This document shows positions 1 to 64,000 of a DNA stretch of 64,000 nt, piece after piece. The notes beneath the pieces were generated by a model that was given only the letters and a program-made list of their open reading frames with translations, was not told the DNA's origin and did not search any database. A program made the translations under genes and the position numbers. Origin of the DNA: Polytrichum commune (taxonomy: Eukaryota > Streptophyta > Polytrichopsida > Polytrichales > Polytrichaceae); assembly GCA_950295325.1 (NCBI GenBank), contig OX485807.1, forward strand, positions 38,656,440-38,720,439, in the 5' to 3' direction. Every line of letters begins with the position of its first letter. Position 1 is the stretch's first letter.

Positions 1-328
1 ACTCATACGAAGTTTGGTGCATACTCCTACATATATATATTGAATCTTATTAACGCGTGGTTCTATTCTATTGATTAGAATATTTACTTTGAAATATATT
101 GACACCGTATATTTTCCTTGTTATTTTTTTTCGACGCGGAAACTCGCTTATTGTAATTTATTTTATCATTTGAATGTGATCACCTTCATTGTTATTAGAT
201 ATTAGGGTTTCTTCATTTTTTTATTGTTCTCATTTAGGGTTTTTTGCGAAGGCCCAACATTGCCAATACAAATAGTCTTTCATTTGCACATTCCAATGTT
301 TCTCATTCTCCAATACCCTTACTTCAAA

Positions 329-3300
329 ATGACTACCATTAAAGCATCTGGATCATTTGTGCCCTTCACTTTGCCTCTTGAGGATGATCATCAGGTGAAG
401 GTCTCAGAAGAGTTGCTTAGTTTGAGGTTCAATCTCCGGATAGGATCTATGTACGTGGAACAAGAGATGTATTCCATGAACGGCGATATCTTGGAGACAA
501 TTTTGATTCCGAAAAACATGTGTCAAGATGGATACTTTTGGATTTTAGGTCCAGGATCATTTAGAGTTATAGGGCTTACTGAGTCTCAGATGCAAGCATC
601 CACTGTTTTGTTGACAAATGAGTCTGGCGCATCTACTGTCAATGTGCCTAGTATGGCTACTGTCAAGATAGAACCAAGTGACGATGATGTTTTTGTGTTG
701 TTGGATTCAGATGAAGAGGTTTGTCCTGTTGTTGATCTTTCTGATACAACATATTTTCCTTATAAGACTAAGCCTTCCAATCCGGTTCTGGTCTCTGTGG
801 ATGTTGATAGAACCCCTCACAATTCGTCGTACATGAAATTGATTCGCCATGGTGTTTCGTCTCAACGTCCACCTCTTCATCCTTCTTCATCTTCTTCAGG
901 TTTTAATATTGTCGATGCATTAAAAATGACAAAGTCTAGGAGAAGGTCTAAATCCGATCTTACTGCAATTGATTTTGACACTATAGATGTACGTGATGTC
1001 AAGTACTTGCCACCATCTTTTGATGGTGATGTTATCTTTATTTTGCCTCCAATAGCTGTGGATGTTTCTAGTACGTATGGGCGTTCCATGAATGGCATGG
1101 ATAAGATGTGCAACGGACATCCTTGGTGCATAACCAAAACAACAAATATCCAAAACGATTTTGGACTTTCTTTCAGACGTTCTTCATGTGCCGGTCATTT
1201 ACAGTGCACAAATACATACTGTGATTATTTGGATCGCAATGGAGGTGTTCACAACTGCACCGAATGGATTGGATCGACTCCTATCCCATTTTCTGTGGGA
1301 GATGTTGCCCCAGAAAAATCAAGATTGGAATGTAAGGTATGTCGTTCAACACCAGCGTGTATTGCGTTGTGTCATGCTCGCATACTATATGTTCACTCCA
1401 CATTCCCAGGATTGTCAAGAGCTTGTATACATCTAGGTGTTCATGAACACCCTGTATCAAATGGTACATGTCGTGAATCACTTGACATGGCTTACCAATG
1501 CGTTGCCAATGAGGTTATGAAAACACCCACTGCCAAAAACTCTGCAATAGTTATGGCATCGAGCAAAAAATTCCTAGCAGACTACCTCCTAAAATCTCCA
1601 TCAAATGGTGAAGGACATCACCTAGCAGGTTCGTCATTAGAGGTCGTCATGGATAAATTTAGTACTCTTGCCTCTCCAAATTGTCGTAACTTTGTATCGG
1701 GCTCAAAGCGCTTTGTTCGTAGTGGAATGGGCACAATGGATAGTATCATGGCACTCAAAGATCATTCAGGCTTCAAGTACGTCCATGATAGTAGATTCCC
1801 GGGACAATCCAAAAATAAAGTATTTGTCTTCAAAATGTCAGTAGATCTTCCGGGAAGTGGTGTGGATCTTGTGAAATGTATGCAGGTGGGAGGAGATATG
1901 GAGAATTCATGGATAATGTTTGATCACATCAAACGTCTGAAGGGCTGGACCACCCTTGCGTGTCATGTGTATGATAGCAAGTACTGTAAGGTGTTGACCA
2001 TTGCGTGTTGTGACATGCAATCTGAAGATGGCGTAGCTCAAACGCTCTTTTGGGAAAACTTGAACTCCGTCATGTCGGAGAATGGAGTGTCAAAAGTAAA
2101 TTTCAAAGGTTTCATGGCAGATAGCGCTCAGGCTAATTGGAATGCGGTCAGAAAGATTTATGGTGTAGGTGACCCAAGTTTGCCAATGGTGGGTCGTGAG
2201 CATACTTGTCTTTTTCATTGGTCACAAAGTTTGGATAAGGTGACGCAGAAGTATATCAAGACATCTTTGCAGTTTCAGCACAAACAACTATGCAAGGATT
2301 ATAAAGACGCGAAAACAATTGATGAAGATGAAACTAAATATCATGTCATTCGTTCCTGGTGGTTGTCATCCGGAGCTGCCACAGAAGAAGACATTCTCGG
2401 CTTGTCTGAGTGGTTGGGGTTTTGGCACTTTCGTTATAGGCAATGGGGTGGTCACATGATTCTTGTAAGTGCTTCATTACTATGTATTTCAGATGTTATT
2501 TTATTTTTTAGAAATCCATAATATATATTTACATATACCATCTATTCTAATTTGTGTAATATTTTTGCAGGATATGACAATGGATGAACGTGTAGAAATG
2601 CCAACATGTAATCTTGCAGAAACAGTGCACAACAAATGGCTCCAGCAGTCTGGAAGATGACTTGTCTGTATGAAGCAACAGTGGTCGATTTGATCTGTGC
2701 ATTCATGCAGATTGCAAATTATAGATCATGGTTGAGAGGTGGTTCTACTGGTAAAGGGCCTGATTCTGCGTCCTTGAAATTGAAAGCTGTTGCCAGGTGT
2801 GGAGATCCGAAACTATTGGCAGATGCCATGAAGTCCTATCCAGGGTTGCAAGATCTCAATACTAGGGATTGTGCTTTGGAGGGGTCTGAGTTGTTTGGAT
2901 CCACCAAACGAAAGCTTGATCTGCCACCGGGTGCAGATTGTGACTCACACCAACCCGATAAAGTGAACTACTCCATTCCTCGCCCTAACACTAGGGTTAG
3001 AAGGGCAATCATAGAGGAATCTTTGGTTTCTACAGAGCATGGTGTGGCACATACCACATCAGTGTTAGAGACTGATTGTTCTTCTTCCCATTGGCATATT
3101 GCACGATTGCCAGCCAACTCTGCTAAAAGATGTTGGGCAATGCAAGCCAATACAAGGACTTTGTGCAATGCCAAAGTCGGAACTGGCAAACATGGCACAC
3201 CAGCTCCCACGTACAAAGGATTGAAGAAGGAATACCGCTCCACCAACAATGTGGAGTACGAGTTTTGGTTTTGCCCTGATGACATCAAACGTTGTGTAAG

Positions 3301-3934
3301 TGGGAACAAGAAGAAGTATGTGTTAGATTGGCCTGTAGTTCCCAGCATATGGTCTGTGAAGATAGGTACCAATCTCTCAAGGCAAGAAGTATTGGCACTC
3401 GAAGAGGCTGGGTTCCAATTGCAGCAGAGGGAGGCTCTCTCTCCTCGCCGTAGGCTTTCAACAATTGCGATGCTCCCAATCCCTCGGACAGATTTTCATG
3501 TGCCACTAAATCCAGATGCCCACCCAACTTCCAAGTTTGGCAAGTCAGTGCGCCGCAATCTAGCAGCACCAACAGTAGATCATAAAAACAAATGGGAGAG
3601 CGCCGGGCTTATGGACGGATATTATGTGGTTGGAATAATTGCCATTCCATATCCAGGATTTGGAGTGCTAATCAACATCGTCTCCAAGGAGGACATCACA
3701 TATCGTGTCACAATTGGTGACATGCCGCATTGCACATGCCCTAACTTCACCAAAATGTCATCTCAGTCCTTGGGAAAGAAAGGGAAATGGGTGTATTGCA
3801 AACATCTTTATTACGTGTTTAGATTTTTGTGCAAAGTGGATTATGATAGTGACAGGTTCATTCATGCTCCAACGTACTCCTACAACAAGGTGATGCGATT
3901 GCTTGAACTTGCAGGTGTTGTAGAACGTGAGTAA
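329..3934 (+). pseudogene. SWIM zinc-finger, Mutator-type transposase-like gene (frameshifted)
   Basis: Two exons. Exon 1 runs 329-2464 (Met at 329 chosen; the longer reading from 224 adds a low-complexity hydrophobic lead). The intron 2465-2570 has a GTAAGT donor and a TTTTGCAG acceptor in phase 0. Exon 2 starts at 2571. The middle of exon 1 has a Cys/His-rich stretch (about 1105-1330) and a transposase-like core (FMADSAQANWNAV, then GREHTCLFHW, about 2115-2220). The C-terminus has a SWIM-type finger at about 3725-3815: CTC, then YCKH after a basic stretch. SWIM fingers are typical of plant MULE transposases and FAR1/MUG-type domesticated relatives. At about 2650-2660 the frame changes: NKWLQQSG is followed by a stop in one frame, and the homologous-looking continuation (CLYEATVVDLICAFMQ) lies in another. 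This is a one-base loss (or two-base gain). I see no flanking TIRs, so it could be a decayed transposon or a recently broken domesticated gene. Confidence 0.72.
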
Positions 3935-5093
3935 TATTTCAAGTGTTGTATTTAACTGCATGTTTGAGAGTTTGAATAAGTGACATGTATTAGTGTGGAT
4001 TTCTATAATAAAAACCAGCAATGGACTAAGTATCCATGGTAATAAGTTGCCTTCATTCTTCTTCAATCAGAATGCGAGTACTTGATATTCCAAAAATATT
4101 AGTGCCAATTTTAGAAAATATTACCTAAAACCGTGCTCAATTACTAAATTTGGTATCATTGCTTACATGTTACCGCTCACCGCTCACTGCTCACGGCTCA
4201 TTGCTCATGTGTTAGCTTCCCTCGATCCTACTCTCATCTACCATGGTCAAGTTACACGACTCAAGTATTTTGCACGCACAAAATGCAAAAATGGCCTAAA
4301 CAATTGAAACAATGAGCCATATAAGTTGATTTCAATATTGATTGCATCATTGATTCTTATCACAATTGATGCAATACAGAGTTCCATCAAAGCTATATGT
4401 GGACACTTTGCTATACATAAGGCTTAGCCTAATGAATTTGGTTACATTTGTTTGTGTTTTTTGGTACAATAATATGTCAAGTACAATAGAAATGGAAAAC
4501 ATTACTTCATGTCCTAGGGACTTCAACAAAAATTAATCTAAACATTCAATTTAAAGGACAAGGTTATGGACAAAAAATCCTCGAAATTCATTGGTTTTCA
4601 CCGTGGAGTAGCCAAAAAAGCATGCAAAGTAGGGGGTGTATAAAAATTATCCATAAGGCTTACTGAGTGAGCCTCATACGATTCATCAACCAATACTAAT
4701 GCATCCCAAGCACCAAGCATCCTAGTATATCCATGTAACATATTTAAAGTCCTTGCCTCTTATAATCATAACCATATGTTATTTTAGAACTTATGAACTT
4801 ATTTTTGCATTGTGTCCATAACTATGTTATGCCTCTAAATAATATGAGCTAGACACCCTATTGTCTTTATTGGACGTAACTTTTATAAATGAGAAAAAGG
4901 TTATAGTCCGTATAAATTGAATATTCGTGAGTTTATCCCCAACATCCTCACATTGAGGACGTAAGAAATGATTGTTGCAGAGTAATGTAAGACATATGCG
5001 ATTTGTGGATCACAAAACTTGATACATGGATGACTCTCGTCGTCCACACTACAAGGTTTCAAACGTGACCATACTTTGCAACATTCTGTCGCT
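3935..5093. other. Intergenic, no gene seen
   Basis: AT-rich sequence after the SWIM gene. Only short ORFs without protein-like composition. A small imperfect tandem of 'ctcaccgctcactgctcacggctca' type lies at about 4175-4205. Nothing else is supported. Confidence 0.6.
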
Positions 5094-5469
5094 GACCAAA
5101 TCACGGGTAGGTCACTTAGTGCATTTTAAAAACGACGTGCGGCATAATATAGAGAGGATTAAAATCATTTGAAATAAAAATTATAAAGGAATTCCAAATA
5201 ATGAAGGGGCCATTAAATTGAGACAATCCCATTATAAGTAAGTTAGATGGACATAAAACGTGGGCCATTATTTTTTTTGTAAAATTAATATAGGGGCTGA
5301 AGATAAGGATCCTAGAAGGTATGTTTAGTATGATATGTAAATGGGTTTAGGACTCACGGAGATGGATGATAATTAGGATTTCTGTCTGTCCAAAAATGAA
5401 TCAAAAGGGAACGGGCCGTCATTGGGGTCGTCTTCCCCACACCCGTTTGCATATGGCTAGGGTTTCAAT

Positions 5470-5937
5470 TTGCTTTGCGTTTTCGTCCATTTTCATCATG
5501 AAGTGCTCACACACTCACCGGATAACCATGATAATTGTCTTCAAGCGGGATCTTCATGTGGGTCAAGTCTGTTATGTAGAGGATCAGACTGTGGGGTGCA
5601 TTTTGTCCAACGAAGCACGATAAGGCTATCGTCAACTGTAAGATCCGCTGCCAAACGAAAAAAGGGACGTTCAAGTAATGTTAATAAAGCTAGAAATGCT
5701 ACTAACATATTGAACGGAGTAGATGAGGGGTCATGGTGGGTGGGTAGGGTGCAAGCTATGCGGCGTTGCAATGGGAAACAATATGGAGTATTGAGGCAGG
5801 CGGTTGACCTCCTTGCCCAAACAAAGGAATCAGGGAGGAGAAATCCTAACAATCCTCATATTGAAGTAATGTTGCAATATTATAGAAAACATCCTGGCCG
5901 TGAAAAGTTTAAATATGATCACACATATAGCCAATAG
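5470..5937 (+). CDS. ORF fragment of unknown function inside element A
   Basis: The reading frame holds a protein-like C-terminal segment: a basic stretch (AAKRKKGRSS), then GSWWVGRVQAMRRC, YGVLRQAVDLL and IEVMLQYYRKHPGREKFKYD, ending at a stop at 5935-5937. The pattern W-x-GRVQ...RQ-x-VDL...V-x-YY...KFKYD looks like a small folded domain, perhaps a DNA- or chromatin-binding module, but I cannot assign a family. The N-terminal part before about 5640 is probably not coding in this frame. The solo LTR insertion begins 15 bp downstream, so the 3' part of a larger gene may be displaced. It may be a remnant of the element's own gene. Confidence 0.4.
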   Translation: MLCVFVHFHHEVLTHSPDNHDNCLQAGSSCGSSLLCRGSDCGVHFVQRSTIRLSSTVRSAAKRKKGRSSNVNKARNATNILNGVDEGSWWVGRVQAMRRCNGKQYGVLRQAVDLLAQTKESGRRNPNNPHIEVMLQYYRKHPGREKFKYDHTYSQ

Positions 5938-5952
5938 ATTGATATAGATTGT

Positions 5953-8318
5953 TTTAGAGCCCAGGAGCTAGAGGCAGAGAACGAGGACGAGGACGAAAGT
6001 AAGGAGCCGAAGCGGCAACCCATGAAGCACCGCACCGGCCGCGCAGCAGGAGAAACACTATGGGAAGAGAAGCCAGAAAGGGAGAGGGGCTTGAGGGCCC
6101 AGGGACGAAGAGACTCGGAGCCGGCGAGCCGGCCAAATGAAGGGACCGAGGGCCATCACCAAAGGTGGCCACGTGTCTGCAAGAGAGCCGTTAAGTACGT
6201 AGCAGGAGCGGCCGGGGAACGAGACCGACGAGGCCGGGAACGAGCTAAGGCCGGGGAACATGACCGAGCGGCTTGGGAACGCACGCAGGTACCGGGGACG
6301 TATTCAAAGCCGAGAACGTGATCAACCGTGAGATCGAAACCAGGAGCTGGGAACGGGCCGGGAACGTGACAGAAGTACAGTCGGATTAAGGGCCGGGCTT
6401 AGGGCCAGTTAGCTAGGACCGAAATAGCTAGAAAATGTAAATAGGACCATTTTGAGAAATATAGAGACACGGTCCTATTCCCGTTTTAAAACACATGTCA
6501 ATTAGGTAGCTAAAAGATATGAAGAGATATGTAATTAGGGTTTACAATTTAGACTATTTAAATTTGAACTCTACGAATTAAAGACATTTCAATTCGGCTA
6601 ATAATAGATACAGAGTTAAAATTAGCCGAACTAACATTTACAAAAATCTTAGAAAGATATAGATTTGTAAGACTATATAAAGAGGCCAACTAGAGGCCCC
6701 TAATACACTTCATTTGCTCAAGCAAATTCTACATGAGTGTCAAGAGACCACGAGGGTGCTACCTTCTATGAGCGTGCTACCTTTCGATCTATGCTACCTT
6801 TATATGAGCGTGCTACCGTTCGATAATGTGATACATTCAAAGAGTAGAAAGAGGAGCCCGGAAGGGCTATCTCTTGAAGAGCAATCACAAGACTTTGTAC
6901 AAGTCACACTTGAGCTTTAAAAGACTTAAAATACTATTCAAAATACTCGAGCATTTGAGGTTCTAGGGTGGGTTATCCATGGCATTAGGATAAGCACCGC
7001 AGGGCATTAAATTAGCACACATACTCTAGCACGCAATCGGGACATTCCCACAACATGCCACACTCAACGGACGAGAATTAATGAATTCCGAGCAACTTGA
7101 GAGATTAAAGATTTAGAAAATAATTAAAAACGTAGACCCGTAAGAAGTAAGAAACTTAAAGTACGGATTGAATTGAGAATCTGATAAGGGCTTAGGAACT
7201 ATACATGAGATTTACCTAAGAGGATTTACCTAGAATAGACTACCAATGATTTGTAATTTTTGGATTCTCATGATAGCTAACTTAGTGGCTAGAAGTGGGT
7301 GCACCACATACTTGAGTATAAAGGGGAATTGAAGTATGTGCCTCCATGCTTGGCAACCTCTCGGATTTGATTTACCGGGGTTACATCACCGTCATCATAT
7401 GAGAGCATAATCACTACAAGGTGAGGATCCGCCAAGTGGCATATCAAGGCATATCAAAACATCCCCTCCCATCATACCTACCAAATCCATCCAAGGTGTT
7501 AAAGGAGAAATAAGTAGAGAATTGAGGAAAGAAATACTAGGCTTAATATAGCTCTAACCTTAGAAGATATCTTAGGGGATTGGTGATAGAACTTATCCAC
7601 CCCTTTTGAGAATAAGGTTACCAAAGGAGTGAGCCTACGAAGAATGTTTTCATATCCAAGGGTATTGAAACCGGGCTATATAAGTTAGCGAGAGAATATG
7701 CTTGCGAACGTTCTTACAACCTTCTTGGTTTATGAATGACTCACTAGTCGTTCAAACCATGAAAGAGTGAGAATGAATCTACAAGATATTAGACTTAAGT
7801 AAGGTATTCTCCTCAAAACACTTAACCTTGACATTAGAGTTTTAGGGAATCTTATATTAAGTTCTAAGGTACCTATCCATTTAAGAGATTATTAAGGAAC
7901 TACATACTGAGAAACATCGTAAAAGTAAGTTCTCATTAAGAGTACTTTAGGGGAACATAGACTTGACAACTCGGACACTTTATCCCCAAGGAATTATAAA
8001 AGGGTCTTAATCACCACGTTTCTTGATTAAGAGTAGTATTGTATTACTTAGTCTATCTAAAGGTTTAGGAACACCAAACCTTGACATTAGATTTCGGGGA
8101 ACATAAACTTGAAAACTTAGGTCAATTTGTCCTTGAGGATTCAAAAAGAGCATTAAGATTTTGTATCCCAAAATTAAGATTATATGAGTGCAAACACCTT
8201 CACCATAAATGGAAATCAAATGAAGGATCTAATTTTGGTGGGAGTAACTTCCATGTAAACCGGTCAGCAGCGGGTTACACTGTCTAAGTTTGCTGAGGGT
8301 TTGAAGGTGACCTCGACA
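5953..8318 (+). mobile_element. Solo LTR, plus orientation
   Basis: About 2.37 kb, flanked by the 5-mer ATTGT on both sides (5948-5952 and 8319-8323). It ends in GGTGACCTCGACA, identical to the end of the minus-strand LTR at 14648-16828. Shared internal blocks include ACCGGTCAGCAGCGGGTTAC (8258-8277) and a TATA box in 'actatataaagaggcc' (about 6670-6687), matching CCTATATAAAGGGGC in the sister copy. The GC-rich, 'gccggggaacg'-rich 5' third (5990-6370) matches the same part of the sister. The start (TTTAGAGCCC) has lost the canonical TG seen in the sister (TGTATACACC). No internal retroelement genes are present, consistent with LTR-LTR recombination. Confidence 0.72.
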
Positions 8319-8323
8319 ATTGT

Positions 8324-9223
8324 GTTATATCTACTGTGACCATGAGCTACAATTCTACAAACGAAGTATACACTCTAGACATGAATGATTCAGAGCAGCT
8401 GTCCAAGTTTGTGACAGACCAAAGTATATAGGATTTAGTACCAAGCTTGGATCATCTTCGACTGCTTCACACAATGTAAGTATTCAACCTTACAGCATGT
8501 TAGAGTTTAAAGATTGTCATTTCTTAAGAAAAAATTTATGATTGATGAAATATTATATAAAATGGGGGTTTAGGTATTTTGAATTCAAGGTTTTTGTATG
8601 TTCACTGCAATGCATTAAACCCTAAATGCCGAACATTGGATTAAGGAATTATTGCATTTTAGTGGTGAATTATTGCATTTCAGTGATGAATCATTACAGT
8701 TTAGTGGTGAATTATAACATTTGAATGAATTTATGAATTATTATGTTCATAAGCACTCACCTTCTAGATCATGCGCTTGATGTCTTTGGCAACTTGGTGT
8801 TGAGTCGCTGCCACGCCCAGCGGGAATGGGATCGCGTAGATCTCACAGACGAGGACCGCGCTAGTTTTATGAAGCCTCTTCTCCGTTTGGCCGTCATCCA
8901 CAGCTCTGCCAAAGAATTTGTAGGGAGCATAGTGGAATTTGCAGCTTTCCGACTAAACCACTGCCATTCTTCCCATTTTTTGATGAGTTTGGGTCAGCAT
9001 TTTGTAAACCGCATGTTGTTTGTGAACACACGGACATTTTTCCTCTGTTTCCACCCTTACCTTTTTTGTGGTGTACTTGGGGTTATTTTGTATGCGCTGT
9101 AACATTGTGACTCCACCCTAAATCATAAATTCTAAATCCGCTTTACTATGCTCTGTGTTTTTGGTCACTTGCATTGCAATGACCGCTATGGTATTTGTGT
9201 TGCCATCTCCTATGTATTTTCAT
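8324..9223. other. Element A interior between LTR and element B; one weak ORF
   Basis: Contains an imperfect tandem of about 27-bp units, 'ttagtggtgaattattgcat' (about 8635-8725). A 119-codon ORF (8743-9102, +) has a part with protein-like composition (HALDVFGNLVLSRCHAQ to about AKEFVGSIVEFAAF) and a hydrophobic, probably non-coding tail. I recognise no family. It may be a decayed exon of the host element. Confidence 0.3.
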
Positions 9224-12200
9224 CCCGGGGAGATCACTGGGCGAAAATCGTAGAACCACGTGCGATAAAAAATAGGGTCCAATATATTCATTGTAGGTAA
9301 ATTTTGTAAAAAACTTACATATAATATAGGGGGTTTGAAAATAATGAAAAAGGATTACATGTAAAATACCATCACATATAATGGCGTCTTTTATCTAGTT
9401 AGTACATGTAAAATAGCATGGAAACAATTATTAGGGGTAGCGGGTTTAGGATAGGGTATGTGCTAGTGGATGAAAAGAGGTAATTTTCGTTGGAAAAGCT
9501 TGGATGGATGACTTCGCATGCTAATTGGCTTCACCATTACTGAACCAAGGTATCCAAAACTAGGAGGGAAAATTTGAACACGTTGGGTAGTGGACGTTCC
9601 AAAGCTAGGAGGGAAAATTTCAACACGTTGGGTGATGGACGTTAGGATTTCTTAGGGTTTAGCGTTTTTGTGAAGTTCCTTCTTTGTTGCCGATGGTCTC
9701 TGGGTGTTGAGGAGGTACGTTTACGCTGCTGGAATGAGTTTACGCTGCCATGAATGAGGTCTAGAGGTCAAGATTCCCCTAAAACGATGGGTAAATCTCC
9801 TAAGTCTTGAATCTCAACTGGTTATTTCTGAAACTCAACCACTTCATCTGTAACCAGCGGCCGGTTTCCAGGGTTTTTTGTATCGCTTCTAATGTTTGTA
9901 ATGAATGGATGTTTTGTTATTTGACGGAGAATTAGACCACTGTGCTTGGAAAGAGGGCACTGAGAGGTGGAGTCTATTCATACCATTCGTGTCTACATTA
10001 GGAAAAGGTTTGCATTTTCAAATGTAGTTCCTAGAAGAATTTTTTTGCTCCTAAATGAGCAAGGGTTTGATTATGAACATCTGCATTGGTGACACACATG
10101 CATCTCGATATTAGAGTTTCAGAAATACACGAGACTCAGGAATATTTGTAGCAGTAATCTTCGACATCCATACACTACTTACACATGTGGACTTTCCTGG
10201 GCTTGTGCAGATCGAATCTAAGGTTTAGGTTTCGAAGCAACTGCCGATAAAAGGAGAGGTAGTGAGCGATGTTCAAGGGAGGCAGATGATCCAGGGAGTT
10301 TATGTACCCAGTTGGTGAATGGACATTCTGAGGTATGAAATTCTTCAGAAGGAATAACTTCTATCTTGTTACAATTCTCAAATGACGCTTGGAAACATGC
10401 TTTTAGACACATCTTAGAATGCGCATTACCCTCCTCGTACTTTGAGGGTAAATGCCCTGATTGTTCCAGTTACAAAGACATTGAGGTTGAGGTTGAGGTG
10501 ATTCCTTCTATTGATGACATAGACTGCTCCATCTTAAAAAGAAATGGCATTTTATTCCTAGATCTTCTCCTGGTGGAGAGCATGAAGTAGAGGATTTCAT
10601 GTTTACACCCGAATTTTAACAAGCCATGATAAAGGAAAGGAATGTTACACTGGAGTTCACTATGTCAGATAAGCTTTGGGTTTTATATGAGACCTTGTTG
10701 CATGGAAACTAGTCTCTGATGTAAGTTTGTGTAAATTGTGATGGCCGAAACAGCGGGTCCAAAGGACTGGTTGAAGGCGCAGAAGCAGAAAACAATCCAG
10801 TTTCTCTTAAATCCCATTGAAGCCTCACGCAACCACCTCAATTCAGCTGTGCTCCTTCTTTGTAAGTATTGCCTATCTGGACCTCTAAAATGCTATGAGA
10901 TGGGATGGATTACTACATGTGTTATATTTGAGCTTATTGTAGAATGGTAAAATAACATATCAATAGATTTAGCAGTGGTTAGGGTTGAAGGTGTCTTTCC
11001 ATCCATACATTGTTCCAGTTGTCAGAAGCCAGGGTGCTTATGGGAAAACCTATGTGTTCATGTCAAGCACAGAACAAATGTTTGCCTCGGGTAGTTTTGG
11101 TGGATGTTTTGGTAGGTAAGGTAGATGAGCCTTGTTCGGTTACAATTTGTTGTATGCCTTACTACTTGGATTTGCGAGGTTGAAGTTTCTGTGCGTCTGC
11201 AAATGTACGTGAAGAGGCCTGGATCAATCCCATAATTTTTTGGAGCTAATCTCGAATGGTTATGAATTATCAAAGTCCATTGACATAGAATTATGAACTA
11301 TGTTAGCCATAAGAAAGCCACATAGGTCCCCTCCTCCGAGTTTTGTTGGCTATTGAGCCTAGAATGGTTAACAAACACATAGTCCAATCTCTTAAAAAAC
11401 ACAAGTTTTTTTGGTGTCCGTTCCTAGATGTGCACCAAACCACCCATACTCCAATGTAGGCAGCTCTATTTGACTCACTGGATAAATTCTATCTCTTGAA
11501 CCCAAAACTGGATGTATGATTACTGTAGACACAATTTAAAATCTTGAACTCCTTGATAGCCTGTTTTTTGATCGTTGATCCTTGCAGATCTGGGATTTCC
11601 TGAGTTCTGAATTGTGGGCTCTCTTCTCAATGGCAGCTTCAACAGATGGTTCATCTTTTGAAAATTATGAGGAGGCTGGAAAATTGGTGAAAGTTGCTGC
11701 TCGTGATTGTATGCCCGCAGAGTCAGGTTCCATCATTGAATTTCAATCTCGGACCGGTGTAGAGGTTTGTTTCACTGGTCTCTTGTTCAACAAAGTTCCA
11801 TACATGAAGAGTATGAAATCAGGTTAAAGGAAAAGTCTTAATTAGGTTTGGGCTTTGGGACTATTTGCGTGGACATCATAGAGTGTGGCTATAGTGTGTA
11901 CGCACATGATCAAATTCGAATGTCCCTCCTACACCAAGTGCATCATTGGTAAGTCTTTTCTTTGCTTATTTTGCATTGTTGTGGAGTTATGTGGTGCTTA
12001 TGGAGTCCATGTGTTCCAACCCTAAACTGTACACGCCTTTATTTGTTACTAAATTCTAATTTCAAATGTGCAAGTCCAAATTGCCTTGTGCTTTAGGTTT
12101 TCCTTTGTTGCTTGGAGTGCTTGTGAAATTATGGGATGTGCTTCGTTTATTTTAAGTTCTCATCCTAGTTTCAATTTTGCATTGGCTACAAATTTCAAGA

Positions 12201-12917
12201 CTGAAGTTTGGCTACAAGATCTGTGGACATGGCATGTAGTTGTTGTAGAGTTTTGTATGATATTTGCACATTAACACTATTTTTTTGTGATTAGCTTCAG
12301 TTTCTGTGGTTACCCTTGTAAATTGCATTCTCAATTTTCTGGGATGTCAGCAAGCTGCATGTATATATTTGAGATTATACACTTTCCGGAAGTATAGGAC
12401 TTATAGACCTTGTGAAATTGTAAATTCTGCAAACATAAACTACATTGTGTTGAGAAACACAAACTGACTTCTATATCATACTTGAATTTCATTTCAGAGT
12501 TTACAACAATGTTTAAATTCCATACCTTTGCCTTAGGTTTATTGTTTTGATTCATTTCATGTAAGTTTAGCATTGTAGTTGAGCTTCACAATTTATGGTT
12601 GTAAGAAGAGAAATGTCCTTTATGAAAAAGAATGTTGTGTATAGAACCCTAAAAAAATGAAGTGTATTGGAGTATAGTCAAAAGAATTGGATACTTGGAG
12701 TATAAGAAAGAAAATTTAGTATAAGTAAATTAGGGTGTATTTTAATGATTCCTCAAAAAATTATAAGTACTGATAGGGTGTACTAAAATACAAGCATTTA
12801 CCTTTATTTTGAAAAATACCATACCTTATAATCTTTTTTGCAAGGTAAATAGCCCCCCAAAAAATAGGTCCCGAACGCACGTGTATGCAAAATATAAGAG
12901 GGAGTGATCTCCCCGGG
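9224..12917. mobile_element. 3.7-kb TIR DNA transposon nested in element A, element B
   Basis: The left end CCCGGGGAGATCACT and the right end (its exact inverse, AGTGATCTCCCCGGG) form 15-bp TIRs. The 8-mer ATTTTCAT flanks both ends (9216-9223 and 12918-12925). TIR and subterminal sequences resemble element A: both have GATCACT or GGTCACT at positions 9-15 and a CACGTGCG-like motif 30-40 bp in, and 'ggtaaatagcccc' lies near the right end of both. They are therefore related hAT-like families. Inside are only short ORFs (10366-10590, 10738-10950, 11582-11827), none recognisable, so it is probably non-autonomous or badly decayed. Copying into a pre-existing element A dates B as younger. Confidence 0.83.
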
Positions 12918-13291
12918 ATTTTCATCATAACAATGTTTGCAATGGTATTACTTTGCTATGGTCTCCTATGTATTTTCTTCATAACTCTGTTTGCAATGGT
13001 ATTATTGTTTGCACCCTTCTTTGTTTTCATGCTTTCCCTCAACACTCGTCAATTGCGTTAGGAAGTAGATTAGCTTTTATTACTTAAAAGGAATATAGAG
13101 TACAAAAAATTACAGTGACTTGGACAATATAAGTAATGAAATGGTGCAAACAAATGGGCCATTTTTGAAATATAAGTAATTATAGGGAGGTTTTAATTCA
13201 ACCCTTGAAGGTAAATAGCCCCAAAACAAAAAACCCCCAGCCGCAAGTGGTGCACAAAAATGCCTTAGAGTGACCTACCCGTGGACCAAAT

Positions 13292-14642
13292 ACAAATGTC
13301 ACTAGGACTTGTTGTAGGAATATAATAGATAATTCAACTTATATACTTCCATATGACAAAACACACATGCCTACTACTTGAACATACAACATGAAAGTAG
13401 TCGGAGGCTCACCTTGAAGTAGTCTTGAATTTTCTCCTCAACAATAATCAGTCTTGGCTCCACGTTAGCATACGTCAATGTGAGCCTCAACATATTGCCA
13501 ACGAAAATATTGCAACGAGCACACATGGCCACTAGTATATTTAACATGTTGTAATAAGAGTCAAAGAATTTAGAAAATTTGTGCAATCTCATATATTGTT
13601 TTCTCTATTCATCATATGCGAAGTCCTTGTTCAACTTCTTATCATACTCTAGGAAGTCACTACAACCCCATGTTCCTCCAAACCTGAAAATAAGATTGAT
13701 TGTCCGGAACCTCACCAACTCAATTGAATGCAAGCGTAAAAGTTGCAACATGTTCATAAACATATCATTTCTAAAATCCTCGTAGCAAAGTATGAAGTTG
13801 TTTATGCTCAACAAGACAAATTGTTTTTTTTATATACTCACTGCCAAATGTCATAAGCTACTCACTTAGAGGAATGTTGTTGCTTGTTCAAAGGTTGTTA
13901 GAATTTCATGTTGTAAATTTCTCAAAAACATCAATTAGAGGTGCTTGGTCTAGCAAAATGCAAGACATGATTCCAATTCTTTGGTGTTGGTTGGCAACTT
14001 TGTGAAATCAAGCGCACAACTTCTACACTCTCTATTCTTCTACAAAAAACACATGCAAGTAACATTGACTTTCAAATTAAAATATTTGAAAATCCTTGCA
14101 TTCTAGGCTAAGTATTACTCTAATAACATAGGTGACGAACAAAGTAGGCACTTTGGTGTCAAAATGTCAATTCTTCAAGGTGACGCATGAACTTCTGTAG
14201 ATGTGGACGCTTGATGTGGAGATGACATATTGATACCAATGTTGCAAATGCTAATTGATCGAAAATCAGAAAGGAAAGGTCAAGCATGGAAGCAAAAGAC
14301 AAGAAGGTCCACAAACATAAGGAAAGTAGAATCGCTCAAGACACCACCTGAGGATTTCGACACATGTTGTGTCATATTTTGTACAGGAGATCCACATGTC
14401 TATGAAATGGAGCTACTTTCTAGATTTTCTAATTTGGTCAACTTGTTAACAATATCGGTGTGTGGTCGGAAAGAATTGAAGTTCAAATTTTGCGTGCGTG
14501 TCTAACCCAACGCCTACTTCACTGTACACTACAGGACTCTATGTTGATAATATACACAAGTGACTATCATTGTCAATCCCATGCTTGATAAACTAGTCCC
14601 CCTTCATTTAAAACTTCCAAATGTCAATCTCCGAAATTTGCC
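13292..14642. other. Sequence between element A and the second LTR; weak minus-strand ORFs
   Basis: Two short minus ORFs (13374-13592 and 13605-13814) and one plus ORF (14230-14505) are present. The minus pair (MRLHKFSKFFDSYYNML and MLSINNFILCYEDF) could be pieces of one decayed coding region, but no domain is recognisable. I make no functional claim. Confidence 0.25.
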
Positions 14643-14647
14643 CATGG

Positions 14648-16828
14648 TGTCGAGGTCACCTTCAAACCCTCAGCAAACTTAGACGGTGTAACCCGCTGCT
14701 GACCGGTTTACATGGACACTACACTTATCTAAATTAACTTTTGAAGGTGTTTCCTCTTGGATAAATCTCTAAGGAGAAAGTAGCCTAAGCTTTCAAGCTT
14801 ATGTTCCCCGAAATCCTAATGTCGAGGTTAAGTGTTGTGAACATAAAGAGTGCTTTTGCAATCAATGTAATGGTATCAAAACATTCTTCAATTTCATTTC
14901 CAATTCTAAATCCTCAATCAAAGTTCACAATCACATTACTTTGAGTGTTTTCATTAACAATCCATTGCAATGCCTTTAAGGTGAAAGTTGGCTACTTGAT
15001 GGTCTTCAAAGTCTTTTATTCTTGAATGATGGCTTGAAGATCTTCTTAATGTCTTCATTCTTCTAAAGTTCCTTTTTGTCTGGTTTTCCTTTGTATTCTC
15101 TACTCATGAGAGTTTAGTTCTTCATTCTTGAATATCTCTAAATTCCTAGGAAGGATCTTCTCTAAACTTCCTAATCTCTTTGAGTTCTCCGGTCTCGGAT
15201 TCTTCACGAAATCTCCTTAGTCTTCAAATGAGTGTTGGATTTTGTCAATCTCTTAGTATCTTGGCCTTTGATATCTTGACACCTCCTTAGCTCCAAAAGT
15301 ATCTTAGACCTTGGTTTAGAAAGCTTCCTAAACCTTTAGTCCTCAAAAGGGCTTCAAACTTGCGGTCTTGGTCTCGGGCTTGCGGTCCTCTGGTCCCGAG
15401 GGCCCTCAGTCTCCAAATCTTGAAGAAAGCTTTTAATGTCTTCAAGTCTTTTCTTGTAGTCCTTGATTTCGTAATCTCTTGAAAAGACCTTCAAATCCTA
15501 AAGTCCTCTCGGCCTCTGGTACCGTGGTCCTTCAGTCGCGCGGGTCCTCAGATTTTAAGACCGGCGTCGCGCCTCCGCGCCTCCACGATTCTTCGAACTT
15601 GTTCGTTGCGGATCTTAATTTAAAGACCGGCTCCGATCAATTCCCCGGACCTTCGGTCTCGTGGGCCTTCAAGGTCGCGGGCCTTCAACTCAAAGACCGG
15701 CGAAAACGAACTTGCGGACTTTCAATTCGAAAGCCGGCTTCGAGCAATCTTGCGGACCTTCAAATTAAGGCCGGCTTCGTGCAATCTTGCGGACCTTCAA
15801 TCAAGGCCGGCTTCGATGACGCTCACGTAGGAATGTTGAAATGAATAATGAGGTGCTATAGGGGTCCGTAGTGCCCCTTTATATAGGTTTTGAAATCTTA
15901 TAATTGGTTGAATTAGCGGTTAGGTGTGGCCCCTAATGCCAAATGTCTAATTAGGCTAATTTTAGTCTGAATTCATGCTACAGTCTAAATTTAGGTCTGT
16001 CGGATCTATTTACAGAACCCCACACGTGCTAAATATAGATGTTATTGTGGGGAAGATTGGTTATGTTCTTCTAATTTCCTAGATGTGCCTAGGTGTGTTC
16101 GGTTACCATCCATGAGTCATTCATTCCCAATTTCATCCTTCATTGCTTAGATAGTTAAGGCGGTTAATGTCATCCAAGGGATTTTCATCCCTTGGCTTGG
16201 TCCTTCATCCACCTCCCTTTGAGTGTTAACTAAATGTTCACTAAAGTAACTAGGTTGCTAACTCTAGTAACTAATGCCCTTTACTTATCATCCAAAATGG
16301 CAACCACGTTAACTCCTAATCATCACTAGGATCTACATCCGTTCTCGCCGGTCTAATCTTGCTCGTTCCCGCCGGTTAGCTTTGTTCTCGGCACCTTAAG
16401 ATCGTTCCCAATGCGCTCCCGCCGACCTCCAATTCGTTCCCGGGTCTCAACCCCGTTCCCTAGCGGCTCTTACGTCGCGTCCACGTGGCCGACTCCCACG
16501 CGATATCCATTCCTCCGTTGGGCCAGCTGTCCGGTGCCCAACCCGGACTCGTTCCCGTCCTGGCCCCTACAAATACCCGGCCTCCCGTTTAATTCCGCGT
16601 CTACCCGGGTTTTCAGGCCCGGGTCTTCACTTGCCTCCTGGGCTCCTGCCTTTGCCCGCTACCCGGCTTCTGGCCCCCGGTCTCCTCACCTTCTCTCTCC
16701 CGACTCGTCGTCTCTCCTCTCCAGCTCGTCTTCGTCACCTTCGTACTCCCCTCGCTCAACCTGGTTCCTCTTTGATGCTCCCTCTTTGCTTCCCTTATTG
16801 GCGCTAATGCTCCTTGGTGGTGTATACA
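14648..16828 (-). mobile_element. Solo LTR, minus orientation, sister of 5953-8318
   Basis: Read on the minus strand it starts TGTATACACC and ends GGTGACCTCGACA, i.e. canonical TG...CA. The target duplication CATGG is on both sides (14643-14647 and 16829-16833). It contains a TATA box (minus strand, about 15875-15885) and a GC-rich repetitive part ('cgttcccgccgg'-type words, 16340-16570). At 15370-15830 repeats of 'cggaccttcaa...ggccggcttcg' occur. ORFs here (15479-15844, 16411-16938) have LTR-like low-complexity composition and are not genes. Size 2181 bp. Confidence 0.8.
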
Positions 16829-16833
16829 CATGG

Positions 16834-19800
16834 TCAGGACTAGGATTGGTTGCTTCGAACCAATACAAACTTGGCATTTTAGCTCGTAGTCCACCTCTAA
16901 GACTAGTGTTGAATCCTACAAGAAGAACAATAACTTAATATGGTGCTCATCAACCAATACATTGCATTTAGGCAACATTCATAACTGATACAAACATGGC
17001 ATTGCTCAAAATTTGCAAACATCACACGATGTAGACATTCACCAAATGTTTTGTTAAATTAGTGAACTTCATTCATGACAACTATATTCATTGCCAAAAT
17101 TGTTTACTTGCCAAATCGACACATAAAACAAAGTTTATCCAATTGTAGACATAACAATTTTGTTCATAGTCTACCTCTTAGACTAGTGTCAATTCCTACA
17201 AAGAAGAACTATAACTTATCATGTTGTAGATCGACCAATTGGTTAAGTTTTATACTATAGAACATACATGTATTTCCCATGTGTATGATTGCCCGCTCAA
17301 CAATGATGGGTGCCACTTAAATCGATAACCAAACGCTAAAAATTCAACCATTTAAAGATCCATAATAATTCATGTGAGATTGAACCAGTTGGCATTGACT
17401 TCACTAGCTAGCTAGCAAAGGAGGCAACTAACGTGGTACTACGACACCTACTAGCACTACCTTGATTCCGTTGAGCATAAGAGCATACAATTGAGACCCC
17501 TTTAAGCGTCAAATCTCTAAAAATCTCTTGAAATCACAATACAGGATCACCTCAACAGTTAAGTTCTTAGACAATGTCGAAAACAAGAGATATTGGGTGT
17601 AAAAAATTGATTGGAAACTACATCAAAAGATAAAAAGATTTTTTTTTTTTTTTTTTTTTTTGTGTGTGGTGAATAACATGCCGCGGGAAAAAGGAGAACA
17701 CGTCCTTGAAACAATGCGGGATAGAAAAGACTAAACTACATGAGAAGATAAAAGATGAGATAGTCAAAGAAACCCTTGTGACTCCAAAAACAACGACAAT
17801 TCAAAGGATCTCCATCGAGTAAAAGACACTGACACTAAACATACAGTCCTTCTTGACTTCCACCTATGTTGTCATACAAAATTCAACCTAGTACAATATG
17901 CCAAATGAATGTGAAAGGAAGTAAGAGCTTACATGAATCATGAGGCTAACGAGACTGGGGATGTCTAGCGTTGGATCGCCACGGAGCTGTAACTTGGTGC
18001 ACCGTAAAGCTCTAACAACCCAACATGCAAGCTAAACCTAATAATAATTCCAAATAATAAGCGACATTAAATATCATATTGAATGTAATGTTTTTACCCG
18101 AGGAAGACATATGTTAACACACGATTGTGTTACTTGACGAGTGGTCAATTTGTTTGAACTCCATGCAAGTTTATTGTCAAAGGTAACTATGAGTTTTGAA
18201 GAATACTTGCTGGTAGAAATAAGTTTGCCCACATTAAATGGAAAAGCAGAGGCCCGGCAAAATTGCTCTGCGGAATATGCACAGACTCTGACACTTATCC
18301 GCCTAGCAGTCCTCCTAGATGAATGTACCATGATTCACTTTAACACTATTTAGTGTTAAAGAACTATTTAGTGTACACCAATATGTGCAATTAGGTTGCT
18401 TTTGTGTATAGGTTGCCTCTTTACCCATGTAAAATACCTTGGGTCAAACCAGATCATGCAAAAGCTTCTAACTACCCATTATTCAGCTGCATGGTCGTGT
18501 TCCATTCTATATTTATCATCTGACATGGGCCTCCACTATCTTACCTTAATGGGATGAAATTAATGCTGGAACGAATAATGAATAGTGCCAACATGAATAT
18601 TGTGAATATTGTGAATAATGCTGGTATTTTCAATGATAGTTTTGCTATGAATAGTAATAGGAGGGAATAATACTGAGGTGAACAATGTTTCTTGCGAATA
18701 AAACTGGGATTAATAATGATTCATGCGCATAGTGCCGGGAGTATAACTCCACCCAAATGTCAAAATTCATCTCGAATGTGCCCATACTAAATGAATACTC
18801 CCATTTTGTTCGGGGGCCCATGAAATATAATTGACATAGTCCAGAGTCATGGAACCGACCCACATAGCCGAATAATGTTGTGAACTACGTGATTGAGTCA
18901 CTTCTACATATTTGATCACATCAACGCTGCAATTGTGGTTGCCATGCAAGGAGGGCCGCCAAGAGCTATTAAAAATTGGAGTTTACGGATCGTGTACCCA
19001 GGCACCGAGTGGGGGAACAGTTGTTTGCAAGCCTAGTTCCATCCGCCTTCCTCCTCTAATTGTCTTGCTCAATACTAATTGTTAACTGCAGTCTAGTGTC
19101 ACGGCACTAGATGTTAACCCAACATTATTTGTCGTTCCTTGTAAATTATTTGGGGATGTGAGATTAACAATGTTGGAATTACTGTCACTTACTAAGTGTT
19201 TTTTCATCCAAATTGCAATCATCCATGACAATGTTTCATCACAAGTTGCTGACAAGAGAAGGTAGGGTTACGGCCCAATGGATGAACTCATCCATCGCCC
19301 ATGACTGTATTTGTTCACTTATTCATAAGAAGTGTCAACCAAAAAGTTACCACTGTGAAATCAAATACCATATGACAACTAGATACCACATTTAGCAATG
19401 TAGTTGTGTCTGTAAGTTAGAACTCATGGCTCGTGGTTTGCGAATCACCTTCCAAACACCGCATGTGGTGGAGTGCGCTCTCCTTCCCAAGTGATGTCGA
19501 AAGTACTAATCATCTCAACTTCCAACTTCCAATTGTCCGCTATTTATTATGTCATCTCAACTGCCATATTTACTACATATCCATATATCCATATCTCAAG
19601 TGAGCACTTACAACTGAAGCTTCACAGAGAATGCTAATTTTGCCTTCTTCCCTGGATCTATCTTTGTGCTTGTGGGCGGAGGGTTCCATTTGTGAGACAA
19701 GCTTGTTGACATGTTGTGGTTCGACTATTTGTGCAATTTATACAGTCCGTTGCAAAGGCACATAGCATTTTGAGAAACTTGATGTTGTAGTCACAGTTCT

Positions 19801-19862
19801 GGACTACTTACAAGTTTGTTGAGGAATGAGTCGACCTCTACGATCGGGCAGTGGCAATAGAG
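16834..19862. other. Intergenic, no gene seen
   Basis: AT-rich. A block 'agtccacctctaagactagtg' (about 16888) recurs imperfectly at about 17170, a diverged short direct duplication. A T-run of about 22 followed by GTGTGTG occurs at 17641-17670. The remaining ORFs are shorter than 90 codons with no recognisable features. Confidence 0.5.
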
Positions 19863-20535
19863 TACAGTCTAACCTTGATAATGTCATACCATCCGTTTCA
19901 CCAAAAAGAGTGATATAAACAAGGTGTGACATATTTGATAATGTCACATTTTGAAGATTTGTGCACAATGTGATATTATCAAAAAAATAGGTAGAAAATC
20001 AAAATAAAATTACAATGTAAAAAAGAAAATAAAAATATGAGACTTCAATGTTTTTGAATGTAAAATCTAATTCAAATTTGTGAATAACAACAAGAGCACA
20101 TCATAATGCATTAGAAAAATTATGAGGCCTGGAGAAGGCCGTGGTCCTTTGATCGAATCCTGACAATGTCCCTCCAGGAATGGGCGGGCAAGCGGGAATA
20201 TTTCCCTCCAGGAATGGGCGGTCATCGAGCGGGAAGTTCAAAGAAGCTGCCCATGCTCACTGTCATGCCCATGCGCCTGTCACACGTCATCACGTAATTA
20301 GCTTTCCCGCTCCATTTTTGCCGCTCCAATTCTGTCCATGAACAGGCCTTTTCTTTTCATGCGGTTCCATTTTCTTTTCGTGGCATTTTGTGTGTCATGA
20401 AGAGCAGCGTCTGCTAGTCTGTATGGTTTTAGATTTGGTGTGATGCTTTTGCAACGTGATTGTGCAGTACACTGTAGCATTTGTGTCTGTCAAATTTTGG
20501 ATTGACAGTATTTTAAATATTTTTTTGGTTAAAAA

Positions 20536-23500
20536 ATGGCAGACAAACCTTATAAACTATCTGCTACCATCGGTTCTAAATATGCACCATTGATAAATCG
20601 CAGTCGCATGTTGCATGAACAAACTCACAAGTCAGAGTTTCCAGCATTAAGAGAGGCGGGAGCTACATGTATTGACCTTTGGACTGATGGATCTCTTTAT
20701 CCCAAGCACCCTGTCTTGGATAAACGACCTTGTTTTCGAAGCGTCAACCAATTACTAAAATATGTTGGAGAGGGGAAAAACGGTCTCTTAGGCTATGTAG
20801 AAAGTTTATGCTCACTTGACAGTACAATGCTGTTCAAAATTGATGAAGGGAAGAGAGAGATACAAGCACTTCGTGAGCATATTCTGCGATTGACAAATGA
20901 TGTTGAGGAAAAGAATCGACTACTTAACTTCGCTCGTTCCGAAATTCAATCACGTGAGAGCATAGTTCAGCAAAGTAGAGAAGTCCTTGTAACCACCGAT
21001 TCTTTGAGAGGCGAGTTGTCTACGTTGAGAGAAGAATATTCTGCCATGCAGTTTGATCACGAAGAGCGTATCCGCAATTTCACTGCTATTGAATCACAAA
21101 GTGTAGAAGATCGCTTTCAAGTTGAATTAGACTTGTGGATATTGATCGAAAGTGAGAAGGAGCAGAATGAAGAGAAATTCAAATTAATTCAGGGACAACT
21201 CAATAGAACCAAGGCGACTTTGAGACGGCGAGAAGCAAAAATTGGAAAATTGATTCGAACGCCTTTCGGGTATCGTAGTATAGTTAGACCACACAAAGAT
21301 CTATGCGATCTCGCTCCAGGAGGGGGTCAAGCAAAAAGAACGATGAGATTGGCCAGGGCGATCACATCGCCAACCACATTAACAAAAATATGCAGTTAGA
21401 ATTCCGAAACTGGATCTCGACGGCGTCTTTGTGGTAGTCATGAAAAACAAGCTGAAACAGGGAATGTCCTTGCAAATATGTTGTCAGTGAATGAAGTATC
21501 TGCAATCTGCAAAACAACAAGAATGAACAAAGTAGGAGTCGGAATTGCAAATGAATATATGGACAAGATTGGAGAGAGCATTTGTCCAGAGGAAATTGTT
21601 GAAAGAATGGACTATAATGGCATCACACAGAATGGCTACGCTGCTGTTTACAAACGTTTCCAAAGTGCTGTAAAGGTGTCAAACAGAGGTTTGCGAATAG
21701 GTTGCCTTCCAAGGCCTTTCAGAGTGTCCAAAACTAGACAAATGCTCAATCTAAAGTTAGCGGAGTTCATTGGTGATTACTACTCGTTGACTGAGTCAAA
21801 CACATTTCCACTACCAACCAAATCTAAGGAGAAAGACTCTGTCATCGTTTCCTTGAATCAATACAACAACATTTTTGCTGATGTGGAGCAAGTGCAACGC
21901 ACAATGGTTGAACTATATGGCATCACAGTTGAAGGTATGTATCACAGCCTAAACTCAATTGTATGTATCACAGCTCTTCATGAGTTCATGTTCACCTTCA
22001 AGAGTTTATATTAGAGTTGGAAATGAAGCTGCATGTTCACTTCAATCTCATTGATTTGTGCATCATTGAATATAAGTTTTTGACATGTTGTTTAAATTTT
22101 TTTATTGTAGAGCTGAACGGGAATCCACTCATGTTCTGTATTAAGCTCGATGAAGCAGAAGTTGTGCATGCTCAAAAGTTTGAGAGAGTCTCTTTAACAC
22201 TGATGAATAGAGCCCTTGACAGTAGTATAGATCCTAGAAGTGAGATATACTTTTCAGTGCAGAGCGAAAGAGAAGTCTGGCCTATTGCTGCATTTCAGAT
22301 TCCTAAAGAGTCGCATAAGATACTAAGTTGGGTGTTCTCCCAAACTAAAATACCATCATTGATAGATAAGCAAGAGAGAGGACAAATGCTTGAAGTTGCA
22401 GGAATAGGTTCATTCAAAGTCGAATGGCACATGGCAGCCGACATGAAAATAGTGAAATGCATGTATGGCCTTTCAATGGGAGCAAACAACCCATTTAGTT
22501 GCATATACTGCAATCAACAACGATGTAAGTCAATGATAGGAACGATCGAGCAAGCTGAGACAGTAATGAAGGAAAAACAGAAGTACTCATGGAGTCATGG
22601 CATGTTTTCCAACACAGTTGATGCAAGTCCAACAATTGGACACGAGCGGTGGAAGCCTGTGTTGCCCATCCCCTTAGACCGTGTGCACATATGTACACTC
22701 CATTGTCTGAATCGAATCATAGAGAAGCTTGTGCATCTGCACTTCATGCAAGTGTGGGTGATACGAAATGAAGCACGACAGAAGGAGGCCATTATCAAGA
22801 TGCAGAAAGCCGTATCACTCACTGGAGCCCACGGTGGCAATGTCATTATGTTTAAAGATGAGGACTTGTCAGGGAAGTGTAATAACATTCCAAACAAATG
22901 TTCCTTCAGTGGACCTCATGCTATGAAGCTTTTCAAGCTCAATCCTGAAACGATTACAGGATCTACACCACGAAAGTTATATGTTGATGTAGTGAATGCA
23001 GAGCAAAATTTTGCTAATAGGGGCCAAGATAAAAGAGACCGGCTTGAGCTCTGGAGGTTATTAGATGAACTCCGGCCTTATTGCCAAGGTTTGAGATTGC
23101 AAGAGAATCAATCAGCTGCAGATTTCAAACAGAAGGTTGAAGCATGGGGTAGGCTATTTGTGAAATGCTTCGGAGAGCAACATGTGACTCATTATATGGT
23201 ACGTTTCCACAACTTCATGTCTGTATGGTACGTCTGCCTGTCAAAGTGTCTCCTCAGTGTAAGAGTGCAAATCAGCTATAATTCATCTTAGGAATGGAAA
23301 TGTGCCTTGAACAACAAACGGTATACTAATAGAGAGCTTTGTTGCTATATGCTCGATTATATAAGTATATTACATGTTGTTTAATATTATCACCTCACTA
23401 ATCATATCTAACTATATCACCTCACTTGTCAAACATCATGTTCTAGTACGACATGCTGTGTTTTTTGTAGAGAAATATGGTTCTCTAGCAGTATGGAGCT

Positions 23501-23835
23501 GTCAGGGAATGGAAAATAGTCATCATGCCGCTAAGACTGCCTACCAACACCACACCCACCACTCAGGAGGTAGAGTGAAGAAGAGTCCTTTGGTACAAAC
23601 TTTTCAACATTGGTACCGGATTATAGCCCATAGATTTCGAAATAAAGATACTCAGATTCCTGTGAATGAATTCGACACTCTAGAAGCCGAGCTAGCAATA
23701 GCTGCAAGGCGGGAGGCTTCCTTACGATCTAGTGCAGCTGCTCACAGTGCAGCATGGAGATCCAAGTGTCGACGCCAAGGGAGCAAGTGGTTGCCAATCA
23801 TTGAAGAAGCATGCACAAGCAACAATAGTGTTTAA
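20536..23835 (+). pseudogene. Multi-exon protein of unknown family, probably transposon-derived; interrupted
   Basis: Exon 1 starts with MADKPYKLSATIGSKYAPL and contains a long Glu/Arg-rich coiled-coil (about 20850-21250). At 21397-21399 a TAG interrupts a frame that otherwise stays open to about 21934. A neighbouring frame (QGDHIANHINKNMQLEFRNW, about 21355-21415) looks more protein-like, so a frameshift near here is an alternative reading. An intron at 21935-22110 has a GTATGT donor and an ATTGTAG acceptor, phase 1. The next exon (22111-23198) has CNQQRC, HCLNRIIEKLVHLH and NFANRGQDKRDRLELW. A GTACGT donor follows HYM at 23199. The last exon has HVLVRHAVFFVEKYG, GMENSHHAAKTAYQHH and LVQTFQHWYRIIAHRF, ending at 23835. 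Its acceptor (about 23430) lacks a clear AG. I cannot name the family. The His-rich pattern recalls uncharacterised transposon proteins of plants and invertebrates. Confidence 0.55.
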
Positions 23836-25023
23836 CATCTTGATCAACTAAGCTTAATATGTTCGCGCCCCAGGTGTACTGCGACGTTCTACTTGACGTT
23901 CTAGGCCTGGGTTCATTAGTTGGATGTTGATAGGGAGACCGCCAGACTGGTAAGCTGATCAAATGGAACTATCCTAGGCCATTTTGTAAACTCTCCATCG
24001 TTTGATGAGGGAAGTTGTGAAGACCCCTTGACAACATCTAACGCATATAACGCATCTTGTTGTACCATTTTGCTGTTGTTTAGCCTGGTTCTCGTGATTA
24101 CAAATACAGACTCTTACACACTTGACGTGCAACTAACAAGTTGACTCTTACACACTTACACACTTGACGTGCAACACACTCACAAGAGAACAACTAACAA
24201 CTAACGACACATCTGCGACATGATTTTTTAGAATTCAAGAAGTAAAGATCCAAAAATATCAACGGAAAATTAGAATGTGCAGACCACGTAGCTAGTCACA
24301 AAGAAAACACCGATTTATGATTGAAATCAATTTCTCTCCATAGATCAACATTCTCACTCAGCATACCACACAAAAAGAACTGCATCTCACTACTCTTTAG
24401 AGCACGACATCCCGACGTGCGACAGAACCATTTAGAATCCATAAAAAATTCTGCAATTCCGTCATCTGTCTCTCATAAATTAAAGAACTGTGCATATGCG
24501 ACAAGGCAAAATTAAGTCACCTAACCTGCACACGAAACAAGAGACACCAGCAATCAAAACCACTACCTCAGCAGAAGATGGTTTCCATCACCACATGCTT
24601 CAAAATCAAAATAAATACTGGTTCAAAGTTGTTTGCCTAGATGTTCCTTCTGAAGTTCTGCGCAAAAATTAACGCTGACCACTTAGCCACCTGCTGCGAT
24701 CGCTCAAGTACAGTTCCTAAACCATATGGATAAGTATCGATGTAGAAGGTGATGCATTAGTCCCTGCAATGAGCCCTAAGTTTTAGTATCAACACTTGTT
24801 CCAGGCTACCACACAAATACCTCCTCATCACTGTGCAGTGATCATTCATCTCCAAAAAATTCAGAGCAAGCTCTAAACAGACAGCCAGGTGATTTGTGAT
24901 GCAAAGAGTGATCATGAACAACAATCTGCATTGCTACAAACTTATTGAAGTGGATGACCATGAGAAACATATTAAGATGAACATCTTGATCAACATATTA
25001 AGATTAACATCTTGATCAACATA
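23836..25023. other. Between the two gene sets, no gene seen
   Basis: The 3' flank of the plus-strand gene has short direct repeats 'acttgacgtgcaac' (about 24120-24175) and 'aacatcttgatcaacatatc' (about 24980-25045, also at 23834-23848 as 'aacatcttgatcaac'). No supported coding sequence. Confidence 0.4.
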
Positions 25024-27072
25024 TCAAGAATTTAACATCTTGATCAACAAAGCTAATTTTTCTATAAGGCGAAGTTTTTTTGGTGGTAACAAGTCTACAA
25101 CAAACTTCTTCTTTTCGTTTCTGTAGTTGACTAAATTCGCTCTGTTACAATCAATGATTGCAAGCCTAAACTCAATATCACTTCCCAAATACACTTCTAA
25201 TTCTTTTCTCACATCTGACAGGGACCACGACATTCCAACTTCCAGCTCTTGGCTCCACATGTCTCCCATCTCGCACTGGATAGTCACAATAACTTCAGGC
25301 TCAAAATTATCCATAGCCTGCCATTTATTAAGACCAACTTGCCTTTCTCGATTGTACACAAAGTTTGTGTATAGAATTGACCTACCAATGTGATAACGGA
25401 ATACCAATGAAGTAGAATCGACTGTGCATTTGATGTGATCAACGCTTATTGAAACTTTAATATTCCATCCTTGATCCATCAAGGAATCTGTGAGTTCTTT
25501 TTTCACAGGTTTGAAAACGAACATTGTTGGCTTTCTTGTAACATTTGAACTTGCTACAACAAACAGATCAACAAAGACGTGAATAGGTAGAAAGCATGAG
25601 AAATGTGTCTGTTTGCTGCCTGTTTGTAGGCCTCATTGCAGATTGAAACTCTATGCGAAATCTGGCCCGAAAAGCTTCTGTTGTATACATATCTGGCAAC
25701 GGCCATTCAGCTGATTCGAGTCCAGGAAGTGGAATTGGGATCACCGTCCCAAAAGTCAAAGGATTTGATCTTGGTATGTATGTAGCATTATAAAAGAAAA
25801 CATTGTCCCTTAAGAGCTCCGCATGTGACCTGACCCCTCGAGTACGCTCTCCAATCTCAGCATGAAGAACAACAATAACTCCAATGATGCTCTCTGGGTG
25901 TACCCAATCTTTATAGTCACTCAAATACAAGTCTGCCAAGATAAACAATATACAGAACCCTCAATGTTTGAAGGGAAAAAGTTAACAATACAATAATAAG
26001 CATGCTATAAGGAAACGAAGGAGACAGAATTATGAGTTTCAGGAGCACACATTTTCGATAGAATTTGGCTCAGAGCCCACCGAGGCATGGTAATGATAAG
26101 TGCCACAGCATTTAACAAAATGCCATATGAGTTCTACTGCAGCAACGAGTAGCTACTGGTGATGTCATGGGAGTTCATTCCACAGCTGCACAGTAGCATG
26201 ACTGGTACCGTCGTTCTTGTCACGGCGCTAATTCTGAACTAATAATTTACATGCACTACCATTCATATGCACGGAACTCACAACTTCAACACCAATATAG
26301 AATCGGACAAAACGAGAAACTGACTGAAGAAAGGTGAGAACCAGTCTACATACTGATTGACAAGAAAAAAAAGTGAACGACATTAGGAGAACTCAGGGAG
26401 TAGAGAGAATTCGAGCCATCAAAAATCTGCCAAGATAAACAATATACAGAACCCTCAATGTTTGAAGGGAAAAAAAGTTAACAATACAATAATAAGCATG
26501 TTGTAAGGAAACGAAGCTTCTAACTTACAGTTTACGGCGCCTAGCCCAATTAAGACTATGGGATCTAAGTCCAGTTGACGGCGCTGATATGCGTGTTGCA
26601 CTTGCACTGCCGAAACACCTTTGCATCCTGGACTCATGCGGAATCCCGAAATCCTTGCCTTATAAGATCCTTCAATGCTATCTGCACCACCGTGCCTTGC
26701 CGCATCCTTTGCATGCCCTCCCTTTTTTCCAGGCCTAAGAGAAACCCACGAATTAATTTCTACTCTCAATGAAACCCTAACTCCTGCTTCAGAAATATTT
26801 TCAATACTGACTGACTCAATCGCTCCGATAGCCATTGCCGAAACAGAAGTAGAGAACCAGAGAGTTCCTAGAAGCAAACCTAAACCTGGCAAAATTCCTT
26901 GGCAAAGAGAAGCGACACATAGAAAGACACATAGAAAAAGAAGCGCAGTCAGAAAGACAATGAAACCACAAAAGCGCGCGAAACATTGACACTTCAAAAC
27001 AACGTAAGCGCGCAAGGCTTCTTCGCGCCTAAATCCCACTTTCTCATTCAATGGATAATCATACCTGTACAA
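25024..27072 (-). CDS. Putative three-exon membrane-anchored protein, unknown function
   Basis: Exon 1 (27072-26529) encodes a basic N-terminus followed by a strongly hydrophobic segment (CGFIVFLTALLFLCVFLCV and beyond, about residues 36-85), then a soluble part, ending at a GTAAGTT donor in phase 1. Exon 2 (from 25932, acceptor CTTGGCAG) continues in matching phase: LYLSDYKDWVHPESIIGVIVVLHAEIGERTRG, shown here only by its key start, through FRARFRIEFQ. Exon 3 (from 25553, acceptor TTGTTGTAG, to 25024) has a beta-rich stretch, SISVDHIKCTVDSTS, and ends with a Lys-rich tail. The link from exon 2 to exon 3 is unresolved, since the nearest phase-compatible donor would leave a 25-nt intron. One or two N-terminal membrane segments plus an extracytoplasmic beta domain is compatible with a LEA_2/NDR1-like layout, but this is a guess from layout only. 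Confidence 0.4.
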
Positions 27073-27156
27073 CTGCCTTCCACGTCATACGTTCTTGATG
27101 TAGCCACGGGCAGGCTCTGCATGTAGGCTCCATTGGGTACGAATATTGGAGGCCTC

Positions 27157-27801
27157 TTAAAGGCCCGATAACTTTTCTAATGTGTCATTGAGATCAGGTA
27201 AAGACCTCTCACTATAGACAAAGAAGCTTCTAATGTCACATTGTTTTGTTGATGTTAAATGTGCAACACCAATTCTAATGAGTTTGTCATGGATTTTTTC
27301 TATTCCTAACAACTCCAAAGTGTTGAAAATCTGAGAACCTTGGCTAGCCATAAAATTCAAAACATCTTTAGCATATTTTTGTGCATCGCTTAGCTTCACT
27401 ACTTTAGACTCATCATCACTGCTATCAACAATCAATGGGTCTACTTCCATGGAATCAAGAACCTGTTTGCCATCTTGCACTAATTGCACAAGCTCCTCAA
27501 TAGAATATTCCACCTCAAAATCATCTCCACCTTCCATGTTTATGTACTCCAAAGGACAAAGCTTTTCTACAAGCTTGCCTTCGACATGCAAACCCAAATT
27601 TAATGCGGCGATGAGATTGCTCAATTCCAAAGCTGCTTCCTCCATTTTGGACTTCATACGTTCATCAAAATCGTTGGTATCTGCATTCCACTCTGTAGGC
27701 AATATGGCGGACTTTCTCCAACAATTTCTAATGGTTTGATCATCTAATTCATGCCATGCCGCCACACACCATAGCATAGCTTGGAATAGATCAACATTCA
27801 T
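27157..27801 (-). pseudogene. C-terminal remnant of pogo/Tigger-type transposase
   Basis: It begins with LFQAMLWCVAAWHEL followed by IRNCWRKSAILP. This matches the conserved C-terminal hallmark of pogo/Tigger transposases (hydrophobic helix, W, then IxNCWRKxGI), which follows the DDE core. An acidic tail follows (IVDSSDDESKVV) and a Leu-rich end. Only about 360 bp separate its start from the element's right TIR, so the HTH DNA-binding and DDE catalytic domains are missing: truncated and non-autonomous. It is probably the original gene of the surrounding TIR element. Confidence 0.68.
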
Positions 27802-28161
27802 AGAGGCCGAGAAGTCTTGACAACGCCGTGAAAAGACAACACCTTTCAGTGTCGTGTATAGACAACACCGTTCAGGGTTGGTGCACGATCAAGTTCCAAG
27901 AATAGCATTGCATTTATCACAGGGGCGGCGCATGATCCTTTCGGCTACTACAATCTGTCCATCCAACCATCACATACAATCCATCCATACTTGGTATTAT
28001 CACATTTACACTACGGATTTTGGAAAAAAATAGTGACATTACCAAGGGTGATAGGGATAATAACGAGGGAGTTTTACACTATGAAAATCGGTTTCAAACT
28101 TTTAGGTGACAATATCAAGGTGTTCTACTAACAAGGGTGACATTATCAAGGTTAGACCGTA

Positions 28162-29292
28162 CCTTCAAAGATGGAATAGCGCCATAGCCATGCTCCTCTA
28201 CCGTAAATTTGTTGAAGGGGACGTGGTGAATGGTTGTCCATGTAGGTATCCTATTTTGAATCTAGTGCTAATGAGTTCGCCTTGAATGTTAATGACGGTT
28301 GTGGAAATCAGGTGTTGGCTCTCAACCAACGAAGCCTTATGAGTTGAATGTTTTGGTCATTGATGGTCTAGCTTTCATTTGTTTAGAATTAGGCATGTGT
28401 GGTATTTTACGTCATTATGTATGTGGATTTCATTAGGTTTTTGGTGGTGGGTTTGGATATAAAGGGCATTGAGTTTTGTGATTGAGTGTGCGTGTATGCC
28501 TCGTCTCACTCCAACTGTGATAGTTGTTGATGGGTTGAACCTCTCCAATATATGTTAACGATTTTTTGGTGTGTTCTTGCACGTTCTAATGGAGAGAGAA
28601 GAATCTAGATGATTTTGATGTTGTATTAGCGCAGGCCACTTGTAACCTAGAAGCGAGAAATGTTTAATGTAAGTAGCTCAACATTGTGAGCCTAAATTTT
28701 GCACCTTCCTCTTTGTATGGATTTTAGTTAGATTTGGACATATCTCCTTGCAATCCCCAACTTGCCACAATTGTTTATTGACTCCACAAATTTCAACCTT
28801 GTGGTGACCATGGTAGGACCAACTGGGTTTGGATTTTTGCTCACACTCTTGTGACCCATTCCACGTGCTCATCGCACCCATGAAGTCTTCAAATGTCACA
28901 ATACATATTCATTAGCTGCATATTATCGGGAAAGAGAAACAACCTTCCAAAGTCTATGGTCACTAGATTTTTGAGGGCGGGAAGGGGTATAGAAGGTGCC
29001 CTCTCTCTTGATTTTCAGTGGGCATTATGGTTTTGGAGAACGTTTGGTCTGCGTTGGTGAGATAAGCATGTGACTTCCAAAATAACCCAAAATAACCAAT
29101 TTTTGATAGACTAATGATATAACAATGATTGTTGAAGACCTTATTACTACTAAGAGGGCCTTCCTTTCTTTGTGCAAGTCAAAGAACCAAACAATTTTTG
29201 TATTGAAGATGGAGGAACATCTAGAAAATTAGGATATTTGCAATAGTCTCACAAGTAGTAAGAAGTTTATCAGGCCTTTGAATTCTGTGGGT
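28162..29292. other. Intergenic, no gene seen
   Basis: AT-rich sequence between the pogo-like element and the MITE. One minus ORF (28678-28899) without recognisable features. Confidence 0.5.
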
Positions 29293-29300
29293 ATCGAGTA

Positions 29301-29851
29301 CACGGGTAGATCACTTAGTGCATTTTAAAAACGACGTGCGGCATAATATAGAGAGGATTAAAATCATTTGAAATAAAAATTATAAAGGAATTCCAAATAA
29401 TAAAGGGGCCATTAAATGTACACAATCCCATTATAAGTAAGTTAGATGGACATAAAATGTGGGCCATTTTTTTTTTGTAAAATTAATATAAGGGCTAAAG
29501 ATAAGGATCCAAGAAGGTATGTTTAGTATGGTATGTAAATGGGGTTAGGACTCACGGGGATGGATGATAATTGGGATTTCCGTCTGTCCAAAAATGGATG
29601 AAAAGGGAACGCGCCGTCGTTGGGGTCGTCTTCCCCACGTCCGTTTATTACTAAAAAGGAATATAGAGTACAAAAAATTGCAGTGGCTTGGACAATATAA
29701 GTAATGGAAGGGTGCAAACAAATGGGCCATTTTTGAAATTTAAGTAATTATAGGGAGGCTTTAATTCAGCCCTTGAAGGTAAATATCCCCAAAACAAATA
29801 ACCCCTAGCAGCACGTGGTGCACAAAAATGCCTTAGAGTGATCTACCTGTG
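29301..29851. mobile_element. 551-bp MITE derived from element A
   Basis: Starts CACGGGTAGATCACTTAGTG and ends in the inverse, AGTGATCTACCTGTG. The 8-mer ATCGAGTA flanks both sides (29293-29300 and 29852-29859). The first about 340 bp match element A from 5102, and the last about 210 bp match element A to 13283. It is an internal-deletion derivative, and both of its deletion edges lie near a 'tttatta'-type sequence. No coding capacity. Confidence 0.9.
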
Positions 29852-29859
29852 ATCGAGTA

Positions 29860-31870
29860 TGATCTGATTCACTAGAAATGTGTCTCATAAGATGTTGAGC
29901 ACAAGAACATGCATCCTTGTTGCTCCATGTTGAGCAGACACACGATCCACTGGATGTAATACCAATATTAGTTGGACACTGGACAACATTTGAGGAAATG
30001 TGTTGCTTGTTGTATTGATTCAAGATCTTGACTATGCAACCAACATTGTTGATTTTATGAATATAGGGTGCAACTTGAGTATTGGTGCAGTCTATAGTGA
30101 TGAAGTTGGGACGTACTTGAAGGTTTCAAAACGCTTAGTTGTTGTACATGGAGATGTTGTATCATATCATGTTAAACTAGCAATCTCTTGAATTTTGATT
30201 CCTTCCATTGAGAGCATTAGAGTGGGCGGTTCGGTTAAGGTGGTTAAATGAGGTTCATTTTGACATAAGGGATGCAAGTTGGGTTTATTTAGATCCCAAT
30301 TGTTGCCGATGTTTTGATGTATCTAGCAGGTGAAATTTGGTACACCTACCACTATCCTGCTTGTGGGAATAGAGATGATGAACTTTACGGTGTGGGAGGA
30401 GAAGGAAAGAGAAACACATGTGGATGATGAAGGTCCATGTATGTGGTGGCCCCATCTACCAAGTTTTAGTTGGACTTAAGTGACACACCGACTTCATAAG
30501 TTGAGTCACACTTATCTCTTTATCCCAAACTGCGAAGCCTCCGAAGTGTGAACCTAATGTGTGAGGCTCGGCCTAGACTTGCGCTTGTGCCTTCTAGTTG
30601 CTTCAAAGTGTACTCCTCCCCGTTGTCTTTGATTAATCAAACATAGATTGATTGCAATGCACTTTGAGTCTCACCTCGAGCTTCAACTCATGACTTGGCG
30701 GAGGTAGACAACTATGTTTTTTTCTACAGAGTGAGAGGATCTAAATGTGGAGGATTTGAAGAGGTAGGGGGTGTGAGAATTGCAAGTCTATAGAGGGCTT
30801 TAAGTTGCACCAAGTTACACATATGATTATGGCGATCTAGCACCAGATGTCCGTAGATTCGGTAGCCTCATGATTCATGTAAGTTCATACTTCTTTTGTC
30901 ATTATTTTGGCATTTTGTACAAGGTTGATTTTCGTATAACAACATAGGTGGAAGTCAAGAAGGATTACATGTTTTGTGTCATTGGTTTTTAGAACTAAAT
31001 ATTGATATGTTTATGTTGCTATGAACTTTTATAGAGAGATTTTATTATAAGTGGGGGCGCAAGATATGGTTGACCAATAAATTATGACAATAAAGGGATA
31101 ACTATTGAGCCTGAGATGGATTTAGTACATTTTGAGCATAGTCTAAATCTCATTATAACACATGTGTTTTTGGCGTCCATTTATAAATACAAACCTACCA
31201 TATACCTACCACTCAAATAGAGGTGTATGATTAGTGGTTTATTTTTACGTCAAATCTTAAGACAAATAAAACAATTTCATTCCATTGCCAATATCTCCAA
31301 GTCTCCAAACTCATGTGGTTCAAAGTGCCCAAACTCATCCTACCGTAAGTCAATGATGCTAAGCCTATCATAAAACATTTTAAGTTGAAAGAGCATGCAA
31401 CAATTGAAGAAATACACTCTATGTTGTTGATAATATTTGATATCTCCTTTTTGTTGCTATGACATGTCAATAGGCAAAGTAAGCTCAAAACACTATATTC
31501 GGTAATTGGAGACTTTTTGTTGATTATGAGACTATATAAGGATGCGCATTTCAAAATTGGACCAGTAATGACGACTAAAAATCCCATATGTATAATGGTA
31601 TGCTACTATTATTATACATAAAGGCATGGAAGTGAACAAAAATGTGAGGCATACATGAAAATAGTTGCGTATGAAATGACAACTCGTTATGAATGGAAGG
31701 GAAGGTGCGAAGAATGAATGGAAGTTTAATGAATTAATTGGGATTGAAATACAATTATAATGGAAATACCATCAATGTCTTGAGTAACTTGGAATAGCAT
31801 ACTAGAAAGTAAGCACTTAAATATGTTCTACACCTAAGCATTTAGGGAGTCCGTCCCACTAGTACGCTTC
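29860..31870. other. Intergenic, no gene seen
   Basis: AT-rich with only short unsupported ORFs (31231-31587 minus, 30000-30191 plus). The next supported feature is the 3' exon of paralogue copy 1. Confidence 0.5.
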
Positions 31871-31873
31871 TAG

Positions 31874-32845
31874 TCACACTAGTCCGACCCACCATTTTTT
31901 TTTTGCGGCTAAGTCCTTTTTTTTGGCGGCCTCCATGGCTCTAAAAATCTCAGGCCCACGACTGTATCCTTGTGTGTTGCCTGGACAAGAATATGTGTCG
32001 TTCTTGCATGTTTCAGGACGCGCTCCCGAATTGTACGAGGTGGTATTATAAGTAGAATACGAGGGCGTTTGCGAAAGGGAACGTCTTGCGCTTCTCCGGA
32101 GGGCCAGACAACGATCGGACTCGGAAGATGCGGCCTTGAGGGCGTGCCTATCCAAGGAGGACGTGGAGGAGGGCCGGGCACCAAGCGAGCGGGTAGCCAC
32201 CTGCGAAACAACGTCATAGGAAGATAAGAATAGGAATGGAGTGGGAAAAATAATGAGGGCGGTTTGGGATGGGCGCTCGTAAAGAGAACGGCACGCACAC
32301 GGAAGACAAGCAAAACAAAAGCGGCAAAGGGGTTTAGGGTTGAGGAGGGCACCTTGGCTGTGGGCACGTCCATGCGGGGAACGGTAGGAACGAGGGGGGC
32401 GTCGACGGGAGCATCCGGAGCCGATGGAACTATTGCACTGTTGGATGGCGGGGGGGGAGTCGAGGCGTGGAGGAACGGAGTCGGCAGGGGAGGTGTGGCA
32501 ACGGGGGCCTTCCATGCGGAGACGCCGGCTTGGCCCACGACGAGCGACGGCGTCGTCCCTCGAGGGTGAGAGGTGTCCCAAACGAACGAGCGTCCGTTTC
32601 TCCTTGGAGAGGGGGGAGGGCGACGGGGCGTACGCGCGGGGGACAAGTGCTGGGGGCGGGCTGTTGACGACGCCGTCGTCGATGCCGACGTCGCGGGAGT
32701 AATCCACGGCCGAGGCCGCGTCGACCGCCGAGAAGTGGTAGAGGGATGGCATTTGGAAGTCCGTGACGTCGCGAGAAGGGGATGCCGGGGGCGAGAGGGG
32801 ACGGGAAGGGCCGTCGACTACAGGGGCGTCGCATATGGGGGCAGA
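31874..32845 (-). pseudogene. Copy 1, exons E1 and E2 (terminal exons, frameshifted)
   Basis: E1 runs from an acceptor (CCCATAG at 32846-32847) to a GTGCCC donor after 32353. E2 runs 32200-31874 after TTTCGCAG. The E1 product has VDAASAVDYSRDVGIDDGVV followed by NSPPP and basic Ser/Pro-rich sequence. E2 ends with TTSYNSGARP, GYSRGPEIFRAMEAAKKK and a Lys-rich tail. The same blocks occur in copy 2 (YDAASTIDYSK, VVDSPPP, SSYNSGGR, GYSRGAEIFRNVEA). E1 is 493 nt, one more than a multiple of three. The frame shifts at a run of eight C (minus strand, about 32449-32457), after which the homologous phase-0 frame continues to the donor. No ATG starts the exon. Function unknown. Confidence 0.6.
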
Positions 32846-32938
32846 CTATGGGCAAGAACAAGAACAAGAACAAGAACAACAAAAAACAAAAACAAACATC
32901 CAAAAACAGAGCAAGCATTAGATATGTGAACCACATGA

Positions 32939-35900
32939 TGTGGGAACCCACAAACACCAAAAGTTCCGGATTGGCGGGTTTTTGTTCCAAATCCGGATAT
33001 TTCCGGGTGACCTTAGTATCGTCCAGGGATTCTGTGAAGTGTAGGAGGTCTAAAACTCTCCGTACCTGCTTATTTCTTCTTCCTTAGCCAAATTTCCGGA
33101 AATCCTAATTTCCGGATATTTGGTCCAATGGTCTTTGGGGACATTCTTAGCCTTTTTCCGGAGGGTACCTCTCCGGATGTTATTTCTAGGTCCTCTTTAT
33201 AATACTTACCCACCCCTTTACGTCTACCCTCTAGAATAATTGGTTTCTTCCGGTGAAGACGTCCTTGATAAGGTTAGAATCCGGAAACTCCCTCACAACC
33301 AATCCGGATTGATCAGGTCCGTCCTGGCAGGTCACGCAGAGAGATCTGGATTGTTTTTTGGGACCAAAGTGGCCAGAGGAGTCCGGATTCCAACCGGAGA
33401 TCTAACTCGACGGGATGAGTAGGTGACCCGTACCACTTTCCGGATTACCCCGTCCAAAGACTGTGAGACCTCTTCAGAAGGTCGGATGGCGTAAGTCCGG
33501 CACCTTCCGGATCTTGCCCAGTCCTAACGACGGCTATCTCACATGGACGTTACCCAGGCATTCGGAACAATGAGGATCTCTTCCTACTGCACTCCGGAGG
33601 TGGCCTCCTATCGGAATCCTTACTGATCCGGACCTCTCCTTCTCCGTCCGACGGATCTGTCCGGCTACCTTTACCTTGGATTCTACTCAATCTGAGATAA
33701 CTAGGCGATCCGTACCACTAATCCGGGCAGGTCCGTCTAAGGACGGTGGGACCTCTTCAGAAGATCAGATTGGCGTAAGTCCGGATTCCTTCCGGATCTC
33801 ACCCAATCTTCCCAGCGGCTATCCCACCTAGACGTTACCCAACCTACCGGATTAGTGAGGTTTCCCTCCCACTACACTCAGAGAGGATCTACAAGGCGGT
33901 AACCGGATCTGATCCGGGTCTCCTCTCTCATGTCCTATCCGGAACTCCTATCATTCATGCCCTCCCTTTCTCTTCCACTAACGATCTCCGGGTCATTCAC
34001 ACACACATCAATCAAGAGAAGTCAAGGGGTGAGAAGCAAAGACATTTATTCGGAGTAGGAGTAATCACAATACAACAATGGAGAAGGAACCCCCCCCCCA
34101 AGCTCCTTATTCAGCCTTAAGTAGAGGCTCAAAAATCCCTAAACTGAGGGCGGCGGCCCAAGCGGCCGCCGCTCAAGAAAACCCTAACTACCCCCGGTCT
34201 CCCGGATTTCTCGGATCCAGATCCGGGTTTTCCGCTGACACTACCAAAGGAAAATTTTATTAATCGTCTTCAAAAACTCCTAAGTCCTACTTGCCTACCT
34301 CCCTTCTGCCTAATCAATCTAGCCACTCCCCTAATTAAGAAGACCGGTGCTTCTTCGGAGCCGATCCCTCCTTGGAGTGACTCCCTAATCCGCTGACGGC
34401 GGATGAGCCCCCGGCCGGCGACGCCTTCTGCAGCCGCGTGAGCATCCTCCTCATGTTCGGAGACGGAGCAACCTCGTCCTCCGAATCCGCTGCCCTCTCG
34501 GTCCGTGGGGTAGCGGTCCCTGGTGTCCCGGAGACTGTCCCTGGGGTTCCGGAAGCTGTCCCCATCCGGATGCTTCGGACTGGAGAAGGATCGCTTCCGG
34601 TGCCCTGCTCCGGATTCCGTCCACCCGAGAGTGAAGCCGTCCGCGGATCCCTGTTGGAGGCCACTCTCAAGTGTGGCGGAGGAAATGGACTCACCACTTG
34701 GCAGTCCCGTGGAGACGATGGCGAGGCGTGGGTCATAGGAGCCTTGCCCCTACTCGGAGTGGCCTCCCGATCGGAAGTTTGGTGCCGGATCGGCGTCCGA
34801 GCCCTATCCAGAGTCCGGGACCTATCCGAGTTCCGCGGAACAGGGGACTGGCCCCTTCCGGATCGGACCGACCCGGTGCTCTTCCGCCTCACCTGGGGAG
34901 AATGGACCCTTTCCGGAGCCCCTCCGGAATGACCAGGCCGAGAGCCGCCTCCTTGCTGGCTGGGTCCTGCAGAGGCCGGCGGATTCTGAACCAGGGCTAC
35001 TTCACCAACCACCTCGTAGAGGGTCCCGGTTGGTGACCCTGGCGGACCCGGATAGAGCACTCTCCGCGGTGTTCCGCTTGGCGGGACCACCCTCTGGATT
35101 TCCGCCAGGAGATCCTTCATCGTCCGTGAATACTTCACGAGGATGGGGAGGGTCTGCCTGGCTGAAGCCGGTTCTCCTGACTCCATCATCAGGTCGTAGA
35201 GATGTGCCTTGTTCACGATCTCCGCCGGATGACCCACCAGCTCCCGGATCCGGCTGAAGAGCACTGCCTGCTCCGCATGATACTTCCGGATCTCCTCACT
35301 CTTCTGACTCAGCTCCTGGGTCATAGCCGCTACCTGTGCGGTGAGGTGGGCGTTCTCCGTCTTGGCCTGCTCCAGCTCCTTCCGGTCCGCCCTCTTTGCC
35401 AATTCCCGGAGAATGTTTCCGGGTCCGCAGTCGTCCAGAGCATGGTTCGCCCCCTTGACGATGTGCTCCAGTCGGTAGTACTGGGTCTTGAGGTCCTCCA
35501 TCCCCTCCTGGAACCGCTTGAATGGATTCTCCGGGAAGTCCCAAGCGGATAGGTCCACATTTCGCCATGGGGTCTCCCGGCTGGGTCCGGCTTCCGGATG
35601 TTGGTGCGGGGGAGGGGGAGAGAGTGGCCTCGAGACGGTTGGTGGCGGGCTTCCGGGTGACGAAGGAGGTGCTTCCGGAAGAATAGGGTCGCTGGAGGTC
35701 TCCGTCTCGACGTCTCCGGCTTCCGGGAGCAGCTTGTAGGTGACCTCATCCGCCGCTATTGTGAGCAGGTCCTCCTCCTCTGCCGTGATGCAGTCGAAAT
35801 GCTGGTAGAGGTGCAAAATGAAGGGGGAGAGGAAGGAGGGTTTCCGGCCAATATGGGGGAGGGCCCGTCCGACTATCTCCTGGATGATCAGGCCCCAATT

Positions 35901-37074
35901 CACCGGCCGGACTCCGGACATTGCACCAAACAGCGTGTTAGCCATGGTGAGGCTAATCCGCTTCGGCTTGTCCGGATTGAGAATGGGCAGGAGAAACTCT
36001 AGCACTCTCCGCTCCCTAATATTTCGGCAGTTCCCTGGGTGAAACCCGTCCTTTGGATCCGCGTCCCCTCTGAATTTCCCGGCGAACAGGCCGTCGCGGC
36101 GGCCGGCCCACCCCTCCGTGATTCCCCTGGGAAACCCGTAGACCCTGTTCCACGTATCCGGAGTCCAATGTTCCGGATCCCTCCTCTTTGTGCCTAGCCA
36201 CTGATTTCCCCTCTCGAATTTAAACTCGCGGAGGGTATCTTCCGCTCTGAGATTCTAGGGTTTGGAGAGCAATCCCGCACAACCCATGACCCTGAGATCC
36301 TCCGCGAGCTCCTGCAGCTCTCTATCCTCCCTCGGAATTGCAGGGGTGAGGGCTTTCAGCGGAATCGGGATGGGTTCCCGCTGATCCTCTTCCCGTGCTT
36401 CCGGCATTTTCCTCTCCTCTCACCCTTTCTGGCTTGCAACCTCTCCCTCTCTCTTCCGGAGTCCTTCTCTTCCGTCTAAGTGCCACAAAGTCCCGGCAAG
36501 CCCACTGCCGGTGACTGAAAAGTGCTGAGTCCCAGCAATCCAACTGCTGGCGGCTCGAAAGAAGGAACACCTCACCACTCGTTCTCTCAACAGGTTGCCT
36601 TTTTCCAGAAAAGAGTGTGAGGGAGAAGGAAGGGACCCTTAAATATCCTTCCTCCCTCTTCCTTCCCCTGTTACCGTTCGGTTTAACGGAAAACGGTTAC
36701 CAACCGTTTTCCGGCGGTTCCCACCAACGGTTTTACTAACATTTTCGCCAACAGCTCTCTTTTCCCCCAACCGCCATAAGGCCCGTTGTAACCGCCACTT
36801 CCGGGCCGTTGGGTAATCTTGGCGCGTCCGTCACTTGGTCCGGACCAAGGGTTTGGACCATGATTGCATGGTCCGCCCATCCTATTTGACGGACCGGTCA
36901 TAGTACTTATTTAGAGTCGTTTTACCGCACAAGGCGGGGTTAGACTACTCTATTTCCTAGTACCATTAATTTTGTCCTAATAGACCCTATTATCCTCAGA
37001 TAAGCAAGGTAAAATACGGAAATTGAATCCGTATTTCCGTATTTCCGTATTTCCGTCGAATTTGGACTCCCACA
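32939..37074 (-). mobile_element. 4.1-kb element with CATGA target duplication and a plant-mobile-type ORF
   Basis: Ends read TGTGGGAACCC (32939) and ...GGACTCCCACA (to 37074), i.e. TG...CA with a 7-bp inverted terminus TGTGGGA. The 5-mer CATGA is duplicated at 32934-32938 and 37075-37079. A 5-bp duplication with TG...CA ends is LTR-retrotransposon-like, but I find no long direct terminal repeats, so the class is open (an unusual non-LTR-bearing derivative, or a DNA element). TATA-like sequences occur on the minus strand at about 36640 and about 33205. The element is saturated with the short palindrome TCCGGA. It lies in the gap between exons D and E of copy 1. Removing it leaves about 90 bp there, close to the about 140 bp of copy 2. 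Confidence 0.75.
34335..36407 (-). pseudogene. Gag-like / plant-mobile-element ORF with one in-frame stop
   Basis: Frame opens at ATG 36407 (MPEAREEDQREPIPIPLK) and stays open to 34335 except for a TAG at 36257-36255: 690 sense codons counting through the stop. N-terminal part: FERGNQWLGTKRRDPEHW, RVYGFPRGITEGW, LLPILNPDKPKRISLTMANT, GVRPVNWGLIIQEIVG, the layout of the plant putative-transposon/mobile domain found in ORF1 of plant retroelements. Middle: coiled-coil (LTAQVAAMTQELSQKSEEIR, about 35270-35390). C-terminal third: Pro/Ser/Arg-rich, probably nucleic-acid binding. No protease, RT or integrase is present, so it is non-autonomous. Opposite-strand ORFs here are shadows. Confidence 0.6.
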
Positions 37075-37104
37075 CATGATAACAAGCAAACACATGGAGG
37101 CATT

Positions 37105-37872
37105 TCAAATCAATTTATTGAGTTTGGCGAGCCTCATGATGCTCTTATATACATTATCGCGGGGGCTTAGCGCCGCATTGCCGAAGGGGTTGGACCTAAC
37201 AAAAAATGGGATGCTACCGGCGTGGAGCACGAGCCTTCTAAGGTAGGGGGCTAGCCTATTGACCAAAAATGTGTCTTGCCTATCGCCGGTCCAAGTGTCC
37301 GGGAAGATGACGTTGCCCGGGGGGTTCAACACGCTCTTGGTGGGGCTGTCGTCGATGAGGAGGGTGTTCTCAGGAGTCGGCCACCACCCGTGGGGCGTCC
37401 CATGCAGACGGGGGACGCCTTGCCAGAGTCTTGAACGGAGGACCTTGAGGAACTGTTGTCCTTTGCCTCGACCGCCAAACTTGGGCACCGGTCGGCCTTT
37501 CTCGTCGAGCAGCTCGTCGCAGTCCTCTTGGCCGAGGACGAGGCAAGGGCTCGGGAGATCACGGAATAAGAAGTGGACGATGGGCTCCGTGTTGTCCATG
37601 ACCATGGAGCTCCACACAACGACGTGGGCGAACTCGACCACCTCGCGAAGGAAGTCCCGCAGGCCGGGACGGGCGCGGACAGCCTTGCGGTTAATGAGGG
37701 TGTCGAGCTCGCCGTCGTAGTCCCTTTCGTCGGGGTGACGGAAGGGACGCGTGGGGACCCTTGGGATGTGTTGGGTGTGACACAACACCCTGTTGAGGTC
37801 AAAAACGAGGAACGGTTTGTTCCGGGTTCGAGGTCCACTGGTCGAGGGGTTGCGACCTATCTCCGGGGGGTC
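37105..37872 (-). CDS. Copy 1, exon D: FCP1-type HAD phosphatase-like domain
   Basis: Acceptor TTCATCACAG lies at 37873-37874. The exon is 256 codons in phase 0, ending ...LAKLNKLI and a stop. Domain order: KPFLVFDLNRVLCHTQ (HAD motif I, DxN instead of DxD), FAHVVVWSSM (motif II, Ser), then a Lys-containing stretch, NTLLIDDSPTKSVL (motif IV, DD intact). This is the FCP1/NIF/SCP layout, which dephosphorylates phospho-Ser/Thr in classical members. The second Asp (general acid) is Asn here and in copy 2, so activity may be altered or lost. It follows exon C through a phase-0 intron rich in palindromes, so it is probably the C-terminal domain of the same protein. No ATG at the exon start. Confidence 0.72.
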   Translation of the reverse strand, partial: DPPEIGRNPSTSGPRTRNKPFLVFDLNRVLCHTQHIPRVPTRPFRHPDERDYDGELDTLINRKAVRARPGLRDFLREVVEFAHVVVWSSMVMDNTEPIVHFLFRDLPSPCLVLGQEDCDELLDEKGRPVPKFGGRGKGQQFLKVLRSRLWQGVPRLHGTPHGWWPTPENTLLIDDSPTKSVLNPPGNVIFPDTWTGDRQDTFLVNRLAPYLRRLVLHAGSIPFFVRSNPFGNAALSPRDNVYKSIMRLAKLNKLI

Positions 37873-38005
37873 CTGTGATGAACAACGCGACTAGTTTAAT
37901 TCTATGATCCAATAAAGAAATTGTTGCGTTGAAAATAAAGACGATGCATTATGGGAAAAGAGGAGGAAGTGAGGAGGGTGCAAGGAGAATGTTCAGAGGG
38001 GCACA

Positions 38006-38157
38006 ATTGCGAACGACCGTTCGTGAATGAAGGTTGCGGGGCGGTGCACATCATTTATGAACGCGCGTTCGTGAGCGCGGATGCATGCATATACGAACGC
38101 TCGTTCGCGAAGGATGTCAAGACGGGGTCGCACAGTTTTACGAACGAGCGTGAGTGA
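38006..38157. repeat. Copy 1 palindromes in intron C/D (four, partly decayed)
   Basis: Palindromes at about 38006-38028 (centre AC), 38054-38075 (CG), 38090-38111 (CT) and 38136-38157 (half decayed), all with the ACGAACG...CGTTCGT core or near variants. Intron between exons C and D of copy 1. Confidence 0.8.
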
Positions 38158-38446
38158 GTGAGGTGTGCATGCAAAGAATGCAAGGACGCGCAAGAGCACA
38201 GACAACACAAGACGCGAGAATATGCAATAAGTTGAGGGGATGCGAGCAGAGATCGTCTGCTCATATATTAATTTGGTGAATATGTACATTTGTCTCGCGT
38301 GATAATCTATCACAATTTCCTAAGGAAAAAATGCAGTGTCCTACAAAATTGATCGGCCCAAGCGATCACGTAGAAAAATGCTCGCGCGGGCAACGTGATG
38401 TCGATGGAGTTGAAGCGCCAAGAACACAACGCGGGGGGTTAGTGAT

Positions 38447-38525
38447 ATTACGAACGCGCATTCGTAAAACATTTGGCATTCTCAGAGATGAGTTACCTCT
38501 TTGATTAACGAACGCGCGTTCGTAA
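38447..38525. repeat. Copy 1 palindromes spanning the exon C donor
   Basis: One palindrome in the intron (38447-38468, 27 nt after the donor) and one in the last codons of exon C (38505-38525, read as TNARS on the minus strand). Core ACGAACG/CGTTCGT, centres CG. Confidence 0.85.
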
Positions 38526-39900
38526 TATCCATTGGGGAAACAGCCTCTGGATCCATGACCTCCGCTGGACGCTCCTCCTGAGACGACTGGGTCTGTTGGA
38601 TGAGCTCCACGTCGTCGTCCCCGCCCAGGTCGAGTCTCTCCATGCGGACATCCTCCATGTGCGCGGACGGATGTCCTTCCTGGTCAGGGCTCTCCACGAC
38701 CATCCCACGCGGACCTGCCGAGTCATTGGGGCTCCCCTGCGTTTCCTCCACAATGACCATGTCAGTGTGTTGCGCAGTGTCATCGCCCCGCCTATCTAGA
38801 ACCCTTGGGACGACGGTGAAAGAGGCCGTGTCGGTGTCTGTGGGCAGTCCTACCCTTGAAGGGGGAGGGGTGAGGACTGCCAGACCTGAAGATTCACGAA
38901 CGCGCGTTCGTAAATCTTCGTCCTCCCTTAGCGCCGCCGTGATTGCATCGTGGGAGGTTGAGGCGGCCGCCGTCACTTCCGGGGGCAATGGACTTCCCGC
39001 CGGCGTTGGATGTGGCGTTGTTTGGTGGGAAGGCCCTCCTTGGTACATGACTGGAGGTGGGGGCTGTGAGGGGTATCCTCCAAGGGGGAAGGGGTAAGGT
39101 TGCTGGACCGGCGCAGAGAGGCTCTGCATGTTTCTGAGCATCTCGAAGATGGCGTCGGTTTTGGCCGCTGAATCCCTCAGCTGCTCTTGCAGCCTAGCCA
39201 GATGCTTCGCGCTCTCCTCCTGTGCTGCAGCCATCTCCTCCTTCATCTTTGCCTCTAGCTTGGCGTTGAGCTCAGTGACGGTGAGTGCCTCCTCCTTCAC
39301 CCGCTTGTTCTTGTCGTAGTCCACGCCAAGCTCGGCCATGATGTCCATGTCCCCCTCGTCCTCGTCCGAGACCTCGATGATTGCTCCCGGCGGCAACTCC
39401 ACGTATGGAGTCTTCTTCATCCTCCTCCTTGTGTTGCGGAAGAGGTCCAAAGATGGCCGCGAGCGTTGGTCGAGGATGTCCAGGGTTTCCATCTTCGGAA
39501 CCACGGCGGGCCTTGGAGACTGTGACGTCGAGCATCCGCCTGGCGTTCCGAAAGGCTCCGCAAGAGATGTTCTCGCCGGGAGGACGTCCAGGGTTGTCCC
39601 CGCGGACGACCCGGTGTAACCACCCGGCGTCCCTTGAGGATCGGGAAGATCCGTCGTTGGCGGCAAGATCCGAAGTGGGGGTACGTCGAAGGACTGCAGA
39701 ATGGCGTCCACATTGGCGGAGGGGGTGGGCTCGTCGTCCTCAGAATCGTGGAATGGTATGCCCTCGTCGGCGGGCATACTGAAGTCCATCCTGGGGACAG
39801 AGATGTCCTTGAGGTCCATCGTCGACGCCTTCGCACGGTGGATCTTGAAGTCTTCTTCGTCGATAGCGTCAACGAATGTGTTGACTACGAGACCCATCAT
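38497..39900 (-). CDS. Copy 1, exon C: acidic, coiled-coil, Pro-rich domain
   Basis: Acceptor TTCTCACAG precedes ATGATGGG at 39900. Donor GTAACTC follows GAG at 38497. 468 open codons in phase 0. Begins MMGLVVNTFVDAIDEEDF, then Ser/Pro/Asp-rich sequence, LFRNTRRRMKKTPYVELPPG, an acidic patch (EVSDEDEGDMDIMAEL), a coiled coil (VTELNAKLEAKMKEEMAAAQ onward, with AKHLARLQEQL) and a Pro/Gln-rich C-terminus. Copy 2 aligns at the acidic patch (ISSEDEDDMELAKKL) and at LTVEEANAKM. Two palindromes lie inside the coding sequence: 38891-38916 (read as DLRTRVRES) and 38505-38525 (read as ITNARSLI). Function unknown. It links the B and D domains. Confidence 0.65.
38891..38916. repeat. Copy 1 palindrome inside exon C coding sequence
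   Basis: 26-bp near-perfect palindrome starting GATTCACGAACG and ending CGTTCGTAAATC, centre CG. Read on the minus strand as DLRTRVRES without stop. Confidence 0.85.
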
Positions 39901-39928
39901 CTGTGAGAAGAGAGCAATAAGGTCAGAA

Positions 39929-40103
39929 AATACGAACGCACGTTCGTAAACATCAAAGCGTAGCGTGCAACGAGTTTCAAGCATTACATTACGAAGGGGT
40001 TATGTTTACAAACGAGCGTTCGTAAACATGAATGCGTCACGTGCAGAGACTGTGAAACAATACATTGAGAAGTTGGTTAACTTTACGAACGAGCGTTCGT
40101 AAA
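39929..40103. repeat. Copy 1 palindromes in intron B/C (three)
   Basis: At 40082-40103 (19 nt after the donor, centre AG), 40004-40027 (AG) and 39929-39950 (CA). The homologous intron of copy 2 also has three palindromes, of the other family. Confidence 0.88.
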
Positions 40104-40122
40104 TGGAGTCTGGACAACTTAC

Positions 40123-41448
40123 CATGGCCGCATACATGAATTTGGAGCCTCCACATACGTTGTATACCGTCTCTCCACTTATAACCAAACTCTGCAATAC
40201 AGAGACGTAGAACTCCATCCTGAGTTCCATGGCGGGGAAGACGGTGTAGAGGGTCTCTTGCAACAGATCCTTGGGAGGGGGATGCGGGATGCTGTAGATT
40301 TTCTTGAACGTGTTGTTTGCCTTGATAGGCGGTCGCCCATCCCTTAGCTCATTGTACGTCAAGAAAATCAGGCTGACCGCTCCCACCTGCTTGTTGCCCC
40401 TGGCCTCGTTGATGGCCACAATCCCCTCCGTCTTCGCTGGCACGTACGTGCTGTAGAAGATGCTGTACTCGAATTTGATCTTCTGCTCATACAGCTCTGT
40501 GACCACAGACAGCTTCTCTTGTTCGACTATCCACAGCCAAACGTGTGGCTCCCTCATGGCCGGCGATTTGAACTCCATGAACTTGGCCATGAAAGGGTTG
40601 TAGAAGGGAATGTCCTTCCCCCCCTGCCTTGACGCATCCGGGACCCCCCTGAAATCGATGAGGGCAAAAGGGCAACCCCGTCGATCCTCCCTCACCTCGG
40701 CCCTGCTGATGGTGCCATCCCACTTGGAAAATGTGACCCTCTCCACGCCGGAGGTGATCATGCAAAACCTTGCCACTCCTTTGAATGTGGCGTTCCTCTT
40801 CCTCTCCAAAAATTTTAAGTACAACATAACCTCATGGGGATCCGTGTCGGTTTTCTTAGTCCTTTTGTTCCCCTTCAACTTCAAAACCGAGGCGTGCTCC
40901 TTGACCAGACTGCGCATGGAGGCTCCGTTGATGTTGTAGTCGACCTTTAACATTTGCCATTGCGGCCATATGATGTCGCCGTTGACTTCAAAGATTCTGT
41001 ACTCTGGTACGAGTACGCTCAACTCTCTCATGACTGCAGTCTTCAGCTTCCGGTGGTCACACCACTCTTTGATAGAGTACGTGCCGGGCTTGTGCTTTGG
41101 CCTCTTCAAAAAGATCTTGGGATAGGGAAGGGTTCTTCCCACGGTGTTCCCAAGAACATGAATCGCACACCTCTTCAGCTCTGACTCCGTCAATCCCTGG
41201 AGGTATCTAAAGAACTCCCTCAGTAGTGGGGGCGCTTCACCGGTTTTTTCCGTGCTGTACTTCTCCTCCGTGTCGGGGTTGACCAAATCGCCCGAGCTGT
41301 GTGCATCAAAAAACTGGGTCCACAAATCCCATGTGTCCCTGTTGCAGCAGATCAGTCTGAGCTCACCCTTCAACTCAAGCACAGACTTTGTGGTGGTGGA
41401 CTTCATATCGATGGAAGAGAACTTGTCTACCATCGCGTCACAAAATGC
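40123..41448 (-). CDS. Copy 1, exon B: large conserved domain with methylase-motif-I-like end
   Basis: Acceptor TTTTGTGCAG (41449-41450). 442 codons in phase 0. Donor GTAAGT directly after ATG at 40123. Starts FCDAMVDKFSSIDMKS. Contains ELRLICCNRDTWDLW, LLREFFRYLQGLTESELKRC, FALIDFRGVPDAS, PHVWLWIVEQEKL, MELRMEFYVSVLQSLV and ends SGETVYNVCGGSKFMYAAM. All of these have counterparts in copy 2. The end resembles motif I of N4/N6 DNA methylases (GDxVxDPFxGSGTTxxAA), but the catalytic DPPY-type motif is not visible, so if related it is degenerate. The strong conservation between otherwise diverged copies suggests past selection on the protein. Confidence 0.68.
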
Positions 41449-41478
41449 CTGCACAAAACAAGATGTCAGTATTGCACA

Positions 41479-41559
41479 TAATACGAATGCACGTTCGTAA
41501 AGCACGTCAGTAATTGATGTTTTCGTGAGTCCAACACTTTACGAACGTTCGTTCGTAAA
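41479..41559. repeat. Copy 1 palindromes in intron A/B (two)
   Basis: At 41538-41559 (begins 5 nt after the donor GT, centre TT) and 41479-41502 (centre CA, one arm mismatch). The homologous intron in copy 2 has two of the other family. Confidence 0.88.
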
Positions 41560-41564
41560 CTCAC

Positions 41565-41646
41565 CTTCCATTGAGGAGACTGGTTCTTGGCGTTCTCCCT
41601 CTCCTTTGGTGGGCATCCGTATGTGTGAACCCTTTGAGTGGTCCAC
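41565..41646 (-). CDS. Copy 1, exon A, 3' end (downstream of an insertion)
   Basis: Encodes WTTQRVHTYGCPPKERENAK and a short NQSPQWK end before a GTGAG donor (41564). Copy 2 has FYGRPPKERENAKDKNPKWE at the same place, so this is the end of exon A. It is cut off from the rest of exon A by the 2.8-kb insertion 41647-44470. After removing that insertion the frame is off by one base, so an indel has occurred too. Confidence 0.7.
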
Positions 41647-44470
41647 CACTCTGCGGGATCACTTTTAGTTAGAATGTTAGCATTAAAAGTTAGAATTGAT
41701 AGGGAATTTAGGAAAAAATTAGTTCATTTAGCATTTAGCCTAGAAGAAGGAAGGTCAAAATGAAACTAAGTAGTGCTAGAAGATAGCAAAGTAGAAAAAA
41801 ATATGCTAGCTAGTAAAAACAACTAGCTAAGCAAATATTAGTAGATGCTAGCTATTAAGCAAATGTTAGTAAATGCTAGCTAAGCAAGTGTTAGTTTATT
41901 AGTTAGTGTGAGGCACACAAGACTATTAGAGGTGGTTTAGATAAGAAGATAAAATCGGCGTGAAGAATTTTGAAGACAAAAAAGAAAGAGAGCAAGGGGG
42001 ATACTTGCCCACTTGCCCCCTTGCCAACTCGATGGCGGAAAAATTAGAAAGATTTCTAAAGGTTTTTTGTCGGAGCCACCTCGGCGAGAGGGTGGCAACC
42101 TCAACCGGGAAAACCCCCGAGCCAAAATTTCGGGAAAGGGTTTGAAAAATGGATCCGGTGGAGGAGGGGTCCAACCCTTTTGTGAGAGGGTTTAAAAACC
42201 CCTCCTTCCAACTTGTAGCTCTCTCTCTTTCTCTAGTTTTTGGGCGAAGCCCTGCTTCAATGTAGTTAGGAAAAAATCCTTTAGCATGTATTCTCAATGG
42301 TCTAAAAGAAAGGCTTGAGAACCTCCTCTACTCTCTCTCTCCTAGTTAGGTTGTGTGTTTATTAACACACCAACAAAATTATTCCTTCTTTTGTAGAGGT
42401 AGGTTGGATGGTAGAGTTTTGAGTAGAGGCATTATAGACCTCATCTGCCAATGCCCTGAAGGCTTAGTTCAAAAGCTAGAACAAGATACTTATCATTTTT
42501 CTCTTAGAGAGATTTCATATAGCTATCCATAGCCGTTTCCCATTTGTGATTTGGTTGAGATGACAATTAGTTATGGATTTTCAAAGATGGAGTAGAAAAA
42601 TTGGGTGGTCTTGTGGGTAGCGGCTGCTGGATCAGACCTGCGAGCCCAATAGGAATTTTAATTCCAAGAAATTATATTTTTCCCAAGTAGAACTTTTGTG
42701 TAGCTTTCCAAAATGGCTCAGAACATTTGATTTGAGCATGATTTGAATTAGATATGAATTGTGCAAGATGGGACACATAGTTTGAGAACTTTTGGTTGAC
42801 TGCTGCATTACAGAGGACCTGCTGGGTTCACTTCGGCTTACCTTTCTAATCACATATTTTTATCAAATACATCTTTTTAATATCTCTCCAGGGTCATATA
42901 GAACGTTTGATTTGACTAAGATTTGAATTAGATATGAATTGTTGAAGGCGAGATACATAGTTTAAGCCTTCTTGATTGACTGCTGTGTTACAAGGAGTCC
43001 GCTGAATTTATATTAGCTTAACCTGCTGATGTCATAATTTTTCTAGTTAGAGCTTGTTCATAGCTTTCCAATGGTATAAGGAAAGCCTAGATCCAAGTAG
43101 TAAGGAATGTGCTATGAATTTTTGAAGTTAGAAGGTAGATAGGTGGGTTGGAAGGGCCGGTTGAATCGACCTCACACTTCCAACCCTCATAACTTTTGCA
43201 TTTCTTATCCGATTAGAGTGATTTTTAGATCATTGGAAAGATAATTTGGTGCACTAAGTATAAATATTATGCTTAGGATTAAATTACAGGGCAGAATAAC
43301 ACTTTATATTTTAATTGTTAAGTAAGGTACGCTTACTACCAAACTAGTTACAAAGAAGGAGGCAAGGTCGACGCTCGGAAAGTGGAGCAAGGAAGGAGGT
43401 AGCGGCTCGGCCTACATCAAGCCCAAATCAACCGAGGAAAATTGAGGTAAATTAACTAACCTTAAGCCTTCCATTTAGGATTGGAGGGAGCACGGCTAAG
43501 GTACGCATCTCTAAACCCACTCACCTATCTCGTAAGGTCAAGTGGCTTGACCACTTGACCGCCAAGGGAGTACCCAATTCCATTGTTTTCGGGGGCCCTT
43601 GGTATATTTTGTGGTAGTAGCTTCATTTATTAGCAAGTTTCGTGTGTGGTAAGTCGGATTAATCACCGACACGACCACTCTGAATGTTGTTGGTGGAAAG
43701 GTGGGGTTAATGACCCGCGAATCCACTATTATGTTGTTGGCCCCATAGATTGGGAGTAATGGCCCCAATTTATGAAGATTGCGCAACAGGTTGAACATAC
43801 AGGTCGCCCGTCACCCTGGTCCCATTGAGTTGCATTTCGTGGTCTATCCAGTGTAAACACATTTAACAATCAAAACATACAAAATAAATCGTAAACCCTT
43901 GTTGGCAAGAGACCCGAGGTAAGGGGTGATGCCTAATATGTTAATGTAGTAAGTTAGGACGTGCAAACAAAAGTAAGTAATTAAGAAGGAATTTGTGTGA
44001 AGGGTGGGACTTAGGCCAAGTTCCCCCGCTTAGAAAACTAAATAGAACTAAATAAAGAAATAGGAAGAATTGAATGGTCCATCAAATTGTCGTTATTCCG
44101 TTCGTTGAGTTAGGGTGGTATGAGTCACACCCGGTTGGATGTATCAGAACCATCCCAATTCACAAATTAGGATTGCCTTGGTTTCAAGGCTGGTGCGTCT
44201 GCGCGTAGAATAGGTTGTAGGTTAAGGTTAGAACTAGATATGAAATTGGTTAGTGGAGTTTAAAGCCACACTAGTAAAAAACTAAGGCCTAACCTCCGGA
44301 GGTACTACGACGCATATTTAATCTCCCTTAAAAATCTAACTACTCACGTTATACACCTATCATCCGGGTTCGGCTTGGGCGCCTGCAAATGCAGGCCACC
44401 TTCACCGAAGGGCTTGTGTGATACTTTTAGGCTCCCTCGAAAGGGGGTGGCCCAAAAGTACCACAGTGTG
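41647..44470. mobile_element. 2.8-kb TIR-flanked insertion in copy 1 exon A
   Basis: Left end CACTCTGCGGGATCACTTTT; right end reverse complement CACACTGTGGTACTTTT. These are imperfect TIRs beginning CAC. The 4-mer CCAC flanks both sides (41643-41646 and 44471-44474). CAC-starting TIRs recall CACTA/En-Spm, whose usual duplication is 3 bp, so the class is uncertain. No coding sequence is recognised. It contains a tandem repeat (42620-43080) and a G/A-rich segment near 41940-42250. Confidence 0.5.
42620..43080. repeat. Tandem repeat, about 160-180 bp units, three diverged copies
   Basis: Recurring blocks: 'atttgaattagatatgaatt' (about 42742 and 42923), 'ttgactgctgcattac' / 'ttgactgctgtgttac' (about 42795 and 42976), 'agctttccaa' (about 42702 and 43060) and 'ctgctgg' / 'ctgctga'. 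Inside the 2.8-kb insertion. Confidence 0.6.
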
Positions 44471-45060
44471 CCACCCAGACATCTCTCGCAGCCACTATGT
44501 TAGCCGCCCACGAAGCCTCGAATGCCTTGATTTTGTTCCCCGAGTTCAGGAAGGTTGAAATCTTGCGCAGCTTGTCCCAATCGTCCGACCAGACCAAGAA
44601 CGCCTTCCAGTACCGCAGGTCAGCCTTCAGCTCGTGCTGGAAGTTGTCGTCCTTGAGGATCTGTTGCGACGCCTCCAAGCTATGCTGACCATCTATAATC
44701 CAGAATTCTCCATTCTGGATTCGCGGCCAATCCATCTCTGTCGGTCGGGATGTCAGCCCCTTGGGCATGACGCAGACGGTCTGCCTATCCCACTTTACGT
44801 TGTTCATGAGGTTGTTGATCTGCCACTTCACCCCACCGCTCTCGCGAGACCTTACCACCCACTTGTTGGGGGACTTTTCGCACTTGAAGCAGTCCACGTT
44901 GAACGTGAAGTGGCGCCCCATGGGCCAGCAATCCTTTGAGTAATTATTGAAATCTCGTAGGATCTTTGTTGCCTTCACTGCATCTGGATTCTCACCCTTC
45001 TTTAAAGGGGTTGTGAGGCCAAACCCCCCACCTTTAAGCGTTCGTAGTCCGAGTAGTGGG
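44471..45060 (-). CDS. Copy 1, exon A, ParB-like domain part
   Basis: After excision of the insertion 45061-47316, the N-terminal part of exon A (to SPKR...) reads in frame into NPLLGLRTLKGGG, then DRQTVCVMPKGL, EFWIIDGQHSLEASQQ, YWKAFLVWSDDWDKL, FLNSGNKIKAFEASWAANIV, ending at the next insertion. DGQHSLEA is the signature box of ParB/Srx-fold (DGxHRxxA) domains: parS-binding ParB, DndB/DGQHR proteins and ParB-type nucleases. Copy 2 has the same box (FWLIDGQHSVEASKK). Metal- or nucleotide-dependent DNA binding or cleavage is the known range of this fold. Which applies here is unknown. Broken by insertions on both sides. Confidence 0.62.
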
Positions 45061-47316
45061 TTTGGGCTCACATTCCTCCGTGGCATTGGCCTTAGGCTTG
45101 GATGTGTCCTTTGATGACTCAAGTGTCCAATTCCTTGCCTTGTACGCGCAAGCCCAAGCGGATATTCCCTTCTTCCTTTTACCAATGGTTACCTTCACTT
45201 CTTTAGGGTCCTTGAGCTCCTCACTAGGTTTGGTTGTTGAGTCCATAGTGCAAGGATCAATTTTTTAACCTCTACTTAATAATTCAATACACCATGCATG
45301 GTATGGAAGCATCCAAACACACAAATCTTTATTTGACAATCCAAGTGAATAGTATTAAGAAATACTTTTCTCCAAGGCTTATTGTCTCATAATCAAAGCA
45401 TCAAGCCCAACGAGTCTACTCCTCAAGCTTCCTACCCTACCAATCACTTAAACACAACCACCCCAACCTCAAAAACTTAGGAATGTGGCTCTTGGTCCAT
45501 CACAATCACCAAATCCTCATTTTTCTATCTTCCTCCATTTTTTTCATTCAAGGTGAGTAGATTCCCCCATAGAAGAACCCCGGCAGTCTCCAACAAGACC
45601 CTTCCCGAGGTCTCAGTCTCAAATCTCCGGGTGTAATTTTGCGTTGTTCTCCAATTGTTCCGCCCGTCATCGCCCGTCACTTTCTTCCTTGAGGCACCTG
45701 TTCCCCGCAGACAGAGACCAGCTCCTTGTTAGCCCTCCTCTAGTTAGGCTAGCTTCGAATTAGCTAGCTCCTGCTTTGCTCAGCCCTTAATTAAGCTGCT
45801 CCTAAGTACGGTAGCTAGCTCCTGATTTGCTTGGCCTTGATTAGCCAGCTCCTACGTAGCTAGCTCCTCTCTGGCCTAACTTCAAATAGTCCGGCTTCTA
45901 ATTTGCCAGCTCCTTAGTTAGCTCAACTCGCAATTAGCCTATCTCCTAATTAGCATGGCTCATGATTGGCCTAGATGTCCTTTAAACAATTTGTAACCAA
46001 CTGCCGGTTCTCCCCGATCATAGCCACCTTCCCCTAATTAGCTGCCGTCTGGTGATTCCTTTGATCTCAGCTTGGTTAGTGCAGCTCCCTTGATTTAATT
46101 AATGCAGTTCCCAGTCTCGGCTTCAGTTGCCACCAACAGTCTCGGCTCAACATTACAAGGTCACGGCTCTTGGCTCATGTGTGAAGTGGCCCTGACCAGC
46201 AACTGCAGCTAACTAGGCCCAGCTGCAGAGCTAATCCCAGCTTACAGCTTACCCAGTCTCGGACTCCCAGCACCTTCTCCAAAAGTCCTGCTCCTTCTTC
46301 AACAATTCAGGCCTTTGGCCAAATATTAAACCATTCAAAATAAGTACCATCATCTAATACCAACTGAGTGCGCCAATTTAATGGTTCAAACTAAGCTCTA
46401 TAAACTAAATGCTATGAGGTGAACACTATGAACTAAACACTGTCACTAAATGCCTTAAGTCAAATACTATATCTAAGCAATGCAAAACCAATCTAAAAAC
46501 TAGTTTGCCTCGGTTCTCTACCTAGAACCTTGCACCACACGTGCACCCTTCTTGCTCCACACACACCCACACACACCACATGAGGTGCCAAGAGGGCAAG
46601 AAGAAAAGAGAGCCAAGAGAGAGAGACTAACTAACTACACTAATTCACCCCACTAATTTCCCACACATTGCCTCTAAGTACAAGAGTTTTTCCTACTAAC
46701 TAAGTCACATCCTCCTCATGAGCTCTAAGAGCTTCACTTCCTAACATCAACAAGAGAGAGCGAGAATGAGAGCAATCCCCCACCTTACCTCGGACCCCCT
46801 TGGGAGTGCTCAACCCAAACTTAGCCTCCTCCACTTTCCGCCGCCATAACTTTCTCCCCTTACCTTCCCAAATTGTCACTCACCACTTTAATTCAAACCA
46901 CGATGCTTAAATCGTAATTTGATTGGTGCTTTTAGAATTTGCTTATCCTCCATCTTGCATTCTTCCTTGGACCTTCCCCATTAAGTGGCCACGATGAGGT
47001 GGTCCACTTGTGCGCTCAATGTGATCCTCCATTCATCCCAATTCGAATGCACTTGCTTATTGAGTCACCTTGGTTGTCTCCATCCATTGTACTAGCCTAC
47101 TCACTAACTATTTGATTTAAGCCTTTCCTATCTACCCTACTTCACTCCAATCCTTTTCTAAGGTAAAAATACAATAACCACTCACATCCTAGCCTCTTAC
47201 AACATTGTACTTCTAAGGCTAACATTTCACTTTTTTTATATTTTTGTGAAGTGATACACCACTTCAACGCACACCAACTAATATTTTCTAACGCTAAGAC
47301 TAAATGTGGGCACCGC
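45061..47316 (-). mobile_element. 2.26-kb retroelement fragment in copy 1 exon A (LTR, PBS, gag start)
   Basis: The 12-mer TTTGGGCTCACA occurs at both junctions (45061-45072 and 47317-47328). Keeping one copy rejoins exon A in frame. Inside, on the minus strand: an about 0.95-kb LTR-like part (about 47316-46366), then TTGGTATTAGA (46353-46364), a one-mismatch version of the tRNA-iMet primer-binding site TTGGTATCAGA. Then about 1.1 kb rich in 'agctcctaattagc' words, and an ORF starting MDSTTKPSEELKDPKEVK (45246) typical of a retrotransposon gag start, cut at the left junction. A complete element would continue with pol, so this is truncated. A 12-bp duplication is longer than LTR elements make, so the junction may involve microhomology. 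Confidence 0.6.
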
Positions 47317-48026
47317 TTTGGGCTCACAGGGGTTGGCATCAGGGGAGGAGAGCTCACCTCAGCGCCCTCTGTTACCCCAGACCTCTCCATTTCGTCCCGG
47401 GACCTCTTCGATGGCGTGGAATGTCGGCTGGGACCCTCCGTCACCCTGCTCGCGGAAGGCACCGGCCTGGGTGCACTTCTCGATCCTCCTGCCCCGGATG
47501 CTGATGGTTTTCGTGGGCTCTTCTTCTTCTTGTTGGCTTCGGCGACCGCGCTATTGTACTTGGAGATATTCAAGGAAAGTGCGGCCAACTTCCTTGCTGT
47601 CCAGTACGAGCTCAGGGCGTACTTCGTGAACAGGTCCTTGAGGAAGTGTTTGGCATCAGCCACTACGTTATTTTCTGCGTATGTGTAGGAGAAACTATGT
47701 CTCCTGTACTCTAACAGGAGGTTAATGTGATCCTTCTTATTTTTCATGTCTAAAATCACATAATCTTCTTGTGCCTCAATTGATTCTACTTCCCAAGTCT
47801 TCATCTGCACCCATTGCTCTGGCTGGTCCGGCGTTGTTTCCAGCTCGTAGGTGAAGCGAAGACAGAAAAGACTGTCTGATGTCTTCTCTGGCAATGCCGT
47901 CCATTCCCCAATGAAGTCCTCCTTCGGGACATAATTATCGTTTCCGTTGGGGTCGGACACTGACTCTGGTAGCTGATCTATCTGCACTGCGAACATCTCA
48001 ATGGCGCTCCTGCTCGGTCTAGCCAT
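47317..48026 (-). CDS. Copy 1, exon A, N-terminal part
   Basis: ATG at 48026 lies directly after a CTCTGCAG acceptor, so the ATG opens an internal exon and 5' untranslated exon(s) must lie upstream. Starts MARPSRSAIEMFAVQIDQLP. Then a beta-rich domain (DNYVPKEDFIGEW, VQMKTWEVESIEAQEDYVIL, FTKYALSSYW) and a basic Ser/Pro-rich linker (RHSTPSKRSRDEMERSG). Copy 2 shares DSYVPKDGVVLAW, WEVASIQSLGDYVDVIL and RQTTPSKRGRESSG. The reading frame continues across the retroelement insertion into 45060. Confidence 0.66.
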
Positions 48027-48056
48027 CTGCAGAGCACATAAACATTTAGTATTGTG

Positions 48057-48550
48057 TTTACGAACGAGCGTTCGTAATTGACAAGCAAATCATATCTACT
48101 AATCAATGAACGCTGGCTATGGGTACCCGTGAGGAGTTTTAATTATGTCTTCGCTGATTTCATTTACGAACGATCGTTCGTAAAGAATGTGGTTGCTAAG
48201 GTGTATTTGACACAAGTTTACGAACGTGCGTTTGTATTGTTTGTAAACAAGTCCACGAGTTGTCCAGTGTTATCTAATTTCCACGAGGGTTGTTCGAATT
48301 TCCATGAGCATCTTCTAAATAGGTGAATTAATACTTTAGTTCTTAATTACGAACAATTACCATTAAGGGTTTGGGATATTATTATAGTTTGTGATTACGA
48401 ACGTTCGTTTGTATTTTTGTATGTTTCATTTGGATTTGAGGATTTGAGGATGTACAGGGTATAGACGAATATACGAACGTACGTTTGTATATGTTTGTGG
48501 GGTAAGGCATGTTTTCACGCCACATTTACGAACGAACGTTCGTAAATGTG
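48057..48550. repeat. Copy 1 palindromes upstream of exon A (six)
   Basis: At 48057-48078, 48163-48184 (perfect, centre AT), 48217-48238, about 48394-48414, 48469-48492, and 48521-48550, a perfect 30-bp palindrome whose outer bases (CACA...TGTG) also pair. The first lies about 30 nt before the acceptor of exon A. Confidence 0.88.
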
Positions 48551-49476
48551 GTCATATGGAATTAGGAAATGGTATATTTATTTATATACATATATCCGTA
48601 CGTATATGTATACGTATATGTACATATACATATATATGTTGTTATGAATGTTGCGATCTGGCATTGTTCATGATCCTGCAACTCGTGATCAGATTGATGA
48701 AACACAAGTGAAAAATGGAATCAGAACAAAATTGCGAGTCAGTGATTGATAGTTCAGAATGAAGAGGAAAGTGTTATTTCATACAAAACATGCCATACCT
48801 CATAATGCAGAAAACAAATCACAAGGAATTCATCAAACAACAATTTCAGATTGTGAAGGACTGATTTGTAAAGGAAACTTGTACTCACATTGAATTGTTG
48901 CACAGAAAACCTCCTGCCTCCTACTGAGAAATCCAGAAATCCTCACAAATGCACACCAAATTGTCTTTCAAAAGCGTTGAATTCGCTTTCAATTGCAATT
49001 TCACTTTGTCACACTCTCAAGCCTTCACAATTTTTATGCAAATCCTACACAAACCCTGATGTACACAACTCACAACCTTCAGAAATCTCAAGCTTTCTGA
49101 AACTCTCAAGCTCTCAACCTTTCTAAAACTCTCCACTTCTCAATCTTTCTAAAACTCAAGCTCTCAAGCTTTCTAAAACTCTAAACCTCTCAAGCTTTCT
49201 ATAACTCTCAACCTCTCAACCTTTCTATAACTCTCAACCTCTCAACCTTTCCTACTCTCAAGCTTTCCTATTCTCAAGGTTCTGACAACACAACAAAACA
49301 ACATACACAATGACGCTCTAAAATTGGCAAGGGCTTCGCCGCACCTAAGAGCTCCTCTCCCCCTCTGCTCCAAATGACAAATGAGGAGGAGAGAGAGGGG
49401 CGCGGGGAGGTAGTCGGCGCCGCTAGGGTTTCCAAGCGGCAGCCACGTGGCTAGTGGCCACTGGCTAGGGCTGGGA

Positions 49477-49676
49477 TGGGGGAGGGGGAGGGGGATGGGG
49501 ATGGGGATGGGGATGGGGATGGAGGGAATGGGGAGGGAATGGGGAGGGGAGGGGATGGGGAGGGGATGGGGAGGGGAGGGGATGGGGGGGAGGGGATGGG
49601 GAGGGGAGGGGATGGGATGAGGATGGGATGGGAGAGGGGGAGGGGGAGGGGGAGGGGATGGGGATGAGGGGATACC
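49477..49676 (+). repeat. G-rich minisatellite, GGGGATGGGGAGG type
   Basis: About 200 bp of GGGGATGGGG, GGGAGGGGGA and GGGGAGGGGA words on the plus strand. Many four-G runs within short loops make it a strong candidate for G-quadruplex formation. ORFs across it are composition artefacts. Confidence 0.85.
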
Positions 49677-50453
49677 ATGGGGACATGGAGGGATGAGGGT
49701 TCAGGAAAAATGAAATAGGAAATGGGAGGAGCTTAGTTTAGGGACATAAATTTAACTTTCCGTATCCCCTTAGTACCTCGACATATGGATTCCTTGTAAA
49801 CATATATAAATGACTCAATTTGAATTGTGGAGAGGGGCTATCTGATTCTCCACAAGAGGTGGATGAAAATTCAATTTTCAATACGATGTCATTAATTTAA
49901 TGAGGTGTTAGCTTGAACCACCCTTAATATGATATTTAGTGTTAGATACTCTAAATACAAACGCATAGTACACTAAATATCACTAACCCTATGAAAGTAA
50001 CTACTATTCATTGTGAACTCAAACACTTAATTTCAACTATAATGGTAATATGTGAATGTCGCATGCAAAAATTTTGTGTAAGGAAATTAATATGAAAAAA
50101 ACAATTAACAATGATAAAAGCATAAAGGACATGGTAGTAGGAAATGTGGTGGCCCATTTAATATGTCCAACACTAATTATCAAAGAATTGAAATTTAGTG
50201 TTGACCATGATAGTGTAACAACACTATATTATACAATCAAACACTAAATATCATATTTAGTGTAGTGTATTATAGCCATGTGGTCGCATGTTTTGCTAGT
50301 AGTATCAATAATTGATAGTATGAGCTTCCCATAAATTAAGTTAGTGCGATATGGATTATTTAGGAGTCGATATTGTTTGTGTATATAATGCATTGAAGTA
50401 ACGATCTAAACCCTAAGCCCGCAAACCACATAGACAACTTTCACAAACTCTAT

Positions 50454-50486
50454 ACCCTAACCCCAAACCCTAAACCCTAAACCCTA
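50454..50486 (+). repeat. Interstitial plant-type telomere-like run
   Basis: Consecutive CCCTAAA units, with one CCCCAAA variant, on the plus strand. CCCTAAA/TTTAGGG is the telomere repeat of most plants and many green algae. Confidence 0.8.
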
Positions 50487-51379
50487 CATCTTTTTATCTT
50501 ACCAACCTTTCTTATATATGGCCATGTTGTGGTCTATGCACATCATGTCAAAATGGTCTACGAATGTTGGTTCGATTGGAACTTGCCTTATTTGGGTCAT
50601 AGCAACTATAATAATCTAGACTCATGCCAATAATTGTCATTTTGATATAAAACATTGGTTTAGGGGGTGAAGAATGAATTTTGAAATGCTAGCCCTTTCA
50701 CCTTAATAGTTTTGAGTGCAATTTGATCACAAAATACACACTTAGTCTTATTATAACATGAATGGTTTAAGACTTCAACTTAAATCAACAGTTTAAGCTA
50801 TGGTCATGCACATACTTCTGTTGCAAATAATATAAATATATAATTGTAAGTGCATACTATTGTATGCACCATTCCAAATTAGTTATCCATTTCCACACCA
50901 TGGTGGACCTAAAGTGAATTTCCAATAGGACGTCAAGTCATTTAATTAGGTGTCAACTTGAACTAACGATCGAATACTAGTGCATTAAACTTTAATTTTC
51001 ACCAATGATGAATTGCAACAATGAGTCATATTAATATGGGGCGATGTTTGGTGAGCCTCCAGTTCCAAATGTCCTCAATCTACGTAGCACAAGCCACTAT
51101 GGATTAAGCGACTTTTTATTGGTATTCATGCACTTGGTGACCATATTACAAGCATTTTTTTTATGTGAATCATATGATACCTACAATTTTAGGGGATTCC
51201 ACAATATGTTCTTAGCCACTCTTACCTCATTGTGTGTGTGAATATATATATCACTTAGACCTTCATCAATTCACTTGGACTTCACACCTTAGTCGCAAAT
51301 AATTTAATACTCAATGTTAACCCATCAACCCATATATATATAATATAATAACCCATATATAAAATAGTAAAATATAAAT

Positions 51380-51730
51380 TATACATATATATACACATAT
51401 ATACACATATATACACATATATACACATATATACATATATATACATATATACATATATATACATATATATACATATATATACATATATATACATATATAT
51501 ACATATATATACATATATATACATATATATACATATATACATATATATACATATATACATATATACATATATATACATATATACATATATACATATATAT
51601 ACATATACACATATATATACACATATATATACATATATACACATATATACACATATACACATATATACATATATATACATATATACATATATATACATAT
51701 ATACATATAGACATATAGACATATAGACAT
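51380..51730. repeat. TATACA/TATATACA microsatellite
   Basis: About 350 bp of alternating TATATACA, TACACATA and TACATATA units. Minus ORFs reading YIYVYM are artefacts. Confidence 0.9.
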
Positions 51731-52103
51731 ATTTTCGTGCGACCTTGGTAACAACTAAGGTGTGCGACGGATTTATAGATTTACAATATGTTGCGTGCAC
51801 GCAACACATGTTCCATACATAATGCTATTTATATATTGCGCATGGATGAAATGGCATATTGTTAGGTCAAAGTAGGCGGCGGGAATCCGCTTTTTAAATA
51901 GCATCCAAGGGATTTTGAACCATCGGGGGAAAGGTACTTAAAGCTCTTCCCCCCACAGAAGAGCTCTTTTCTGCGGCACATCCAAGTGTGCGCTCCACAG
52001 ACCTGACTGGAACGCGCTCAAACCATTTTCTTGTGCGCCAACCCCACACCTCCCAGGTCCACTACAGACTGCACATACCCGTATATACCGCCGCAAATAC
52101 CGG

Positions 52104-52562
52104 ACGTTTACGAACGCACGTTCGTAAACGTGAATTAGTAGCACATGCATAAGAGGTACATAGAGATGATGTGAATTGTTTACGAACGTGCGTTCGTAAG
52201 TTGTTCACAACCGTACTCGACATTGAGTTACTTATAGACAGAACTAGGCACGAAAATTGTGTCGATTATATACGAACGTACGTTCGTATATCTGCCTTCA
52301 AGACCCAAACGCGCATGAGTTCCCGTGTAACCGTTTTCTCCAACGGAACATCTGATGATGGGATATTTACGAACGTGCGTTCGTAAATATCACCTGGGAT
52401 TATTTTTCAAGAATTCATAAACATTCCTTAATTTATACACTTCTGTGCATTGGCCACGTTAACAATATGGAAGTTAAATACGAACGCTCGTTCGTATTTC
52501 TCACTACCATTTATGTCCACAGAGAATTATGTTTTCCAATTTTACGAACGCATGTTCGTAAA
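52104..52562. repeat. Copy 1 type palindrome array (six), far upstream
   Basis: Palindromes at 52104-52131, 52179-52199, 52268-52291, 52362-52391, 52476-52499 and 52541-52562, centres CA, TG, TA, TG, CT and CA, spaced about 65-115 bp. Outer bases differ between copies but pair within each copy (ACG...CGT, ATA...TAT, GATA...TATC, AAA...TTT). Probably the distal part of the copy 1 promoter or 5' intron array, separated by the 3.5-kb spacer. Confidence 0.85.
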
Positions 52563-52649
52563 TACCACATGTCCACCGTCCATGCATCCACCAACAGAAC
52601 TGTTAACGCAAACATGTGTGGAGGACTACACCATGTTTAGGATAGATAC

Positions 52650-53622
52650 TGTCGCGCACCTCTCCATGAGGAGTGGCCGAAACACCATGGGCACAAGGGG
52701 GACCCCGGAGTGACACCCGGGACTTGTGGCGCCGTTGGTGAGAGGGCCCAAGTGATCCTAGTGTGGGTGAGGGCCCCGGGCGTTGGGAACGCCTCCCACC
52801 CACGAAGACTAGGAGGCACAAGGGTAAGGCCATGAGTTATGCGTAGCTCATGGCGTGGTGATTCTAGAAAGCTCAAGAACACCTCAATCGGAGGTGTGAG
52901 CTAGGAGTTATGGCCATTTGAGTGGGGCGCTGTCCCGGGACAGCGCCCTGGTACAGCAGTGCCTGGGAGCGATTCCCGGGACTGCCAAGGTTCAAACAGG
53001 CATAACTTCCTAAATACTTGCCCGAATGGGGCAAGTGAGGAGTCCATCGGCATCTACGTGAAGCGTAGATGAAGATGGAGTGGTTGGTTGTTATGATCAG
53101 ACATCATACAAGGAAGTTATGATGGTCTGAAGCTGCTGGGCGGTTCTAGGCCCAGCAGCTAAAGGAAAATGTCCACTTGGCCCCAACTCTTGGTAGAGAG
53201 ACAAGAGGTTGGTTGACGGTGGGGTAGGGGCCCCGCGTGAAGTCCTAGAGGCTTATATGGGTGAGGTGGTGTGGCCTCACCCACCCGAGGCCGAACGGCA
53301 CGGCCTCCATGGGCATTGGCCCATTGTGAGGCCATAGTTGCCTAGTATGGTTCGGGTTGTTGTAGTGTTGCTCCGGCAATGCGATGATCAACATGGGATT
53401 GGACTTCCATGGATGGAAGTCCACATCTAGGAATGGGTTACCGATTAAGGGGTGAGTCCCGAAAGCAAAGTAGGAGGGTTGGTTCCCTCCTATGAACTAT
53501 AAGGTCCGGGGTAGGAGGAGCTAATCATTAGCATGGCGGAATGCGAATGGTTAGCGCTCGTAGCCTTTGCTAGAATTGAAAATTGGCAAGATTGTCAAGG
53601 GGGGCTAGCAAGGGTTACGACA
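52650..53622 (+). mobile_element. 5' LTR of a Ty3/gypsy retrotransposon
   Basis: Starts TGTCGCGCACC and ends GGGTTACGACA (TGTCG...CGACA inverted termini), followed after two bases by a primer-binding site. 973 bp. The 3' LTR is not in the window, and the expected GATAC duplication (52645-52649) is not found downstream. Confidence 0.8.
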
Positions 53623-53624
53623 TT

Positions 53625-53636
53625 TGGTATCAGAGC
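53625..53636 (+). promoter_or_regulatory. tRNA-iMet primer-binding site
   Basis: TGGTATCAGAGC, the common plant LTR-retrotransposon primer-binding sequence complementary to the 3' end of initiator tRNA-Met, two bases after the LTR end. Confidence 0.88.
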
Positions 53637-55150
53637 AGGGTTCCAATATTTGAGCTAGCACTTTGAGGGAGACATGGCTATCAAACGTGAGGGTTATTAT
53701 GGTTAGCCCGGGGTTTCCAAAAGGTTGTGAGGCTCAAATTAGAACAAAGATCATGTGTAAAGGGAATTTGACCATACCATTGGTTCTAATGACAATGGTG
53801 GGCATGATGGTGGATTCGGTAAGGAAATTGGTGGAGTCCTTTGAAAGGGCTCCCGCACACCTCAAAAAAGCATTTGGGGCCTAGAATACCGAATGCACCC
53901 AAAACCTTGGAGGGCATTAATGTTGGATTGAAATTCCAATTCGAAATGCTTGGAAGGTATTGATGTTGGAATGAATTTGGTGGAAATGAGGCGTGCGGGC
54001 CTCTTAAGGCGTATATGCGCGAATTTCACACCCAAATGAATTGTGCATCTTAGATGAACGAGTTTTCTAAGAAGTACATCGTTTTAGGTGGGATTTCAAA
54101 AGCGGGTGGTGAATACCAAGTTCAAATTTCCAAAAGTTTATTGAGGTTGTGGCGGGGATCATCAAAATTGCAACGAGCATTAAGGCCGATGACCCCAATA
54201 AGAAATTTGGTGGTGCCTTACAACAATGGACGTTGAGGGGAGATAGGTACCACGCCAAATAATACTTATGCCGCGGACCGAATGTAAGACGATGGCATTG
54301 TGGCCAAGGCTAGTAGCCTTAAGCCGAGGCCAAGTCTTTTGTACTTTGAGGCTCAAATGAATGGGACAAATGTCTCATGGGTTGATAAAGAGGCTACCAT
54401 TCCTTCTTGAGCCCAAAACTCGCAAGGGAGTTGGGGCTTGCCGATTGATAGAGCGGGCAAGCCCACCAAGGTGCGGTTTGGAAAGGGCGAACCGCATGAA
54501 ACAAAGGAGGCCGCGATGCATGTAACTTTTCAATGTGGGACATTGGATTTTTGTCAAAATTTCACACCATGTGAAATAGATGAAATGCATGTCATTGTGA
54601 AGGCTGCCTTCTTTGGAACTCACATGATAGATGTGAGGTGCAAGCCGGTGAGCTTGCGGTGCATTTGTGATGTCTTGATGGCAAAGAATTGCACTACAAA
54701 TTGACAAGGACTCCTATGGTAGGAGGAACCAACTCGAATTTGGTCTTAATGGACCAAATGAATAAACGGAAAAACATAATAATAATGGTCGTGGTTCAAT
54801 TGGAGCAACTCCAAGGAACTCATGGGGAGGCTAGGAAAGATAGGCCTCCCCAAAACCACATTGGTGGGATGTTGGTGAGGTACAAGGATGTATTCACCAA
54901 TGTGTTGTCCAAAATGTTACCGCCAACGAGTGGGAAAAAAAAAAAAAAAAAAAAAAAAAAACTTGCTCAACGAGAGATTGAGTTCTTGAGGTATGTGATG
55001 ACAAAGGAAGTTGGTGGATGAACATGACAAATGTCAAGGCAATCCAAGAGGAGAATTGGCCCTTGACTCAAGAGAAGGGCTAAGGTCATTTGTTGGCCTA
55101 GCCAACTGCTACCACCACTTCATTCGAGGTGTTTCTAAGGTTGCTAGGAC
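53637..55150 (+). pseudogene. Decayed gag-pol of the Ty3/gypsy element
   Basis: Scattered frames. 54438-54704 reads FCQNFTPCEIDEMHVIVKAA, resembling the protease-to-RT region of plant gypsy elements. 54860-54925 reads YKDVFTNVLSKMLPP (RT start region). Then a homopolymer A tract (54935-54961), then LAQREIEFLRYVMTKE (RT end). About 55075-55150 reads GLANCYHHFIRGVSKVARTL in another frame, the segment that follows RT. The RT catalytic core is missing between them, and integrase and the 3' LTR are absent. Multiple stops and frame changes: inactive. Confidence 0.7.
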
Positions 55151-55297
55151 CTTAGAACACTATATTCGTTAAATTGAGACTTTTTGGGCATTTTGAGACA
55201 TTCACATAAATAAGAACAAGGATAAATGGAACACATATTGGAGAAAGTTGTAAGATGCGAACACTTTGAAGCAGGTGTTTAGACCAAGAACCCCATA

Positions 55298-55597
55298 AAT
55301 AACTCATATTTGTGATGGTTTAGGGTGGGCAATCCAAATCTTAGACCACATTTAAGGGGAAACCTTAAAACATTCATATTATTGCACACAAAATATTAGA
55401 GCTTGTATGAATATGGTTTAGGTAGGGCAATCCAAACCATAGATCTTATTGAAGGGTTAATATGTTAACCAATATAATATTGCATACAAAATATTCCAAA
55501 CTCATATTTGTGATGGTTTAGGTAGGGCAATCCAAACCTTAGACCATATGGAAGGGGAAATCATGTCTAACTTGTATTATTGCAAAAAAAAAACATA
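55298..55597. repeat. About 100-bp tandem repeat, three units
   Basis: Each unit carries 'atatggtttaggtagggcaa' or a close variant, then 'tccaaaccttagacc' and 'attattgca'. Lies between the gypsy remnant and the 3' end of copy 2. Function unknown. Confidence 0.7.
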
Positions 55598-55741
55598 CAA
55601 AGTGTGGCATGTAAAATGCATATCATGCTAACACCACACATGCATTGGATAGTGCGACCCAAAATGTTCTTGCCTATGGCCCAAAACCCTACGCCTACTA
55701 TGGCCTATCTAGCCTCGGATACTACCTCTTTTTCTTTTGCT

Positions 55742-56529
55742 TCATTTTCTTTTGCTTTTTTTTTCTTTTGCCTCTTTTTCTTTTGCCTCTTTTTCTTTTG
55801 CTGCAGCTTCTTTTGCTCGCATTGCTTCAACATTCCTGAAAATCTCCGCCCCGCGACTATAGCCATTCTTGGGGTGAACGCCATCAATAACACATTTTGT
55901 ATTCCGTCGGCCGCCCGAATTATACGACGAAGAATTCGAATACGATGAAGTGGACTGTCTTGCATTTCTGGTCATGGAGTAGAAACGCTCCAACTCGATG
56001 GACGCACTAGACCGCATAGGTTTACGGGTGGGAGCAACCTGCAACGCGTCAACGCAAGAACACATGTGTTAGTTTAGGGAGGAAGACCCAAACGTGTCAC
56101 ACATTCATTTTTTAAGTGCAAAATGATTGTAATGCGCGGATAACCATGTTTTTTTTTGGGGGGGGGGGGGTTCACCTTGTCACCGGGGGCGTTCCCGTCG
56201 GAGTTGGCGAGGAGGGGCAAGGCATCCCGCAAAGGAATAGGAAGGGTTCCACTCTTCGTAGGCCGAGCGTCCATCCGCAGCCGCCGTTGAGGTGTACTAC
56301 TGCCGCCGGGCCGAGAGGGGGATGTCCGGACGCATTTGCGATTTATGCCTTTGAGCGGTGACGGGGACGCAGATCGCCGGAAGATTTGCTTGGGTGGGGG
56401 GCTATCGACGACGCCGGCGTCAAGAGGCTCCTTGGAGTAGTCGATGGTTGACGCGGCGTCGTAAACGGTCTCGTAGAAGAAGCTCCCCAAGTCTGACTCG
56501 CTGACGACGTCAATCGAGGGCTCCAAACG
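55742..56529 (-). CDS. Copy 2, exons E1 and E2 (terminal exons)
   Basis: E1 runs 56529-56176 (acceptor TTTGGCTCCAG; donor GTGAAC after GACAAG; 118 codons, phase 0). E2 runs 56038-55742 (acceptor GCGTTGCAG; 99 codons including stop). E1 has YDAASTIDYSKEPLDAG, VVDSPPP and a Ser/Arg-rich part (RRSASPSP, RRLRMDARP). E2 has SSYNSGGRR, GYSRGAEIFRNVEAMRAKE and a Lys/Glu repeat tail (AKEKEAKEKE). No ATG opens the exon: it must be joined to an upstream exon. The nearest compatible donor is that of exon C (also phase 0), which would skip exon D, so an alternative C-terminus is the simplest reading. The basic tail may bind nucleic acid. Confidence 0.6.
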
Positions 56530-56672
56530 CTGGAGCCAAAATTGGAACAAAACAAAACCCAAGGAAAAGGGGGGAGATAGAGCGCGTGAAAATCAAGATA
56601 CATATGAAGCGTAAATTACACAAAATGGGTAGGCGCATATACACACACACACATACAAACACACGTACTGTC

Positions 56673-57485
56673 TCAAATGAGCTTGTTAAATTTCGCGTGA
56701 GATAACAACTCTCTGTACAAATGGTCTCGTGGATCCAAGTATCTCTCGCCTATGGGATTATTCCTAACAAAATTGTTTACGGGAAGTCCGCTTCCCCAGA
56801 GCGCCTGGAGGTATTTACTAAGGTCTAACAAAAATCGGTCCCGGACCTTCTCGACCGTCCACGTAGGGCACACTATGAAGTTGGCCGTCGGGTTCAACAT
56901 GTTCTTTGCGGCGCTGTCGTCCACCATGAGCGTGTTCTCGCGGGTGGGGCGGACGTCGTAGGGGACGCCTATCAAGGACGGTCGCTGGTCCCAAAAAATG
57001 GGCTTCAAGACCTTGAGGTATTGGGGGGAAGCGGGGTTGTTTGGTTTTTTGACGACTTTGCCGTCCTGTGTGTACAATATTCTACAGGCTTCCTGTGCTA
57101 GGACCATGCAGGGGGGCTCGATGCCCTTGAAGATGAACTCCACGACCGCATTGGTGTTCTCGGCCGTCATGGAGCTCCACACGACCACCCACCATCGTTG
57201 TTGGGCGATCTGGAGGAAGGTCCGAAGCCACGGGCGGAGGTGAACTAGCTTGCTCTTTATGAACGTGGGCGGCCCGTCGTAATTAGCGTCCTCGGGCTTG
57301 CAAAAGGGCACTGTGGGGGCCCTAGGGCAATGAACGCACTGCACGAGGACACCGTTCAGGTCTAACACCAGGAATCGTTTCTTCGGCAGCGGGGGCGGGG
57401 CGGGTAAAACCGGGGGCGCCACCGCGCTGCCCTCTCCGCTCCTTGGGGAAGAGCGTCGGGGAGCCGCTACGCTATGCTCCGAGCC
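56673..57485 (-). CDS. Copy 2, exon D: FCP1-type HAD phosphatase-like domain
   Basis: Acceptor CGTATCCGCAG. 271 codons in phase 0, ending SHAKFNKLI and a stop, as in copy 1. An N-terminal Pro/Ser-rich linker (about 35 residues) leads to KKRFLVLDLNGVLVQ (motif I, D42-L-N44). Then WWVVVWSSMTAEN (motif II), VVKKPN and YLKVLKPI (Lys region), and RENTLMVDDSAAKNML (motif IV, DD). About 60% of conserved positions are shared with copy 1 by eye over the core, including CPTWT/FPDTWT and the end. FCP1/SCP-like fold. The Asp-to-Asn change in the general-acid position is seen in several plant and fungal FCP1-like proteins and questions classical phosphatase activity. Confidence 0.78.
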   Translation of the reverse strand, partial: GSEHSVAAPRRSSPRSGEGSAVAPPVLPAPPPLPKKRFLVLDLNGVLVQCVHCPRAPTVPFCKPEDANYDGPPTFIKSKLVHLRPWLRTFLQIAQQRWWVVVWSSMTAENTNAVVEFIFKGIEPPCMVLAQEACRILYTQDGKVVKKPNNPASPQYLKVLKPIFWDQRPSLIGVPYDVRPTRENTLMVDDSAAKNMLNPTANFIVCPTWTVEKVRDRFLLDLSKYLQALWGSGLPVNNFVRNNPIGERYLDPRDHLYRELLSHAKFNKLI

Positions 57486-57943
57486 CTGCGGATACGAGCG
57501 AGAGAAAACGGGGGCGACTTATGTCATGCTATGTCCAAACGAAGCATTAAGGAAACGAGCGTTCTTGGTGCAAACACAAAAGCATTTGATTCATTTTGGA
57601 GGGGGTGCAACAAGGGATACAAGGGATACAAGAGCATACAAAATACATTCAAACACAATATACAAGTATATAGGAGTCAAAAATGGTGATTATATTATAT
57701 ACAATGCTCTATGTACATCTTGATTGGGGGAGCCGCGTTGAACGATGCGTTCAAACTAGCCTACTTCTACATCTAGAAAAAATTGAAGAGACGGGCCGCC
57801 GTGATGAAGACTTCGTTGCAAAGCCGGGGGTAGGTGGACGAACGAATGGTCGCTGGGGGTGACGAAGGGCGCGAGTGCCGGGGGGGGCCTAAGTTCGTCC
57901 TAGCTAGGGGACACGACCAAGGCAAGAAGTCAAAGACCCAGGA

Positions 57944-57967
57944 AGTTTGGGTCGGCCGACCCAAACT
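57944..57967. repeat. Copy 2 palindrome in intron C/D
   Basis: Perfect 24-bp palindrome starting AGTTTGGGTCG with centre GC, 20 nt after the exon C donor on the minus strand. Confidence 0.92.
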
Positions 57968-58246
57968 GAGTGGGGTCAGTGCATTACCTCGCCTTGGTCG
58001 TGCCTTGACGACGTTGATGCCGGCATCGCGTGCGCTGCCCCACCTCTGTCACCGCCGCCTCCGACGACGCCGTCAGCCGCAACCTGCTCCTGCAAAGGCT
58101 GACTGTCAGGCCTTTGTCCCAACCCAACCTCCGCATGCGCATCATGCATTGGTTCATCGACTGGGTTAGGAGTAGAGGTATCACCAGGCCCTTGCGGGCC
58201 TTCAACATCTAGCATAGGCTCGTCGACCGGGGTCTGATGGGGGACG

Positions 58247-58272
58247 GGGTTTGGGTCGGCCGACCCAAACCC
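58247..58272. repeat. Copy 2 palindrome inside exon C (first)
   Basis: Perfect 26-bp palindrome starting GGGTTTGGGTCG, centre GC. Minus strand reads GFGSADPNP in frame. Confidence 0.92.
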
Positions 58273-58317
58273 TGCTGCTTGGCGAGGGTCGCTCTGCGAC
58301 GCTGCAACGTCGGCACT

Positions 58318-58339
58318 GTTTGGGTCGGACGACCCAAAC
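58318..58339. repeat. Copy 2 palindrome inside exon C (second)
   Basis: GTTTGGGTCG arm with centre GA. Minus strand reads FGSSDPN in frame. A decayed third site may be 58437-58453 (read DDPNLW). Confidence 0.9.
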
Positions 58340-59547
58340 ATGTGGGGGTCGTCCCGCTGGTGGTGTGGGGGCAAGAGGATGGGAGGCCGGAGCGGGGGGG
58401 GTGCCAACGAGCTGGACGCTCCGGGGACGCGCCAAAGGTTTGGATCATCCACCTGCTGCACAGGCGCGTAAGGACGGGCGTGCGGCTGCAGCAAATCCGC
58501 GAAGCTGAAGGAATGCTCCAACGCCGGCCGCGGGCGGATATCCTGTGGAGGGAAGCCTGCGGGCAAGTGAGGGAATGAACTCGGGGGAGCCATCACCAAT
58601 CCCTGCGCCAGCATGCCCTGGATCACTTGCGTGATGAGGTCCGCTTGGGACGGAGTTTGGGACATCGCCCTTTGCCGCTCCTGCTCCAACAGGAGAGCCC
58701 TCAACTCCGCGACTTCGTTGCGGACAGAGGGTTCCTCGGCGGCAGCCCTCTGCAGTCGCACACGCTGCTCCTCGTCTCGGAGCATTTTTGCGTTCGCCTC
58801 CTCCACGGTGAGGACCTCCGGTTTCACCCTCACATTCCCGGCGAACGCTCTGGGGGAGGCAGGATCAGACCTCAGCTTCTTGGCGAGTTCCATGTCGTCC
58901 TCGTCCTCGGAGCTTATTGCGATCGTCTCCTCCACCGCATAGTCCCCGTACAGCTTCTTCCCCTTCATCCTTCTACGCTCCCTGAAGGTGGCCGTCGCGT
59001 CCCTCGAGTACATATCCTTGGCGTCGTCCACCGTCAACGCGGGCACCAGCCTGCTCTGCGGCGTAGCAGGCCGCATGGCCTTCTTCCGCTGAGGGGCCTC
59101 GGATTCTTGAGTGAATCATGTTGCCCCTTCCTCCACCTCCCCCTCCACTTTCTCTGCTTCCTCCTCCGCCTCCTCCTCGTCTTCCTCCCCCTCCTCCCCA
59201 ACCCTGCCACCTGCTCCCATAGACGGATTGCCCGGATGCAACCCGATGAGCGGCTCTGGCAATTGAACGGGGGCCCGCATGGCGAATTCACCCGGGTTGA
59301 TTCGCCTCGCAATATCCAAAGGATTCTCGCCCCCCTCGACGATCTCTTCGACGTAGGATCCGGGTATCCAGTCGAGGATGTCCATTCTCTTGGCCAGCGC
59401 CTTTTGGGTCCTGTAGAATTGAACATCGGCATCCTCTACATAGGAGTAGATGTTCAACCCAGACATCTGCACAATCAAAATCAATACTATTAGTAACACC
59501 AAATGAACATATAATGGAAAATGACTTCCAAACAAAATAAGAATAGT

Positions 59548-59643
59548 TAGTTTGGGTCGCTCGACCCAAACTATGCATGGCCCTAGTTTGGGTCGCTCGA
59601 CCCAAACTGTGCATGCCCCTAGTTTGGGTCGTTCGACCCAAAC
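59548..59643. repeat. Copy 2 palindromes in intron B/C (three)
   Basis: At 59622-59643 (35 nt after the donor, centre TT), 59585-59608 (CT) and 59548-59573 (CT, extended to TAG...CTA). Separated by short 'atgcatggccct' or 'gcatgccc' spacers. Confidence 0.93.
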
Positions 59644-59677
59644 CGAACGTATAGGGACTTCTGGGTTTTCTGCTTAC

Positions 59678-61009
59678 CATGGCTGCAAAAATCGGTTTGG
59701 ACCCCCCGAAAACGTTGAAGATGCAGTCCCCTCTCTTCGTGAGGGTCCTCATCATCCGCAGGTAGAACTCCATGCGCAGCTCATCCGCGGGGTAGTTGGC
59801 GTACTTCGCCTCGTCATATAAGCTCCTGCTGGTACCCAACCCTTCTTGGACTTGGAAGAGCTTTTCCATCCTGGCTATGGGATGGTTTGGCACCTTAAGC
59901 AGCTCAGCTTTGTACACGAAGTACAAACACAACACGTTGACGATCTTCGTCTTCTTGTCTTTCAGCGTGCTGTACGCCCCCTCCGCCGGTGCAGCAACGT
60001 AGTGAGATTTCGAGACGGCATACTCCGGCTGCAATTTGCGCACGATCTCGTAAACCTGCTCTGCCCTTCTGTCCTCGACAATCCAGAGCCAGACGTCGAC
60101 CTCCCTGAATTTGGGGCTGGCGTAGTCCACGAACTTCGACAAGAAAGGATCGTAAAAAGGGGTGCTCATAGTCCCCTCGAATGAGGCTCCAGGGATGTTC
60201 CTGAAGTCTATCATTCCGAAGGGGAAGCGGTCCCCGGCTCTAGTCCTGATCGCCTTCCTTGACTCAGAACCCGGCCAACCCTGGATCCTGAGAGGTTCGA
60301 CAGTGACCATGTTGAATTGCGCATCGCCTTCGAAACTGACGATCTTCTTCTCCTTTATGAAGTTGGAGAAGGCCCGCACTGAGTGTTCGGGAAGCGCCCG
60401 GTTCCTCCCCCCCTTCACGAGCTTGGATCTGAGGAAGTCGTCTCCCGCCTCCCTCATGAGTGCCGCCATGGACGCACTGGTAAACTTATATTCGGCTTTG
60501 AAGGCCCTCCAGTGCGCCTCGTCGACCTCTCCGTCCACGATGAGCTTCTTCTCTGGCACAAGCTTGTGCAGCTCCTGGACGATGGTCGTCTTCTTCTTCC
60601 TGTTCTCCGTCCATTCCTTCATTGTGTAGCATGAAGGGACGAAGATCTTGGGTTTGGTGAAGACGATCTTAGGGTGGACCCAGCATCTCTTCGCCGTCGT
60701 CTCCACGTGTAGGATGTGGGACGCCGCTTTTCCCATCTCTGTCTTGGAGAGACCTTGAAGCGCTCTGAAGAACTCCCTCACCAGAGGCTTCATTTGCTTG
60801 AAGCACGTAGTCTGGTTGAAGAGCATGCCGGTGTCGGGGTCCATGAGGTCCCCCGTCTCGTGTTTTTCAAAAACACTCTTCCATCTTGCCCATACGGAAT
60901 CGGACGCTGTGATCAAATAGATTTCTCCTCTCAGCTCGTTATACTTTTTCTGCTTGTGGCTAGCATTGTCGATCGAGGAGAATTTATTGATCATTTGATA
61001 TTTGAAGTC
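59678..61009 (-). CDS. Copy 2, exon B: large conserved domain with methylase-motif-I-like end
   Basis: Acceptor CTTCCTGTGCAG. 444 codons in phase 0. Donor GTAAGC directly after ATG. Starts DFKYQMINKFSSIDNAS. Contains GEIYLITASDSVWARW, LVREFFRALQGLSKTEMGKA, FGMIDFRNIPGAS, VDVWLWIVEDRRAEQ, YPADELRMEFYLRMMRTL and ends KRGDCIFNVFGGSKPIFAAM. The end has the form of methylase motif I (GDxVxDPFxGSG) followed by AA. The next exon's start (MSGLNIYSYVEDADV) could be the beta-2/acidic-loop region. No DPPY box is seen. Bacterial and phage proteins with a ParB-type domain followed by a DNA methylase are known, and the order here (A then B) is the same. Confidence 0.7.
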
Positions 61010-61070
61010 CTGCACAGGAAGACATTAGCACATGTTAGACAACACATAATGGAAAAACAAATGCAACAGC

Positions 61071-61150
61071 AGTTTGGGTCGACCGACCCAAACTATCAAC
61101 CTGGCGATGACAACAAAACAATGTAGGAGTTTGGGTCGATCGACCCAAAC
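61071..61150. repeat. Copy 2 palindromes in intron A/B (two)
   Basis: At 61129-61150 (9 nt after the donor, centre AT) and 61071-61094 (centre AC, extended to AG...CT). Confidence 0.93.
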
Positions 61151-61158
61151 ATACTCAC

Positions 61159-62484
61159 CTCCCATTTGGGGTTCTTGTCTTTAGCATTCTCCCTTTCCTT
61201 GGGAGGCCTTCCATAAAACTCCCACACCTCCCTCGAGGCCATGATGTTTCTGATCCACGATGCCTGATAGGCCCTCTTTTTGTTCCCCATGTTGAAGAAC
61301 CTGGAGATGTCGCTGAGGACCGTCTCGTTGTCCGACCAAACCACCAAAGCCTTCCAAACTTTTAGCTTCTCCTTCTGGTTGTTCGGGTCGTCCCACTCGG
61401 TCATCAGCTGGATTTTTTTCGAGGCCTCCACACTGTGCTGCCCGTCAATCAGCCAGAAGTCTCCTTTAGAGATTGCCGGCCACATCTCAGGCGTCGGCAT
61501 TCTTTTCAGTCCTTGTGGCATGACAACAATTGTCTGCCTGTCGTCCTTGAACTGCCCGCCCAAGATTTGAGCGACCATCCAGTCGACGTAGGCGTCCTCC
61601 TTGGCTCGGACGCACTTCTCTGGTGGCGCAAGGTGGCACTGCGCAATGTTGACCTCGAATTTGAAGTCCCTGCCCATGAAGAAGCAGTGCAGGCATTTTG
61701 TCTCGAAGTTGTTGTTTATTTTTTGTATTTCGCCTGCATCCACCTCTTGGCCAGGCTTCGGCATCCGGAGCTCCGGGGAAACAGGCTCGTCAGTCATCCC
61801 CGATGACTCTCTTCCCCTCTTGGAAGGGGTCGTCTGACGGCTTCCTGATGGCGTTGGCGTCTCGCTGTCAGCCGGCGTTGTTGTAGTGCTCGTCCGTCTC
61901 GAGTCTGCAGGGACCGCCCGCGGTTTCCTCACAGTTTGTGGTCTTGAGGACCCTGCGCCTTCTTCCGTCGTTGCCTTCCGCCTCACAGGCTGCTGCGTCT
62001 TGGGTTTGCTTTGCAGCGCCTTGTTGAGAACCGTGATAGCCTGTTTTAACTTCGTGAACCTGCTCGCAACCTTCGTGTTCGTTACACTACCATCTATGAA
62101 TATGGCCTCCGGTTTTATGGTTTCAGGGTCGACGCAAGTCTCCTTGGCGTACAGGGGGTCGAAGGGCTCGGAGAACTGGTGCATGAACATGTGGACGTTC
62201 TGCACGGCGGAGTTCTCCAGTATCACGTCTACGTAGTCCCCGAGAGACTGGATGGACGCAACCTCCCATCCCGTCAGCGTTGCCCAGGTGTGCTGCTCGT
62301 GGGTCCCCACCTTCACCACGAATAGCAGCTTGAACATGGATGCCTTCACCACCTGAACGGACCATGCCAAAACGACGCCATCTTTTGGGACGTAAGAATC
62401 GTCCTGTGGAGTTTCATACTCCTGCCAAAGGTGGTCTGGCGCGAGCATGAACCACCTTTCACCTGGTCTCTTTTTAGGGGCCAT
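61159..62484 (-). CDS. Copy 2, exon A: N-terminal domain, linker and ParB-like DGQH domain
   Basis: ATG at 62484 directly follows a GGATTGCAG acceptor. 442 codons in phase 0. Donor GTGAGT after 61159. Residues 1-150: beta-rich domain (DSYVPKDGVVLAWSVQVVKA, WEVASIQSLGDYVDVIL). Residues about 180-270: basic Ser/Thr/Pro-rich linker (KAVPADSRR-like, SRQTTPSKRGRESSG). Residues about 280-330: Cys/His pair (TKCLHCFFMGRDFKF, AQCHLAP). Residues 322-410: DRQTIVVMPQGL, DFWLIDGQHSVEASKK (D347-G-Q-H350), WKALVVWSDNETVL, FFNMGNKKRAYQASWI. The ParB/Srx-fold box DGxHxxEA is intact. C-terminal FYGRPPKERENAK. Role inferred: DNA recognition or processing. Confidence 0.72.
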
Positions 62485-62511
62485 CTGCAATCCAAGAAAT
62501 CGAAACTGTGA

Positions 62512-62574
62512 GTTTCGGTCGATCGACCCAAAGTATTGCAATGTGCATTTAACATTTGGAGGATTGACCCAAAC
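62512..62574. repeat. Decayed copy 2 palindromes next to the exon A acceptor
   Basis: GTTTCGGTCG with a CGACCCAAAG partner at 62512-62533, and a weaker one at about 62553-62574 (TTTGGAGGATTGACCCAAAC-like). Both lie 25-90 nt upstream of exon A on the minus strand. Confidence 0.65.
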
Positions 62575-62649
62575 ATTTACTTAATTTTCAAAGTCGTTTT
62601 AAAAGATCTTTTAGATTTTAAAGTGTGGTTTAGGTGGTCACCCTGTAAT

Positions 62650-63377
62650 GTTTGGGTCGAGCGACCCAAACATGATGAGGCTGCAAATTTAGGTATCTCA
62701 ACACATTCATTTCAGACTGCAATGTTTGGGTCGAACGACCCAAACAATTACTTAATTTTGGAAGTTCTTTTATATTTTACAATGTGGTTTAGTTCTTCTC
62801 CCTGTAATGTTTGGGTCGAGCGACCCAAATATGTTAGGCTGCAAATTTAGGTAGCTCAACCCATTCATTTCAGACTGCAATGTTTGGGTCGAACGACCCA
62901 AACAATTACTTAATTTTCAAATTTCTCTTTTATTTTACAATGTGCTTTAGTTCTTCTCCCTGTAATGTTTGGGTCGACCGACCGAAACATGTTAGGTTGC
63001 AAATTTAGGTAGCTCAACCCAATCATTTCAGACTGCAATGTTTGGGTCGAACGACCCAAACATTCACTTAATTTTCAAAGTTCTTTTATATTTTACAATG
63101 TGGTTTAGTTCTTCTCCCTGTAATGTTTGGGTCGAGCGACCCAAACATGTTAGGCTGCAAATTTAGGTACCTCAACCCAGTCATTTCAGTCTGCAATGTT
63201 TGGGTCGAACGACCCAAACATTTACTTAATTTTTGAAGTTCTTTTATATTTTACAATGTGGTTTAGTTCTTCTCCCTGTAATGTTTGGGTCGAGCGACCC
63301 AAACATAATGAGGCTCCAATGTTTGGGTCGCTCGACCCAAACAAGAGGCTGCAATGTTTGGGTCGAACGACCCAAAC
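62650..63377. repeat. 158-bp tandem array carrying two copy 2 palindromes per unit
   Basis: Palindromes with centre AG start at 62650, 62809, 62967, 63125 and 63283. Palindromes with centre AA start at 62724, 62882, 63040, 63198 and 63356. Both series have a 158-159 bp period. Spacers are conserved ('ctgcaaatttaggtagctca' and 'ttagttcttctccctgtaat'). An extra palindrome with centre CT lies at 63321-63342 and a decayed one at 63429-63450. The array occupies the 5' flank or 5' intron of copy 2. Confidence 0.92.
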
Positions 63378-63454
63378 ATTTAGTTCATTTTAGGCTGCAA
63401 TTCAAATATTTATTATATTTTAATATGAGTTTGGGTCGTCTCCCCAAACTACTG

Positions 63455-64000
63455 TGTTTCCAGATGCATGTTTAATGCTTGGGCAACATATACAATGCTT
63501 ATGCATTGTATATGTAACAGGAACCTAAAGGGAATGATGCAAATTGTGTGCACTGATGCAAATTGCTTACCTTGTCTTTCAAACTCTTGAAAGCTGCTCT
63601 CACAATCTGCTTCTTACAACCAGACTCAGAAACTCTGTTGTGGCACTAAAGAACAACTCTCACAAAGATCTCAGAAACACAATGAATCTCTCAAGCACCC
63701 TAAAACTTTCTCACAAACCCCCTGATTCTTGCAAACTCAGGCCTAATTTGAAAGACCTCTACCTTTCTATCACACTCGACCGTGCTCACTTCTACTCAAC
63801 CTAAAATCACTCCATGCATGAATTTTACAAAACAAGTAAGGAGTTCAACACAATAAACCGCTCCGAACTCACTCAAAGCTAACACTCTGGACCAAGAAGA
63901 GAGAATAAGAAGAGGAAGACAATAACACGAGGAATAGAATGAGAGAAGAGGAGGAGAAGCATCAGAGAGGAGGAGAGGAATGAAGGAGAAAGAAGAATGA
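63455..64000. other. Upstream of the copy 2 array, no gene seen
   Basis: Contains a 'cctaaagggaatgatgcaaattg' word and a purine-rich end (63890-64000, AGAGGAGGAG type). A 5' untranslated exon of copy 2 may lie here, but no start or donor can be fixed. Confidence 0.35.

What the first reader, a model, noticed from the sequence alone, without database searches (positions are those of the whole stretch)
37944..63377. Two paralogous genes, each with its own private palindrome family
Copy 1 carries only palindromes with arm TTTACGAACG; copy 2 carries only palindromes with arm GTTTGGGTCG. Both have the same geometry: about 10-bp arm ending in CG, two free central bases, reverse-complement arm. I see neither family in the first 37 kb of the window. 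The arms differ at most positions although the genes are homologous. This suggests that each gene copy is linked to a specific site, as in self-recognition by a DNA-binding protein or a hairpin RNA.
Basis: partly seen in the sequence, partly recalled or inferred. Interest (0 to 1): 0.95.

Follow-up and report, generated by a model that had tools for sequence, protein, structure and literature searches.

The report
Transposon families with private palindromic sites
The two genes belong to large jumping genes whose families each carry a DNA-binding-type protein and their own repeated palindrome, which looks like a private address tag by which each transposon recognises itself.

Summary
The genes are accessory genes of high-copy DNA transposons in a 408-Mb eukaryotic genome. 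Element 2 is 16.5 kb: 28-bp perfect terminal inverted repeats, 4-bp target duplications (3 of 3 copies examined), a divergent gene with a DUF7869 domain (presumed transposase), a gene for a protein with a ParB/sulfiredoxin-like and a beta-class-methyltransferase-like fold, and an NIF-phosphatase gene. Its palindromes sit in introns, a coding exon and length-variable tandem arrays. None of 77 loci read mixes palindrome types. A third type (arm TTTACGGACG, one base per arm from type 1; 1,147 exact sites, reversed-pattern control 0) accompanies a further paralogue clade. Best explanation: the ParB/MTase-like protein binds its own family's palindrome as a dimer, so the element recognises and marks or shields itself. 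A ParB+methyltransferase gene opposite the transposase, with self-binding suggested, is already reported for an Ectocarpus Sola1 transposon (PMC12477816, passages seen); matched private sites I did not find in print. Functionally it resembles Arabidopsis VANDAL/VANC, with unrelated proteins. Binding and outcome are inferred, not shown.

The parts
55156..55183 (+). Terminal inverted repeat of element 2 (left end on + strand), 28 bp AACACTATATTCGTTAAATTGAGACTTT; its partner lies outside the window at window-scale 71608-71635 (C5:38728047-38728074)
   Evidence: 28 of 28 bp match between the two ends, 4-bp target duplication TTAG; 14 of 15 scored copies end at 55145-55156, one at 55413
56673..57518 (-). 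Element 2 gene 2: NIF/FCP1-like phosphatase ORF
   Evidence: Pfam NIF E 4.2e-15; 44% identical to 37105-37890
57976..59466 (-). Element 2 gene 1, exon D region (contains an in-frame TGA at 59116-59118 in this reading: intron, or damage)
   Evidence: ORFs; 32% identity over 174 aa to copy 1 exon D; two palindromes lie in the reading frame
57945..58339 (.). Type-2 palindromes at 57945 (after the stop), 58249 and 58318 (coding)
59550..59643 (.). Three type-2 palindromes at 36-bp spacing in the intron between exons C and D
   Evidence: splice signals read
59678..61009 (-). Element 2 gene 1, exon C: helical part plus beta-class DNA methyltransferase-like fold (exon residues 225-444)
61072..61150 (.). 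Two type-2 palindromes in the intron between exons B and C
61159..62484 (-). Element 2 gene 1, exon A+B: beta-rich N-terminal domain, disordered linker, ParB/sulfiredoxin-like domain with DGQHS motif
62512..63450 (.). Type-2 palindrome array (11 with <=1 mismatch, 62650-63377, plus degenerate ones at 62512 and about 63429), in part as 158-bp tandem units, inside an inferred 5'UTR intron 63570-62485
   Evidence: intron inferred from splice signals
31497..31510 (+). Left end of element 1, AACACTATATTCGG, matching the start of the element 2 terminal repeat
   Evidence: other end of element 1 not found
31874..32845 (-). Element 1, downstream exons of gene 2, cut off from the NIF exon by other inserted sequence
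   Evidence: ORF; likeness to 56074-56592 by inspection
37105..37890 (-). Element 1 gene 2: NIF-like phosphatase ORF
   Evidence: Pfam NIF E 6.4e-16
38006..38914 (.). Type-1 palindromes, partly degenerate, 3' of and inside exon D (38006, 38054, 38090, 38137, 38447, 38505, 38893)
38482..39900 (-). Element 1 gene 1, exon D
39929..40103 (.). Three type-1 palindromes in the intron between exons C and D
40123..41448 (-). Element 1 gene 1, exon C
   Evidence: 37% identity to element 2 exon C; >=95 genomic matches at 83-100% (capped list)
41480..41559 (.). Two type-1 palindromes in the intron between exons B and C
44427..45005 (-). Element 1 gene 1, ParB-like part (exon B), separated from exon A and from the end of exon B by inserted sequence
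   Evidence: 42% identity; breaks seen
47343..48026 (-). Element 1 gene 1, exon A
   Evidence: 29% identity
48057..48546 (.). Six type-1 palindromes in the inferred 5'UTR intron 48888-48027
52107..52562 (.). Upstream type-1 palindrome cluster, six sites

Best explanation
Each gene is the accessory gene of a TIR DNA transposon of the kind that carries a ParB-plus-methyltransferase protein. The protein (N-terminal beta domain, ParB/sulfiredoxin-like domain, methyltransferase-like domain) binds, as a dimer, the 22-bp palindrome that is scattered through its own element (two 10-bp half sites, 2 free central bases). Many sites per element let it coat or mark the whole element and tell it from other transposons and host DNA. 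The likely use is epigenetic self-management: keeping host silencing off, or laying down its own DNA mark. Since the methyltransferase motif DPPY is missing, shielding, anti-silencing or regulation of the divergent promoters is favoured over methylation. When a lineage changes its protein specificity the sites change with it, giving mutually exclusive address systems. Shown: element structure, recent mobility, conserved sites, one site type per locus read. Inferred: that gene 1 is the binder, dimeric binding, and the epigenetic outcome.
For: Site conservation: type 2 arms 1.64-2.00 bits, spacer 0.48, flanks mostly <=0.20 over 152 distinct instances, 106 perfect. No mixing in 77 loci. Third type beside a further paralogue: L074, and exon-C hit C1:27959647-27960909 with type-3 sites at C1:27959473 and 27960954. 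A type-1 paralogue at 85% identity, C1:2466223-2467548, has type-1 sites at C1:2466107 and 2467568. Genome counts 2,909 (type 1) and 1,147 (type 3) against 0 for the reversed patterns. Transposon: 28-bp TIR, 4-bp TSD in 3 of 3 copies; exon C copies at 100% on several chromosomes; DUF7869 gene present at 99.8% in a second copy. Fold: ParB and beta-class DNA MTase. Purifying selection: dN/dS 0.042-0.100 in 6 of 8 pairs tested; one near-identical pair gave 1.06 on dS 0.004, one was saturated. Sites in introns, 5'UTR intron, and tandem arrays differing in length by multiples of about 78 bp among copies. A paper reports a ParB+MTase gene opposite a Sola1 transposase and suggests it binds its own transposon.
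Against: No binding data. ParB match is a middling Z (8.3) on a model with mean pLDDT 73.7 and Foldseek E no better than 2.5e-3; the residues that would read the site are unknown. No sequence family in Pfam, NCBIfam or PDB supports either domain. The transposase or NIF protein could be the binder instead. Type 3 differs from type 1 by one base per arm, so two types are not far apart. Cluster C1:640864-646099 has type-1 sites without a listed gene-1 hit.
Confidence: 0.6

Rival explanations
1. The palindromes are binding sites of the transposase itself (internal and subterminal sites as in other TIR transposons) and gene 1 has nothing to do with them; gene 1 and site type correlate only because both travel in one element.
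For: The largest array lies beside the DUF7869 gene. Any gene of the element would show the same correlation.
Against: Sites are spread through introns and a coding exon of gene 1 up to about 13 kb from the DUF7869-gene end of the element and are not concentrated at the two ends: none with <=6 mismatches between 67826 and the right TIR except one poor match at 72852, which lies outside the element.
Confidence: 0.2
2. The palindromes act as RNA hairpins in the pre-mRNA (splicing control or small-RNA source), not as DNA sites.
For: Nearly all lie in transcribed regions of gene 1; arm pairs sometimes change together (for example 52269 and 52477).
Against: The 78-bp array lies between two divergent genes, outside the inferred transcripts. 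The arms are fixed in sequence, whereas a hairpin needs pairing only. No Rfam match. Folding was not tested.
Confidence: 0.08
3. The palindromes are themselves small mobile elements that spread inside larger transposons and have no role for the host element.
For: They occur also in coding sequence, as mobile palindromic elements do (recalled).
Against: Strict match of type to transposon clade; 10-bp arms with free spacer; the tandem units copy the site together with its surroundings (158-, 78-, 57-, 45- and 36-bp units), so spread is by tandem duplication inside the element; no mixing.
Confidence: 0.05
4. The sites are homogenised by gene conversion and tandem duplication only, without selection for binding.
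For: Tandem arrays with varying copy number are plain.
Against: Flanks around equivalent sites have diverged while arms have not; sites in different introns, in the 5'UTR intron and in coding sequence share arms but not surroundings.
Confidence: 0.05

Closest known systems
Sola1-1_Ec32 transposon of the brown alga Ectocarpus, with a ParB-like + DNA methyltransferase accessory protein (PMC12477816; passages seen); [quoted passage not shown]
   Same: Large element (21.5 kb there, 16.5 kb here); accessory gene on the strand opposite the transposase; ParB-like plus amino-methyltransferase-type domain in one protein of about 1,100 aa; self-binding suggested by the authors.
   Different: Here the DPPY motif is absent, an NIF-phosphatase gene follows, and private palindromes are present; the word palindrom occurs 0 times in that paper's main text. 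Sequence homology between the two proteins was not tested.
VANDAL transposons and VANC anti-silencing proteins of Arabidopsis (PMC5735166; parts 1 and 2 of 6 and passages read)
   Same: Related elements each encode a related protein and a different short motif; motifs are dense in non-coding parts of the element including introns and form tandem repeats; proposed protein-site coevolution.
   Different: VANC is a different protein (DUF1985, DUF287); VANC motifs are 8-9 nt and not palindromes; VANDALs are Mutator-like; VANC binding and hypomethylation are shown by experiment, nothing of the kind here.
Bacterial ParB-parS
   Same: ParB-type fold and a palindromic site (parS palindrome and clamp loading recalled).
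   Different: The ParB motif GERRxRA (recalled) is replaced by DGQHSxEAS; no helix-turn-helix was identified; eukaryotic transposon, many sites, site differs by family.

Membership tests
TIR (cut-and-paste type) DNA transposon | terminal inverted repeats | tested here: met
   28 of 28 bp at both ends of element 2
TIR (cut-and-paste type) DNA transposon | target site duplication of fixed length | tested here: met
   4 bp in 3 of 3 copies examined: TTAG, AAAT, TTGT
TIR (cut-and-paste type) DNA transposon | encodes a DDE transposase | tested here: inconclusive
   Large divergent gene with Pfam DUF7869, E 9e-43; that this is the transposase is inference, catalytic residues not mapped
Sola1 superfamily | 4-bp target duplication (recalled) | tested here: met
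Sola1 superfamily | Sola1 transposase homology | not tested
   no Sola1 reference sequence was compared
ParB+methyltransferase transposon accessory proteins | gene opposite to the transposase gene | tested here: met
ParB+methyltransferase transposon accessory proteins | ParB-like fold | tested here: met
ParB+methyltransferase transposon accessory proteins | amino-methyltransferase fold | tested here: met
Active beta-class N6A/N4C DNA methyltransferase | motif IV (D/N/S)PP(Y/F/W) (recalled) | tested here: not met
   no such motif in exon C of either copy; IDFR stands where it would be expected (reading; the placement is inference)
ParB CTPase | GERRxRA motif (recalled) | tested here: not met
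   DGQHSxEAS in its place in most rows of A2
VANDAL/VANC | VANC domains DUF1985/DUF287 | tested here: not met
   no Pfam match of gene 1 exons at the curated cut-off
VANDAL/VANC | family-specific motif dense in non-coding parts, in tandem repeats | tested here: met
VANDAL/VANC | protein binds motif and removes methylation | not testable with these tools
   needs EMSA, ChIP, methylome

The most novel reading that the evidence does not exclude
A eukaryotic transposon uses a ParB/parS-like self-recognition system: a ParB-fold protein loads at private palindromes and spreads along the element as a clamp, coating only its own family, and related transposons in one genome have split this into at least three mutually exclusive protein-palindrome codes that allow recognition to be read off and rewired.
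Probability: 0.2. Interest if true: 0.93.

Novelty: new variant of a known kind. Interest (0 to 1): 0.77.

Why it matters
How a transposon tells its own DNA from the host's, and how such specificity changes, is known in detail for one system (VANC). Here an unrelated, ParB-like protein class comes with long, exact, palindromic candidate sites, several orthogonal versions in one genome, and hundreds of natural copies. That makes the suggestion that ParB-methyltransferase accessory proteins act on their own element directly testable, and offers a natural series of protein-site pairs for working out a recognition code.
Full report
What is there. Type 1 (arm TTTACGAACG) lies only in the stretch of copy 1, type 2 (arm GTTTGGGTCG) only in that of copy 2. 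The arms differ at 5 of 10 positions. In 152 distinct type-2 instances from 63 sources the arm is nearly fixed (1.64-2.00 bits per column; 106 perfect), the two central bases are not (0.48 bits) and the surroundings are close to random. Instances were selected by likeness to the arm, so the arm value is partly built in; the sharp edges are not. Type 1 is looser (44 instances, 13 perfect).

The genes. Both copies are read on the minus strand and share one plan: a 5'UTR intron full of palindromes, exon A, exon B, an intron with palindromes just after its donor site, exon C, another intron with palindromes, exon D with palindromes in the coding frame, a palindrome after the stop, then an NIF-phosphatase gene. 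Introns were inferred from splice signals and reading frames, not from transcripts. Copy 1 looks broken: its ParB-like part is cut by inserted sequence on both sides, and its NIF gene is split by other inserted sequence.

The elements. A DNA search of the own genome with 52600-64000 gave 15 scored copies; 14 end at window 55145-55156 and one at 55413. The other end lies outside the window. Upstream of the 5'UTR intron come about 2.5 kb without palindromes, an array of 17 palindromes in units of about 78 bp (66555-67825 on the window scale), and then a gene on the other strand with Pfam DUF7869, E 9e-43. The array length differs among 37 scored copies, largely by multiples of about 78 bp. A second copy on the same chromosome has the same DUF7869-gene sequence at 99.8% over 2,501 bases. 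At window-scale 71608-71635 stands the exact reverse complement of the 28 bp at 55156-55183, and 4-bp direct duplications flank the element in 3 of 3 copies examined. Element 2 is thus a 16,480-bp TIR transposon with 4-bp target duplications. The left end of element 1 (31497) begins with the same word; its other end was not found. Copies of exon C identical at 100% on several chromosomes show recent activity; dN/dS between subfamilies is 0.042-0.100 in 6 of 8 pairs, with one near-identical pair at 1.06 on dS 0.004 and one saturated.

Does every paralogue have a private palindrome? All 60 loci L005-L064, taken from two searches with different queries, carry type 2 only; many are near-identical. 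Over all 77 loci 63 carry type 2 only, 7 type 1 only, 1 type 3 only, 6 none, 0 a mixture. Using a distant metagenome homologue as query, 95 more exon-C matches came up at 27-33% identity (capped). Intron pieces were read for five of them: three carry type 1 (L073, L075, L076; the last two nearly identical), one type 2 (L077), and one a new palindrome, TTTACGGACG-NN-CGTCCGTAAA (L074). A second member of that clade, C1:27959647-27960909, is flanked by the new palindrome on both sides. The new type has 1,147 exact sites in the genome and type 1 has 2,909; the same patterns read backwards have 0. Type 3 differs from type 1 by one base in each arm, changed in both arms together. Type 2 was not counted (searches unanswered).

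Metagenome relatives. 49 proteins match exon C and 49 match exon A+B, mostly on short contigs without names.

How it likely works. A dimeric ParB-like protein fits a palindrome with a free 2-bp centre. Sites are spread through the element, and an array stands between the divergent genes, where a binder could also control both promoters. By analogy with VANC, which binds its own family's motif in non-coding parts and removes methylation (PMC5735166, parts 1-2 of 6 and passages), I propose self-recognition for epigenetic shielding or marking. The step from linkage to binding, and from binding to outcome, is inference. The main rival is that the transposase reads the sites.

What is known. [quoted passage not shown] The element here has the same plan. 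The private palindromes, their three types, and the loss of the catalytic motif are what I add; my searches (43, 73, 93, 94, 140, 146, of an open-access library) showed no report of them. I therefore call it a new variant of a known kind.

Noticed in passing
206-2521 and 2612-3934 (+): Two large ORFs that look like pieces of another transposase-type gene (a SWIM-like zinc-binding pattern by eye); the first has no Pfam match, the second was not scanned.
   Followed up: partly
20533-23835 (+): A run of ORFs (288, 204, 435 and 156 aa) resembling a multi-exon mobile-element gene; the 435-aa piece has no Pfam match.
   Followed up: partly
34335-36254 (-): 639-aa ORF, retroelement gag-like by eye, inserted between exons of the element 1 NIF gene.
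   Followed up: no
49467-49694 and 51293-51750: G-rich (GGGGA/GGGGAT) and TATATACA simple-repeat tracts in the 5' region of element 1.
   Followed up: no
55301-55591 and 56072-56093: 98-bp repeats and a single site that resemble decayed type-2 palindromes having lost their CG steps, near the 3' end of element 2.
   Followed up: no
L065:1777-1954 and window about 49920-50290: A similar stretch in the 5' region of both elements, with an inverted self-match of about 70% in L065.
   Followed up: no
G000 C1:640864-646099: Dense type-1 palindromes with no gene-1 hit in the capped list: perhaps a non-autonomous derivative.
   Followed up: no
NIF genes 37105-37890 and 56673-57518: Both elements carry an NIF/FCP1-type phosphatase gene, an unusual transposon passenger of unknown use.
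   Followed up: partly
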